Source: Echinarachnius parma (lineage: Eukaryota; Echinodermata; Echinoidea; Clypeasteroida; Echinarachniidae). Taken from it: a DNA stretch of 64,000 bases. Below the pieces are notes generated by a model, which was given only the letters and a program-made list of their open reading frames with translations, was not told where the DNA came from and ran no database searches. The position numbers were made by a program, and so were the translations under genes. The stretch spans positions 1 to 64,000 of the forward strand of contig JBAMJV010010035.1 in NCBI GenBank assembly GCA_037951105.1. The letters are read 5' to 3'. Shown one piece after another: positions 1-64,000 of the stretch. Each line of letters starts with the position of its first letter. Position 1 is the first letter of the stretch.

Positions 1-1365
1 ATTATTTTGTCACACTTCATTATGAAGTGCCATTGTACCTTATTCTTTAGTCTCCCTTTTATGTTCAGTTTGATTTCTAAATCCAAATGCATACGAAATC
101 ATGCAACAGTGAACCTGTGTTTGGATGGTATTCCAGTAGCGTAGCGTGGCCGGAATGAATAGGAGTGGGAGGGTGGGGGGGGGGGGGGGTGGGTGGTGGT
201 GATCACTACACAATGATCGTCATGATATTTTACAGAAAGGATTCAATTTCGTACATTCGAAGGAAAATCTATTAGAGTATATGTTTTACGACTATTTTTC
301 TCGGAGATTGGAAAAGGGGTAAAAATGTCATCAGAATGTTTCCGTAGTTTGATAAATAGTCTACTGTTCCTTGAAGGGCCGAATGATGAAATGTTGACAC
401 TGTCCATTGAGTCTTTGAATAGAGGTGTTTTTGTAAGTCTGTGCTCGAAATGTAAACATTAGGGTCGTCGTGGTTTGCCAATGACTACCCATGTTTGGTA
501 TAGTAAGGGGAAATAAAGAATAACTGCTGACAATTCACCTGAAATGACGAAATTGGGGGGAATTTAAAGGGTGTATTGTTACAATCATGCATGAATACCA
601 AACGGTATTGTTGAACGACATTTAAAATGCTGAGTGAACAAAGTAGTGAATTTTACCACAAAAGCCCTTTTTGTATACTTAAAATCCAAGGAACTACAGC
701 GTCTAGTTGGCCTGATTTTCACAATTAGGCATTATATACTTTATTCTTCGTCAAGAAAAAAACAAACAGCAGTCATTTCCCATGCAACTAATCCATTTTG
801 GAGTAATTAGTAAATATCTGTCCTGGGAAGGCCTCTTTTAGTGGGGCGTAAACTGGCTGCTAAGTGAGATTTGGCATCAGAAAATTAGTCCAAAATGTTA
901 CTTTTCATGGATTTGTTTTCGGCACACCGATTTTTCAAGTCATCCAATATGGAATACGTGCCAAAGTACGTTGTATATTTCAGTTCTATTAACGGTGCAA
1001 TAAATAAATGTTCATTAGATTACAATTTACACTCTGAAATGTACGTATAGTCACTATTGCGGACGTGGTAATAACAGCTTTCACTGGACATACTATTTTT
1101 GTTACTATATTTTGGGAGGCGCACCGTTCTTGTTTTGTTTTGGGGTACCTTGTATAATATTATATTTCCTCTCATCGTGATATGTTTGATGTGTGTATAA
1201 GTCTTCTGATCAATGTTGTTCTCAAGATATTACAAAAAGGTGAAGCCATTGTTTATGTAACTATGCGTGATGACAAATCTTTGTCCGATTAAGAGTCACG
1301 TATCTGTGACGTAAGTTTGTGAAATATTAGTTGTGCCCTTACACATCCATACATGATCGATTTGA
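1..1365. other. AT-rich non-coding sequence with dispersed-repeat fragments
   Basis: No gene seen. A G-run (about 163-190) follows a hAT-like end fragment (CAGTAGCGTAGCGTGG, about 132). Sequence 830-1,012 recurs with moderate divergence at 23,940-24,120 (shared 'GTAAACTGGCTGCTAAGTGA'), so both are copies of an unclassified dispersed repeat. A segment near 1,100-1,155 resembles the right end of the foldback element at 39,838. Confidence 0.5.
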
Positions 1366-1512
1366 TGTTTTCTTGATATATCTAAATGTTTTGATTCCAT
1401 TAATCATGAATTGTTGTAAACAAAATTAGAATATTATGGTATTAAAGGCAATTCATTAAAATGGTTTATTAGTTACTTAAAGGATAGGAGTCAAATAGTT
1501 TATTGTCATGGT

Positions 1513-2151
1513 ATGTTATCTAAATCTGAACGTATACTTTATGGCGTACCTCAAGGGAGTGTTCTTGGACCCATATTGTTTCTTTTATTTATTAATGACT
1601 TGTCACAATCGGTACAATTATGTTCATGTAATATGCTCGCAGATGATGTAGTTATATATTATGCGGATACAGATATTGATAACTTGGTGAAACATTTTCA
1701 AGCTGATTTAAACTTAATTTTTAAATGGTATGAACAAAATAGATTACGACTTAATGTAGATAAGACAAAAGTTATGCTTTTAAGTACACGTTCAACACAT
1801 CAGTTAAATGTTTATATGGATGACAAGAAAATTGATCAGGTTCATAGCTTTCGGTACTTAGGTGTAGAAATTGATGATAAACTTAAATGGAGTGCTCATG
1901 TTCATAACCTTGTTAGATCTATTTCTAGTAAATTATACTCATTGCGTAAAATGTCCCAATTTTTGGATAAAAAGTCTCTATTAATGATGTATAATATGAC
2001 CATTCAACCTTGTATAGATTATTCGATTACAGTCTGGGGCAATTGTTCACAGAAGAATAAGGATTTATTATATCGCTTACAAAAAAGGGCAGCTAGAATT
2101 GTTACATCTAATTATGATTATGAAACTGTTAATGGAAAAGATTTACGGTAA
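1513..2151 (+). pseudogene. LINE reverse transcriptase fragment, palm and thumb region
   Basis: This open stretch of 212 codons carries PQGSVLGPILFLLFINDL, the LADDVVIYY active-site box (catalytic DD), LRLNVDKTKVMLL and the RYLGVEIDDKLKW motif. The same frame continues upstream past a TAA to the DLSKAFD-like box, so the apparent start codon is not real. It ends at a frameshift. Copying its own RNA into DNA at a nicked target would have been the role of the intact enzyme. Confidence 0.75.
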
Positions 2152-2159
2152 TTAAAACA

Positions 2160-2465
2160 TTAAAATGGCAATCATTAGGTCAACGAATGAATTATTTTTT
2201 AGCAACACTAATGTACAAATCCGTTCATGGAATAGCTCCTACTCACTTATGTAATGCAATTGAAATGGTTTGTGATCGCCACGATATTAATACGAGAGCA
2301 GCTAACACTTTGAATATTATACTACCTAAACCGAAAGTACAATGTTATAAAAATAGCCTTATATACTCAGGTGGCATTGTCTGGAACTCGCTGCCTACTC
2401 ATTTACAATGTTCGAGGTCTCTTCCCTCTTTTAAACGTTTATACAAACAGCTGTATTTTCACTGA
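2160..2465 (+). pseudogene. LINE reverse transcriptase C-terminal fragment
   Basis: This continues the preceding fragment in another frame: TLKWQSLGQRMNYFLATL, then YKSVHGIAPTHL, TRAANTLNI, SGGIVWNSLPTHL and FKRLYKQLYF. This is the standard C-terminal tail of CR1/Jockey-type ORF2 proteins and ends at a natural-looking TGA. Confidence 0.7.
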
Positions 2466-3092
2466 TGTATATATGACCAGCGGAACGATAGATAACTGTT
2501 TTTAATTATATTGTTTTAAATTGTTGTTTAGTAAATACTCCAACATATACGTGATCTATCGGACAAAGCAGAACGGGTGGATGAATGTAGCTGTGTTTAT
2601 TTGTGGTTATGATTCCATTGTGTGATACGGATGAGTGAATGTGCGTGCTTCTCCCATTGTGATGTGTGGCTGTGCGTGTGCCTGCTGTATGATTGTGAGG
2701 TTTTCTGTCATGTCTGTGTTGACATTGTTCTGCTTGACTGATAATCACGTGCTAGCTGGAGTAACCAAACAATTTTATTTCTCTCTTTCGTAAAAATTAG
2801 TATATTTAGACTGTATATATATATATAGAAACTTAATTGTGTTTTTATGATTTGAAATAAATTGAAACTATTTTAATACAACTTTGTCCAAAATTTTAAT
2901 AAAGTATATCTTGAATCTGCTGGTCATATGCTATTTGTACATATTTTTATATTTATATTTATCATATTAATGTATTATTGTTTTATGTATATTGTATGAT
3001 GTTATATCAGGACCCTGACGAAAAACAGTATCCTTGCTGATCAGGCTATCCTGTATAAATATATTTGAATAATTAAATAAATAAATAAATAA

Positions 3093-4120
3093 CTTCAATT
3101 AATATTGTGCATTTTTCCTAAATAGATCACGGGTCAACTTCTAGTATACGCGCATGGGCTATGATTTGTCCAGTTCACTATGTCTTAATTAATACCTTCG
3201 TTCAAAATTTTGAGCGATTTGCAGATCTATACATTTTTGGAAACGTTGATAATACTACATCTGAAAACCAATGTTGCCATTTCTTGAAAGCCGGCATAGG
3301 GGCCATATTGGCTTTTCAAAATGGCCGCAATAATCGACTGTGTTTGGCCATGGACCCTACTGTTTGGCCTTTATCTCCCAAGCTAAGCCACCTAATGTAT
3401 ACATTTGTATGTCTAAACCCATTTTCCGGACCAAGGAATTGAATGGCAAACAGGAGAATAGTTTAAAGAGACTTAGTAACATTGTCCAAATCCTCAAAAT
3501 AAAATTGTAATTCTAGCGGTTCCCTTATACCTTGTTGTATTCGTATTAACAAAAAAAAATCATGGGACAGGTTTCGGTTTTTCAAATTTCCCTTTCGTTA
3601 CAAAGATATGTATGAATGAAGTATTCAGATAAGAAAAACTACGTGCGAGTTTTTCATCCCTGTACAAAGTGAATGCAGTGAGTTATTGAATATCCAATAT
3701 CACTTTGCATTTTCGCTCATTACTTGGCCATGCAATGTCCATTTGACTTGAAATTTTCACACAATACCCTGTGGACATGTGAGATAACAACAATATACAT
3801 TGCATCAGCCATTCATCACTTTTTGCACATTTCAACAAAGTTACTAGATCCCTTTAATATGACGGCAATATTGGATTTCCAAAATGGCCGCCATGATCAA
3901 CCTTTTTTGAACAATGTCTCACAATCAAAGACACCTAGTATACACATGTTCGCGTCTATTCGTGTCTATTTGCTAATTGCAATATTTAGAAAAGTTTATA
4001 TGACGGCAATACTCTCTTTAAAAAGGCCTCAGCCTATATCCCAATATAAGCCACCTAATGCATCACTTTAATGGTCTAAACCCACATTTTTAGGACCAAG
4101 GAGTTCAATGGCAAATCGCA
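3093..4120. other. MITE and duplicated non-coding repeat
   Basis: No gene. Two related segments (about 3,285-3,445 and 3,862-4,115) share 'AAAATGGCCGC' and 'TAAGCCACCTAATG' phrases and 'GGACCAAGGAnTTnAATGGCAAA'. They flank a family A MITE (3,462-3,857). Confidence 0.5.
3462..3857. mobile_element. MITE family A copy
   Basis: Starts TTAAAGAGACTTAGTAACATTG and ends GTTACTAGATCCCTTTAA, which are imperfect inverted termini flanked by TTAA. Related copies lie at about 6,385, 19,108, 19,905, 24,218, 40,723, 47,856 and 56,640. Confidence 0.6.
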
Positions 4121-4898
4121 ATAATGAGAATGGTTTAATATATCATCAATATTTTAATTTCAAAGCTGCCGCTATGAATATCAACATTTGTCAATAATTA
4201 TGAGTTTAGATTACTTCACATTATTTTAAAACACAAAATTCGCATAGAACTAAGTACTCATTTCATAGTTGTATAGCAGTTTAATAGTTTAGTAGATGTT
4301 TTGGCCAAATGAACTTCCAAGCATACCCCCCCCCCCCCCACACTCCTTCCGTCTCCCCAATATCTCCACATCTAAGCCATTTTGTCACATTAAAATAATG
4401 TCTTTCCCTTTCAAATAATTTGAACCACGAACTTCTGCATATCAACTGTGTCCTGATATTTACCATCCATAGAATGTATTTTATTTAGTACTAGGATTAA
4501 AAGTGGATTATCAGTAATGAAGAACTTGACTTCATTTCAAACCGTGCTTTAATTAACATGTATCATAATAATTACTGTTTTCACTAAACAAGTTACTTTT
4601 AGTTTTCTAACTACATAGGTTTGTTTTCTTTGCTGCGACAACGCTTCCTTTGCTGAAGACACTCCTGATTGAAAATAAACTTTACATACATGATTCAAAC
4701 CACTGCTTATTATATCAAAGCCTGAGGAGGTCTGAATGTCAAGATCAACGAGCAAGTTGGAATATGAATATGAAGTGACATCGCCTGGATTCCCGTATAG
4801 TAGTTATGGTATAATAATTAATCAGGTTCCGTAATTCGCATTTTGTGACCCCATGGTCAAGTTTCAAAATTGATGTATTACGTTTTATGTGTCTACAG
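4121..4898. other. non-coding, intron or 5' flank before domain 1
   Basis: No exon with a signal peptide was recognised. A C-run lies at 4,326-4,340. The last ~150 bases match the intron in front of domain 5. Confidence 0.45.
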
Positions 4899-5207
4899 TT
4901 CGTCTTGCGGATGGTGCAAGAAGCTATGAAGGCCGAGTAGAGGTGTTCTATAACGGAGCCTGGGGGACTGTCTGTCATGACTACTGGGGTATCCAGGATG
5001 GGAACGTTGTATGCAGAAGCCTTGGTTTCCCATCTGCCGAGGCCACATGGGGTGGAGCACCATTTGGAAGGGGTACCGGAGACATTCTTCTGGAGAGTGT
5101 TCATTGCACTGGGTCTGAGCCGACCATCTTAGATTGCACTCACCTTGGTCTCTATGTCCATAATTGCAATCACGCTAAAGATGCTGGTGTGAGATGTACT
5201 TATACAG
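4899..5207 (+). CDS. exon, SRCR domain 1 (block A, unit 1)
   Basis: An exon of 309 bases opens after CTACAG and closes at ACAG|GTGAGC. The first codon is split (x|TT, read as Val). The 103 residues start VRLADGARSYEGRVEVFYNG and keep the SRCR core: WGTVC, VVCRSLGF, FGRGTGDILL, CTGSE, DC, NC and DAGVRC. There are six cysteines, the group A pattern without C1 and C4. CHDYWG replaces the commoner CDDxWD, a variant shared only with domains 5 and 9 (domain 9 has CHNHFG). It is the closest relative of domain 5 and differs from it at about 14 positions. The upstream intron from about 4,745 is also homologous to 16,640-16,790. It is the first SRCR exon visible, but the phase-1 acceptor requires at least one more exon upstream. 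Confidence 0.88.
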
Positions 5208-5936
5208 GTGAGCATTACGGACAATACTTTGACAATTAATCACGTGTATTTAATATGCCTTTTAGTGTGGCAAGATTAATAGTTATTTCAATAATGGGAT
5301 CACGAGGACGTCACATTTGTCCTTGCTAAGCAAGACATTTGTCTACGTTCATTATTCTCAAACCAGACGTATTTTTTGTTTGGGACCCAGTAGGAGGTAA
5401 ACGGCACTGTAAGAAGCTCCCCAACGCTTCCCAAAGCTCGCACAGGAGAATAAGTGGGGAAGGTGCACGCACTCTTTGCAGGCTGGCAATTACATTAATA
5501 CGTTTTATGACTGGTTGATAATATTGAGAAGCGCTTTAATACATAGTATACTAATTGTTTGATGGCTTTGAAAAGTACTAAAGTACATTAATATTACACT
5601 GATATATCCTTTCGGTCAATATACCAGAAATTTAGAGGACAATTTTATTCAAGGAATTGTTTAAAACAAAGTCATTATTAGAATTGCCACTAAACATCAC
5701 AAGTGACAGTCATATTAATTTAATGTCGGGACCAATCATAATAACGCTTTAACCACTATTAGAATATTAATATAAATGTACAGAAGTTCAGACAATGCAT
5801 TTAAAATATATTGTGACAGAGATGTTTTCTTTCTTCGTAGAAAGATGTCGTATTACTTATACTTCCATTAGAATGTATAACGCTTTAAACTGATTCATTT
5901 CAATAATGTATTTATATTTATATAATCACATTGCAG
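5208..5936 (+). other. intron between domains 1 and 2
   Basis: GTGAGC...TTGCAG intron of 729 bases, without a recognisable insertion. It aligns in pieces with the 1,592-base intron between domains 5 and 6, so it serves as the unoccupied reference for two insertions there. Confidence 0.7.
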
Positions 5937-6245
5937 CTCGCCTTCTCGATGGGGATACTATCAATGAGGGTCGTGTGGAAGTATACTACAACGGAACCTG
6001 GGGAACTGTCTGTGATGATGATTGGGATATCAATGATGCGAATATTGTCTGTATAAGTCTTGGTTTCCCGGCTGCCGAAGCCGCTCTGGGAGGCGTAACA
6101 TTTGGCCAAGGGACCGGAGAAATTATACTGGGTGATGTTGATTGTACCGGGACTGAGTCAACCATCTTTGATTGTGCACATGCTGAGCTTGGCGCCCATA
6201 ACTGCCTGCACAGCCAGGACGTTGGCGTCAGATGTTCACATTCAG
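5937..6245 (+). CDS. exon, SRCR domain 2 (block A, unit 2)
   Basis: The exon spans 309 bases between TTGCAG and TTCAG|GTAAAA. The split first codon reads Ala (G|CT), so the domain begins ARLLDGDTINEGRVEV instead of the usual VRL. Core motifs are NGTWGTVC, DDDWDINDANIVC, SLGFPAAEAALGG, FGQGTGEIIL and CTGTESTIFDC, with a closing DVGVRC. Six cysteines are present. An Ile replaces the usual Arg after the second cysteine (IVCISLGF where most domains have VVCRSLGF). Its partner is domain 6 (18,696-19,004), which has the same ARLLDGDTINEG start and differs at about 15 positions. Both flanking introns resemble those of the partner. Confidence 0.88.
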
Positions 6246-6540
6246 GTAAAATGAGAACAAGGAAACAAACGATAAACGAAACTATCAGTAATGTTATGAG
6301 TCTTATAATACACACTGTCCGTTTTTTAAAGATTAAACGAAATAAGTTTGTCAATTAAGTTTATTTCAAATAACATATATATTGTTAAAGGGATTTAGTA
6401 ATATTGTCCAAAAAGAAACAAAATTAGAAATATAATGTTTTCTCATTCCGTGTTGTATCCGTATTCATACCAATAGAAGCATGGAACATATCTTGTTTTT
6501 TCTCAAATTGAAAAAAAAATTCTCAAGTGAACTCACACTT

Positions 6541-7005
6541 AAATGGATAGTTGGGTTTGGTATAGAGGGCGCTCCACGAAATAGTTTTTGTTTGAGATGT
6601 TGAAAAACTGAGTGTCAAATTCGGAATAGCATACAATTGTAATGGCAGAATAAACTTTCTTGATCAAAATTGCTTCAGAAATGACTGAGATATCTATTAA
6701 GATAACTATTTCTAACAATTATGGATCTCCACAATTATAAGATAATTTTGAACCAGCCGTTAAAAATTCATCAAAATGCTTCATTTTTTCAAAAATGTAC
6801 CGAAGAGGTTTGTTAATAGTTGTTGATTATCACTACGGTATTTCAACAATAAATCACATGCACAATACTTTATTTAAAATTGTTGAAACCTATGATTGTT
6901 TAGAGAAAGCCCTAATGAGTTGTAATGGCTGTGTTTTATTGATAATAGGTTTTTACTTAGCCATTTGTAATTTTGTATTCCTTTGAGCATGGTGGAGTAG
7001 TTCAT
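6541..7005. mobile_element. MITE family B copy (degraded)
   Basis: Has the family phrases 'TTTGGTATAGAGGGCGCTCC', 'CAGAATAAACTTTCTTGATC', 'GAGAAAGCCCTAATGAG' and 'GAGCATGGTGGAGTAGTT'. Better-preserved copies lie at 41,931, 52,983 and 61,999. It sits inside a family A MITE. Confidence 0.55.
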
Positions 7006-7630
7006 ACTTCCATTGCATTCAAAATATATTTACGATTGAATTGTTCTGATGTTAAACTGTCTACGGGATAATTTAAGCTGTGCAATAGTAAGTGTAATGA
7101 GTTAGTGCATATCACTTTGTATTTTTGCGCATTCCTCGGGCATATAACATGCATTTAACTCAAGGTTGAAGGTTCATTTTATGTCTTTCTTTCACAAAAA
7201 ACATTTGAACAAACAGCATAAGTAGAACATTTGAAGTGAAATATTCAATCAATGTACAACCAAAATGTGTTTTTTCTTTTTCTAAACAAGTCATACAAGA
7301 AGAGGAGACCGCTGGGCTTGTAAGAGAGGTCCCCATACAAAATAATACATCAATGTTTCAATTACTTTGAAACATTTAAAATAAGTAAAACTATCTCACA
7401 AGACTATGAATGAATAAACATGGGAAAGCGTGGGAAAAATATTTACAAAATGGATAGCTTGAAATTTGAAAAGGAGAGGAGGAAAATATATACAAAAGGA
7501 TGGAGAGGAAAAGAGCAAAATGGAACAAGGCAAACAACAAACATGGAAAAGCAGATAAAGAAGAAGATTGTATGTAGAGGGAATGGGTGTTGGGAAAAAA
7601 TAGGGTGTTAAAAAAAACTTAAAAATAGAA

Positions 7631-7666
7631 CAGAGAGAGAGAAAGAGAGAGATAGAGAGAGAGAGA

Positions 7667-7708
<42 letters not shown>

Positions 7709-7717
7709 GGGAGGGAG
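7631..7717. repeat. (GA)n microsatellite
   Basis: About 85 bases of almost uninterrupted GA repeats with a few A or G interruptions. The Leu/Ser-rich frames on the opposite strand are artefacts of this tract. Confidence 0.9.
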
Positions 7718-8156
7718 AGACATATAATGTGAACTACAAACATTTACAACATTTAAATTTAATAATAAACACAAACAAAACAAAACAAAAACAATGCACG
7801 TTATCAATAACAAGCATAAATAATTACTTAATATCATTTCTGGAAATATCATTTTTACATTAAATATTCTCAGCATAATTACTCAAATGTAATTTAAATT
7901 TTTGTTTAAAAACAAACACTGACTGAACACGGTTATATTGATAGGAAGTGAGTTCCAAAACGTGGGACCAGTTATAACATGTGGTATATGAAGTGAAGTT
8001 GCCTGCCTTGTATTATAATAGTTATCAATTTGATTGATCTTTCGAAATATTTGTACTAGCGCATTTGGGAGAGCACCATTTTAAAAACCATACATAATTG
8101 CGCCTAACTTTAACAAGTAAATGTATTCAACCTTCAATTCATCATCATCATCAAGT

Positions 8157-8729
8157 TCAGGTGGCGCTGTAAAGCGCTGCTGTGGTCTTCACGAGAGCAC
8201 GCCATGCAACCCTGTCTTCTGCCAAGTGTGTTGCACCCTTCATTCCTTCCCCGGACACTCTCCTGATATCGTCAGTCCAAGATGTAGGTGGACGACCTCC
8301 GCCACGTTTTCCTTCAATTGCGCCTTGCAGTATTCTCTTCTCAATTCCTTCAGTTCTCCTAACGATGTGCCCAAAGTACTTTAGTTTTCGTTCCATAATT
8401 TCCCTTCTGATAATTAAGTCTGTTCCAATCTTGTTCAGAATCCATACATTTGTCTTCATATCTTGCCAAGACACCTGTAAAAGCCTTCTGTAGCACCACA
8501 TCTCAAAAGCGTCAACTCTTTTCCTGTCGTTCTTTGTCATGGCCCAAGACTCGCATCCATATGTAGCAATGGAGAATGCAGTTGCACGAAAAAGTCGAAC
8601 CTTCAGATCGAGTGACAGGCCTCGGCTTTTCCAGATATGAGACATGCTCTGCACGGTTGATCTTGCTATTGCCAGTCTTCTCCTTATCTCTGTAGTGCTC
8701 CCCCCTTTGTTATTGATTATGGAACCCAA
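8157..8729 (-). pseudogene. RTE-like reverse transcriptase, C-terminal part
   Basis: Open for 190 codons: MGSIINNKGGSTTEIRRRL, RATAFSIATYGCESWAM, RKRVDAFEMWCYRRLL, VSWQDMKTNVWIL, RKLKYFGHIVRR and KRGGGRPPTSWTDDI. This is the connection and C-terminal block typical of BovB/RTE proteins, 5' to the (GAT)n tail. Confidence 0.78.
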
Positions 8730-8767
8730 GTATACAAACTGACTGACTTCTTCAATCTTCTTTCCAT

Positions 8768-9060
8768 CTATGGTGAAATCGTTGTTGTCGTGTCTTTGTC
8801 GACTACCATTATTTTAGTCTTGTTAGTGTTCAATAGAAGATCTTTCTCTTCACTCGCCTTTTTAATACGGTTCAATAGGTCAATGAGCTCCTCTCTGCTG
8901 CTGCAAACTAGGGTAGTGTCATCCGCATACTTCAGGTTTGTGATCTTTGTACCTCCGAATTTCACTCATCCATTGAAACCTTCCAGTGCCTCTCTCATGA
9001 TGTCCTCAGAATATATATTCAAAACGTTTGGAGATAGTTTACAGCCTTGCCGTACACCTC
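8768..9060 (-). pseudogene. RTE-like reverse transcriptase, catalytic palm
   Basis: Carries WDTEWFEIGRGVRQGCKL, SPNVLNIYSEDIMREALE and, after a stop in VNG*VKFG, TNLKYADDTTLVCSSREE with the catalytic YADD intact, then LLLNTNKTKIMVV. It forms the middle of the element. Confidence 0.72.
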
Positions 9061-9234
9061 TGCCTATTTCAAACCACTCAGTATCCCAACTACTGGTCCT
9101 CACTGTAGATTCTTGGTCCTGATACAGATTCTTGGAACTGGTAAAGATTCTTGATCAGTCCTACTATGTGACTTGGGAATCCCATCTTTGTCATTGTATC
9201 CCACAGTTGATGGCGGCTTACACAGTCGAATGCC

Positions 9235-9765
9235 TTACTGTAATCTATGAAGCACATTATAAAGAGGACGTTTGAGTTCTCTGCATTTCTCGATTACATT
9301 TCTGATGTTAACGATCTGATCTCTTGTCCCCCTGCCTTCACGGAACCCTGCCTGCTCTTCTGAGATCTCTTCTTTCACCTTGACTCTCATTATCCTGCTA
9401 ATGACCTTCAGAGGTACTTTACTTGCATGACAAATCAAGCTTATTGTCCGATGATTTGAAAAAAATTTCAGACCCCCCTTCTTTGGTAATGTTATGAATA
9501 CAGCTTTACACCAGTTTTTAGGCCATTCTTTCTCCTTCCAGATATTGCAGCAAGGACGCCACATCAAATCAATCCCTTCTTCACCGGTAGCCTTCCACAT
9601 CTCAGAAGTCAAGTTGTCTAAACCAGGAGACTTGCCATCCTTCAGTTGTTCCATTGCTATCTCTACTTCTGATCTTAGTGGAGGGGGCTCCATTTCATCT
9701 CTTTCCTCCCATCGTGTGCCATCTTCATTTTCCTGTGCCGCAAACAGCTTTCTACTGTACTGCAT
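9235..9765 (-). pseudogene. RTE-like reverse transcriptase, N-terminal part
   Basis: This open stretch of 176 codons has SPGLDNLTSEMWKATG, NWCKAVFITLPKKG (an RT-0/1 box) and SEEQAGFREGRGTRDQI. A one-base shift at about 9,265 moves the true continuation (MCFIDYSKAFDCV) to another frame. Confidence 0.75.
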
Positions 9766-9837
9766 CCATCTGTTTTTATGTCCTCACTATTTGTCAGTGT
9801 TTTGCCATTTTCGTCATTAATCACATCCAACCTTCAA

Positions 9838-10224
9838 TTACTTATTAATATAGAATAACACATTAGTATGAGCACGATAATTTAAACTAAAAACAACTCT
9901 AAGCACCCTTTTCTGGGCAACAAAAACCTTATCTATTCGTGTTTTTAATGACTTTCTCCATTCCATCACTCCATAATTGAGATAAGGCAAAATCAAAGTA
10001 TAATATAAAATAAGCAAAATTTCTTGTGGAACAACAAAACCTAATTTATAGATTACACCAGTATTTATACACACATCTTTACAAATGTTACTACAATGAG
10101 ATGCCCAATACAGCTTCTCATCAATGTGTAGCCTAAGAAACTTGGTGGAAGTTACTCTCACACCATTAACATCATCAAAAAGTACATTTCCAAGTAAATC
10201 CTTTAGGGAGTTGCTAAAAAACAT
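9838..10224 (-). pseudogene. LINE reverse transcriptase fragment (thumb and connection)
   Basis: Contains DVNGVRVTSTKFLRLHIDE, the position of the RYLGV motif in which Y is R and G is R. LILPYLNYGVMEW and QKRVLRVVFS follow, all conserved LINE landmarks. Only a chance stop created at the RTE-like insertion point ends the frame. The natural continuation lies at 8,127 and below. Confidence 0.7.
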
Positions 10225-10316
10225 ATAATGCTAAAAAACATATAGTTTGTCTTTTGAAGGTTCAAAGAAAACTTATTTGCATGAAACCACTTTCTTTAAA
10301 TCACTATTAACCGTAT

Positions 10317-10650
10317 CTAATACAACTTCAGGGTTTTTATGAGAAAAAAAACACTTGAATCATTTGCCAAAAATATAAAAAGATAATGAAAAGATATGAA
10401 ATCAGATGAAAAATAAAAAATCATTAATATATAATACAAAAATAGGGGATCAAGAATGGACGCCTGAGGGACTTTACAAGATATAGTTTGATGACTCTTG
10501 TCAATCCCACTCAATGATAAAAATTGTTTTCTGCCGGTTAAATAGCTCCTGAACCAAATAAGAGCGATGCCCCTTACTCCATAATACAAACATTTACTTA
10601 TTAAAATTTCATGATCAACAGTATCAAACGGCTTAGAGAAATCCCAAGAT
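10317..10650 (-). pseudogene. LINE reverse transcriptase fragment (finger and palm)
   Basis: Minus-strand motifs are DFSKPFDTVDHEIL (about 10,610-10,650), GVRGIALIWFRSYLTGRKQF and CKVPQASILDPLF. The PQGS box has become PQAS, and the YADD box is damaged to LANDSS near 10,345. It belongs to the element described above. Confidence 0.7.
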
Positions 10651-11137
10651 ATACGAATTGTATCAATAAAGTGTAGAATAGCATGTTTAGTGGTGTGTTT
10701 CTCACGAAAACCAAACTGGCATTTTGAAAATATTTTAGTCTTATTTAAAAATATTACTGTCCTAGCATAATGTATAAGCTTTTCTAAAAATCTTTGAAAA
10801 GGATGTCAATAATGAAATGGGTCTATAGTTACTTAATGTGTGAGGATCACCCTTTTTTAATAACAGCAATTATTGGCAATTTTCATTTGTCCAGGTACAA
10901 TACCAGAGGAGAGAGATAAATTAAAAATATGAACAAGTAGAATCACACATCCATGTACATGTATTATATCCTTAATTAATGAATTAATTGTGTATGCCAT
11001 CAAAGCAAGGGCTCTTAATGTTTACTATGAACTTGAAATGTTTACACATGTGTCGACATACTGAATGACACCTATACAAATATTATTAATTATTCATCAC
11101 TGCGTGCGTCGATAAAGTTACTAGAATCCTTTTAACC

Positions 11138-11601
11138 GGGACTTAAACTCAAGAGTTCCGGGGGAAAAAAAGAATAATTAAATTATATATGTTGATGCAA
11201 ATGTCGAATCAATTCAATGCAATTAAGTTCAATGTATTTGATTCGCGTTATTGTAGCCAAAGGCTATATTACAAATGAACTTACATAGTTCAAAACATTT
11301 TGAATGGAAATTATTATGATTATTTCCCACGTATTTTTCGATGATATTTCATATGGAATTGAAATCAGCCAAATCCGTTACACTTGATTTTGGGGGGGCA
11401 CTTTGGAAATTACCAATACTCAAGCTTACCTTTAAACTCGTTAAACTAGGAATAGCCGTCCTTCATGTATAGGAAGTTACACATAATGCATAGCGGTCCT
11501 TACGAATAGCGATGTTACCCAGAGTAAAATCTGGAGATTGGTATGCGAATAAGCTAGAACGCGACGTCTCACCAGCAAAATGGTTTGTCTATATTACACA
11601 G
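11138..11601. other. intron remainder before domain 3
   Basis: Non-coding. The last ~200 bases contain short AGCGGTCC/AGCGATG phrases also seen at 20,720-20,900 before domain 7. Confidence 0.5.
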
Positions 11602-11913
11602 TTCGCCTGCAAGATGGAAATAGCAGCAATGAGGGCCGAGTAGAGGTGTCCTACAACGGAACCTGGGGAACCGTCTGTGATGACTATTGGGATATCCAGA
11701 ATGCCATCGTTGTCTGCAGAAGTCTTGGTTTCCCAAATGCTGAGGCCGCACTGGGAGGCGCAACATTTGGACCAGGCTCTGGAGATATTCTGTTAGATAA
11801 TGTTGCTTGTACTGGGACAGAGTCGGACATCTTTGATTGTAAACACATTGGTATCAGGCGCCATAGCGACAACTGTGGTCATGCCAAAGATGCAGGTGTT
11901 CGCTGTCGTCCAG
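11602..11913 (+). CDS. exon, SRCR domain 3 (block A, unit 3)
   Basis: The exon of 312 bases follows TTACACAG and ends CCAG|GTAAGT, a near-consensus donor. The 104 residues begin VRLQDGNSSNEGRVEVSYNG and include WGTVC, DDYWDIQNA, VVCRSLGFPNAEAALGG, FGPGSGDILLDNVAC, TESDIFDC and HSDNCGHAKDAGVRC. One residue is inserted before the seventh-position Cys (RRHSDNC). Six cysteines are present. The preceding intron is 5.4 kb because it carries the nested LINE and MITE cluster. The partner is domain 7 (20,950-21,261). The two share long stretches of identical DNA, but the differences include more amino-acid-changing than silent changes by hand count. Confidence 0.88.
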
Positions 11914-13202
11914 GTAAGTTTCATTTACTGTAGACTCCATGTATGAAAGGTTAAAACATTGAGTATACATTAGTAAGTATAGATTGGAAAGGCTACGTTT
12001 TCCCAATGTAGAATGTTATGTCACCTATCACCATGTTCATCCCTTCGTTAAGACAGAGACAAACGTAACCTCACTTGAATGTGTCAGTAAAAATGGCAAG
12101 TGATTGATTCCCGTGAACCCAACCGTTCAAGCCCTCCAGTGAGGAGCCCAATCAGTATGTCATGATATTTGACAAAATTATGTTGTTTCGTTTAGGGGTC
12201 CATCCCGTATGAATAAAACCGTTTGTATATTTTCGGTGTGCCCACTTGTTTACTTAATGGAGGATGTCTATTGGTGGTTCAATTAGGAAGTGATGGAATC
12301 CGAATTAAAATATCCCCCTAATTGTTAAAAAAAGACTTGTTGTCTGATCTCCACAAACAGATCAAATGTATAACCTCCAATAAAGTCTGCAATTGTTTTT
12401 CAAAAGTACCTGTTTTTGTCTTAATTTAGATATGCTAATGAGCTCATCTGCTCGGATGTAGAAACGTCATTGAAGCCAAACTATGAATGATTGTGTTCTC
12501 GCTTTACGTAGGAGCATGACCTTTGTTCCCCTGTTGTTTGCGCACTGCTGTACCGTATCGATCGTGAATACGCCAGAGCTCGGACAAGCATGACAAGGAT
12601 GTATTCGAAGAATTAGATGTATTGGCCGTACAATCTGGTCCCTTATCTAAAAGTAAATATATCTTGTTTTTTAGGTCAGTTGATTATAAACTTAGAATTG
12701 GGAAGTAAACGAGCTAAATTACTTTCTCTTACGTTGTGTGTACGTGTATATAGCGCATGTGCTTCATAAATGGAGTGTCTATGAGGAGACGCGCGGAGTT
12801 ACCAATTTTGTCCTATTTGTCGTAACATTTCGGATAATTTTAGTGTTGATATTGCAAATATTATTTGTAATGTTCTTGTCTTTTTTTAGCGAGCAGTTAA
12901 AAAAATAATATATTAATATATATTATATATATATTTCATGTATGGTATAGCGTTTAATATGACATCCGTGACGTGTTACATTTTGAGGATTTATATTTTG
13001 TTTAAATGAAATATGGACAAAGTTAAAGGTTTCAAATGATTTATTTGTATGGATTGGTTTTCTAAAATCATGATTTGAATTGTCAAAGTAGTGCACTTTA
13101 CCAATAATGCGTTCTTATAAGAACCTACAGTTATTGTATGAACCCTTCAATATATTCAATGAGTGATATGTTTGATGATGCAGAATTACAACAATATACA
13201 TG
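11914..13202 (+). other. intron sequence between domains 3 and 4
   Basis: Non-coding. It aligns with 21,262-22,184 for the first ~400 bases (for example the 'CCTCACTTGAATGTGTCAGTAA' region) and near the 3' end. An extra ~600 bases in block A (about 12,350-12,990) have no recognisable content. Confidence 0.5.
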
Positions 13203-13210
13203 CAGTATAC

Positions 13211-13770
13211 CCGGGGGTCACTCTCAACATGACTGGCTACGCACCCGCGGCCAAAAAAAAAACGTCAAAAGGGTATCATTTTCAGGTACACGGCGGCGTC
13301 GACGTTTTCCTGAAAAAGGGGTGTTTTTCAAGCACTGATCGCACAAAAACCTAAAAAAGGGTACCTTTTCAGGTTCACAGGTTGCGACGTTTTTCTCAAA
13401 AAGGGGTACCTTTTTAGGTGAACATGTTTTCGACGCTATTCTTTAAAAAGGGTGTTACTACCCAAGCGGCGATAGTGCGATACGCCTTTTTTTTTTGCGA
13501 TTAGAGTCCATTCAGAAATAGTGCGATATGCCATTTTTTGCGGTTAGGGTTCGTTTCAGAAATAGTCATGATAGTGCAATACGCCATTTTTTGCGATTAG
13601 GGTCCATTCAGAAATAGTGCGATACGCCATTTTTTGCGATTAGGGTCCGTTTCAGAAATAGTGCGATACGCCATTTTTTGGCATAAGGGTCCTTTTCGGA
13701 GGTTGACGGACACGGGTGGGTAGCACTTAAGTACGCGAGTGACCCCCCCCCCCCCCCCCCCCCCCCGGGG
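13211..13770. mobile_element. hAT-type non-autonomous element with internal tandem repeats
   Basis: Flanked by 8-base direct repeats CAGTATAC (13,203-13,210 and 13,771-13,778). Termini CCGGGGGTCACTC and GAGTGACCCCC...CCGGGG are inverted. Inside are about three ~60-base AAAAAGGGTACC units followed by about five ~45-base 'GTGCGATACGCCATTTTTTG' units and a C-run of about 25. Block B has no insertion at the matching site near 22,110. The 8-base duplication suggests hAT, but the family is unproven. Confidence 0.75.
13470..13690. repeat. tandem ~45-base repeat array inside a transposon
   Basis: About five copies of a unit containing GTGCGATACGCCATTTTTTG and GTCCnTTTCAGAAATA, with irregular spacing. 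It is internal to the 13,211-13,770 element. Confidence 0.8.
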
Positions 13771-13850
13771 CAGTATACTTGTAGAACAAAGTGTTTTGCA
13801 AACCGGTATTCAGTAAGATTTTATAGGATGAACCGTTTACTCTCTGATAG

Positions 13851-14159
13851 TTCGGCTTGAAGGTGGAGATGGTATGAATGAGGGACGAGTTGAGATCTTC
13901 TCCAACGGTACATGGGGGACTGTCTGTGATGATAACTGGGATATCCAGGATGCGAACGTGGTTTGCAGAAGTCTTGGTTTCATGGCTGCGGAGGCGACAC
14001 TAAGTACCAATGAAGTTAGCCCAGGCATTGGAGACATTCAACTTGGTGATGTTGTATGTACCGGGACAGAGACATCCATCTTGGATTGTGCACATGCTGG
14101 GCTTGGAGTCCACAACTGTGACCACAGCAAGGATGTTGGTGTCAGATGTTTATATTCAG
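13851..14159 (+). CDS. exon, SRCR domain 4 (block A, unit 4)
   Basis: The exon has 309 bases, follows CTGATAG and ends TTCAG|GTAAAA. It begins VRLEGGDGMNEGRVEIFSNG and continues TWGTVCDDNWDIQDANVVC, SLGFMAAEATLS and TGTETSILDCAHAGLGVHNC, ending DVGVRC. The loop that normally reads FGxGTGD is NEVSPGIGDIQL, lacking the Phe-Gly pair. Domain 8 shares this loop type. Six cysteines are present. A 560-base hAT-like insertion (13,211-13,770) ends only 80 bases upstream of the acceptor, so the branch site and pyrimidine tract lie in the short stretch between them. Confidence 0.87.
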
Positions 14160-14410
14160 GTAAAATAAGAACACTTAATTATGTACAAGACATAGGCTAC
14201 GTTTGAGAGATGTACTATGTACGCACCTCCGGCGAGCTCTAATTATAGGACTGACACACTATTTAATTGATCTAGGGCATACACACCTATCATAAAACCC
14301 AAGGTCAAGTCCAGATAGAGGTTTTTTGCATAACGCACATGGATCGGAAAATTATGTTGCTTTCATTTGGATTCATGATACTTTCTCCAAAACTCCCTAT
14401 GAGTAAAAAT

Positions 14411-16321
14411 ATATTCGACCACCTGTATATAGCGACCACCTGCTCATAACGACCGCTCTCTGGTCCCCCCGTGAAAAATCATGTGTTAAACGATCTGCGT
14501 AATGCGACCACCTGCCTAACGCGACCAGCGACCACCCCATTTGGGTCCCGAAGCACGTTTAAACCTGTGTATAGCGACCAAAAATAGCGTTTGAGCGACC
14601 TAGGCACCAAGAAGTTTGCCTTTGGTCGCTGATGCCTCAAATTCTGAGCAAGTCAATGCAAAAAAAAAAAAATCATTAAAAAGGCTTAATCGACACCAAG
14701 TGCTTCAGACAGGGGTGTCGATCCTGGGGGGGCAGGGGGGCGGTCGCCCCCCCAATGAAAATATTGGGGGGGGGGGGCGAACATATCATTTCGCCCCCCC
14801 AATAATTCCGAAAATGAGGAATAAAAAAATCGAGTGATATAATGCAAAAGAGGGGAAAGAAACATTTAACAATAATTAATCTTCAAAATAGTTTGAAAAG
14901 GACTGTAAATCTCTTTTTTTTTTGCCGCGCGCTTCGCGCGCATACAGTTTCTCATATTGCAAGTTTCATTTGGGTTGCAGGAACTCACCTTTTGAAATGT
15001 GTTGGGCAGCGTAATTTCTCAAACGCACACCTCAAACGAAGTTTATTAAACCCTCATCTATAGATAGCACACCGTCACAGAAAATAAAATAATCTACGGT
15101 ACATATGCGCTGAACGCAAATCAAATTGGAATATCATGTCTCCCCACATTTGAAAAAGGAGCAGTTGTCCCCCTCCCTTTTTCATTATGTATGTTTGGTT
15201 CCATACCTACATTATATACTTCATATTACGTGAAATTTCTGTCTCAGGTGTGCACCAAATCGCACAATTTCACGCCCCAAATACAAAAGCTCCCTACTGT
15301 GGGAGGGGGACACCCCCTCCCACACCCTCCCCCGCTCGGTCGCTTCGCTTCCTCGCAATGTCTCCCCTACACTTTCGAGAAATTGTTGACGCCCTTGCTT
15401 AGTTTCATGGGAGCCCAATGCCCTAGACTATCTAGGCTCTATCGATGGCTCTATAGTATACATGATCACGTGGATCCATCTCACGCAAGGCTCAGTCTTT
15501 TCCTCGCTATGCCCTTTAAAAATACGTTATGAGTAGGTTCACTATTTTATACAATGTTAACACCCATGCTAGTAGCAAATGTCTGAAATCTAAAAGCTTC
15601 CGGGGGCTCCGCCCCCTGGACCCCCATTATTGTCCCCAAATGTGGGTGCCCCCAAAGTCAGGTCTTCGAGCCATCAAGACACTTTCAATGAGCGCATAAT
15701 AAAACTTCCGGGCAGGCCAATGTGGGGCTTGTAGCTCTCTCAGTGGTCACTCTGGAAAAATTTTCAAATTTCGCCCCCCCCAATCTCAAAAACGGATCGA
15801 CACCCCTGGCTTCAGACTCATAAACAAAGATTATTCGTTCCCTTCACTTCAGTACCTGATGCTGATCCTGATATGCGTCACACAAAGACACTTCGTGTTA
15901 CGACCAAACGATGCATCTTTAATTTCAGAATTATATAGATAACACTTAATGAGCATCTTAAAGTGCAGGTGAATCTCTCTAGTCTATTGATGAGTAAATA
16001 AATTGACACATTTTGCAATTTCAATTATACGTATAAAACAAAGATAATCGTACATGTACAAACATGTAATATCATTTGAAATGTAATGCCAATTCATGTA
16101 TAGTTTCAATTTTTGTTTTGGTTATGCGTGCAGCAAACACTTGAATGAACTACTAACACGAGCGTGTACCGATGCCATTTAATTACACATGTGCATATGG
16201 GCATGATAGCATGCGACCAGAAATTCAAAATGGCGGCCTACGTGTCTAATGCGACCACCTGTCCATAGCGACCACTTTTCGCCGGTCCCTTGAGTGGTCG
16301 CTATAGACAGGTTTGACTATA
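14411..16321. mobile_element. inverted-terminus DNA transposon split by a hAT-like element
   Basis: The left end TATTCGACCACCTGTATATAGCGACC is mirrored at the right end by GGTCGCTATAGACAGGTTTGACTATA. Subterminal GCGACCACCTG repeats occur at both sides. Removal of the inner 1,107 bases (element plus one target copy) leaves a ~0.8-kb MITE. Flanking TA bases and end sequence resemble Tc1/mariner/pogo-like MITEs, but the clade is a guess. It lies between blocks A and B. Confidence 0.6.
14710..15808. mobile_element. hAT-like non-autonomous element, complete
   Basis: Termini CAGGGGTGTCGATCC and GGATCGACACCCCTG are perfect inverted repeats. The 8-base flanking duplication is GCTTCAGA (14,702-14,709 and 15,809-15,816). 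At 1,099 bases it holds no transposase. Features include the palindrome GCGCGCTTCGCGCGC (about 14,927), G- and C-runs next to the ends, and a 'CGCTCGGTCGCTTCGCTTCC' phrase. The same family forms the outer shell of the 25-38 kb nest, where this copy serves as the unbroken reference. Confidence 0.85.
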
Positions 16322-16791
16322 TTTGTTTTCACTAAATTTAATCTAATGGAATTAAATTAAATGAATGAAATTAAAAGCAAAGTGATACGAAAGGAAATAA
16401 AAGAAAGTGAAAATCGAAAATAGATGGATAGGTATATCTCTCGTGACAAATTGTTTCATTATTTAAATTTTCACGAAATTTGAAAAAAATGATTCTTGTG
16501 AACGGCCAGATATGGTATCTGTACTTGTACTTGAATTATTTAAAAAGGTATTTTATTTGATCTGTTCTCAGAATGCAGAAAATGTACTTAAAACGCCGCA
16601 AATGTATAGGGCCACTTTCACCTCCTGAACGAGCATGTGTTACACCTTTGAATATGAAATGACGCCATCAGGCTTCACATGCATGACATATGGGGGTTAT
16701 GATACTATAATTAAGCAGGTGTCGTTCTTCGCATTCTGTGACCCCATGGTCAAGTTTCAAAATGGATGTTTTACGTTTTATGTGTCTACAG
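16322..16791 (+). other. intron remainder before domain 5
   Basis: Non-coding. An A-rich tract (GAAATTAAA, 16,360-16,420) and then block-B homologous intron from about 16,640. Confidence 0.5.
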
Positions 16792-17103
16792 TTCGTCTTG
16801 CGGATGGTGCAAGAAGCTATGAAGGCCGAATAGAGGTGTTCTACAACGGGGCCTGGGGAACTGTCTGTCACGACCACTGGGGAATCCAGGATGCGAACGT
16901 TGTATGCAGAAGCCTTGGTTTCCCATCTGCCGAGGCCACATGGGGTGGAGCACCATTTGGAAGGGGTACCGGAGATATTCTGCTGGATGATGTTGGTTGT
17001 ACTGGGTCTGAGGCGACCATCTTAGAATGCAAACTCCCTAATGGTCTGTATGTCCATAATTGCAATCACGCTAAAGATGTTGGTGTCAGATGCAGCTACA
17101 CAG
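16792..17103 (+). CDS. exon, SRCR domain 5 (block B, unit 1)
   Basis: The exon of 312 bases is preceded by CTACAG and ends ACACAG|GTGAAC. It begins VRLADGARSYEGRIEVFYNG, keeps the CHDHWG variant, and continues VVCRSLGFPSAEATWGG, FGRGTGDILLDDVGC and TGSEATILEC, ending DVGVRC. One extra codon relative to domain 1 lies in the LPNGLYVHNC loop. Six cysteines are present. It opens the second copy of the four-exon block. About 150 bases of upstream intron match those in front of domain 1, which marks the duplication as genomic rather than exon-only. Confidence 0.88.
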
Positions 17104-17285
17104 GTGAACAATACCGAAAATACTTTGTCAAATAATTGTGTATACATGTATTTTAATGTGGCAAGATTACTAGTTATTTCAATCATGGAATCCCGAGTAG
17201 GCACGTCTGTCCTGAAATCCAGACAATTTGATGTATGCACTATAATACACTACATAGGATTAATAGTCACTGAAAATGTTAGCAC

Positions 17286-17690
17286 AATCGGTCAAGAAAT
17301 AAGAAAACTATGGCTCTTTGAATAGAGCTATTTATTTCTACGAGTGACTCAAATTGGCAACGCACTCTGGCAAAGTTGTGGTCTACTTCCCATACATTTT
17401 GTAGACAAAATTTCAATTTTGTTCAATTTTCTCAAATGTATGTGAACCCTTCGTTTGAGTTCAACACATGTTTTGTAGAATGCATTTATACATAAAACAT
17501 AAATACATCATGAGCTAGGGGAATGGAAAAATGTGACTATGAAGAAAACGGTAAAAATTTGAACATTTGTGTACAAGACATATTGGGAGTTGTCCACACA
17601 CTTATCACAGTGCGTTGCCAATTTTAATTCCCCATAGAAATAAATGGACATTTTCAAAAAGCCGTAGTTTTTTTGTTTCTTGCCCAATTT
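17286..17690. mobile_element. inverted-repeat MITE, block B only
   Basis: The left arm (GTCAAGAAATAAGAAAACTA through TTGGCAACGCACT) is mirrored on the right (AGTGCGTTGCCAA through TAGTTTTTTTGTTTC). Arms are about 65 bases with mismatches. The corresponding site near 5,300 in block A lacks it. Confidence 0.55.
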
Positions 17691-18061
17691 TGCTCTAACA
17701 TGCAGAGATTATTCCTCCTAATCTCTTCACATCTATGAAAGCAACATTTTGCTTGGGTTTCATTGCCATTTAAGCAAAATATCTGTCTACTTTCAATGTT
17801 CTCAATCCAGACGTATTTTGAATTTGGGATCCAGAAGGAGGTGAACGAAATTGTAAGAAGGAATCTTATCAATGCCCAAGGCCATGAGCCGCCTTAAAGG
17901 AATGCTCGCACAGGAGAATTAGTGGAGAATGAGCACACAATCTTTGCAGGCTGGCAATTACATTAATACGTTTTTATGACTGGGATGATAATATTGAGAA
18001 GCGCTTACATAGTATACTTATTGAATGTTTTGGCTTTGCAAATTAATTAAGGCATCTTGTC

Positions 18062-18333
18062 ATTTAGAAAAACCACGGCTTTGACTGGCTTTCACGAAAA
18101 CCAGATTTTCTGGTAAAAGGAGGGATTACGGGGGGCAGAAAACTGGAGGCATGAATGATGCGGTTTTCGTACAAAGTCAGCGAGGCAGGAAGTGATAACA
18201 ATAAACCGGATTTCGTCCCTTTTCAGAAAAACCGCACCATTCATGCCTTCAGTTTTCTGGCCCTCGTAATCCCTCCTTTTACCAGAAAACCTGGATTTCG
18301 TGAAAGCCAGTCAAAGCCGCGGTTTTTCTAAAT
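18062..18333. mobile_element. foldback element, ~105-base arms
   Basis: ATTTAGAAAAACCACGGCTT reads outward at the left, and AAGCCGCGGTTTTTCTAAAT closes the right. The arms pair over about 105 bases (to GGCATGAATGATGCGGTTTT and its complement), with a ~60-base spacer. No coding content. Absent from the matching block A intron. Confidence 0.8.
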
Positions 18334-18695
18334 CACAGGAGGCCTAAGTACATTAATATTACACTGAAATATCCTTTCAATCAATATTCCAGAAATTTAG
18401 AGGACAATTTTATTCGAGTCATTGTTTAAAACAAAGTCATTATTTGTTCATTGTGGCATATCATATTAATTTGTTGTCGGGATTAATTTTAATATAGTAC
18501 ATACGGCTAATAGCATATTAATCTAAATAAAGCAAAAGTTCAGAAAAGGCATTCAAAATATATGACAGAGATGTGTTCTTTGTTCTTAGAAACATGTCTT
18601 ATTAATTTATTGTACTTCCATACTAATGTACATGTATAACGCTTTATGCTGCTTCATTTCAATAATGTATTTATATTTATAAAAACACATTGCAG

Positions 18696-19004
18696 CTCGC
18701 CTTCTCGATGGGGATACTATCAATGAGGGTCGTGTAGAGGTATACTACAACGGAACCTGGGGAACTGTCTGTGATGCTGATTGGGATATCCAGGATGCAA
18801 ATGTTGTCTGCAGAAGTCTTGGTTTCCCAAATGCTGAGGCCGCTCTGGGAAGCGCAAGATTTGGCCAAAGGACAGGAGACATTCTACTGGGTGATGTTGA
18901 TTGTACCGGGACAGAGTCAACCATCTTTGATTGTGCACATGCTCCGTTTGGCGCCCATAACTGCATGCACAGCCAGGACGTCGGTGTCAGATGTTTACAT
19001 TCCG
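18696..19004 (+). CDS. exon, SRCR domain 6 (block B, unit 2)
   Basis: The exon spans 309 bases, follows TTGCAG and ends TTCCG|GTAAAA. The split codon gives Ala, so it starts ARLLDGDTINEGRVEVYYNG like domain 2. CDADWDIQDANVVC and RSLGFPNAEAALGSARFG follow, and the exon closes with HNCMHSQDVGVRC. Six cysteines are present. The usual FGQGTGD loop is FGQRTGD, a Gly to Arg change inside a normally conserved turn. The upstream intron contains a 272-base foldback hairpin and an earlier ~400-base inverted-repeat MITE. Neither is found in the matching intron of block A. Confidence 0.88.
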
Positions 19005-19107
19005 GTAAAAAGAGTACAAGGAAACAAACGGAAAACGAGACTATTAGTAACCACGTTCTTGGTCTTGTATACATATTGTCCGTTTATTTAGATACATCCA
19101 AAATATG

Positions 19108-19525
19108 CATATTTTGCAAGGGAGGTAGTAACATTGTCCAAATAAAAAAAAAACTTAGGTAGAAATATAATGTTTTGTTCATATCATGTTCAATCCGTAT
19201 TTAAAGCAATAGACTCGCGGAACAGCTTGTGGTTTTTCAAGATTCCCTTCCGTTGAAAATGAATTTTCGATTGAAGTGTTCAAATTTCGAACTATATCTG
19301 CTTTTTGAATTAATAATAACCGTGTACAAAGTCAGTGCAATGCGTTAGGGAAATTACTTTGCATTTCTCCTCCTTACTCTGTCATATAACCACGATTCAT
19401 GTGAATGTTCACACAATATATTGTATATCTAATTAGAATATAGGCTATCGTATCATACATTTAGATATGTTAATAACCTTTCACTTTTTGCACATGCCCA
19501 CCCAGATACTAGATCCCATTAAGAA
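19108..19525. mobile_element. MITE family A copy, degraded
   Basis: Starts AAGGGAGGTAGTAACATTGTCC. Its internal phrases match 6,385-6,540. The right end (CACCCAGATACTAGATCCCATT) is divergent. Confidence 0.5.
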
Positions 19526-19904
19526 ACACAGCTTCAGTTAGAAGTTACAACACCAAAGACACGTTTTACAAAACGGTGCGTTGTTCACAGTATTGCAAGA
19601 GAGTAAAACAATGTACAACGTGTTGTCAATTTACATCGCTCAATATTATTTTTGAATATAGTTTGTAAAGCATGTAAAGCATATTTAAATGTATAATTGT
19701 TGTTTGTAACGTTGGACATTTGAACAAAGTTTCCCTTTTTGTTTGGTCGGGGGGGGGGGGGGGTAGTGTACTTTTTTTTTCTTCTAATTGTTAATAAAAT
19801 GTGCATTATGTTAATTGTTGTTTTCTTATACAGAAATTTAGAATAACATGTTGGCTGAAGGAAGTGGCCTTAGTTAATTAAATGAATTGAATTCACACTA
19901 TAAT

Positions 19905-20500
19905 AAAAAGGGATTAGTAATATTGCCAAAATCTTCAAAACTTACTTGGAACTTTGTGGTTCTCTCAGACCTTCTCGTATTTAGTTTAACGTAGACCGAT
20001 TGTTAACGTAGACCGGTAGACCAGGACAGATGCACTATGTACGCACCTCCGGCGGCCTCCAGTTATGGAACTTGCACATTATTTACTTATCAATGATGTA
20101 GGGTCTACACAAATATCATGAGACCCAAGTTCATGTCCAGATACAGGTTTTTTGCCTGCGCTTGCTATGCCTCTGCAAAACGAAGATGAGTCAGTATTGT
20201 AGCAAAACATCCTTTGGAATCCAAACAGGGGACCGGTTTTGGTTTTGCATATTTCCATTTTGTTCAAACATTTACGATTGAAGTTTTGAAATGTTTACGG
20301 GATAATTTAAGCTTTGTACAAAGTGCGATGATAATAGTGCATATCACTTTGCATTATTGCCCATTTATCAATCTTAGGGTATATAACATCCATTTAACTT
20401 GAAATGTTTACACATGTGTGGACATATCAGATCAGACCAATACACACATTAATAATCACTCATCGCTTTGTGCAATTGTCAACAAAGTTACTGGAATACT
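19905..20500. mobile_element. MITE family A copy interrupted by another repeat
   Basis: The left part starts AAAAAGGGATTAGTAATATTG. At about 20,030 a repeat shared with 22,510-22,700 interrupts it, and the MITE resumes at about 20,217 (CCATTTTGTTCAAACATTTACG) and ends with CAACAAAGTTACTGGAATAC. Confidence 0.55.
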
Positions 20501-20949
20501 TAAATTAAAGAGTTCCTGAAAACTGATTGTAACTATCCCCTCGCCGACGAAGTCGAAATGGATATAGTAACGCTGCCGTCCGTTCTAACGTCCGCCCGTC
20601 CTTCCGTCCTTAACATATATTGTGAACACTGGTTTCCGTTCGATAACTGTAGTAATGTTTGATGGGGAAAATATTATGGATCATGTGGTTAGGATCAATG
20701 AAATAGTGAAATTGTAATTATGAATAGCGACCCTCATTGCGTATTGTGCATAGCTACCCTCATAACGTATAATGAATAGTAGTCCTTATGAGTAATGACC
20801 CTCAATGTGAAGTATGAACAGCGACCTTCATATCACATTATGAATAGCGGTCCGTATGTCTTTAAGAATAGTGACCCATTTTGCGTTGTATGAATAGTTA
20901 GAAAGCGATGTCTCACCAGCACAATATGTGTTTGTATACCATTACACAG
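20500..20949 (+). other. intron remainder before domain 7
   Basis: Non-coding. Repeated short phrases such as TATGAATAGCGACCnTCATnnCG occur about six times between 20,690 and 20,890, a degenerate mini-array. Weaker traces precede domain 3. Confidence 0.5.
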
Positions 20950-21261
20950 TTCGCCTGCAAGATGGGAATAGTAGCAATGAGGGCCGTGTAGAGGTATACT
21001 ACAACGGAACCTGGGGAACCGTCTGTGATGACTATTGGGATATCCGGGATGCGAACGTTGTCTGCAGAAGTCTTGGCTTCCCAGTTGTTGAGGCCACACT
21101 GGGAGGCGCAACATTTGGACCAGGCTCTGGAGATATTCTGTTAGATAATGTTGCTTGTACCGGGACAGAGTCGGTCATCTTTGATTGTAGACACATTGGT
21201 ATAGGGATCCATAGCGACAACTGTGGTCATGACAAAGATGCAGGTGTTCGCTGTCGTCCAG
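20950..21261 (+). CDS. exon, SRCR domain 7 (block B, unit 3)
   Basis: The exon of 312 bases follows TTACACAG and ends TCCAG|GTAAGT. It begins VRLQDGNSSNEGRVEVYYNG and continues CDDYWDIRDANVVC, SLGFPVVEATLGG and FGPGSGDILLDNVAC, ending HSDNCGHDKDAGVRC. Six cysteines are present. Compared with domain 3, about 12 residues differ, concentrated in the FPxxEA helix region and the HIGI loop. The flanking introns on both sides match those of domain 3, including a run of related short sentences around 'AGCGACC' upstream and the first 400 bases downstream. Confidence 0.88.
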
Positions 21262-22184
21262 GTAAGTTTTATTTAATGTAGACTACGTGAAAGGTTAAAA
21301 TATCGAATATACATTAGCAAGTGTAGATTGGAAAGGCTACGCTTTCCCAAAGTAGAATGTTTTGTCACTTTAATATCGCCATGATTATCCCTTCGTTGAG
21401 ATAAAGACGAACATGACCTCACTTGAATGTGTCAGTAACAATGGGAAGTGATTGATGCCCGTGAAACCGACCGTTCCTGCCCTTCAGTGAGCCCAATCAA
21501 TATGTCATATATACAATTTAACATATTATGTCGTTCCATTCGAGGGGTTCATCCTGTACAAATAAAATATTGTGTGTATTTTCTGTGTGCCCACTTTTTT
21601 CACTAATCGGTCAGCAGAATGTTCAACTATGGTTTAATTAAGAAGCCGTGGGATCCCGAAATAAAATATCCCTCAATTTTGTAGAAACCTTAAAGGTAAA
21701 GGTCAGTTTTGGAAACGTCCCCCTCTCAGAAAAATGAAATGGAAGCTCTTATTACCAATAATGTGAAAGAATATAATTATGCTAATATAGGATTATCCAA
21801 ATTTGACCAAGAAGCCGCCTACTAATCTATGCCGGCGGCACAGATATCGCCAACAAGGAATCGCCCATACGCTACGTGTATTACAAAATATTGCTTTCCC
21901 CCGATATTTCTGTATTTAACGATGCTTAGGTTCGAATTTTACCACACAAGCCCTATTTCAATAAATTTAAACAATAACGAAAGATATAGATGTATTCGGC
22001 TACTTTCCAGAAACTGGACTTGGGCTTTAAGTTATTGTATGCACCTGTCAAGTTATTCAATGAATGAGTTTTGATGATGCAGACTATTACTTAAATATAC
22101 ATGCATTATATATACATGTATAACAAAGTGTTTTGCAACCCAGTATTCATTTTTGTAACGGGTGACCTTTCTACTCTCTGACAG
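21262..22184 (+). other. intron between domains 7 and 8
   Basis: Non-coding, homologous at both ends to the intron between domains 3 and 4. The segment 21,890-21,960 contains a dispersed phrase (GATATTTCTGnATTTAACGAT) that recurs near 55,570. Confidence 0.5.
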
Positions 22185-22493
22185 TTCGGCTTCAAGGTGG
22201 AGATAGTGTGACTAGGGGACGAGTTGAGATATTCTCAAACGGAGCCTGGGGTACTGTCTGTGATGATAACTGGGATATCCAGGATGCGGACGTTGTTTGC
22301 AGAAGTCTTGGTTTCATGGCTGCGGAGGCGACACTGAGTAGCGATGAATTTAGCCCAAGCACCGGAGACATTCAACTTGGTGATGTTATGTGTACCGGTA
22401 CAGAGACGTCCATCTTGGATTGTGCACATGCTGGGCTTGGAGTCCACAACTGTGACCATAGCCAGGTTGTTGGTGTCAGATGTTTATCTTCAG
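22185..22493 (+). CDS. exon, SRCR domain 8 (block B, unit 4)
   Basis: The exon has 309 bases, follows CTGACAG and ends CTTCAG|GTAAAA. It begins VRLQGGDSVTRGRVEIFSNG. The nearly invariant Glu of the EGRVE motif is Arg here, which is unique among the 19 domains. The rest is ordinary: WGTVCDDNWDIQDADVVC, SLGFMAAEATLS and TGTETSILDC, ending VVGVRC where other domains have DAGVRC or DVGVRC. Six cysteines are present. It is the last exon before a 16.3-kb intron that carries the large transposon nest. The partner is domain 4. Confidence 0.86.
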
Positions 22494-22509
22494 GTAAAAT
22501 AATACGCTT

Positions 22510-23300
22510 AAGAGATGCACTATGTACGCACCTCCGTCGGCCTCCAGTAATGGAACTTGCACATTATTTACTTGTCAATGATGTAGGGTCTACACAAATA
22601 TCATGAGACCCAAGTTCATGTCCAGATACAGGTTTTTTGCCTGCGCTTGTTATGCCTCTGCAAAACGAAGATGAGTCAGTATTGTAGCAAAACATCCTTT
22701 GGAGTTTTGAATGGATCCACACTAAAGTTACAGTTACGAATGCACGGCGGGAAACCCAACAATCTGCTCCTCCGAAATGTTTCCAGGATGCCGAATACGC
22801 GGACTGCTGTATACCGGTTCTGGTCAAGATACACCACGCCCATAGAATGGACGATCTTTGTGTCAAATATATTACCTGATGTGCTGAATGGAGATTTCAC
22901 GCCGTGTTTACAGTGTAGATGGCTACACTCGTAGTTCCACTGGTTGCCTGCTGTGTTGATGGAAATTCTGTTAAATCTTCGTCGTTCCACCCGTACCCGG
23001 CAAGTTCGTTTGTTATTGTGTTCCTCGAGTCCCACGTCGCTCAGCAAGGATCGTGCAAACTTTGTCTCCAGTATCCCTCGCTGCTCGGAAAGTTCATTCA
23101 AACCTGTTTCCAGAATCTGTTGCTGCTCTGCAGGTTCATGCAAACCTGTTTCCAGAATGCAACAATGCTCTGCAGGTTCGTGCAGAGCTGTTTCCAGAGT
23201 CCCACGTTTCTCTGCAAGATTCCCTGTCTTGTGATCTTCAGAGTATTGTTTGTCTTGAATGTGTTCTTCGCATCTGTCTTGTGATCTTCACACCGACCTT
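22510..23300 (-). pseudogene. dispersed unrecognised coding-like fragment, minus strand
   Basis: On the minus strand a 155-codon frame starts in 14-residue repeats (HEPAEQQQILETGL, NELSEQRGILETKF) that look coiled-coil. A Cys/His stretch (ECSHLHCKHGVKSP) and an ordered-looking C-terminal part follow. A second minus frame downstream (SAGKKPVSGHELGSHDICVD) recurs almost unchanged at 20,079-20,216, so the segment is a repeated unit. I do not recognise the family. It could be part of a larger transposon or a decayed gene fragment. Confidence 0.4.
23060..23225. repeat. 42-base tandem repeat, ~3.5 copies
   Basis: Degenerate units such as GCAGGTTCATGCAAACCTGT followed by TTCCAGAATGCAACAATGCTCT. The 42-base period keeps a 14-residue coding repeat on the minus strand. 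Confidence 0.75.
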
Positions 23301-23456
23301 CCCATGCCCACTTAGTTTAATTTAAAAACTAGCCAGTACTGCCAGCGGCATAGGGCCACTCCGTCAAATACTATTCCGGCACACTGCTTAGGCAATCACA
23401 TGTCATATGACGTCTATTTGGCGGCAGTCTCCCATTTATACAGGGGTAATACCATA

Positions 23457-23817
23457 GTGGAAGCGGTGTGGTAAGATCGGTAGAGCGCGTGCTTTCTGAT
23501 CGTGAGTCCCCGAGTTCGAACCCTGCCCACTGCCTTTGTCCTTCAGCAATGCATTTTATCCACATTGCTGCTCTCTACCTAGGAGTATAAATGGGTACCT
23601 GGTTGGGTGTTAATTAGCATGCGCGCTATCATCATATGGCTGCCATTAGCTAGTATGCTCCCCGGGGAGTTGAGATGGTGCACAAGGTAATTGTGCGGGT
23701 TTGAACTGTACCAGTAACGACCAGGGTAATAATACAAGCGCATAGAGACGTGCTTCGGCAATGTGATATGCGCTATATAAAAACTGTGTATTATTATTAT
23801 TATTATTATTATTAATG
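23457..23817 (+). mobile_element. tRNA-derived SINE with (ATT)n tail
   Basis: The head GTGGTAAGATCGGTAGAGCG looks like a tRNA A-box region, and GAGTTCGAACCC at 23,512-23,523 is a pol III B box. The body ends GATATGCGCTATATAAAAAC and (ATT)n. Minus-strand relatives lie at 61,195-61,553 and, truncated, at 50,741-50,925. Confidence 0.8.
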
Positions 23818-25125
23818 TATCATGTGCCACGTCATCTAAAGAACGTCGCCCCGTACACGACGCTTCTCTAAATTATATAGATAACGTAAGCCGATGTATT
23901 ATCAATCACATGTCAATCACGCTGCTGATTTTGGACCCTAAATGTGGGCGGGACGTAAACTGGCTGCTAAGTGAGATTTAGCCACTCAAAATTAGCCTGA
24001 AATCACGTCTGTGTTTTTGTTCATGGATTTTTTTGGCAGACCTAGTTTACAATTCATCAACTATAGAATAAGTGCCAAAGTACGTTGTATTCTGTAGTTC
24101 CGTTAATCTTAATGCAGCGACGGCTTACATCGCGCTCCCTGCCTGCATTACTCAAACTCAAAGATTATCCCGTCATCTAAATAACGTGTCTTATGAACAT
24201 CTACCTAATTAAAGACTTTAAAAGATCTATATAGTAACATTGTCCAAATTCACAACAAATAATAATATTGTGGTTCACTACCTTGTTGTATTCGTATCAA
24301 CAATAGAAGACAGAAATATGGTTTTGTTTAAAGGAATTTCCATTTCGTTAGAAAAATATTTACGTCTGCAGTATTCGGATGTTGAGCTATCTACTAGATA
24401 GTCATGATTGCGAACAGAGTCAGAGCAATGATGGGGGAAATATCACTGTACTTTTTCGCACACAACTCGGACATTTAAAATCCATTTTACGTTTCTATAG
24501 TTTTGTTCACACAATGCTCAGTGGACATATCAGATCACAAAACTGAACATTTTACCATCCATTCTTTACTTTCCGCACGTGCCAACAAAGTTACTAGATC
24601 CCTTTAATCCGTTCATCCGAAGCGAAAACCAGTTCAAAATGTCAAAACAATACATAACACCAAAGCGTACCTGTCTGCATCACATGACTCACGATTCAGT
24701 TTCAGTTTAGTTTATATAATTTCTGACGTTACTTCACACTTTTGTACTTGTCCGTATATTGGGGCATTTGTTTTGCGACCGCGCAACTGCGCATGCGGAC
24801 AATCCTTGAAGCATTGTTCTGATCGAGGCGCCTTATAACTGTATTTACATACCCTAATAAATATCATAATTCCACAGAGTTTATTGAGAATGCACATTCA
24901 TGGCAGTACATGTGTGTCGTTCTGACTGGCTTCACGTCATACTTGGCAGTGTGTTTGTGTTGTTCTCCCCTTAACAATGCAATAATACGGTAAAGAACAA
25001 TCAAAGACAATAATTACATTATCGTGTAACAATATTGAGCGTATGTCCACATTTCTTACCGGGGGCTGAGGAATGTTTTCCCGAATTACATCATTACCGT
25101 TTTCATCCGAAAAGCAGTGAAAAGG
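23818..25125. other. intron sequence with dispersed repeats
   Basis: No gene. 23,940-24,120 is a second copy of the repeat at 830-1,012. 24,218-24,607 is a family A MITE. 24,640-25,125 holds nothing recognisable and leads to the target site of the hAT-like shell. Confidence 0.5.
24218..24607. mobile_element. MITE family A copy
   Basis: Runs from AAAGATCTATATAGTAACATTG to AACAAAGTTACTAGATCCCTTTAA. Internal family phrases are preserved. Confidence 0.6.
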
Positions 25126-25986
25126 CAGGGGCGTCGATCCTGGGGGGGGCAGGAGGGGCGGTCGCCCCCCCCCCCCCCCCCCCATGGAAATATTGGGGGG
25201 CGAACATATCATTTCGCCCCCCCCCCCAATAATTCCGAAAATGAGGAAGAAAAAAATCAAGTGATATAATGCCAAAGAGGGGATAGACACATTTATCAAT
25301 AATTAATCTTCAAAATAGCCGTTTTCTTGTTTGAAAAGCAATGTAAATCTCATTTTTGCCGCGCGCTTCGCGCGCAGACATTTACTGATATTGCAAGTTT
25401 CATGTTGGTCGCGAGAACTCACATTTCGAAACTTTTGTTGGGCAGTGAAATTTATCAAACGCACACCGCAAACGAAGTTAATTAAACCTTCATCTATAGA
25501 TAGCCCACCGTCTCCGAAAATAAAATAATCTGAATTATATCTTTCAGTCATTCGGTCCATATGCGCTGAACGCAAAACATATTAGAATAATTATCATGTC
25601 CCCCCACATTTGAAGGTGGTGAAGATTGTCCCCCTCCCTTTGTCATTATGTATATTTGAATCCATACTTATATACTTTATATTACGTGACATTTCTGGCT
25701 CATGTGTGCACCAAATCGCACAATTTCACGCCCCAAAATACAAAAGCTCCCTACTCTGGGAGGGGGACACCCCCTCCCACACCCTGCCCCGCTCGGTCGC
25801 TTCGCTTTCTCGCAATGTCTCCCCTCCAGTTTTGAGGAGTTGTTGACGCCTTTGCTTAGTTTCATGGGAGCCCAATGCCCTAGATTATATCGATGGCTCT
25901 ATATATAGTATACAGGATCACGTGGATCCATTTCATGGAAGGCTCAATCTTTTCCTCGCTATGCCCTTTAAAAAATACGTTAGGAG

Positions 25987-26922
25987 TGTTACAAATGTCG
26001 GGTGATGACAAATGTTTGGGATGAGGATGATGATGATAATGATGATATGTTGTGTGTCTTTAAATTAATACGTTCAGTTCCACTCAGCAATCACACAGGT
26101 TCGCAATCAATCACGGTAGCGTGCCTCAAACAATCCAACGTAAGGAGACAATAATGGATAAGGATTCAAGTTCTGAAATTATATAACTGCTTGAGTTTAT
26201 TCACGAGTACATACCACATATGGGTTGACACGAATGTGGGATTACTAAATGTAGGCTGCGGAGAACGCAGATCAGAACTAGCTCAAAAACGTAACTAAAC
26301 TCGCCCTAACCCATGGCTATATAGCTAACTCCAATCCACACTGACTACGAGCTCTCTGGTACAACTAACGAACTCCCCTGTACAACTAACTATCGTACAA
26401 CTCACCACCTCATTTAGGAAAAGTCAAGTATTTATACACTTTACAAGAAAGTAGAGACATGTTGAAGTCTTCGACAAATATGTAAGGTATTTCAAATATC
26501 TCAACATCATAAGAAACATTGCATAGTTTTACACATACTTCAACTTCATATAAAACATAGCATTCTTTCTAAAACAAAGAATAAGATAAAACACCAAAAT
26601 ATTATGGAATGGGGGAATTTCTGGAATTCAGAGCATGAGCAAGAGAATGTCAACATTTAGGAAAGGAAAGTGGTATCTGGTAGGAAAGAGAGGGCCACTT
26701 GTTCTGATTCCAAAACAAGACGATAAGCGAGAGTAATACGACCCACGCGGGAGGGCGAGAAACTGAGGGATGGGAATCAAAGGAAAAAGAAAGAGGGGAA
26801 GCGAGATAGTGGAGGTCTGACTAAACATGAATCAACGACGAAACGCATTTATACATTCATTTACTACAGGTCAGGTATAATTGTCCAATACTTTGCAAAT
26901 ACGATCATGAAAATTCGTAACA
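25987..26922 (-). repeat. LTR copy 1 (3' LTR, outermost left)
   Basis: 936 bases, TGTTACAAATG...TTCGTAACA. It is followed by the purine tract (CTATCCCCCCTCCTC on the + strand). Its left flank is hAT-like shell sequence, as expected for an element end. Confidence 0.85.
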
Positions 26923-26942
26923 CTATCCCCCCTCCTCATAAG
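26923..26942 (-). other. polypurine tract of the LTR element
   Basis: The minus strand reads GAGGAGGGGGGATAG against the 3' LTR. Equivalent tracts follow LTR copies 2 and 3 (28,903 and 34,271). Confidence 0.65.
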
Positions 26943-27966
26943 TCGATGCCCTCATCGACATGATTAAAATAAGAGGACATTCAAATTCTCATCAACAATT
27001 TTCAATAAACTCATTATTATAACATTTCAATAATTTAAAGCGAAAACAAATTGTATACAGACTATAAACTGAGGCAAAATAACAGCGTTTTCAATTCAAT
27101 CAAAGTTCATGGTTAAATCAAGTTTAAACAAGTACATAATAAAAAAAAATCGACCAATCGTTCCTTTCTTGCGAAACTATGTCTGGCCACAAAAAATGTG
27201 GTACATGTATTATCATAACACATCACGTGTATTTACAACGTACAACATAAACACGAGCAATAGGTGTCAAAACAAGTGAGAGAGTGAGAACAGATTCAGG
27301 CGTAACAGGTGAGAAAGATCGAAAGGGGAGAGAGAGTCAATGCGATAGGGACGAGTTATAGTGGATAGATAGAGGAGGAGAGAAATATGGGTTGAGAGGG
27401 AGAAGAGAAGAAAGTGATTGGTCTAAAAGAGATAACACGCATATCGTGATTTCCTGCAAAACCAAATAAGATGGCAAAGTTAAAACACCAACGAAACAAA
27501 ACTTGTCGACATTGCGACATAACATGTGAATCACAACCAATACTGTATGTCGCAAAACATATTAGAATAATTATCATGTCCCCCCACATTTGAAGGTGGT
27601 GAAGATTGTCCCCCTCCCTTTGTCATTATGTATATTTGAATCCATACTTATATACTTTATATTACGTGACATTTCTGGCTCATGTGTGCACCAAATCGCA
27701 CAATTTCACGCCCCAAAATACAAAAGCTCCCTACTCTGGGAGGGGGACACCCCCTCCCACACCCTGCCCCGCTCGGTCGCTTCGCTTTCTCGCAATGTCT
27801 CCCCTCCAGTTTTGAGGAGTTGTTGACGCCTTTGCTTAGTTTCATGGGAGCCCAATGCCCTAGATTATATCGATGGCTCTATATATAGTATACAGGATCA
27901 CGTGGATCCATTTCATGGAAGGCTCAATCTTTTCCTCGCTATGCCCTTTAAAAAATACGTTAGGAG

Positions 27967-28902
27967 TGTTACAAATGTCGGGTGATGACAAATGTTTGGG
28001 ATGAGGATGATGATGATAATGATGATATGTTGTGTGTCTTTAAATTAATACGTTCAGTTCCACTCAGCAATCACACAGGTTCGCAATCAATCACGGTAGC
28101 GTGCCTCAAACAATCCAACGTAAGGAGACAATAATGGATAAGGATTCAAGTTCTGAAATTATATAACTGCTTGAGTTTATTCACGAGTACATACCACATA
28201 TGGGTTGACACGAATGTGGGATTACTAAATGTAGGCTGCGGAGAACGCAGATCAGAACTAGCTCAAAAACGTAACTAAACTCGCCCTAACCCATGGCTAT
28301 ATAGCTAACTCCAATCCACACTGACTACGAGCTCTCTGGTACAACTAACGAACTCCCCTGTACAACTAACTATCGTACAACTCACCACCTCATTTAGGAA
28401 AAGTCAAGTATTTATACACTTTACAAGAAAGTAGAGACATGTTGAAGTCTTCGACAAATATGTAAGGTATTTCAAATATCTCAACATCATAAGAAACATT
28501 GCATAGTTTTACACATACTTCAACTTCATATAAAACATAGCATTCTTTCTAAAACAAAGAATAAGATAAAACACCAAAATATTATGGAATGGGGGAATTT
28601 CTGGAATTCAGAGCATGAGCAAGAGAATGTCAACATTTAGGAAAGGAAAGTGGTATCTGGTAGGAAAGAGAGGGCCACTTGTTCTGATTCCAAAACAAGA
28701 CGATAAGCGAGAGTAATACGACCCACGCGGGAGGGCGAGAAACTGAGGGATGGGAATCAAAGGAAAAAGAAAGAGGGGAAGCGAGATAGTGGAGGTCTGA
28801 CTAAACATGAATCAACGACGAAACGCATTTATACATTCATTTACTACAGGTCAGGTATAATTGTCCAATACTTTGCAAATACGATCATGAAAATTCGTAA
28901 CA
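27967..28902 (-). repeat. LTR copy 2
   Basis: 936 bases, practically identical to copy 1 at an offset of exactly 1,980. It has the same hAT-like left flank, so it is a product of the tandem duplication rather than an independent insertion. Confidence 0.85.
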
Positions 28903-31211
28903 CTATCCCCCCTCCTCATAAGTCGATGCCCTCATCGACATGATTAAAATAAGAGGACATTCAAATTCTCATCAACAATTTTCAATAAACTCATTATTAT
29001 AACATTTCAATAATTTAAAGCGAAAACAAATTGTATACAGACTATAAACTGAGGCAAAATAACAGCGTTTTCAATTCAATCAAAGTTCATGGTTAAATCA
29101 AGTTTAAACAAGTACATAATTAAAAAAAATCGACCAATCGTTCCTTTCTTGCGAAACTATGTCTGGCCACAAAAAATGTGGTACATGTATTATCATAACA
29201 CATCACGTGTATTTACAACGTACAACATAAACACGAGCAATAGGTGTCAAAACAAGTGAGAGAGTGAGAACAGATTCAGGCGTAACAGGTGAGAAAGATC
29301 GAAAGGGGAGAGAGAGTCAATGCGATAGGGACGAGTTATAGTGGATAGATAGAGGAGGAGAGAAATATGGGTTGAGAGGGAGAAGAGAAGAAAGTGATTG
29401 GTCTAAAAGAGATAACACGCATATCGTGATTTCCTGCAAAACCAAATAAGATGGCAAAGTTAAAACACCAACGAAACAAAACTTGTCGACATTGCGACAT
29501 AACATGTGAATCACAACCAATACTGTATGTCATGTACTTGTATGTGCTGTCATTTTACACAGTTCCTAATTTCGATCGACACATTTTGCCACATATAATT
29601 TCAACGACAATCAGCAAGAAATCCCAGCATGTTATGATCAAATATACATGCACACATAAATCTGAACCAATTCAACTGCCATACAATATTTAAAAATCGA
29701 CATCAGCACAATACAACAAAAACAAGTTGCATAATGTGCATGAACATGATTAGCAAACACATCCTAGTACAGGAATGACAGAGTGAGTGATAAACAGAGA
29801 GGGAGAGAGGGGGTAGAAAGAAGAACTGAAGACATGTGTTATATACAGACTCTAACTGCTCGGAACACAACATGCATCAACAAAATATACGCTCGCCTTA
29901 TACAACCCCTGTATAAAATATATGCGAACCAAAAATACGGAATAAACTATTAACATGCATGAAAAGGAGAAACAAGAAACGATCGAAATTCAAGTACTTA
30001 TAGAAAGAGAACATCCAAACATAAAATTGAACGCTGCACAGTAACCGACACATCAAATTCCTGTATACAACTTACAAGGAACATTAACTACCAATAACTT
30101 CTTAAAACAAAACACACGTTCGTTTACCACAACAACTCTTATGTTTACGTTCATTCTCCTTCTTTTCGCATTCAGTTTTTGACGTTTCTTGTTTCTTCAA
30201 ATTAATAATGCCTACGAACTTATTCTAAATTTCATTAAATTTCACAGTGTGTTAAAGAACAAACATTGTTAAACATGTCATAATTTCATCAAGCAAAAAT
30301 AAAAGGCTAAATTAAAGACAAACTGTATCCTCGGTCATTGTACTGAGTTCATTATTGTCCAAGTTAATAAGTTTATTTCAACATGCAATAAATAAAGTTC
30401 CTTTTCTTCGCCAACACCAAGGGAATGTCTATATAGTCCATTGTCTCAGCTTCAAAGTTTAATTATTATAATATTATTCCTTCATAAATAATCGAAATTC
30501 TGACGATGATCACCACTGCAACAATCCGAGTCCGGCCAAGACCCGCCGTGATCGATGCCCATGGTCGTGTTCGTCATACACATATACTATCTGGATACGG
30601 GAATAGTAAATTTCGATGTAATCGCTTCCATGACGCTGTCGTGGTCATCTTCTGCGTCGTGGTTTATAAAACGTTCGCGGACGATTTGTGGAAAGGCGGC
30701 TTCCTGCGGCCCGGAGATTCCGGCTAAGGCGTCTGTGTTGGAGACGCAGGGCAGGTTGTCGTTTCGTACTTCGACCGCGTGATGGTCGCGATATCTTAAT
30801 TTACACTATATAAATTACCGGGCTCGTTCCAACGGAACCATATGGCAACGGCCCCTCAGCTCCGATTTCGGCGCGACCATTTGTTCAGATACCCAGTATG
30901 TTCCAACACATACTGGCTGTATCACAACGCGACTTAACATACAAATTAACCTAAACTACATATATCGCACCTCACTTCATAATCCACTACAGCAACGATG
31001 ACCCCAAGGCTCCTCCATATCGAAGACGATAATTTATCACACTAATAAAAAAAACTAAATAACTCTTTTCTCACAAATATCAATTAAAAGCTGTGTCGCA
31101 AACAAACCTCTTTGTTCACGTTTCATTACAATACAGCTAAACAGCTCTGCATAATTTACGATCCATATCCATAAATCTCAAATATTATTTTCCCAGATAT
31201 GTGCTAGCTGA

Positions 31212-31514
31212 TTAATGACGTCTAAACGCTTCCCTCGATGCCGTCGAATTGCAGAATATTTTACATGCCGATAGGTCAGGTTCTAGGTAATTCCGTCCGT
31301 GTACCACTCGAACTCCCAGCCGTTCCAGCACACAAGAAGGAACGACGCCGCACATGACGTCATGTGTGCTGATTCCCGCTGACGATGAACTACGGCATGC
31401 GGACGGCGATGACACGGGGTCGTCGAGAGGGCCGCTCCAGCTCCATACACGCCAGGTCAGAAGCTTCTCCTCGAACTCGCCAAAATGACCACCAACATCC
31501 ACCACCCTGACCAC
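31212..31514 (-). other. small unrecognised frame in LTR-element internal region
   Basis: A 100-codon minus-strand frame starting MVRVVDVGGHFGEFEEKLL and ending in AFRRH recurs at 36,559-36,861 with a few substitutions. It lies near the 5' side of the element in the correct orientation, where gag would start. It shows no recognisable domain, and near-identity may simply reflect recent duplication. Confidence 0.3.
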
Positions 31515-31782
31515 GTGCCAAGCTTAGTCATACTGGCCTCCATCATATCAGGATCACTCGCCCAACTCTTCCTCCGTGAGCATGTCCATCTCCAAACATG
31601 GCGATCTTCATACCAATGTGAATTGTATGAACTGGCGACAACAAATCCAAATCGTGTCCATGATCTTAATCACAGAGCATGTACTCCTCTTGCCAACATT
31701 ATGGTGTAAGAATAAATATCCAAGTTAGTTTCTGGCTGGAGCCATTTCTCCAGAAAACCGAGGTACAGAGGTTGCACGAGCA

Positions 31783-33229
31783 CAGTGGCGTAGACAGGTT
31801 CTCACACCTGGGGGGGATGATTTGCCGTTTACCGGACCAATACCAATTTGTTCGCGGCCGAGACCACTTGTCGAAATATTGCGAGACCAAGTCCTCCAGG
31901 GGCGGATCTAGCTTTTTGCTAAGGGGTGGGGGGGGGGGGGGGTTGACCCAATGACGATCTAGCTTTTTGCTAAGGGGGGAGTTGACCCAATGATGATGCA
32001 GAGCATCGTCCGTGACCCGCGAAGCGGCGATTTTTTTTTGCTATTTTGAACCCCCGTAAGTGATTTTTTTCCACTTTTTTTCACTTATACATTTTCACTT
32101 GGCAGCCCAAGGGGGGGGGGGGGGGGGGTTTAAACCCCCTAACCCCCCCCCCCCTGGATCCGCCACTGTCCTCTCAGTGGGTGGGGGGGGGGGGGGGGGG
32201 CTTAGATGTTAGGATGGTCAAGACCAGGCGGGGCGGAAGCAGTTTTGGATTGGATTGGATTGGGGGGGGGGGGCAAAACCTATGGGGGGGGGGGGGGGGG
32301 GGCTCACAATTTTGTGTAGGCGCTCATGCCCAAACATGCACTAACAGTGCTTCCAACTTTGAGCCAGATGTGACATTGCAAGGAGCGAAGCGACCAAGCC
32401 CGAGGGAGCGAAGTGACTGAGCGGGGGGAGGGTGTGGGAGGGCCGGTGTCTCCCTCCCACGGTAGGGTGATTTTGCATTTTGGACTTGAAATTGTGCAAT
32501 CTGGTGCTTACCTAGATAGGAAATTTGGGGTTAACATTGAATGTTTCTGGGAAAGCGTGTTATAACTTGATCGACCAGAAATTTGTAATATATTTTCACG
32601 GAGAAAACAAATAATTGGCACACTAATGAATACGCACCCAACGCAAACACAAATATTATATTTATATTTAGCGTCATATACAGTTCCAACATCACCATAT
32701 GAAACATTATGTATGATCCAACAACTTAGCTTATTTGCCAACAAAAAGTCCTGAGGGGCGTATAGCTACCGAGGGCTGGGGCAGAGCCAAATAGGGACGG
32801 TTTGGGAAGGGGTATCCCCCTCCCACGGAGAAGATTTTGCATTATATATACTTGAAATGGTGCAATTTGGTGCACGTCACACAAGCAGCCAGAGCAATGC
32901 CAGCCTATGCTGGAACTACATGTACGTGGCCCGGTATACAGAACAAAATACTCACCCCGGACCATACCCAAGTTACACAACAAACTGAAATAATCTGTTC
33001 GCGCGCGAAGCGCGCAGCGAAAATGGAATGTGGATGTATAAATTACGGTAGAATTAACAAGTCTTATAGCTCATATAACTAATGTTTTTCCCACTCGTAT
33101 ACAGATACACAACAACAAAATTATATCCTTCCCTAAAACCTGGGGGGGATGATTGTACATGTCATCCCCCCCACCTTGTGAGGTGGGGGGGATGCATCCC
33201 CCTCATCCCCCCCGTTGTCTACGCCCCTG
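31783..33229. mobile_element. hAT-like element inserted in LTR-element internal region
   Basis: Ends CAGTGGCGTAGACAGG and GTTGTCTACGCCCCTG, with 8-base duplication CACGAGCA at 31,775-31,782 and 33,230-33,237. The sister internal region near 37,116 shows the empty site (GGTTG-CACGAGCA-GGTTC). It is 1,447 bases with no transposase. It contains G-runs, GGAGCGAAGCGACC and GCGCGCGAAGCGCGC phrases and a further nested element. Confidence 0.88.
31897..32168. mobile_element. 272-base inverted-terminus element nested in a hAT-like element
   Basis: Ends CAGGGGCGGATC and GGATCCGCCACTG are imperfect inverted repeats. Both sides show TCCTC (31,892-31,896 and 32,169-32,173). Internal G-runs make an independent test difficult. 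Confidence 0.6.
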
Positions 33230-33334
33230 CACGAGCAGGTTCATATTCCATTTTTACCAGTGTGAACTGAAATGAAGGATGTTGTCGCTATGTCAGGCAC
33301 GTGTTAAAGTCTGTATCCCACCGCTGCACACCAG

Positions 33335-34270
33335 TGTTACAAATGTCGGGTGATGACAAATGTTTGGGATGAGGATGATGATGATAATGATGATATGTTG
33401 TGTGTCTTTAAATTAATACGTTCAGTTCCACTCACCAATCACACAGTTTCGCAATCAATCACGGTAGCGTGCCTCAAACAATCCAACGTAAGGAGACAAT
33501 AATGGATGAGGATTCAAGTTCTGAAATTAGATAACTGCTTGAGTTTATTCAAGAGTACATACCACATATGGGTTGACACGAATGTGGGATTACTAAATGT
33601 AGGCTGCGGAGAACGCAGATCAGAACTAGCTCAAAAACGTAACTAAACTCGCCCTAACCCATGGCTATATAGCTAACTCCAATCCACACTGACTACGAGC
33701 TCTCTGGTACAACTAACGAACTCCCCTGTACAACTAACCATCGTACAACTCACCACCTCATTTAGGAAAAGTCAAGTATTTATACACTTTACAAGAAAGT
33801 AGAGACATGTTGAAGTCTTCGACAAATATGTAAGGTATTTCAAATATCTCAACATCATAAGAAACATTGCATAGTTTTACACATACTTCAACTTCATATA
33901 AAAAATAGCATTCTTTCTAAAACAAAGAATAAGATAAAACACCAAAATATTATGGAATGGGGGAATTTCTGGAATTCAGAGCATGAGCAAGAGAATGTCA
34001 ACATTTAGGAAAGGAAAGTGGTATCTGGTAGGAAAGAGAGGGCCACTTGTTCTGATTCCAAAACAAGACGATAAGCGAGAGTAATACGACCCACGCGGGA
34101 GGGCTAGAAACTGAGGGATGGGAATCAAAGGAAAAAGAGAGAGGGGAAGCGAGATAGTGGAGATCTGACTAAACATGAATCAACGACGAAACGCATTTAT
34201 ACATTCATTTACTACAGGTCAGGTATAATTGTCCAATACTTTGCAAATACGATCATGAACATTCGTAACA
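33335..34270 (-). repeat. LTR copy 3 (central)
   Basis: 936 bases with scattered substitutions against copies 1 and 2. It has internal sequence on both sides: the primer-binding-like site at left and the purine tract at right. Confidence 0.85.
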
Positions 34271-36558
34271 CTATCCCCCCTCCCCATAAGTCGATGCCCT
34301 CATCGACATGATTAAAATAAGAGGACATTCAAATTCTCATCAACAATTTTCAATAAACTCATTATTATAACATTTCAATAATTTAAAGCGAAAACAAATT
34401 GTATACAGACTATAAACTGATGCAAAATAACAGCGTTTTCAATTCAATCAAAGTTCATGGTTAAATCAAGTTTAAACAAGTACATAATAAAAACAAAATC
34501 GACCAATCGTTCCTTTCTTGCGAAACTATGTCTGGCCACAAAAAATGTGGTACATGTATTATCATAACACATCACGTGTATTTACAACGTACAACATAAA
34601 CACGAGCAATAGGTGTCAAAACAAGTGAGAGAGTGAGAACAGATTCAGGCGTAACAGGTGAGAAAGATCGAAAGGGGAGAGAGAGTCAATGCGATAGGGA
34701 CGAGTTATAGTGGATAGATAGAGGAGGAGAGAAATATGGGTTGAGAGGGAGAAGAGAAGAAAGTGATTGGTCTAAAAGAGATAACACGCATATCGTGATT
34801 TCCTGCAAAACCAAATAAGATGGCAAAGTTAAAACACCAACGAAACAAAACTTGTCGACATTGCGACATAACATGTGAATCACAACCAATACTGTATGTC
34901 ATGTACTTGTATGTGCTGTCATTTTACACAGTTCCTAATTTCGATCGACACATTTTGCCACATATAATTTCAACGACAATCAGCAAGAAATCCCAGCATG
35001 TTATGATCAAATATACATGCACACATAAATCCGAACCAATTCAACTGCCATACAATATTTAAAAATCGACATCAGCACAATACAACAAAAACAAGTTGCA
35101 TAATGTGCATGAACATGATTAGCAAACACATCCTAGTACAGGAATGACAGAGTGAGTGATAAACAGAGAGGGAGAGAGGGGGTAGAAAGAAGAACTGAAG
35201 ACATGTGTTATATACAGACTCTAACTGCTCGGAACACAACATGCATCAACAAAATATACGCTCGCCTTATACAACCCCTGTATAAAATATATGCGAACCA
35301 AAAATACGGAATAAACTATTAACATGCATGAAAAGGAGAAACAAGAAACGATCGAAATTCAAGTACTTATAGAAAGAGAACATCCAAACATAAAATTGAA
35401 CGCTGCACAGTAACCGACACATCAAATTCCTGTATACAACTTACACGGAACATTAACTACCAATAACTTCTTAAAACAAAACACACGTTCGTTTACCACA
35501 ACAACTCTTATGTTTACGTTCATTCTCCTTCTTTTCGCATTCAGTTTTTGACGTTTCTTGTTTCTTCAAATTAATAATGCATACAAACTTATTCTAACTT
35601 TCATTAAATTTCACAGTGTGTTAAAGAACAAACATTGTTAAACATGTCATAATTTCATCAAGCAAAAATAAAAGGCTAAATTAAAGTCAAACTGTATCCT
35701 CGGTCATTGTACTGAGTTCATTATTGTCCAAGTTAATAAGTTTATTTCAACATGCAATAAATAAAGTTCCTTTTCTTCGCCAACACCAAGGGAATGTCTA
35801 TATAGTTCATTGTCTCAGCTTCAAAGTTTAATTATTATAATATTATTCCTTCATAAATAATCGAAATTCTGACGATGATCACCACTGCAACAATCCGAGT
35901 CCGGCCAAGACCCGCCGTGATCGATGCCCATGGTCGTGTTCGTCATACACATATACTATCTGGATACGGGAATAGTAAATTTCGATGTAATCGCTTCCAT
36001 GACGCTGTCGTGGTCATCTTCTGCGTCGTGGTTTATAAAACGTTCCCGGACGATTTGTGGAAAGGCGGCTTCCTGCGGCCCGGAGATTCCGGCTAAGGCG
36101 TCTGTGTTGGAGACGCAGGGCAGGTTGTCGTTTCGTACTTCGACCGCGTGATGGTCGCGATATCTTAATTTACACTATATAAATTACCGGGCTCGTTCCA
36201 ACGGAACCATATGGCAACGGCCCCTCAGCTCCGATTTCGGCGCGACCATTTGTTCAGATACCCAGTATGTTCCAACACATACTGGCTGTATCACAACGCG
36301 ACTTAACATACAAATTAACCTAAACTACATATATCGCACCTCACTTCATAATCCACTACAGCAACGATGACCCCAAGGCTCCTCCATATCGAAGACGATA
36401 ATTTATCACACTTTATCTCACAAATATCAATTAAAAGCTGTGTCGCAAACAAACCTCTTTGTTCACGTTTCATTACAATACAGCTAAACAGCTCTGCATA
36501 ATTTACGATCCATATCCATAAATCTCAAATATTATTTTCCCAGATATGTGCTAGCTGA

Positions 36559-36861
36559 TTAATGACGTCTAAACGCTTCCCTCGATGCCGTCGAATTACA
36601 GAATATTTTACATGCCGATAGGTAAGGTTCTAGGTAATTCCGTCCGTGTACCACTCGAACTTCCAGCCGTTCCAGCACACAAGAAGGAACGACGCCGCAC
36701 ATGACGTCATGTGTGCTGATTCCCGCTGACGATGAACTACGGCATGCGGACGGCGATGACACGGGGTCGTCGAGAGGGCCGCTCCAGCTCCATACACGCC
36801 AGGCCAGAAGCTTCTCCTCGAACTCGCCAAAATGACCACCAACATCCACCACCCTGACCAC
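36559..36861 (-). other. second copy of the small LTR-internal frame
   Basis: The counterpart of 31,212-31,514, open over the same 100 codons with about three or four residue differences. No known domain. Confidence 0.3.
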
Positions 36862-37206
36862 GTGCCAAGCTTAGTCATACTGGCCTCCATCATATCAGGA
36901 TCACTCGCCCAACTCTTCCTCCGTGAGCATGTCCATCTCCAAACATGGCGATCTTCATACCAATGTGAATTGTATGAACTGGCGACAACAAATCCAAATC
37001 GTGTCCATGATCTTAATCACAGAGCATGTACTCCTCTTGCCGACATTATGGTGTAAGATTAAATATCCGATTTAGTTTCTGGCTGGAGCCATTTCTCCAG
37101 AAAACCGAGGTACAGAGGTTGCACGAGCAGGTTCATATTCCATTTTTACCAGTGTGAACTGAAATGAAGGATGTTGTCGCTATGTCAGGCACGTTTTAAA
37201 GTCTGT

Positions 37207-37226
37207 ATCCCACCGCTGCACACCAG
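37207..37226 (-). other. primer-binding site of the LTR element
   Basis: On the minus strand, TGGTGTGCAGCGGTGGGAT begins one base inside the 5' LTR. TGG pairs with the CCA end of a tRNA. An identical site precedes LTR copy 3 at 33,315-33,334. The tRNA is not assigned. Confidence 0.65.
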
Positions 37227-38163
37227 TGTTACAAATGTCGGGTGATGACAAATGTTTGGGATGAGGATGATGATGATAATGATGATATGTTGTGTGTCTT
37301 TAAATTAATACGTTCAGTTCCACTCAGCAATCACACAGGTTCGCAATCAATCACGGTAGCATGCCTCAAACAATCCAACGTAAGGAGACAATAATGGATG
37401 AGGATTCAAGTTCTGAAATTAGATAACTGCTTGAGTTTATTCACGAGTACATACCTACATACGGGTTGACACGAATGTGGGATTACTAAATGTAGGCTGC
37501 GGCGAACGCAGATCAGAACTAGCTCAAAAACGTAACTAAACTCGCCCTAACCCATGGCTATATAGCTAACTCCAATCCACACTGACTACGAGCTCTCTGG
37601 TACAACTAACGAACTCCCCTGTACAACTAACTATCGTACAACTCACCACCTCATTTAGGAAAAGTCAAGTATTTATACACTTTACAAGAAAGTAGAGACA
37701 TGTTGAAGTCTTCGACAAATATGTAAGGTATTTCAAATATCTCAACATCATAAGAAACATTGCATAGTTTTACACATACTTCAACTTCATATAAAACATA
37801 GCATTCTTTCTAAAACAAAGAATAAGATAAAACACCAAAATATTATGGAATGGGGGAATTTCTGGAATTCAGAGCATGAGCAAGAGAATGTCAACATTTA
37901 GGAAAGGAAAGTGGTATCTGGTAGGAAAGAGAGGGCCACTTGTTCTGATTCCAAAACAAGACGATAAGCGAGAGTAATACGACCCACGCGGGAGGGCGAG
38001 AAACTGAGGGATGGGAATCAAAGGAAAAAGAGAGAGGGGAAGCGAGATAGTGGAGGTCTGACTAAACATGAATCAACGACGAAACGCATTTATACATTCA
38101 TTTACTACAGGTCAGGTATAATTGTCCAATACTTTGCAAATACGATCATGAAAATTCGTAACA
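37227..38163 (-). repeat. LTR copy 4 (5' LTR, outermost right)
   Basis: 937 bases. It ends at the GGAG target duplication and resumes hAT-like shell sequence. Confidence 0.85.
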
Positions 38164-38462
38164 GGAGTATAGGTACACTGTTTTATACAATATATAACAC
38201 CCATGATAGGAGTTGCAAATGTCTGAAATCTAAAAGCTTCCGGGGGCTCCGCCCCCTGGACCCCCATTATTGTCCCAAACAGTGGGTGCCCCCCCCCCCC
38301 AAATCAGGTCGTCGAGCCATCAAGACACTTTCAATGAGCGCATAATAAAACTTCAGGGCATGCCAATGTGGTGCTTTTAGCTCTCTCATTGGTCACTCTG
38401 GAAATGTTTTCAAATTTCGCCTCCCCCAATATCAAAAACGGATCGACGCCCCTGTGAAAAGG

Positions 38463-38526
38463 CCTGAAATAGAAATGTTTTTGTTAATGCTTAAATATGA
38501 TATAGTTTTTCCTGAATGTTAGGGTA

Positions 38527-38557
<31 letters not shown>

Positions 38558-38750
38558 AAACAATGTTGCCCAAATTTGACTTGAGCAATTGCCCTAGCAA
38601 GATATACTTTTCCTCGAAAGTAACATTATTTTACAAAACTCCTGGCTCTGCAGCCCCGTAGCCAGCCCTGTTCGTATGCCTATGATGGGTGTCGATCCAA
38701 TACAAATTCTGCTTTATCTGATTTTCTTATTTGATATGTTGACTACACAG
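38463..38750 (+). other. intron remainder before domain 9
   Basis: Non-coding, including the telomere-like tract described separately. The acceptor GACTACACAG ends it. Confidence 0.6.
38518..38556. repeat. interstitial telomere-like tract
   Basis: GTTAGGGTAAGGGTTAGGGT and continuation: about six TTAGGG-type units with two imperfect ones, 56 bases outside the target duplication of the hAT-like shell. Confidence 0.8.
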
Positions 38751-39059
38751 TTCGTCTAGAAGGTGGAGCACACAGATATGAAGGCCGAGTAGAGGTGTTC
38801 TACAACGGAGCCTGGGGAACTGTCTGTCATAACCACTTTGGTATCGACGACGCGAGAGTTGTCTGCAGAAGTCTTGGTTTTCCAAATGCCGAGGCCCCAC
38901 TTAATTCGGCAGCATTTGGTCGAGGCACAGGAAACATTTTACTGGATGAGGTTGGTTGTACCGGAACAGAGTCAACCATTTTTAATTGCGCCCATTCTGG
39001 GCTTGGAATCCACAAGTGTGACCATAGTAAAGATGCAGGTGCCCGCTGTACTAATAATG
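38751..39059 (+). CDS. exon, SRCR domain 9
   Basis: The exon of 309 bases follows CTACACAG and ends AATAATG|GTAAAT. It begins VRLEGGAHRYEGRVEVFYNG and continues AWGTVCHNHFGIDDARVVC, SLGFPNAEAPLNSAAFG, RGTGNILLDEVGC and TESTIFNC, ending HKCDHSKDAGARC. Six cysteines are present. The CHNHFG motif and RYEGRVE start link it to domains 1 and 5, so it may be a third, older copy of unit 1. It begins 288 bases after the right end of the transposon nest and just after a telomere-like tract. Confidence 0.86.
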
Positions 39060-39410
39060 GTAAATTTACATTATTTTTGATCTAATGCTTAATCGTTGAC
39101 TTCACATGAATTTCACTTTAAACAAGTATATATTATATTATAATTTGGTTATTCATTATTATTAGTGCTCACTTCTATGATAGCCTAATATCGAAAATAG
39201 GTTATGGTCATAACTGGAAGTGGTATCCTCATATCATACTCTATAGAATGTTTATTTAACAGTAATTGTATTTTTTTAGCTGAAACTTTTGAAGAAAAAG
39301 TCATGTATAATGTTATAGAGCTTGTCAAACATACCAAAATACGATGAACATGTGACCTTTAATTTGTTCAATAATCCTATCAAAAATAAAATACTTGTCA
39401 GTAATACTAT

Positions 39411-39838
39411 ACAGAGTGGCCCCCCAAAAAAGGAACGGGGAACTTCCCAAAATAAGGTAAAAAAATCAACATGTCCATCAGATTGGGTGTCTTTCCAATG
39501 AAGAACGATACCAAGAAAAGTCATTTTGGACGTGTAGTTTTTGTTTAAGGGCGCTTTGAGTGAGACCCTGTCAGGTATGCTGCGCACCATTGTTAGTGTG
39601 CATTCAGCTGTGTGCCGAGCGGTGCCGAGATATTGGGCATAATTGGTTAATAGTATGACGGACAGTAAGTCTCATTTATCAGACACTGACTTGGTAAAAA
39701 TTTACACAAATAGGAACCTGACATGGTCTCACTCAAAGCGCCCTAAAACAAAAACTATACGTCCACAATTACACTTTGTTCATTTTGTTACTTTATTTTG
39801 GGAAGTGCCCCGTTCCGTTTTTGGGGGGCCACCCTGTT
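39411..39838. mobile_element. foldback element with long arms
   Basis: ACAGAGTGGCCCCCCAAAAA is mirrored by TTTTTGGGGGGCCACCCTGT. Deeper, ACGTGTAGTTTTTGTTTAAG / GGCGCTTTGAGTGAGACC in the left arm pairs with its complement near 39,717-39,770. Arms extend to about 39,575 and from 39,717. No coding content. Confidence 0.75.
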
Positions 39839-40165
39839 TAGAATTATCGAACGTATTGTATTCCAGTCACAGTATCTACGTGTGTTGATGTCTGTTTTCT
39901 TAATCATTTGTACACAAGACCTCCAAAAAATGACACATGACATCTGATTTGTGTGTACACCCGCTTTTCTTAAGTCGTGTATAATCGGTCATGCATGGAT
40001 TTGTTTTGTGTCCGCTCAAAGAAATACTTTGTGTGAATAGTTAATTCAAAGAATAATTGTTCAGACTTAAATTAGGAATATGATATTATTATGGTATTAT
40101 GGTCATACTCTGAAACATACTGATGTGGTATTTATATGTTATTCTTTGCCATCACATGTTACCAG

Positions 40166-40468
40166 TTCGCCTTCAAGATGGGAGTGACGGCAATGAAGGT
40201 CGGGTGGAAGTTTACTTTAATGGAGCATGGGGAACTGTCTGTGACAATAGCTGGGATGTCAAGGATGCGAACGTTGTCTGTAGAAGTCTTGGATTTCCAG
40301 CTGCAGAGGCCGCCTTGGTAGAAGCGACATTCGGCAAGGGCACAGGGGACATTCTCTCCGACGTTCGTTGTACAGGGATAGAGTCAGACATACTTTATTG
40401 TCCTCGCGATGGTATAAGAAACCATAACTGCGCTCATCAAGATGATGCAGGAGTTCGGTGTGCACGGG
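40166..40468 (+). CDS. exon, SRCR domain 10
   Basis: At 303 bases this is the shortest SRCR exon. It follows TACCAG and ends CACGG|GTAAGA after a final G. It begins VRLQDGSDGNEGRVEVYFNG and continues AWGTVCDNSWDVKDANVVC, SLGFPAAEAALVE, FGKGTGDILSDVRC, TGIESDILYC and NHNCAHQDDAGVRC. The GDILxD loop is shorter than in other domains (DILSDVRC against DILLDNVRC). Six cysteines are present. It is separated from domain 9 by a 1.1-kb intron that contains a 428-base foldback element. Confidence 0.86.
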
Positions 40469-40722
40469 GTAAGAGGCAACACTGAAGCAAACCCATTCCC
40501 GACGGGTATTACGTTCTTGTATTTGTTTTGTTTTATTTTGTTCACAGATATAAGCCAGGAATATTATATTCCCGTAAGGAGTTTTCACAGGTATGAACGT
40601 GGTATACGAGGTCACCGTAAATCTTTCTCATGAACAGGGAACTTGCATACTGTAGTAGATTCCAGTATAATACCTTTTCACAGATAACGGCCTGGTATAA
40701 GACGTTTCCATGGGGCCATTAA

Positions 40723-41100
40723 AGGGACTTAGTAACATTGTCCAAATCCTCAAAATAAATTGTTCATTCTAGCGGTTTCCTCATACCTTGTTGTATTCGT
40801 ATTAACAATAAAATCATGGGACAGGTTTCGGTTTTTCAAATGTCCCTTTCGTTACAAAGATATGTACGATCGAAGTATTCAGATAAGAAAAACTCCGGGC
40901 GAGTTTTTCTTCTGTGTACAAAGTGAGTGCAGTGAGTTATTGAATATCACTTTGCATTTTCGCTCATTACTTGGCCATGCAATGTCCATTTGACTTGAAA
41001 TTTTCACACAATACCCTGTGGACATATGAGATAACAATAATATACATTGCATCAACCATTCATCACTTTTTGCACATGTCAACAAAGTTACTAGATCCCT
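40723..41100. mobile_element. MITE family A, best-preserved copy
   Basis: AGGGACTTAGTAACATTG to GTTACTAGATCCCT, flanked on both sides by TTAA (40,719-40,722 and 41,101-41,104). 378 bases, no frame of note. The TTAA target suggests a piggyBac-type partner. Confidence 0.7.
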
Positions 41101-41583
41101 TTAAACAGACATGGACCACGTATATGAATTTCCCTAAGGTTTTTTTTTCGAAAACAGGGTTACTTTGTGCACTACTTTCCCATTCCCGCGAGGCAGTTTC
41201 AAAAACTTTGATCACGTATAACAATTGTCGGTGAGACCTTACCACCGACAGAGTCTGGTTTACCTAATGAAATTAAAGCCTTTACAAGAGAAGGTTCAAT
41301 TGTGAGGTATAATTGTCGTAATGCTATGTCGTATTGTTGTGTAGGCTTAGCTATTTCGCTTATAATACCACAGTATACCAACAAATTATTGCCATGTTTG
41401 ATACATCATTAGCGGGATCTGTCTTAATATAAAATCATTAGTGATATCTTGTTTAACATAATTATTATCATATATGTGGTATTGCCTTTATTTCTAATGC
41501 ATAATTTACCTTAGCATCTATATATATACATACGGTAATAACATGAATTGCGTCTTTCACTATCAATCCCTTCATCATGACAG

Positions 41584-41895
41584 TTCGGCTGCAAGATGGG
41601 GGAAATGTGAATGAGGGTCGTGTAGAGGTGTATTACAATGGAGCCTGGGGAACTGTCTGTGATGATGAGTGGGATGTTCAGGATGCAGACGTAGTCTGCA
41701 GAAGTCTTGGATTCCCAGCTGCCAAGGCCGCACTCAATGGGACAGTTGTATTTGGACCAGGCACTGGTGAAATTGTATTAGATGATGTTCGGTGTACCGG
41801 GACAGAGTCAGCCATCTTTGATTGTACCCACGCTGGTCTAGGAAGTCATGACTGTGTACATGATCAAGACGCAGGTGTCCGATGTCACCATAATG
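41584..41895 (+). CDS. exon, SRCR domain 11
   Basis: The exon of 312 bases follows ATGACAG and ends TAATG|GTAGCA. It begins VRLQDGGNVNEGRVEVYYNG and continues AWGTVCDDEWDVQDADVVC, SLGFPAAKAALNGTVVFG, PGTGEIVLDDVRC, TESAIFDC and HDCVHDQDAGVRC. One residue is inserted in the ALNGTVVFG loop. Six cysteines are present. NGT in that loop is a possible N-glycosylation sequon. A TTAA-type MITE (41,931-42,467) begins only 36 bases after the donor site. Confidence 0.87.
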
Positions 41896-41930
41896 GTAGC
41901 ACATACATGCACATACCTACATATGTTTTT

Positions 41931-42467
41931 AAAGGGGTAGTACAGTTTTGGTAAGGCTAAGCTTTAGTAACCAAAACGTGCACAATAACATTACAAACTA
42001 ATAGGTATAACTCCACCATGCTCGACAGGAATATAACATTCAAGCGACTAAGTAAAAACCCTGTTATCAGGGAAAAGCCACTAAAACACAAGAGGGAGCT
42101 CTCTAAAAAAGCATTGCTTTCAACCATTTTTTGTAAAACTTTTGCGTGTTATGTTTTGTTGAAATAATGATTAAATAAAGATATCATCAAAAACTATTTT
42201 CAAAACTTCTTTTGACAATTTCTGAAAAAGTGTAAGCATTTAAAAAATAAAACAACAAATCATATAATGAATGTGAGCCAAAGATTTATTTTAAGCAGAT
42301 ATATATTTATTGATATTTCAGCCGTTTCTGAACCGATGTTGATCAAATAAAGTTTATTCTGTCATTAAAATTGTATGCTCTTTCACAGTTAAACTCAGTT
42401 TTTCCATTATCTTACAAAACAATAATTTTGTGCAGCGCCCTCTATACCTAAACTGAACTACCCCTTT
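41931..42467. mobile_element. MITE family B copy
   Basis: AAAGGGGTAGTACAGTTTTGG to CTGAACTACCCCTTTA, about 537 bases. Opposite in orientation to the copy at 52,983. It lies in the intron after domain 11. Confidence 0.7.
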
Positions 42468-43021
42468 ATAGGAGAAGTTTATACAGGCTTTTCAGTAAAT
42501 AAGGAAAATTGAAAAAATTAAAGGTTTATCTTAAATACAGTTTGAGCAGATTTTGATAATCCAATCGAGAAAAGGGAATGTTGATACAAATCTTGTATGC
42601 TGGCCTTTTAGTTGGCTCTTTATTGCAAAATTGTTGAGGTTAGAAGAACAATTCCATTTTGGGACAGTAAAGCAACAAATACAATTTTTCATTAAGCTAT
42701 GCATCTTCTTTGTACTCTGAGTCGATTATACAAATGTAAGGTAAAATTACTAGTCTAGTGATATCCAAAAAGAATGAAACAATGTGAAAATCTATGTTCG
42801 AAGTCAGTGGAAAGGTTTTTCTTCAATTTACTGTAGCATCGGAGGGCGGCAAACAAAACTCGACAAAGGCATAATTTTTTAACGGGAAATCTAATTTTGG
42901 TTTCTAAAATTATTGTACCATTCAATCCAGAAATCCATAGTAGTTCATTTACTGTTGCTCTCGCTAGAAATTTCAATAAGAATGCTTATCATTTTTGCAA
43001 ATTCATTGTTGTTGTTCCCAG

Positions 43022-43327
43022 TTCGACTTCAAGATGGGGGTTATGGTACGGAAGGTCGAGTAGAAGTATTCTCCAACGGAGTTTGGGGAACTGTCTGTGA
43101 TGACTTATGGGATATTCATGACGCGACCGTTGTCTGCAGAAGTCTTGGTTTCCCAGCTGCAGAGGCCGCACTGAGTAGCGCAGCATTTGGCCAAGGCACC
43201 GGACACATTATACTGGATGATGTTCGTTGTACTGGGGCAGAGTCAACAATCTTTGATTGTCTTTATCTTGATCTACGAGTTAATGACTGTTCCCACCAAG
43301 AAGATGCAGGGGTTAGGTGTAAATCAG
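43022..43327 (+). CDS. exon, SRCR domain 12
   Basis: The exon of 306 bases follows TTCCCAG and ends AATCAG|GTAGCC. It begins VRLQDGGYGTEGRVEVFSNG and continues VWGTVCDDLWDIHDATVVC, SLGFPAAEAALSSAAFG, QGTGHIILDDVRC, GAESTIFDC and NDCSHQEDAGVRC. Six cysteines are present. TGAES replaces the usual TGTES. It lies 549 bases upstream of domain 13, one of the shorter introns in the gene. Confidence 0.87.
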
Positions 43328-43876
43328 GTAGCCAATCATTTTGTTTGTCTATTGTTCGAAAATAAATACTTTAGTGACTGGGGAGGTTGGAGCTTACCAA
43401 TGGCATGTAGTTTGTTGTTTTATTATAAATTATGAAAACGCCGATCTATCATGTTTAAGCATTTTTGGGAATAAAACATTTTAAATATAACTGTGTTGCA
43501 TTCATCAAAGATACGTTCTCGAAGATAACGCCTGTTTAGGCCTTTTCCTATATTGTGTGTCCATTGTCTAATCCACGAACCTGGAATATAAAGTCCTTAG
43601 ATATAAACTGTATAACACCGTTATCATTTTATTATCGGCTTGGGTGACCCACTTATGGGAAATCATCCCTTCGTTGCCCTCATCTTGCCTTACTTGAAAG
43701 GGTATCTTCAGGGTTACAACATAGTAGCACTAGGTACATGAAATATGATGATGATGATGATGATGTTCATTCATGGTAACTTTTATGTAAGATGTTTGCA
43801 ATAAATTATATAAGAGATATAATTAGTTGGATCCTTACAAACAGTTTCCATTTATTTCATTAACGTAATCCGATAG

Positions 43877-44197
43877 TTCGTCTCGAAGATGGTGATGATG
43901 ACAACGAAGGTCGTGTAGGAGTGTTCTATGACGGAGCTTGGTGGAGTGTCTGTGATAATGGCTGGGATATCCAGGATGCGAACGTTGTCTGTAGAAGTCT
44001 AGGTTTCATAGCTGCCGAGACTGCCTCGTCTGAGTTGGAACTCAGTCCTGATGCTGGAGCTGTTCTATTAAACAATGTTAACTGTGCGGGAACAGAGTCG
44101 GACATTTTTTACTGCACTTACGAAGGTCTAGGAAACCAGAACTGTGGGCCTGGTTTGTTTAGGGGTGCAGGTGTTCGATGTGCACCGCTTCTCAATG
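43877..44197 (+). CDS. exon, SRCR domain 13 (divergent)
   Basis: The exon of 321 bases follows CCGATAG and ends CAATG|GTAAAC. It begins VRLEDGDDDNEGRVGVFYDG. The EGRVE motif has become EGRVG and WGTVC has become WWSVC. VVCRSLGFIAAETASSELEL follows, with an aberrant loop LSPDAGAVLLNNVNC, then TESDIFYC and GNQNCGPGLFRGAGVRC, in which four residues are inserted between the last two cysteines. All six cysteines are kept and the frame is open, so it looks expressed but structurally the most divergent domain after domain 19. Confidence 0.83.
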
Positions 44198-44581
44198 GTA
44201 AACATTATTAAACCTGAATGACTATTTAACTGACATGTTGTAATACACTGTTGTTAACATACTGTACACATTTATTATATTTCTTTCGTAATTTGTAACA
44301 ATGCATAGATAATCATGTTTAGTATATAAGACTATATACAATGCAATTGAGTATTGTCCATTCTGTTGAAACTATTCAGCGTTTGTCTTTTTTCTTAATT
44401 GGTTTGAAAGAAATCTTATTTTTGTTTGGTTTCAAAATCGCATATTTGGGTTCAAGCTTTGAGATCATCACGAAGGAATATAACATCACATTCTAAGCCA
44501 CCGCTCTTTTTTTCACCCCTTATCATTCCCCGATTGTGCTTTATTATGTAAAGACTGTATGATACCGTTGGTCTTGGAACT

Positions 44582-45433
44582 ACAGCATGTCCCATAATTA
44601 ATTACAACGGGACTTTCTGCAACAATAACTTTAAAGATAGTAGATCAATCAGAATGATATTTCAGGGTATGAAACTATAACTTATTACCTACATCTTGCA
44701 GAAAACCTATATTCGATTTGCTTCAGTGTTCATGGAGAATGAGGATCTTTTGTCAATCATGTCAGATGTTCCTTTCCTCCAGATTGTGTAAGGAGACGTG
44801 TTGTCCATTGGCAACGGGACTTTCTGCAACGATAACTTTAAAATAGTAAATCAATCATAATAATATTTCAGGGTATGAAACTATAACGTATAACATACAT
44901 CTTGCAGAAAGCCCTATTCGATTTGATTCAGTGGTCATGGAGAATGAGGATCTGTTGTCAATCATGTCAGATGTCCATTTCCTCCAGATTTTGTAAGGAG
45001 ACGTGTTTTCCATTGACAACGGGACTTTCTGCAACGATAACTTTAAAATAGTAAATCAATCAGAATACTATTTCAGGGTATGAAACTATAACGTATTATC
45101 TACATCTTGCAGAAAACCCTATTCGATTTCCTTCAGTGGTCATGGAGAATGAGGATCTTTTGTCAATCATGTAATGTGTCCATTTTCGTTCATAACGCGT
45201 GAACAAGTCCACTTTCGTTCATAACGCGTGAACACAACGAAAATGGACACATGACATGATTGACAAAAGATCGTCATTCTCCATGACCACTGAAGCTATT
45301 CGAATAGGATTTTCTGCAAGATGTAGGTAATACGTTATAGTTTCATACCGTGAAATATCATTCTGATTGATCTACTATCTTTAAAGTTATCGTTGCAGAA
45401 AGTCCCGTTGTAATTAATTCTGGGACATGCTGT
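44582..45433. mobile_element. foldback element with three internal tandem repeats
   Basis: ACAGCATGTCCCATAATTAA at the left and its complement TTAATTCTGGGACATGCTGT at the right. Three ~206-base units start CAACGGGACTTTCTGCAAC at 44,605, 44,812 and 45,017, and one inverted unit runs back from 45,411. The centre holds two CGTTCATAACGCGTGAACA repeats. Flanking TA bases suggest a Tc1/mariner-type target. It fills most of the intron between domains 13 and 14. Confidence 0.82.
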
Positions 45434-45517
45434 ATTACAAGAATGTAATATTGCCGCTGTGAATTCATAAATGCTTAGTGTTTTTTGTCGTTGTCATTTC
45501 AATTGTTATTTTTTTAG

Positions 45518-45823
45518 TTCGACTTCAGAATGGAGCGGACAAAAGTGAAGGTCGCGTCGAGGTGTTACATAGTACTATCTGGAGAACTGTCTGTGATGAT
45601 GAATGGGATATTCAGGATGCGAACGTTGTCTGCAGAAGTCTGGGTTTCCCAGCTGCCAAGGCTGCACTAGGTAGCGCAGCATTTGGCCAGGGCACAGGAA
45701 ACATTCTACTGGATAATGTTCGCTGTACCGGGACTGAGCCAAATATCTTTGCGTGTAGTTCAAACCAAATTGGGCACCATAACTGTGTTCATCTTCAAGA
45801 TGCTGGTGTCCAATGCATGACAG
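45518..45823 (+). CDS. exon, SRCR domain 14
   Basis: The exon of 306 bases follows a long T tract and TTTTTAG and ends TGACAG|GTAACT. It begins VRLQNGADKSEGRVEVLHST. The turn normally NGAWG is STIWR, giving IWRTVC. CDDEWDIQDANVVC, SLGFPAAKAALGSAAFG, QGTGNILLDNVRC and TEPNIFAC follow, ending HHNCVHLQDAGVQC. Six cysteines are present. The loss of the WG glycine and the Arg to Gln change before the last Cys are unusual. It is preceded by a foldback element whose right end lies 85 bases upstream. Confidence 0.85.
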
Positions 45824-46452
45824 GTAACTACAAATACATTGTACATTATTTCGTGAGTGTTTTTTGTCGATTCACAAGAAAGATTATTTCAGACATACAT
45901 TTAACAAGTTATTTACTTGATAAAACATCAGGCACACAATATTGTACTTTCCCATGACTGACTAGCTCGTGTTGTCTTCATGAAATTTGCATATTTACTC
46001 ATGAATTATCATGAACAGGGCGGTGCCTGTAGCATAATGATTGTAGGACTACCGTCATTTGATTCTTTGCCATGTAATGAGATGATGCATTTTCATAGTT
46101 TATCAGGAAATGTTGTTTTGTTTTAATTTGTGCAGCTTATAATAATGTTTGTTTTTCGTCATACAAGTCAGGAACGGGAGTACGTTTGCTTGGCACAGGA
46201 CTGACATAAAGGACTTTTACAATAATGAAAATGTGTTTTACAGCGATAAGAAACGATGGTTATACTAATAAAGCGCAATGTTTTGCATTGAATTAGGAAA
46301 GTCTTCCTTCATGATTCATATCGGCAAAATATATTTGTTTTAAAGATATAGAACATGACAGGAGATTTCAATTGAGATAAGGATTGGACTTTCAAATTGT
46401 ATATTCGTTGTAAATTATAAATAATACGCATCGCTCTGTTTATATTATAAAG
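45824..46452 (+). other. intron between domains 14 and 15
   Basis: Non-coding. No repeat recognised. Confidence 0.5.
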
Positions 46453-46758
46453 TTCGCCTTGAAGGTGGGAGTAACACTAAAGAAGGTCGAGTAGAAGTAT
46501 TCTATAACGGAACCTGGGGAACTGTCTGCGATGATAGCTGGGATATCGATGATGCGAACGTTGTCTGCAAAAGTCTCGGCTTTCCAGCTGCTCTGGAAGC
46601 CCTTGGAGGGGGTGCATTCGGTGAGGGCGCTGAGAAAATTCTCTTCGATGACGTCAGTTGCGTTGGAACCGAAACTAGCATCTTTGAATGTGACCACAGT
46701 GGCCTTGGCATGAATGATTGCAGGCATTCCGAAGATGCGGGTGTTCGTTGTTTATCTG
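46453..46758 (+). CDS. exon, SRCR domain 15
   Basis: The exon of 306 bases follows TATAAAG and ends TATCTG|GTAATT. It begins VRLEGGSNTKEGRVEVFYNG and continues TWGTVCDDSWDIDDANVVC, SLGFPAALEALGGGAFG, EGAEKILFDDVSC, GTETSIFEC and NDCRHSEDAGVRC. The glycine-rich loop reads EGAEKIL instead of QGTGDIL. Six cysteines are present. The acceptor lacks a strong pyrimidine tract (TTATATTATAAAG), so this splice site may be weak. Confidence 0.85.
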
Positions 46759-47483
46759 GTAATTATATGAATATGTATGTATGTATTTATAGGATAAATG
46801 TTATATCAATACCGTATTCGCCGGCGTAATCGCCGCATACTGTTTCCTCGGAAAAAAAACCTGCAAAGTTGGGGTGCGGCGCATACGCGGCGATAGTCAA
46901 ATTTTCACTCTTGACTGACCGTGATATAGAAAGGGGTGCATCAATTGAATTAAACAGTGGATATGCCACTTAATGATTTAACTTTTAATCATTATTACAA
47001 ATACAAATTATATACGAATTTATAAAAGAAAATGCTATATGAATGCTTAACCCGTTGTGGACGAATTGATTTTGGTATAACACGCATTCTCCATAGACTC
47101 AAGCCCGAATATTTTCGGGACCAGGTATCAATATCATGTGTATTATAAGTTCCACTTTTATAACCGTCATATAAAAGGAGATGCCTACATTTGAATATAC
47201 ACAATTAAATACATGTAAAACGGCAAATTATGTTATGTATGTCGTAAAAGTAAGATAAGAGTTGATTCTGTCGATACACGCAAGATTAGTTTAGCATAAT
47301 GCAATTGTGAGTACATATTGCAGTATCAATTGACTGTCAATTTTCAGCTGGTTTTGTTTGTTAACAAAGTGCATGTCACATATGTAACCATAAGCGTAAA
47401 TAATCTAACCTACATTACTTTGATAGTACCTTTCGTGTACATGTCCTTGTATAAATGTAAGTCCTCTCATTTTGCAATTTCAG
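46759..47483 (+). other. intron between domains 15 and 16
   Basis: Non-coding. A CpG-rich inverted phrase (ATTCGCCGGCGTAATCGCCGC and GCGGCGCATACGCGGCG, 46,815-46,895) suggests a small transposon end, not resolved further. Confidence 0.45.
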
Positions 47484-47798
47484 TCCGACTTCAAAACGGA
47501 ACAGACAACAACGAAGGTCGAGTAGAGGTGTACCACAATGGGGCCTGGGGAACTGTCTGTGATGATGGTTGGGATATTCAGGATGCGAATGTTGTTTGCA
47601 AAAGTCTTGGGTTGCGGGCTGCAGTAACTCTGGTGGATAACACCGCGTTTAGTCCAGGCACCGGAGCCATTGCTTTATCCCACCTTGGCTGCGTAGGAAA
47701 TGAATCAGACATCTTTGATTGTGCTCACGCTGGCCTTGGTATCCACAACTGTGTTCACTTAGAAGACGTTGGGGTCCGATGCGCTTCAGCCCTTCAAA
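47484..47798 (+). CDS. exon, SRCR domain 16
   Basis: The exon of 315 bases follows TTTCAG and ends TTCAAA|GTAAGA. Because the last base is A, the codon joined to the next exon reads ATT (Ile) rather than Val. It begins VRLQNGTDNNEGRVEVYHNG and continues AWGTVCDDGWDIQDANVVC, SLGLRAAVTLVDNTAFS, PGTGAIALSHLGC, NESDIFDC and HNCVHLEDVGVRC. SLGF is SLGL, and LRAAVTLVDN departs from the FPAAEAAL family pattern. Two NGT/NES-type sequons are visible. Six cysteines are present. Confidence 0.85.
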
Positions 47799-47855
47799 GT
47801 AAGAACATTAATTTCTCAACCAGTTATGTTTTATAGAAATTGTTCTTCCCATTAA

Positions 47856-48181
47856 AGGGATCTAGTAACATTGTCAAAATCTGTAATACTTACTTGGAAC
47901 TCTATTGGTTTTGTCATACCGTATTGTATTCATATTAACAATAGAAGCATACATAGGACAGGCTATGGTTTTTCGAATGTCCTTTTTGTTAAAAAGACAT
48001 TTACGAATGAAGTGCTCAGATGTTAAATTATCCAATGGATCGCCAAAACCGTGTACAAAGTGAGTGAAATGAGTTAGTGAATATCACTTTGCATGTTTGC
48101 GTATTACTCGGCCATAGACATATCAAATAACAATAATGTATCAACCATGTATCACATGTCAACAAAGTAACTAGATTCCTG
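47856..48181. mobile_element. MITE family A copy
   Basis: Starts TTAAAGGGATCTAGTAACATTG, 54 bases after the donor of domain 16, and ends AACAAAGTAACTAGATTCCT. Confidence 0.6.
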
Positions 48182-48457
48182 TTTGTCTTCTTTATCGTGT
48201 CGAACCAATTAATTCATCCACGAGGATTTTCAAAATAATATTTATGTGTAATTTAATATGATATAGAGACCAGTTCAATATACATTATCACGTCATTTTT
48301 CACAATGTATAATTGTATATGTTTTGTAAACGTGTGTACAGCCCTGAACGCAGAAAACCACATTTTTTGTTAAAATATTTTTGACGAATACAGCGATAAC
48401 ACACATTACGTTATCTTGTCGTTTTGATATGTCTTATTTTGTGTATTTATTATGCAG

Positions 48458-48772
48458 TTCGTCTAGGAAATGGAAACAATTACACTGAAGGTCGAGTTGA
48501 ACTGTATTACAACGGAGCCTGGGGAACTGTCTGTGATGATACCTGGGATATCCAGGATGCGAACGTTGTCTGCAGAAGTCTTGGTTTCCCGGCTGCCGAG
48601 GCCGCACTGGCTGGGTCATCATTTGGGCCAGGCACCGGGGACATTATCTTAGAGAATATCGACTGTGTAGGTACAGAGTCGGACATCCTCGACTGTGGTC
48701 ACTCCAGCCTTGGGAACAGCAGCTGCGGACATCAGAAAGATGCTAGTGTCCGGTGTTTAGCAGACATTCCAG
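48458..48772 (+). CDS. exon, SRCR domain 17
   Basis: The exon of 315 bases follows TATGCAG and ends TTCCAG|GTACAT. It begins with an Ile or Val split codon, then RLGNGNNYTEGRVELYYNG, AWGTVCDDTWDIQDANVVC, SLGFPAAEAALAGSSFG, PGTGDIILENIDC, TESDILDC, SSCGHQKDASVRC and a short LADIP linker. DASVRC replaces DAGVRC. NYT and NSS are possible N-glycosylation sites. Six cysteines are present. The linker extension at the exon 3' end recurs in domains 16 and 18. Confidence 0.86.
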
Positions 48773-49120
48773 GTACATTCCAGCTGGATCATAATCAGAC
48801 CAATATCTTCCTATACGTAATTCAGAAAATTGCATGACCTTTATTAGACCAATGACGAAGACCTGTTTCACGTTCAGTCCACACTTCGTGTGAAGCAGAA
48901 TGCTCTTTGTGTAGACAATCATGCTATAAACCATGGCTATTGAAGGCATGGTTGTATACTATTAATAGTGACGAACTTTTGCTAGAGGGTTGGTGCCAAT
49001 ATATTCTTTCGTCCTTTTTTTTCATCCGACGAACAAAGAAGAAAATATCCTTACAACCTGGCTCATACAATAATACAAATTTTCGATTTGACATTTTATT
49101 TGTATCTGTATTCGTTACAG

Positions 49121-49435
49121 TTCGTCTTGAAAGCGGAACAAATGGCATGGAAGGTCGAGTAGAAGTCTTCCACAACGGAGCCTGGGGGACTGTCTGCGAT
49201 GATTTCTGGGATATCCAGGATGCGAACGTTGTGTGCAGAAGTCTTGGTTTCCAAGCTGCCGATGCTGCTTTTAGAGGAGCATTATTCGGTGAAGGCACAG
49301 GGGAGATTCTCCTCCGTAGAGTCGACTGTACCGGGACAGAGTCGGACATCTTCGATTGTCGCCATGATTGGTTGATGGACAATAGCTGCAGTCACCAGCA
49401 AGATGCAGGGGTGCGATGTACATCAGACCTCGAAG
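49121..49435 (+). CDS. exon, SRCR domain 18
   Basis: The exon of 315 bases follows GTTACAG and ends CGAAG|GTACAT. It begins VRLESGTNGMEGRVEVFHNG and continues AWGTVCDDFWDIQDANVVC, SLGFQAADAAFRGALFG, EGTGEILLRRVDC, TESDIFDC and NSCSHQQDAGVRC, with a TSDLE linker. Six cysteines are present. The RR before VDC is a basic patch not seen in other domains. This penultimate SRCR domain lies 453 bases before the last one. Confidence 0.86.
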
Positions 49436-49888
49436 GTACATTTTATTCAATTTAAGAGGAATTGCACGTACAGTATCTGGATTTCTTCCTTTCCCGATAT
49501 AATGAGATGGAGTTTTATAATTATCACTGACAATTTGGGCAATAACGGTTTAAGTTTGGCCTTTTTGTGTGTGAACCGGTGTTGCTTTCATATTTCTCGC
49601 AGATTGTGGCGTCATTCGCGAATCGCTGCCGCTCGTTTCGTACAAGGAATGTGTACACTGTGTATTCAAAATGTTAACTTCTTAGCGGTTGCATAAATTA
49701 ATTTATAGTCCACTTGAGGACAGCATTTCAATACTTGGCCTTCTTTAGATAGTATATGAATGGCGTATAGTCTGTCAGATGCAACATAATAGAGATTATT
49801 ACACTATATCAGGAATGTATAAATCTATGCAACTACTTTTTGTCTAAACATAACCTAATGATTTGTCTTTATTACTTTGTGTCTAAAG

Positions 49889-50233
49889 TACGGCTCGCGG
49901 GTGGCGCAATCACTAACGAAGGGCGGGTTGAGATCTTGCACCAGGGAAGGTGGCGACCTGTTTGTGGCGATAAGACTTGGGACTTGCAAGATGCAGAAGT
50001 TGTCTGCAGAAGCCTCGGATACCCTGGCGCTGAGGAATCATATGCAGAACCAACAACTAGAGAAGAGGGAGGAATGAAAACCCTGTTAGATGGTGTTGAC
50101 TGCACGGGGAACGAGATGTCCATATTTGAATGTGGACACAGGGGTCTTGGAGTGGCAGACTGTGTAACGAATGCAAGAGCAGGTGCCCGATGTTCAGAAC
50201 CTACACAAGCACCTACTCAAGCGCCTACTCAAG
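49889..50233 (+). CDS. exon, SRCR domain 19 plus Thr/Pro/Gln stalk
   Basis: The longest SRCR exon (345 bases) follows CTAAAG and ends CTCAAG|GTATAT. It begins VRLAGGAITNEGRVEILHQG. The canonical WGTVC is replaced by RWRPVC, and one residue is inserted in CGDKTWDLQDAEVVC. SLGYPGAEESYAEP and an atypical acidic loop (TREEGGMKTLLDGVDC) follow, then NEMSIFEC and ADCVTNARAGARC. Six cysteines remain. The last 14 residues are a PTQA repeat (EPTQAPTQAPTQG), a likely O-glycosylated juxtamembrane stalk. It is the most divergent domain and appears to be the fixed membrane-proximal module. Confidence 0.86.
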
Positions 50234-50258
50234 GTATATTAGTGTAATCGTTGAACTA

Positions 50259-50590
50259 AGGGAGAGTACAGTTTAGGTTAGTCAAATATTAGTTTCTAAA
50301 ACTAATGCTATCATTAAACAAAACTAACAGTTATAACTCAATGATGCTTTAATGGAAACAAATCGTACAAACGGCTTAGAAAAAGCCTGTTGTCATTCAA
50401 AAAGCAGTCTTTAAAACACCGGAGGGCGTTCAAAAAAGCGTTTTTATTTGTTGAAAATTGTAAATGTCGTGTTTAGTTTAAATGATAATTTAATAGAGAG
50501 ATCTTTAACAACTGCTTAAATACCTTCGGTAAACTGTTGCTGAAATAACGTTTCTATGAAATTTCGTTTTATGCTTTTTTGTTCGTGTTA
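50259..50590. mobile_element. MITE family B copy, degraded
   Basis: Starts AGGGAGAGTACAGTTTAGG. Internal phrases CAGTTATAACTC and TTAATAGAGAGATCTTTAAC match the family. It fills the intron between domain 19 and the transmembrane exon. Confidence 0.5.
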
Positions 50591-50630
50591 ATTGGCACTG
50601 TGATTCATATTTACTAATTCACTTTGATAG

Positions 50631-50721
50631 GCCCATCGGTGATCATCCCAATCGTGGCATCTGTGGCAGGCATAATTCTTCTCATCCTGGTGATTGTGAT
50701 CGTCGTTTGCGTTTGCAAGAG
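50631..50721 (+). CDS. exon, transmembrane segment
   Basis: This small exon of 91 bases lies between TTGATAG and AAGAG|GTCAGT, phase 1 at the acceptor and phase 2 at the donor. It reads G-PSVIIPIVASVAG followed by an uninterrupted aliphatic stretch to VVCVCKR. That gives about 25 hydrophobic residues with a stop-transfer Lys-Arg and two cysteines near the inner face, which could be palmitoylated. This directly supports a type I single-pass topology. No start or stop lies inside. It is too short to stand out as a reading frame on its own, but phase and position fit both neighbours exactly. Confidence 0.82.
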
Positions 50722-50740
50722 GTCAGTAAATTACTTTTAA

Positions 50741-50925
50741 TGATAATAATATATTATCCTCAATTTATATAGCGCCTATCACGATTTATAATCATCTCTA
50801 AGCGCTTTACAAGTATATTATTACCCCGGTCATCGGATACATTCTGCAATCAATCCGGCACACATAGTGCGCGTTTTCCACTCCCTGGGAAACATTCCAG
50901 CCACGGGCAAACTTGTGTTTATCAC
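50741..50925 (-). mobile_element. truncated SINE, minus orientation
   Basis: AATTTATATAGCGCCTATCA through CTAAGCGCTTTACAAGTATA and CCCGGTCATCGGATACATTC matches the 3' half of the SINE family at 61,195. It lies in the intron between the transmembrane and tail exons. Confidence 0.7.
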
Positions 50926-51277
50926 AAACAACACCAAACTCAAGCATGAAAGAGACTTAAAAAAAAAAACAGTTTGGAGGGCTCACGCTAGGTTACACAG
51001 AAGAAGATTTTAACATTAGATATATCGTATCAAAACCCAGGTATGCAAGTCATTAACATCTTTTTGAGCAGTAGACCGTCCTCCAATAAGACGTTAACAT
51101 TTTATTAAAAAGCATTAATCAGCGAAAATCTTATATCGAGATAAAAATCACTAGAAACAATAAAAGAAAAAATAAACAAATCTATTTTGTTTATTAGAGA
51201 CTATTCGTATTGTATGATCTCCATCGTTGTCTTAACTTTTTCTTTTTATATCGATATGATTGTACTGTGTTGTGCAG

Positions 51278-51665
51278 GTCTAAGGCAGGTAATTGTACCA
51301 GAACCTCAGAGGGGGCAGCTGTGGATGGTCCTGGCCTGCGAAGCAATCCTGCATTCGGTTCAGATGAAGCGACCCTACCCCCTAAGCCTCTCGGTAGCCA
51401 TGATTACGACTATGTTTATGGGGAGAGTGGGCAAAGCGAACGTGACACAAATCATCCAAGTTTATCGCATGTATACCACACCGTTCCGGTACGGGTAACC
51501 GAAGAGAAAAAGAGACGTGGAGCTGGTACTACGGAAGACACCGGGGCACGACGTCCGACCGTTGGTTCCCCTGAAACCCACGTCTACGAGATCCCAAACC
51601 CAGGCAACGAATATGTTGAACTTCAAGGGGTAGACACGCATGTTTACACGTCACCCATTAACTAA
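51278..51665 (+). CDS. terminal exon, tyrosine-rich cytoplasmic tail
   Basis: This terminal exon of 388 bases follows TTGTGCAG. The split codon AG|G gives Arg, and the frame runs 128 residues to TAA at 51,663-51,665. Seven tyrosines are present: a DYDYVYGES cluster, HVYHTV, THVYEI, NEYVEL and a C-terminal THVYTS. The motif HVY occurs three times. YHTV, YVEL and YDYV fit the YxxPhi sorting or SH2-binding pattern. LPPKPLG is a possible SH3 ligand, and a basic EKKRRGAG patch lies mid-tail. Inference: the tail couples to kinases, adaptors or clathrin adaptors. None of the sites is a strict ITIM, since the residue two before each Tyr is His, Asn or Asp. No homologous tail was recognised. Confidence 0.82.
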
Positions 51666-52155
51666 TCGTCACCTCCTTAGCAGGAATTGATGTTGCAGAA
51701 CAAAGATCTAAATACATTTTACCCGGTATTTTACTAAATGTATCCATTGAAGCTAGACTAAAGAATACATATTTTTTCCAGTTACCAGGTAAACCATTTC
51801 ACACCCATTGATGGTTGACATAAATCATTGGTGATTGTTTCTCCTCATTATCCATCCAGACACAGGAATGCATGACATTCCAATGAATGGTTAAACAAGT
51901 AACCAGTCATATTTTCGTCCATTCAATCCGAGGTTTAAATACTTTAACTAGTGACTTGTTAAATCATTTCACTGGAAATTAAATCAGAACAGAAACAAGA
52001 TATCTCCGGTTATTCATGACAACCATCAAAGAGCTAGTTAAGTTCCACAGGTACGTAATGCTTTGACTGGTCACTGGACAGCATTCATGTTCAGTTCGTC
52101 TATAGAATTCCGGCAAACGATTTTAACATTACATGAAAGGCAGCTCTTTATGTCT

Positions 52156-52161
52156 AATAAA
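52156..52161 (+). promoter_or_regulatory. candidate poly(A) signal of the SRCR gene
   Basis: AATAAA is the first canonical hexamer after the stop codon, about 490 bases downstream. An ATTAAA variant lies nearer, at about 51,978. No transcript data, so the true end is unknown. Confidence 0.35.
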
Positions 52162-52982
52162 ATATAATGAAAACTACACCATTATTATGATAATCACACA
52201 TTTCAACATCTCTTAGACATGACAAAATGATTTGTCGTCGATTAATTGTTATTTGGAATGTTTTCGTTGAAAGGTGGTCATTTTGCGACACATCTAGTCA
52301 CCGCTGCAGTCAAAACGTTATTTGTTGCGTGCAGATTAATATGTATGATGTGTTCTTCTTGATTGCTATCATTCCAGTTCGTAAACAACTGTGTAAAGGG
52401 CAATGTAAAGAAGACATCCATAAAAGCCAAATGTAGCCACGCATTAGTTTGAATTTCTTTGTTTTGTATTATGTCTAAAATATCAACAACATGAAAATAA
52501 TATATTTCAAACAACAACAATTGAAATATGAATTATGCGAAAACAAACGATGACAAATTCAGTAGTGTAGGTTTAACTTTAGTTTTGCTATGTATGATAT
52601 TATTTAAAGTGAACTGATTATCATACTGTCCAATTGAAACTCTGTGAGGAATTGAGTTTTAGGATCTTTCTTTCCAAATATACATTTTGATCCCTGGGAA
52701 AATAAATATATTCTTGTTTATTATCATTAATATTCATTTGATAATTTTCAAGGGGTAGTTTTAGTGCTGTATGAACAATATTCATATCTAAAATAATGGA
52801 GTAGCTATTGTACTATAATAAAATTGAATATTTCGTAGTGATTTATTTCTATTGTACTATAACCACTATGTCATTGGGAATATATAAACAATTATATATA
52901 TTTCCATCACTGTATATACTGTATCAAACCAATGAAAACATACCTGAAATACATAATATAAATGCAACAGTAAGACAATTAA

Positions 52983-53518
52983 AGGGGTAGTTTAGTTTTG
53001 GTAGAGGGGGCGCTGCACATTACAATTTTGTTGTGAGGTAATGAAAAAATGAGTGTCGAATTTGCGAGAACATGCAATTTTAATGGCAGAATAAACTTTA
53101 TTTGGTCAAAATCGGCCCAGAAACGGCTGAAATATCAATAAATATATCTGACCCTATAATTATTTGGGGCCCAAATAATTAGCTGAATTTTTCAAAAAAA
53201 TTAAAAAATGCTTGCACTTTTTCAAAAAATTTCAAAAGCGTTTTTTAAATAGTTGTTGATGATCTCTCTATTTAATCATTATTTCAATAAAACATCACAT
53301 GCATAATTTTGTATGAAAAATGGTTGAAACCAATGCCTTTTTAGAGAGCGCCCTCTTGAGTTTTAATGGCTCTTTTTTAATGATAACAGGCTTTTTACTT
53401 AGTCATTTGTAATTTTGTATACCTTTCGAGCATGGTGGGGTTAAAACTATTAGTTTTATAATGTTACTGTCCATGTTTGGTTACTAAAGTTGAGCCTTAC
53501 CAAAACTAAACTACCCCT
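52983..53518. mobile_element. MITE family B, best-preserved copy
   Basis: AGGGGTAGTTTAGTTTTGG and CCAAAACTAAACTACCCCT are perfect inverted ends flanked by TTAA on both sides (52,979-52,982 and 53,519-53,522). 536 bases, non-coding. Confidence 0.8.
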
Positions 53519-54360
53519 TTAAGTTTCCCGGGGAACACAATTGTCTTAATTCATTTTATTACTTTATATTGTATTATAATAACTGTGTTTTTGCAAGATA
53601 AATATAATTGCATACATTTATGTTACTTACCTTATACCAATCTAGTGTAATCACTTTGTCATCGGCAACACACATGTGCATGTCATTGCATGTCTGTATT
53701 ACTGTATTATTGTAGTATAATCACTTTGTTTATGCAAGATATGTTATTATCATTTGAAAATGTTGAAGATGTAGTTTTGTAATGATGTATGTAAAAGGGA
53801 ATACGTAAAAAACGGAGTAGTTATTGATTGATTTAGTTATTGTTTTCTATTTTAGCATAATATAACTTTGTTATTGTCGTGCCTAATACGTTCTAATTAA
53901 TGGTCAGGCTGAGCATGTCAGAGTATATTATCCAGATTCATATCCAGAAAAAAAACATTGATATACAGTTACATATTATATTGGTATTAATTTATTTTAT
54001 ATAGTAGAATAATTACTTTTGGATTGAAAAGAAATGTACAATCGAATATATTTGTATGACTTGTTTTCCATCATTGAAGTTTAATCAGTCGGTTATTGGC
54101 TACAAATACGTATGCATATGAATATTTTGTATAAATTACAATTATTAATATTGTAGTATAATCACTGTATTATAGTGGAAAAATATATACAACTCTTGGC
54201 ATATTTAGTATTACTTAATTTCCATTGTAGTAGGTATAATCATTTTGTTATGGGGAAAATGTGTTTTTAGAATTTGATGACATTTGATGAAAGGGTAGTT
54301 TTGTGATATTGCTGCACGAGAAAACGAATATCTAAAACAATCTAGTAGTCATTTATTTTT

Positions 54361-54709
54361 GTTCAGTTTTGGTATAGAGGGCGCTTCAAGAAATAATTTG
54401 TTGTGACGTAATGAAAAACTGAGTGTAAAATTTGGAATAAATGCTGATGATCGCTCTATTTAATTATTATTTTAACAAAACATCTCATGCACAATTCTGT
54501 ATTTAAAAATGGTTGAAACCAGAGAGCGCCCTCTTGTGTTTTAACGGCTCTTTGCTAATGATAACACGATCTTTACATAGCTGTTTGTAATTTGGTATAT
54601 ATTTCGAGCATGGTGGAGTTATCACTATTAGTTTGTATAGTTTGTAATGTTATGGTGCAGGTTTTGGTTAACAGCATTCAGTTGGACCAAAACTGTACTA
54701 TCGCTTTAA
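54361..54709. mobile_element. MITE family B copy, truncated
   Basis: GTTCAGTTTTGGTATAGAGG to AAAACTGTACTATCGCTTTAA, with internal deletion relative to 52,983. Confidence 0.6.
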
Positions 54710-54929
54710 CCACTTTGTTTATACTCTGTAGCCTAATACATTCTGAGTGATGCTAAAGTTTAGCTTATCAGTGTATAATCCAGCTCCTGATCCAGAACAT
54801 GATATATACAGTTACATATATTTGCATAACTTTCTTTATAAAGTAGTATAATCAATTAAGTTTTAAAGAAAAGAAATATACAAAAGACTTCTATCGTCGT
54901 AGTATAATCATTCTGTTATTGGTAAGATA

Positions 54930-56635
54930 TGTTATTATGTACTAAAGTCTGAATATCAATATTGTATAAAGTGGGATGAAATGTAAGCATACAGCCATGT
55001 ATTGTATACAGAAAAACATAATTGTCTACATATTTTCGATACGATTCATATTATTTCAGTAGATTACACATGTCAATGAAGCATGTCTTAGAATGTTTAA
55101 TTAATAATTGTAATACGATCATGTAAGTATACATAAACACAGAATTGTCCACAAATATTCAATACGATTCATATTATTTCAGAAAATTACATATTTTAAT
55201 GAAGCGTGTCTAAGCATGTTTAAATAATAATTGTTATACGATCATATAAGTTACTTTATTCATTATAGTGATCCATCAACTTTATGACATTTTTTCCAAA
55301 AGTCATATGTGAGACAACAATTATATACCAATACAATGGTAATATTCCCCCGACTGATGCGTAAATATGTAAGCAATAAAATGTTCGAAAATAAAACTGT
55401 CTGTCGCTGACACAATTAATCCGTATGTAATATCTATGGTAAATATGCTGCACCACGTCGTGCACTCCGTACGCAAATGAGCGTATAGCTACACCAGCGT
55501 AACGGGCCGAACTGTTGCTGAATGTAGGCCCAATGTCCGAGTCAGCGACATAAATAAACATTTCAATTGATATATTTCTGAATTTAACGATACTAAGGTT
55601 GGGATTTTTAAACAAAAGCCCTTTGTTATACTATTTCAACAATACTAATCAATTAGTTTGGCCAATAAAGTTATTTTCGAGAATATTCCCAAAACGAGCA
55701 TTTGGTTTTAAGGTTAACTGTGTATCAAAACCGGCATCATTTAGCGTTATCCAGTTAATTGTGTATTTTTGTAGAAAATTGCAAATTTATAAAACGATGT
55801 GATTTGAATTTTAGAGAATAAAAAAGGATCAAAGGTATAAATATTCTGATTTCTTTGACTTTATTCGTAGCATGAAGTTTGGATTTCCTTTGAAGTTTGT
55901 AGAAGATCAAATCAAAGATAGCCGTATGTAATTATATGTCAAGCCTACATGTAAATACCAAGATGGCTCAGACTCGTTGTGTAGTTTGTGTTCATAAGAA
56001 ATATTAATTACAATATGATTAGTATTGTAGAGCATTAGGCAGAACCAACAAGTTATCATTTATCAATTTTAATTTAAAAAAACATTGGCAGGGGTCTTCG
56101 CTGTTATGAAAAAATTCTTACATCAAGTCTTACTACTTAAATATACATGAATTATGATTTGGGGATTTGAAACGCTATACTCAAATGGTCCTCAAGCACA
56201 TAATGTGTCAGTCTGGGGCTTACCACCCGAGCCCACAATACTTTTCTCGGAAGTCGTCGCCAAAAGGAAACAGTCCCCTAAATCCCATGTTGAAGACACC
56301 CCACGACGTACTCCTTTTTCCTCACCCATTCCTCCAAAGATGATGTCTATTAGAAATGGTGCCTAGTATACCCCATCTACGGAAAACGAATCCCTGTCGC
56401 CAATCCCCATTCAAATTCCCTTGTCGAGCAAGACGCTACCTTCTTCTTCTCGCCTTTCCTTGATTCCGCCGCCCACTCTTTCTCTCCCGTCTCATTCAAT
56501 CCGACTGACGGACCCGCCCTCACCCGCCCCAACCATTGATCTTGTTTCAGACTCTCAATCTCCCCGCTCCCATCCTTAGTCAGACCATATCCTAATTGAC
56601 CCTCACTCCTAACTCTATACGGACTTCAAGCCCAC
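54930..56635. other. non-coding 3' flank
   Basis: No gene. A ~60-base phrase repeated at about 55,030 and 55,155 (ATACGATTCATATTATTTCAG) marks a small tandem duplication of ~125 bases. A 119-codon minus-strand frame at 55,256-55,615 has no recognisable domain and overlaps a dispersed repeat. Confidence 0.45.
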
Positions 56636-56639
56636 CTTT

Positions 56640-56990
56640 AACGGACTAAGTAACATTGTCCAAATCCTCAAAACTTACTTGGAACTCTCATACCTTATCA
56701 TATTCATATCAACAATACAAGCACGGGACAGGTTTAGATTTTTCAAATGTCCATTTTGTTCAAAAGGTATTTACGATTAAAGTGTTCAGATATGAAATTG
56801 TCTACGGGATAATTTCATGCCGTGTACAGTGAGTTAGTGTGTCATCACTTTGCATGTTTGCATCTCAGCCAAAAAACATCAAATTAACGTGAAAGTTTCA
56901 CACATTGCCTTTTGGACAATATCAGATCACTCCAATACACATTTGTATTAATCACTCATCACTCTTTGCATTTGCCAACAAAGTTAATAG
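56640..56990. mobile_element. MITE family A copy
   Basis: TTTAACGGACTAAGTAACATTG to AACAAAGTTAATAGATCAACC. Confidence 0.55.
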
Positions 56991-58280
56991 ATCAACCCAT
57001 TCTTCCACACTGTGGGAGGACTCGATCGGTTACCACGGACGATGAATTGGTGGACTGGGCATCATCCTTCACGTCAAGCCAAGGAGTCTCTCTAATAACG
57101 AACTGTTAAAATTCGTGAGAGTGGTCAAGGCTAGGAGAAAGCCTGCCGAGGTGGCCAAGGAATTTACGCCAACCATTGCCGGTCTGATCAAGCGGTAACG
57201 GCCTTGAGAAACTCTTCCCTTTAAAGACCCAACGTGATTTATTTGTAATATTATGATTCCAATGGGGCATACTTTGGTTTTGCTTTTGTTTTTGTTTTGT
57301 CTATCATTTTCAACAACTATGTCATTATTTTCCTCTCAACACTGAAAGCTCTCCCTCCTCCATCTCCTCTAATGTTGACAATTTAGTTTTTGATTCAAAT
57401 ATGTTTTTATTCTCGAAGCTCTTCCTGTTGGTCTTCATGGGCTTCATTTACCACTATTTGTGCGCCTGGGCGCTAGTATCGTGGGGTGGCCACTTTTTTT
57501 AAGAAGGGCATATTCAAGTTGAGACTATTTTTGTTTCACCTTGTCAATGTTTTAATTATTCAGGCTGATAATTTGGCTGTGCATGCTCTAGATTGTCTTG
57601 AGGCTCATGTAAGTCTCGCGCACTTGGTAAAATTATAATTGGAGGAAACTTTAACTGCACTTTGAAGGTTACATAGTTGTATAGCTCTGCTTTCTATGGT
57701 GCTTGGCGACGAATGCATCCCGAGGAAAAGATTTTTTTATTGGCAAAGGAATAGTCCCCATATGGGGCTTCATACGCTAAACTATATTGTGTTTTACGGT
57801 ATGTCATATGGTTGAATGTCATATGTACATTCTTCTTGCATTTTACCTTTCTCCCTTTCAGACCATGTCCCGTTTTCAGTGTGCTAACGAGACTGACTCA
57901 AGCTTTTCTCTATATGTTTAATCCTTAGAAATCCAACTCTTCGTCTAAAATTAGTTCTAACATTCGTTATCTATCAGGTGTCATCAACTAATAAGACCAG
58001 GGACACATAAAGGCTCATGTGAGGAATTTCTATGAAAGCCTTTATAGCCCTGCTCTCACTGATGAGATGTCTTGTGATGATATTTTGCCACATTTCGAGA
58101 GGTTAGACTCTCAAGTGGCTATAGACCTTGATAGCCCGTAAAACCTGATGAGGTTGGTGCTGCTGTTACACCGCTCGGTAAAAATAACTTACCTGGTGTT
58201 GATGGTTTATAGTCTGAATTTTTATCAAACCTTTTGGCCGCTTTTGAAAGGCGACCTTTTTTTCAGTCTTACAAATTGGC

Positions 58281-58628
58281 TTGGGTATTGGGCAACTTCC
58301 ACATTCATTCCGAAGGGGCATAATTACACTAATTTCTAAGATAAAAAAGGAGGGGGGTCGTTGGCAGATATGTGTAACTGGCGTCTTGTTTCTATCCGTA
58401 ATAATGATTAGAAGATTTTATAAAGTGCATGCTAATAAACAGAAGCTAGATATTGGTTATATTGTTGCTGTTGACCGATCATACTGTGTACCTATTCGCA
58501 CAATTTATGATAATTTGAATTTGATTCGAGATGCTATCAACTTTGCGAAAAAAACTAACTACCTTGCAGAAGTCAATCTTGATCAGAGGAAAGCTTTTGA
58601 TAATTTAGACCATCAATTTTGTTTTTAA
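58281..58628 (+). pseudogene. Tx1/L1-like reverse transcriptase fragment
   Basis: The longest open piece of the element (115 codons). It holds ITLISKIKKEGGRW (RT box 0/1), VDRSYCVPIRTIYDNLNLI and LDQRKAFDNLDHQF, where the catalytic Asp of box A would lie. The preceding part is in another frame. Not functional. Confidence 0.7.
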
Positions 58629-58710
58629 TCAATGAGTGCCATTGGTATTAATGAGTCTCTCATTGCTTATGTTAAACTTTGATATAATATAATGATGCTA
58701 TGGGTTAAGT

Positions 58711-59190
58711 AAAAAGGGTAGTTCACGACAAATTTGTTTGTGAGGTAATGAAAAACTGAGTGTAGAATTTGGCAGAGCACAAAATATTAATGACAGAATC
58801 AACTTGTTTGATCAAAATCGGTTCACAGACGGCTGAAATATCATAAATATGTAATTATTATGGGGCCATAATAATTCGATAATGTTTAACTGTTTGAACT
58901 TTACAAACATTTACTAAAGATGTTTTAAAATAATTGTTGATGATCGCTCTATTTAAACAAAACATCTCATGCACAATCGTTTTTATACAAAATGGTTAAG
59001 ACCAATGCGTTTTTAGAGGGCCCCTCTTGTATTTGAACGGCTCTTTTTAACAGGCGTTTTACTTAGTTGTTTGTAATTCGGTATACCTTTCTAGCATGGT
59101 AGAGTTATAACAACTATTTGGTATAGTTTGTAACGTTACGTTGCAGGTTTTGGTTACTAAATTTCAGTTTGAACTGTACTATCCCTTTAA
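58711..59190. mobile_element. MITE family B copy inside the Tx1-like RT
   Basis: AAAAAGGGTAGTTCACGAC to TGTACTATCCCTTTAA. Reverse-transcriptase-like sequence resumes directly after it (TGGATCCTTAACTGCTCC). Confidence 0.65.
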
Positions 59191-61194
59191 AATGTGTGGA
59201 TCCTTAACTGCTCCTTTTCGAGGCTGCCCTCCGTTGGACTTACTTTACTTCTTGGCTATTGAACTTTTTTTTTAATATGCTTAAAGTAAAAGAAAAGTAC
59301 AATGAGAATGATGAGCTTTTAGTTGCCTACACTAATGCATATTGTTGAGTGTCTGCCTACGCAGATAACATTTCTATTTTTGTAACAAATTATGTTATGG
59401 ATACTGTTTATACGATGTTCAGCAGATCTTCTACTGCTTGTCTAAATTATTAGAAATCTTTTGGAGTTTGGTCTGGGTCCAGACGGACAAATATGCCTCT
59501 CTGCTTCACGTGGAACAATGATGGTATGGTATGCTTTGTAGTTCACCTGGGTAATAGTATTAGTAATTTAGATACAAATTGTGAAAATTGCAAAGAAGAA
59601 TTAAATTAAAATCTATTTCGATGGAGTTCACTCTTTTGCAGTCTGTTTTGGATAAGGAATGTTAATGTAGTTAATATGTTAGCTGCTTCGTAGATTTGTC
59701 ATTTTTGCCGTCCTCTTTCCTCCAGAACGTACTATAAAAGAACTCCAGGAGATGCTTAGGGGCCTTGCAAAGTTAAAACAAATCCAAACATCCAAATCAA
59801 ATTTAGATAGTGCTCACCCTGCCACCCACCCACCCCCCTATCCAAACTGTTGTTTTATATTGTATCCAAAATGGCCCTGGACCCACCCACCCACTTCCAT
59901 CTTATTTGGATGTTTGGAATGTTTTAACTTTGTTAAGCTTTCTTCAACGCTTTTTGAACCTCCGTTCTCACCCTGCGTATGATTTATGTTCTTTAGTTGT
60001 AGAAGTTCCATATCGATGTTTAATTGTTTTGTATTGATTTTGTGCTGTAAATCTTCCTTGACTTTATAGTGAAGTTCTGCATGATGCTTGGAATTTATCT
60101 GGAGCTCGTCTCGAAACAACGACTACTATCAACCATGTTCCGTTGAACTATCCTCCCCTCCTGTCTTACTTATTAGATGACATTCTGATTTTCCATGCAC
60201 GACTCTTTGGAATCGAATTCGTCAAACAGACTGTCATCCTCACCGACGGCACTAAGAAATGTGCCGATGATTTCATCACCCACGCCATCTTAACATTTCC
60301 CTCGCGACGTCTCCTGGACCTCAAGTTCGCTCGCATACATCACGCTCTTTCAGTCACCCTTCCTGGACACTTCTCCGCTAGTGGACTTCGGCACTCGGTC
60401 TTCTTCATAACTCTTCCATTTATTGTGAAAAATTAATGACAATACATATATTCTCAACACGCCTGCTAACAAACTATATCGCATCTTCACTCGTGCAACT
60501 AACTCTCTGTATGCAACGTCACGCACTTATTGGCATGAAGTTGACCTTCACTGACCGTCCTCACGCAAAAACTAGACCAGGGTTTATCAGCTTCCTTCGG
60601 CCAAAAAAGATGGTGAAATTCAGGACAAGCTCATATACAGTGTTCTACCTTCCATCGCCGTTCTTCATCACCGCAACCCTGACCTTCCGTCATGTTGTGG
60701 ATTGTGTCATGGGAAAAACGGAACAATTACACACGTATTCATCCAATGACATCTCATCCAGCCTTGGACCTTCTTCATGTGTGCTGGTTTGCATTGTATC
60801 CTATGACCGGCATAATAATACTGTAAAGTCACTGTTAGCCACTCAACGAAGCGTATAGTCAGATGATAAATCGAAATGTTAACCTGTAATTGTATATAAT
60901 TTAAGATAAATTCATTTTGTATATAATTCAAGGCGCCTAGAAACAATTTTATATTAGTGGCTATAGAAATCGAACATATAAATATTATTAGTCTCATAAT
61001 TATCATTATTATTTTGTTTATTATTCCGTTTCTTCATCATCGATGTCTATGTTTTGGCTTTAGTTGTGCGGAAAGTTTTGAATCCTCGACAAAGTACATT
61101 AAATGCTTTCGCCGATCGCTCGAGCAAAACAAGTTTGTATAGCTGAAAGATTATCTTCATAATTGAAAAATAAATTAAATACTGTATTTAATAT

Positions 61195-61553
61195 AATAAT
61201 AATAATAATAATAATATCCAATTTTTATATAGCGCTTATCACGATTGATAAATCATCTCTAAGCGCTTTACAATTGTATTATTACCCCGGTCATAGGATA
61301 CAATGCGAACCAGCACACATTGTGTGCACCATCTCCACTCCCTGGGGAGTATTCCTTCCAAGCGCTCAGTGGGCTCAAGAAAATCGTTCACATAAAGGCT
61401 TTCACCTCCTACCGGTCCCCATTTATACACCTGGGTAGAGAGCAGCAATAGTGGATGAATTGTCTTGCCGAAGGACAAACGCGGTGGGCAGGGTTCGAAC
61501 CCGGGATCTCACGATTGGAAAGCGCGCGCTCTACCAATGTTGCCACACCACAT
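61195..61553 (-). mobile_element. tRNA-derived SINE, near full length
   Basis: Minus strand: tRNA-like head with GGTAGAGCGCGCGC and B box GGGTTCGAACCC (61,489-61,500 region), then a body with CCCAGGTGTATAAATGGGGA, ending GCGCTATATAAAAATTGG and (ATT)n tail (+ strand AATAATAATAATAATAAT). Confidence 0.8.
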
Positions 61554-61998
61554 CCACAAATCCACAATATAACATGAAAAAGATCTGTCATCTGGACATG
61601 TCATCTTCGGACGCAAAAAAAGCGCAGTTTGGTTTTTCCGGTCAGCATGGTCATCATCAAATCATCAAATGATCAGTTTTCCAAAATGACACAGAACCTG
61701 TTTCTCAGTTCATAATGTTTGTTGTTGCTTTATTCTACTAAATAAATGTAAAGTGAACGTAATCGAAAGTAACAATATTCTTACATGATGCCTGTTTATA
61801 ACATGTACACGAAGAGTGCATATTACCAACAAATCAATACAAATATTGTTACAAATTCGAGACTAAGAACATTCCAAGAAATGCTTCATTTAAATATCAA
61901 AATGTAATATACTAAAAGAATTTAAATTGACTATAAAAAATATATATGTACATGTATATTACTCTGTTTTCCTGTATACATATTGTATGCGGATATTT

Positions 61999-62530
61999 TA
62001 TGGGATAGTTCAGTTTTGGTCAAGCATCATGTTTAGCAACTTTGAACTTGTAATATATCATTAAAAGCTAACAGTTATAATTCAATGATGCTGTAATGGT
62101 AGTAAACATATAAACCGTTAAGTAACAGGGTTGTGTTCAATCAAAAAGCAGCCATTAATACAAGAGGGCGCCCTCCAGACACTTAAAGTCAAAACTAAAT
62201 TCATCGAAATATTATGTGATTGTGATGTTTGGTTAAAATAATTATTCAATAGAGAGATCATCCCAAATGAATACAACCATCTTGGTATATTTTTAAAATG
62301 TAAAGGATTTTTAAGTATTTTCCTCAATTATTGAAGAAAACTTGGTCCCAACATATTCCGATCGGATATATGTATGGACATTTTCGCTGTTTCTGTTTGA
62401 TCAAACAATGTTGATTCGAGCTTTTAGATTAAATGAGGTACTCTTCCAAATGCTACACTTAGTTTTTCATTACCTCTCCAAAAGATTATTTCTCGAGGCG
62501 CCCTCTAAACCAAAATTGAACTACCCCTTT
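61999..62530. mobile_element. MITE family B copy
   Basis: TGGGATAGTTCAGTTTTGG to CAAAATTGAACTACCCCTTTAA, about 530 bases, reverse orientation relative to 52,983. Confidence 0.7.
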
Positions 62531-62531
62531 A

Positions 62532-63210
62532 AATTGCAACGCACTTATTACCATATTGAAATTCAATCTTGGTTACATAACATATATAGCGACTGTATTG
62601 GTATATGATTGAAATCTCAAATGTCTCTTGAAGTTAAAGACAAATCTCATGAAGTTAATGGATCACGGTAATGAAAGATGCAATTTATATGATTATATGA
62701 AAATATCCAATTAAACATGCCAAGAAGAGCTCCATTATACATAATTTGAATCGGCTTGAAAATATATACATAATTATGTTTTCCTTATGATATACATGTA
62801 AATGTAAATTCACCCCACTTAATACCATATTGATATTCAATCTTGATTACATAACAACATCATTTGTAGCGATTATATTTATATTGGATTGATATCTCCA
62901 TTGGGAAATTGAGAAACATCTCTTTGAGAAGAATCTCATCAATTTAATGGATCACGTTAACAGGTAATAAAATTATGTAAATTAAATGAATATCTGAAAA
63001 TATCAAATTAAACATGCTATGAAATTATTCATTTTGATAACGAATTTAATGTAATAATTCGGATCGGCTAGACAAAATGAAGAAAATGCTGTGTGCCTAT
63101 ATGCAATATGCCTGTATTTGATTTTACTTTCTACCATAAAGATATTCATTCTTGAGTACATAAAAAGAAAGCTATTATATTGTAATTGATATAAGGCATG
63201 TATTACAAAT
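62532..63210. repeat. ~290-base tandem repeat, about 2.3 copies
   Basis: ACCATATTGAAATTCAATCT at 62,550 recurs as ACCATATTGATATTCAATCT at 62,825 and ACCATAAAGATATTCATTCT at 63,135. Later phrases (AATGGATCACG, CCAATTAAACATGC, TCGGCT) repeat in the same order. AT-rich, non-coding. Confidence 0.75.
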
Positions 63211-63361
63211 ATACTGTTGAATATATTGTCAATAATAAAGAGATTACACCACTATCCTGAATATAGAAGAAAGGGAATTATTATATACTGTATAATGTTG
63301 TCAATAATATAGTGATTATATCCTACTAACATGGAATTACCAAATACTGAAGTATCTATTG

Positions 63362-63945
63362 TAGGGGTAATTGAGTTTTGTATACTGAAGAGAGCGCAGT
63401 TTTGGTCAAAATAAATGTTAGTAACCCATACCTGCATCATTACATTACAAACTAATAGTTATAACTCCACCATGCTCGAAAAGTATAAAACACTACAAAC
63501 TAATGAGGAAAATTATGCCTGTGATCATTCGAAAAGATCTGTCGCAGTACAAGAAAAAAACTGTTAAAAGAGCAATTCAAACTGAGGAGAGAGCTCTCTA
63601 AAACTTTACTGGTTCAACCATATTTAACACAAAGTTGTATTTTGTTAATATAATGATTAAATAGAGAACTCATCAGCAAAATATTCAAAAACACCTTTTG
63701 TACATTTTTGAACAGTGTAAGCATTTCTTTTCAACGCCTGGTTCAAAATAATTGAATTATTACGGGGCCCCAAAATTAATTACTAATGGTTATATTTATA
63801 GATATTTCAACCGTCTCTGAACCGATTTTGATGAAATAAAGTTTATTCTGTCATTACAATTGTATGCTCTTTCAAATTTGACACTTTATGTTTTATTATC
63901 TCACAAAAAGTATTTGTGCGCCCTAAATGCCAAAACTCAACAATC
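63362..63945. mobile_element. MITE family B copy
   Basis: GTAGGGGTAATTGAGTTTTG to GCCAAAACTCAACAATCACA, with internal family phrases (CTCCACCATGCTCGAAAAGT, TTATTCTGTCATTACAATTG). Confidence 0.6.
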
Positions 63946-64000
63946 ACATATACGTTGCTGTTACAAAATTGATATTGTGGGGCCCCCCAAAAAAGTAACC

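What the first reader, a model, noticed from the sequence alone, without database searches (positions are those of the whole stretch)
4899..51665. Giant receptor of at least 19 SRCR domains with a continuous 2,137-residue frame
Nineteen one-domain exons, a membrane exon and a signalling-type tail join in perfect phase across 47 kb. Such an array with a transmembrane end is rare outside large invertebrate deuterostome SRCR families. Because every SRCR exon is phase 1-1, any subset could be skipped or shuffled without breaking the frame, which is a structural route to receptor diversity.
Basis: partly seen in the sequence, partly recalled or inferred. Interest (0 to 1): 0.72.

Follow-up and report, generated by a model that had tools for sequence, protein, structure and literature searches.

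The report
Giant 19-domain SRCR receptor gene
This looks like a genuine gene for a very large cell-surface immune-type receptor built from 19 copies of one module, and a closely related copy of the gene in the same genome carries four modules fewer, so the length of such receptors varies in the DNA itself.

Summary
All 19 exons pass Pfam's SRCR cut-off. Each lies between AG and GT and is phase 1-1. With membrane and tail exons they join into 2,137 residues with one terminal stop. No other SRCR exon was detected in the window.

The two-gene alternative is now unlikely. The 16.3-kb intron holds a 12.2-kb young LTR-type insertion between GGAG repeats; without it about 4.1 kb remain. Another copy has about 3.9 kb between the matching exons. 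No tail homology and no convincing signal exon were found inside.

Domains 1-4 and 5-8 are a duplicated four-exon cassette. Contig C4338, probably the other haplotype, has one cassette (15 domains) before the same 11 proximal domains. Exons 10-19 look mosaic among copies and are under purifying selection. Diversity is thus visible in the DNA; exon skipping is untested.

Arrays of this size are known: sea cucumber proteins with 1-51 SRCR domains; human DMBT1, which gains or loses a four-SRCR unit. New member of a known kind. The signal exon was not found; the contig starts 4.9 kb before domain 1.

The parts
4899..5207 (+). SRCR exon D1 (cassette 1, type a)
5937..6245 (+). SRCR exon D2 (cassette 1, type b)
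11602..11913 (+). SRCR exon D3 (cassette 1, type c)
13851..14159 (+). SRCR exon D4 (cassette 1, type d)
16792..17103 (+). SRCR exon D5 (cassette 2, type a)
18696..19004 (+). SRCR exon D6 (cassette 2, type b)
20950..21261 (+). SRCR exon D7 (cassette 2, type c)
22185..22493 (+). SRCR exon D8 (cassette 2, type d)
22494..38750 (+). 16,257-bp intron between D8 and D9; about 4,076 bp without the insertion
25987..38163 (.). young compound LTR-type insertion (about 936-bp terminal repeats TGTTAC...GTAACA at 25987, 27967, 33335, 37227; outer flanks GGAG/GGAG)
38751..39059 (+). SRCR exon D9 (type a, divergent between copies)
40166..40468 (+). SRCR exon D10
41584..41895 (+). SRCR exon D11
43022..43327 (+). 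SRCR exon D12
43877..44197 (+). SRCR exon D13
45518..45823 (+). SRCR exon D14
46453..46758 (+). SRCR exon D15
47484..47798 (+). SRCR exon D16
48458..48772 (+). SRCR exon D17
49121..49435 (+). SRCR exon D18
49889..50233 (+). SRCR exon D19 with Pro/Thr/Gln stalk; the 12-bp stalk repeat varies in number between copies
50631..50721 (+). transmembrane exon (phase 1 to 2)
51278..51665 (+). cytoplasmic tail exon, 7 tyrosines (YHTV, YEIP, YVEL, YTSP among them), stop at 51663-51665

Best explanation
One gene encodes a type I membrane receptor. Its outer part is a chain of 19 group A-type SRCR domains, each from one phase 1-1 exon, followed by a short Pro/Thr/Gln stalk, a membrane helix and a 129-residue tail with seven tyrosines. 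The array is modular: a four-exon cassette (a-b-c-d), present twice here and once in the probable sister haplotype C4338, sits distal to a fixed 11-domain membrane-proximal block. Inferred: many SRCR domains bind repetitive, negatively charged microbial or self ligands with bound cations. Multivalency gives avidity, and the tail tyrosines recruit endocytic or SH2-domain proteins. Receptor diversity arises mainly in the DNA, through cassette gain or loss and exchange or conversion between copies, rather than by proven exon skipping. Shown: exons, frame, membrane exon, copies, cassette difference, uneven divergence by exon, purifying selection. Not shown: expression, signal peptide, ligand, signalling.
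For: Frame and splice sites; Pfam 19 of 19. In a tree of 83 of 88 detected domain rows, each position groups with its counterparts in the other plus-type gene copies, and D1/D5, D2/D6, D3/D7, D4/D8 group with C4338's four cassette domains. C4338 carries 4+11 domains against 8+11 here. C9964 shows two d-type exons before each of its two giant-type tails, and its second gene shows a-d-a-d-a. Membrane and tail splice sites and the YEIP/YVEL stretch are kept in all 6 giant-type copies aligned. The nonsynonymous/synonymous ratio over D10-D19 is 0.36, 0.42 and 0.36 against three copies. Exon-level heterogeneity p = 7e-4, 2e-6 and 1e-5. Long intron explained by an insertion. 12 of 19 domains keep the Asp-Asp pair whose loss abolishes ligand binding in DMBT1 SRCR8 (PMC7043408 passages).
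Against: No RNA evidence. No convincing signal-peptide exon in 1-4898, nor in C4338's 19.5 kb upstream, where the best candidate proved a dispersed repeat. Seven of 19 domains lack the Asp-Asp pair and only 4 of 19 keep all six presumed chelating positions. No tail tyrosine matches the strict ITIM consensus (consensus recalled). That C4338 and C10015 are alleles rather than recent segmental duplicates is probable, not proven: C4338 also matches C10731 (95%) and C10110 (93-98%). The type c pairing with C4338 rests on the tree; by identity D3 is as close to C4338's b domain (75%). For the first C9964 gene only one a-type exon is listed. A 12-kb insertion in the D8-D9 intron could disturb splicing of this haplotype.
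Confidence: 0.77

Rival explanations
1. Two neighbouring genes: D1-D8 belong to one gene, and D9-D19 with the membrane and tail exons to another, split at the 16-kb gap.
For: The gap is long (16,257 bp) and no transcript is available. C10110 and C10731 show only the 11-domain block, but both are cut by a contig end. The looser scan listed 7 signal-like rows in the gap.
Against: Of those 7 rows, 6 lie inside the insertion and none has the expected G donor. No tail homology between D8 and D9 in window or C4338. Intron ends align to C4338's intron. About 12.2 kb of the gap is a young LTR-type insertion. Matching exons lie about 3.9 kb apart in C9964 and about 1.5 kb apart in the inverted paralogue (its d exon is damaged).
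Confidence: 0.12
2. The extra cassette or the long intron is an assembly artefact.
For: 25571-27551 equals 27551-29531 at 99.95%, so a stutter in the intron is possible. The assembly is in 14,790 contigs with much near-duplicate sequence at this locus.
Against: Cassettes differ at synonymous sites by 0.175 and in their introns, far too much for a stutter. C9964 also carries two d-type exons before each of its two giant-type tails.
Confidence: 0.07
3. The gene is a decaying copy and makes no full receptor.
For: The inverted paralogue on the same contig is damaged (D19 broken into two frames; one base extra in the membrane exon; d exon without donor). A young insertion sits in the D8-D9 intron.
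Against: All 21 exons found of the window gene are open with intact splice sites. Amino-acid changes are constrained (ratio 0.36-0.42).
Confidence: 0.1
4. Diversity comes mainly from exon skipping.
For: All 19 SRCR exons are phase 1-1, so skipping keeps the frame.
Against: Symmetric phase is general for such domains (recalled) and gives no evidence of skipping. Differences already seen are genomic.
Confidence: 0.15

Closest known systems
Human DMBT1 (SALSA, gp340)
   Same: Long SRCR array in which domain number is polymorphic; its CNV1 is a loss or gain of a four-SRCR unit (PMC4851238 passages). Divergent 5' haplotypes tied to short and long arrays (PMC9038570 passages).
   Different: DMBT1 is secreted and has SID, CUB and zona pellucida domains (PMC4851238 abstract in the listing and passages); this gene has a membrane exon and a cytoplasmic tail without Pfam match, and 6 Cys per domain.
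Bovine WC1 co-receptors (and CD163)
   Same: Multigene family of SRCR receptors with repeated domain cassettes, a-[b-c-d-e-d]-[b-c-d-e-d'], transmembrane region and cytoplasmic tail (PMC3511184 passages).
   Different: WC1 has 11 or 6 domains of group B (group: PMC2681482 and PMC2906472 abstracts in listings); here 19 domains of 6 Cys each, a four-domain cassette, and a tail with no Pfam match.
Echinoderm and other invertebrate SRCR expansions
   Same: Hundreds of SRCR genes, mostly in tandem clusters, with one-exon domains in one sea urchin cluster (PMC10855680, part 1 of the results section); sea cucumber proteins with 1-51 SRCR domains, mostly 6 Cys (PMC13228809 passages).

Membership tests
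SRCR domain superfamily (PF00530) | Domains pass Pfam's curated cut-off | tested here: met
   19 of 19 above 26.1 bits, lowest 84.7
SRCR group A (6 Cys) | Six conserved cysteines per domain | tested here: met
   19 of 19 have 6
SRCR group B | Eight cysteines per domain | tested here: not met
   0 of 19; the one-exon gene structure does resemble group B (recalled)
Membrane SRCR receptor | Membrane-spanning segment and cytoplasmic tail in frame | tested here: met
   exons 50631-50721 and 51278-51665, kept in relatives; judged by eye from hydrophobicity, no TM predictor run
Membrane SRCR receptor | Signal peptide | tested here: inconclusive
   only weak candidates in the window; contig start 4.9 kb before D1
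DMBT1 | CUB and zona pellucida domains after the array, secreted | tested here: not met
   after the array comes a membrane exon and a tail without Pfam match at E 0.01; the N-terminus is missing and untested
WC1/CD163 family | Group B domains (eight Cys) | tested here: not met
   6 Cys in 19 of 19 domains
WC1/CD163 family | Vertebrate origin | not tested
   species not determined (COX1 request unanswered)
Cation-dependent SRCR ligand binder | Asp-Asp pair of the dual cation site | tested here: inconclusive
   12 of 19 domains keep it, mapped by spacing; binding not testable
ITIM receptor | Strict tyrosine motif in tail | tested here: not met
   7 tyrosines listed; none has I/V/L/S two residues before (consensus recalled)

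The most novel reading that the evidence does not exclude
An animal membrane SRCR receptor whose ectodomain length is an allelic trait: deep, divergent 5' haplotypes carry one or two copies of a four-domain cassette (15 against 19 domains) while the 11-domain proximal block is shared and reshuffled exon by exon between copies. It would be a parallel to the four-SRCR length polymorphism of human DMBT1, possibly kept by balancing selection.
Probability: 0.35. Interest if true: 0.62.

Novelty: new member of a known kind. Interest (0 to 1): 0.43.

Why it matters
It gives a concrete, checkable case of how animals may vary the avidity of an innate-type receptor: by cassette copy number and exon exchange in the genome, not necessarily by splicing. 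The parallel with human DMBT1, where a four-SRCR unit also varies and the gene shows signs of balancing selection, makes convergent evolution of SRCR array length testable in a population sample.

Tried and rejected
Signal exon: a promising candidate in C4338 (11130, hydrophobic start) was rejected because the sequence is a dispersed repeat, 40 scored of 880 candidates, all at 98-100% identity. In the window the candidate at 1182 was rejected because its ATG is not kept in the aligned stretch of C4338; the one at 1513 lies in the reverse-transcriptase frame. Other rows in the window, C4338 and C10015 97-108 kb were weak. The scan is a hydrophobicity heuristic, not SignalP.

Two-gene reading: tested by intron homology, tail search and spacing in other copies; judged unlikely. 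Assembly stutter as the source of D5-D8: rejected on divergence.

First regex for stalk and membrane exons in relatives failed; replaced by an alignment. The automatic donor finder picked a false early GT for the c-type exons (D3, D7 and C4338's third) and found none for D19 of C4338+ and C10731-; one search shows those D19 donors. Dropped before the tree: 5 of 88 domain hits below 100 bits; the a-type exon found later at C10015:106339 was not in it either. Rfam: no match in the window. Phylum by mitochondrial COX1: not completed. One literature search on invertebrate SRCR copy-number variation listed one paper, which I did not read.
Full report
OBSERVATION. The window is bases 1-64000 of contig C10015 (115,477 bases) in an unnamed 1.2-Gb genome of 14,790 contigs. 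A profile from the candidate exons, run over 2,790 frames of both strands, finds 19 SRCR domains on the + strand and no others. Independently, 19 of 19 exceed Pfam's SRCR cut-off. All 19 exons have AG before, GT after and a length divisible by three, and join in phase 1. With the membrane exon (50631-50721) and tail exon (51278-51665) they give 2,137 residues and one final stop.

ONE GENE. The D8-D9 intron is 16,257 bp. Its beginning (pieces within 22503-25126) and end (38455-38750) align in order to the corresponding intron of C4338. Between them lies a compound element with about 936-bp terminal repeats beginning TGTTAC and ending GTAACA. Matches to one repeat number 42 from 40 scored of 274 candidates, at 78-100% identity; four are the window's own, and many of the others come in pairs about 3.7-4.5 kb apart. 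The outer flanks are GGAG on both sides. Without it about 4,076 bp remain. In the second gene of C9964 the last d-type exon match ends at 124910 and the next a-type match starts at 128778, about 3.9 kb; in the inverted paralogue the two types are about 1.5 kb apart. No tail homology was found between D8 and D9 in the window or in C4338. The signal-exon scan gave, in the window's gap, 7 rows of which 6 lie inside the insertion and none has a G before the donor (zero rows when G is required), and 2 weak rows in C4338's gap. A split gene is therefore unlikely but only RNA can exclude it.

THE 5' END. No convincing signal exon was found in the 4.9 kb before D1. C4338 12581-14082 aligns in pieces to window 1085-4808, and C4338's 19.5 kb upstream of its first SRCR exon hold no further SRCR. 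So 19 is probably the full SRCR count, but the start of the protein is missing.

CASSETTES. Within the window D1-D4 pair with D5-D8 at 85-88% protein identity, one to one, and the stretches around them match in patches at 75-87%. Synonymous divergence over the block is 0.175 and the nonsynonymous/synonymous ratio 0.41. C4338's plus-strand gene has 4+11 SRCR exons; its b and d domains are as close to the window's as the window's two copies are to each other (87-90% against 85-86%), its a and c domains less so (75-79% where listed), and D3 by identity is no closer to C4338's c than to its b. In a tree of 83 of the 88 detected domain rows (70 distinct, 31 of 67 inner branches well supported, few columns) each position groups with its counterparts in the other plus-type copies, the four cassette types group across D1-4, D5-8 and C4338, and D1, D5 and D9 types fall together (98/87), so type a opens each module. 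The inverted paralogue fits less well: its D9-position exon lies at the edge of the a group and its exons at the b and c places do not join the b and c clades, so those two names are by position only. C9964 shows two d-type exons before each of its two giant-type tails and a-d-a-d-a for its second gene; for its first gene one a-type exon is listed, between the two d (40 scored of 446). The inverted paralogue of C10015 has d-type exons at 109344 and 89931 (40 scored of 478) and an a-type exon at 106339. For C4338's inverted gene the matching a-type exon lies at 122666 near the contig end at 124982, so its cassette count is open.

HAPLOTYPES. C4338 and C10015 match at 98.5-99.4% over three long blocks between 68.2 and 99.6 kb of C10015, with some 6 kb between them matching another part of C4338, and at 93-99% over most of 54.4-64.9 kb behind the plus gene; the 5' half aligns only in patches. 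Synonymous divergence from C4338 is 0.069 over D10-D19 but about 0.2 over the cassettes and 0.24 at D9, where the ratio is 0.98. Most likely these are two haplotypes with a deeply divergent 5' half. Recent segmental duplication is the alternative, since C10731, C10110 and C9964 carry further near-identical 3' blocks: D16 exon 98-99% in 5 other places, 91% in 2, 89% in 1, of 40 scored from 602 candidates. The tail exon has 11 other copies at 85-95% over more than 400 bp (18 matches from 17 of 17 candidates).

MOSAICISM AND SELECTION. Differences from the window in D10-D19 are unevenly spread over exons for all three copies compared (chi-square 28.9, 43.1, 39.0, 9 d.f.; p = 7e-4, 2e-6, 1e-5), and the closest copy switches from exon to exon. 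This fits exchange or gene conversion between copies; differing constraint per exon could add to it and was not separated in that test. Ratios of 0.36, 0.42 and 0.36 show purifying selection. Single-exon ratios are noisy (0 to 10 synonymous changes each for C4338) and I draw nothing from values above 1 at D12 and D13.

FUNCTION. In DMBT1 SRCR8, changing D1019 or D1020 abolishes binding, and the dual cation site is proposed for all SRCR domains (PMC7043408, passages). The mapping to these domains is by spacing, not by a structure, and D19 has an extra residue there. 12 of 19 keep the Asp-Asp pair and 4 of 19 keep six potential chelators; the three type a domains have His instead of the first Asp. 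So the array is probably a mix of cation-dependent binders and spacers or specialised domains (inference). The tail has seven tyrosines; the YEIP-YVEL stretch is kept in 6 of 6 giant-type copies and not in the 2 short fragments aligned. YVEL fits a YxxL-type endocytic or SH2 site (recalled); no strict ITIM.

COMPARISON. Long SRCR arrays are known: H. glaberrima proteins with 1-51 SRCR domains, mostly group A (PMC13228809, passages); DMBT1 with an estimated 7-20 SRCR domains by allele and a four-SRCR unit that is lost or gained (PMC4851238, passages); WC1 with repeated cassettes, membrane segment and tail (PMC3511184, passages). Sea urchin SRCR genes are mostly in tandem clusters, and in one cluster of 16 genes all but one gene have one-exon domains (PMC10855680, part 1 of the results section; also outline and passages).

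VERDICT. A giant membrane SRCR receptor gene with an intact frame and signs of selection; a new member of a known kind. What adds interest is the DNA-level cassette difference between probable haplotypes and the DMBT1 parallel, not the symmetric exon phase.

Noticed in passing
window 25571-29531: Near-perfect tandem duplication (1,981 bp, 99.95%) inside the D8-D9 intron; recent duplication or assembly stutter.
   Followed up: partly
window 25987-38163: Young compound LTR-type element with four terminal repeats and GGAG flanks; relatives widespread in the genome; six short open frames in and beside it have no Pfam match above cut-off.
   Followed up: partly
window 1420-2148 (+) and 9238-9783 (-): Reverse transcriptase remnants: the first passes the Pfam RVT_1 cut-off, the second is below it.
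   Followed up: no
C10015 67497-106638 (L001-L004, L021), minus strand: Inverted, partly decayed paralogue: D14 lost except a short remnant, d exon damaged in both haplotypes, D19 broken and one extra base in the membrane exon in this haplotype, while C4338's D19 and membrane exon look intact (its D13 lacks AG at the expected place).
   Followed up: partly
C10110:21024-22762, C10731:53885-52137, C9964:67384: Short D19-plus-tail fragments 7.6-8.8 kb downstream of giant genes (C9964 known from its tail match only); the two that were read lack the SRCR acceptor AG and carry a stop or frame lesion.
   Followed up: partly
window 44572-45442: About 205-bp tandem repeat with inverted copies between D13 and D14.
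   Followed up: no
window 22679-23287 (-): 203-residue open frame overlapping a 42-bp repeat, no Pfam match at E 0.01.
   Followed up: no
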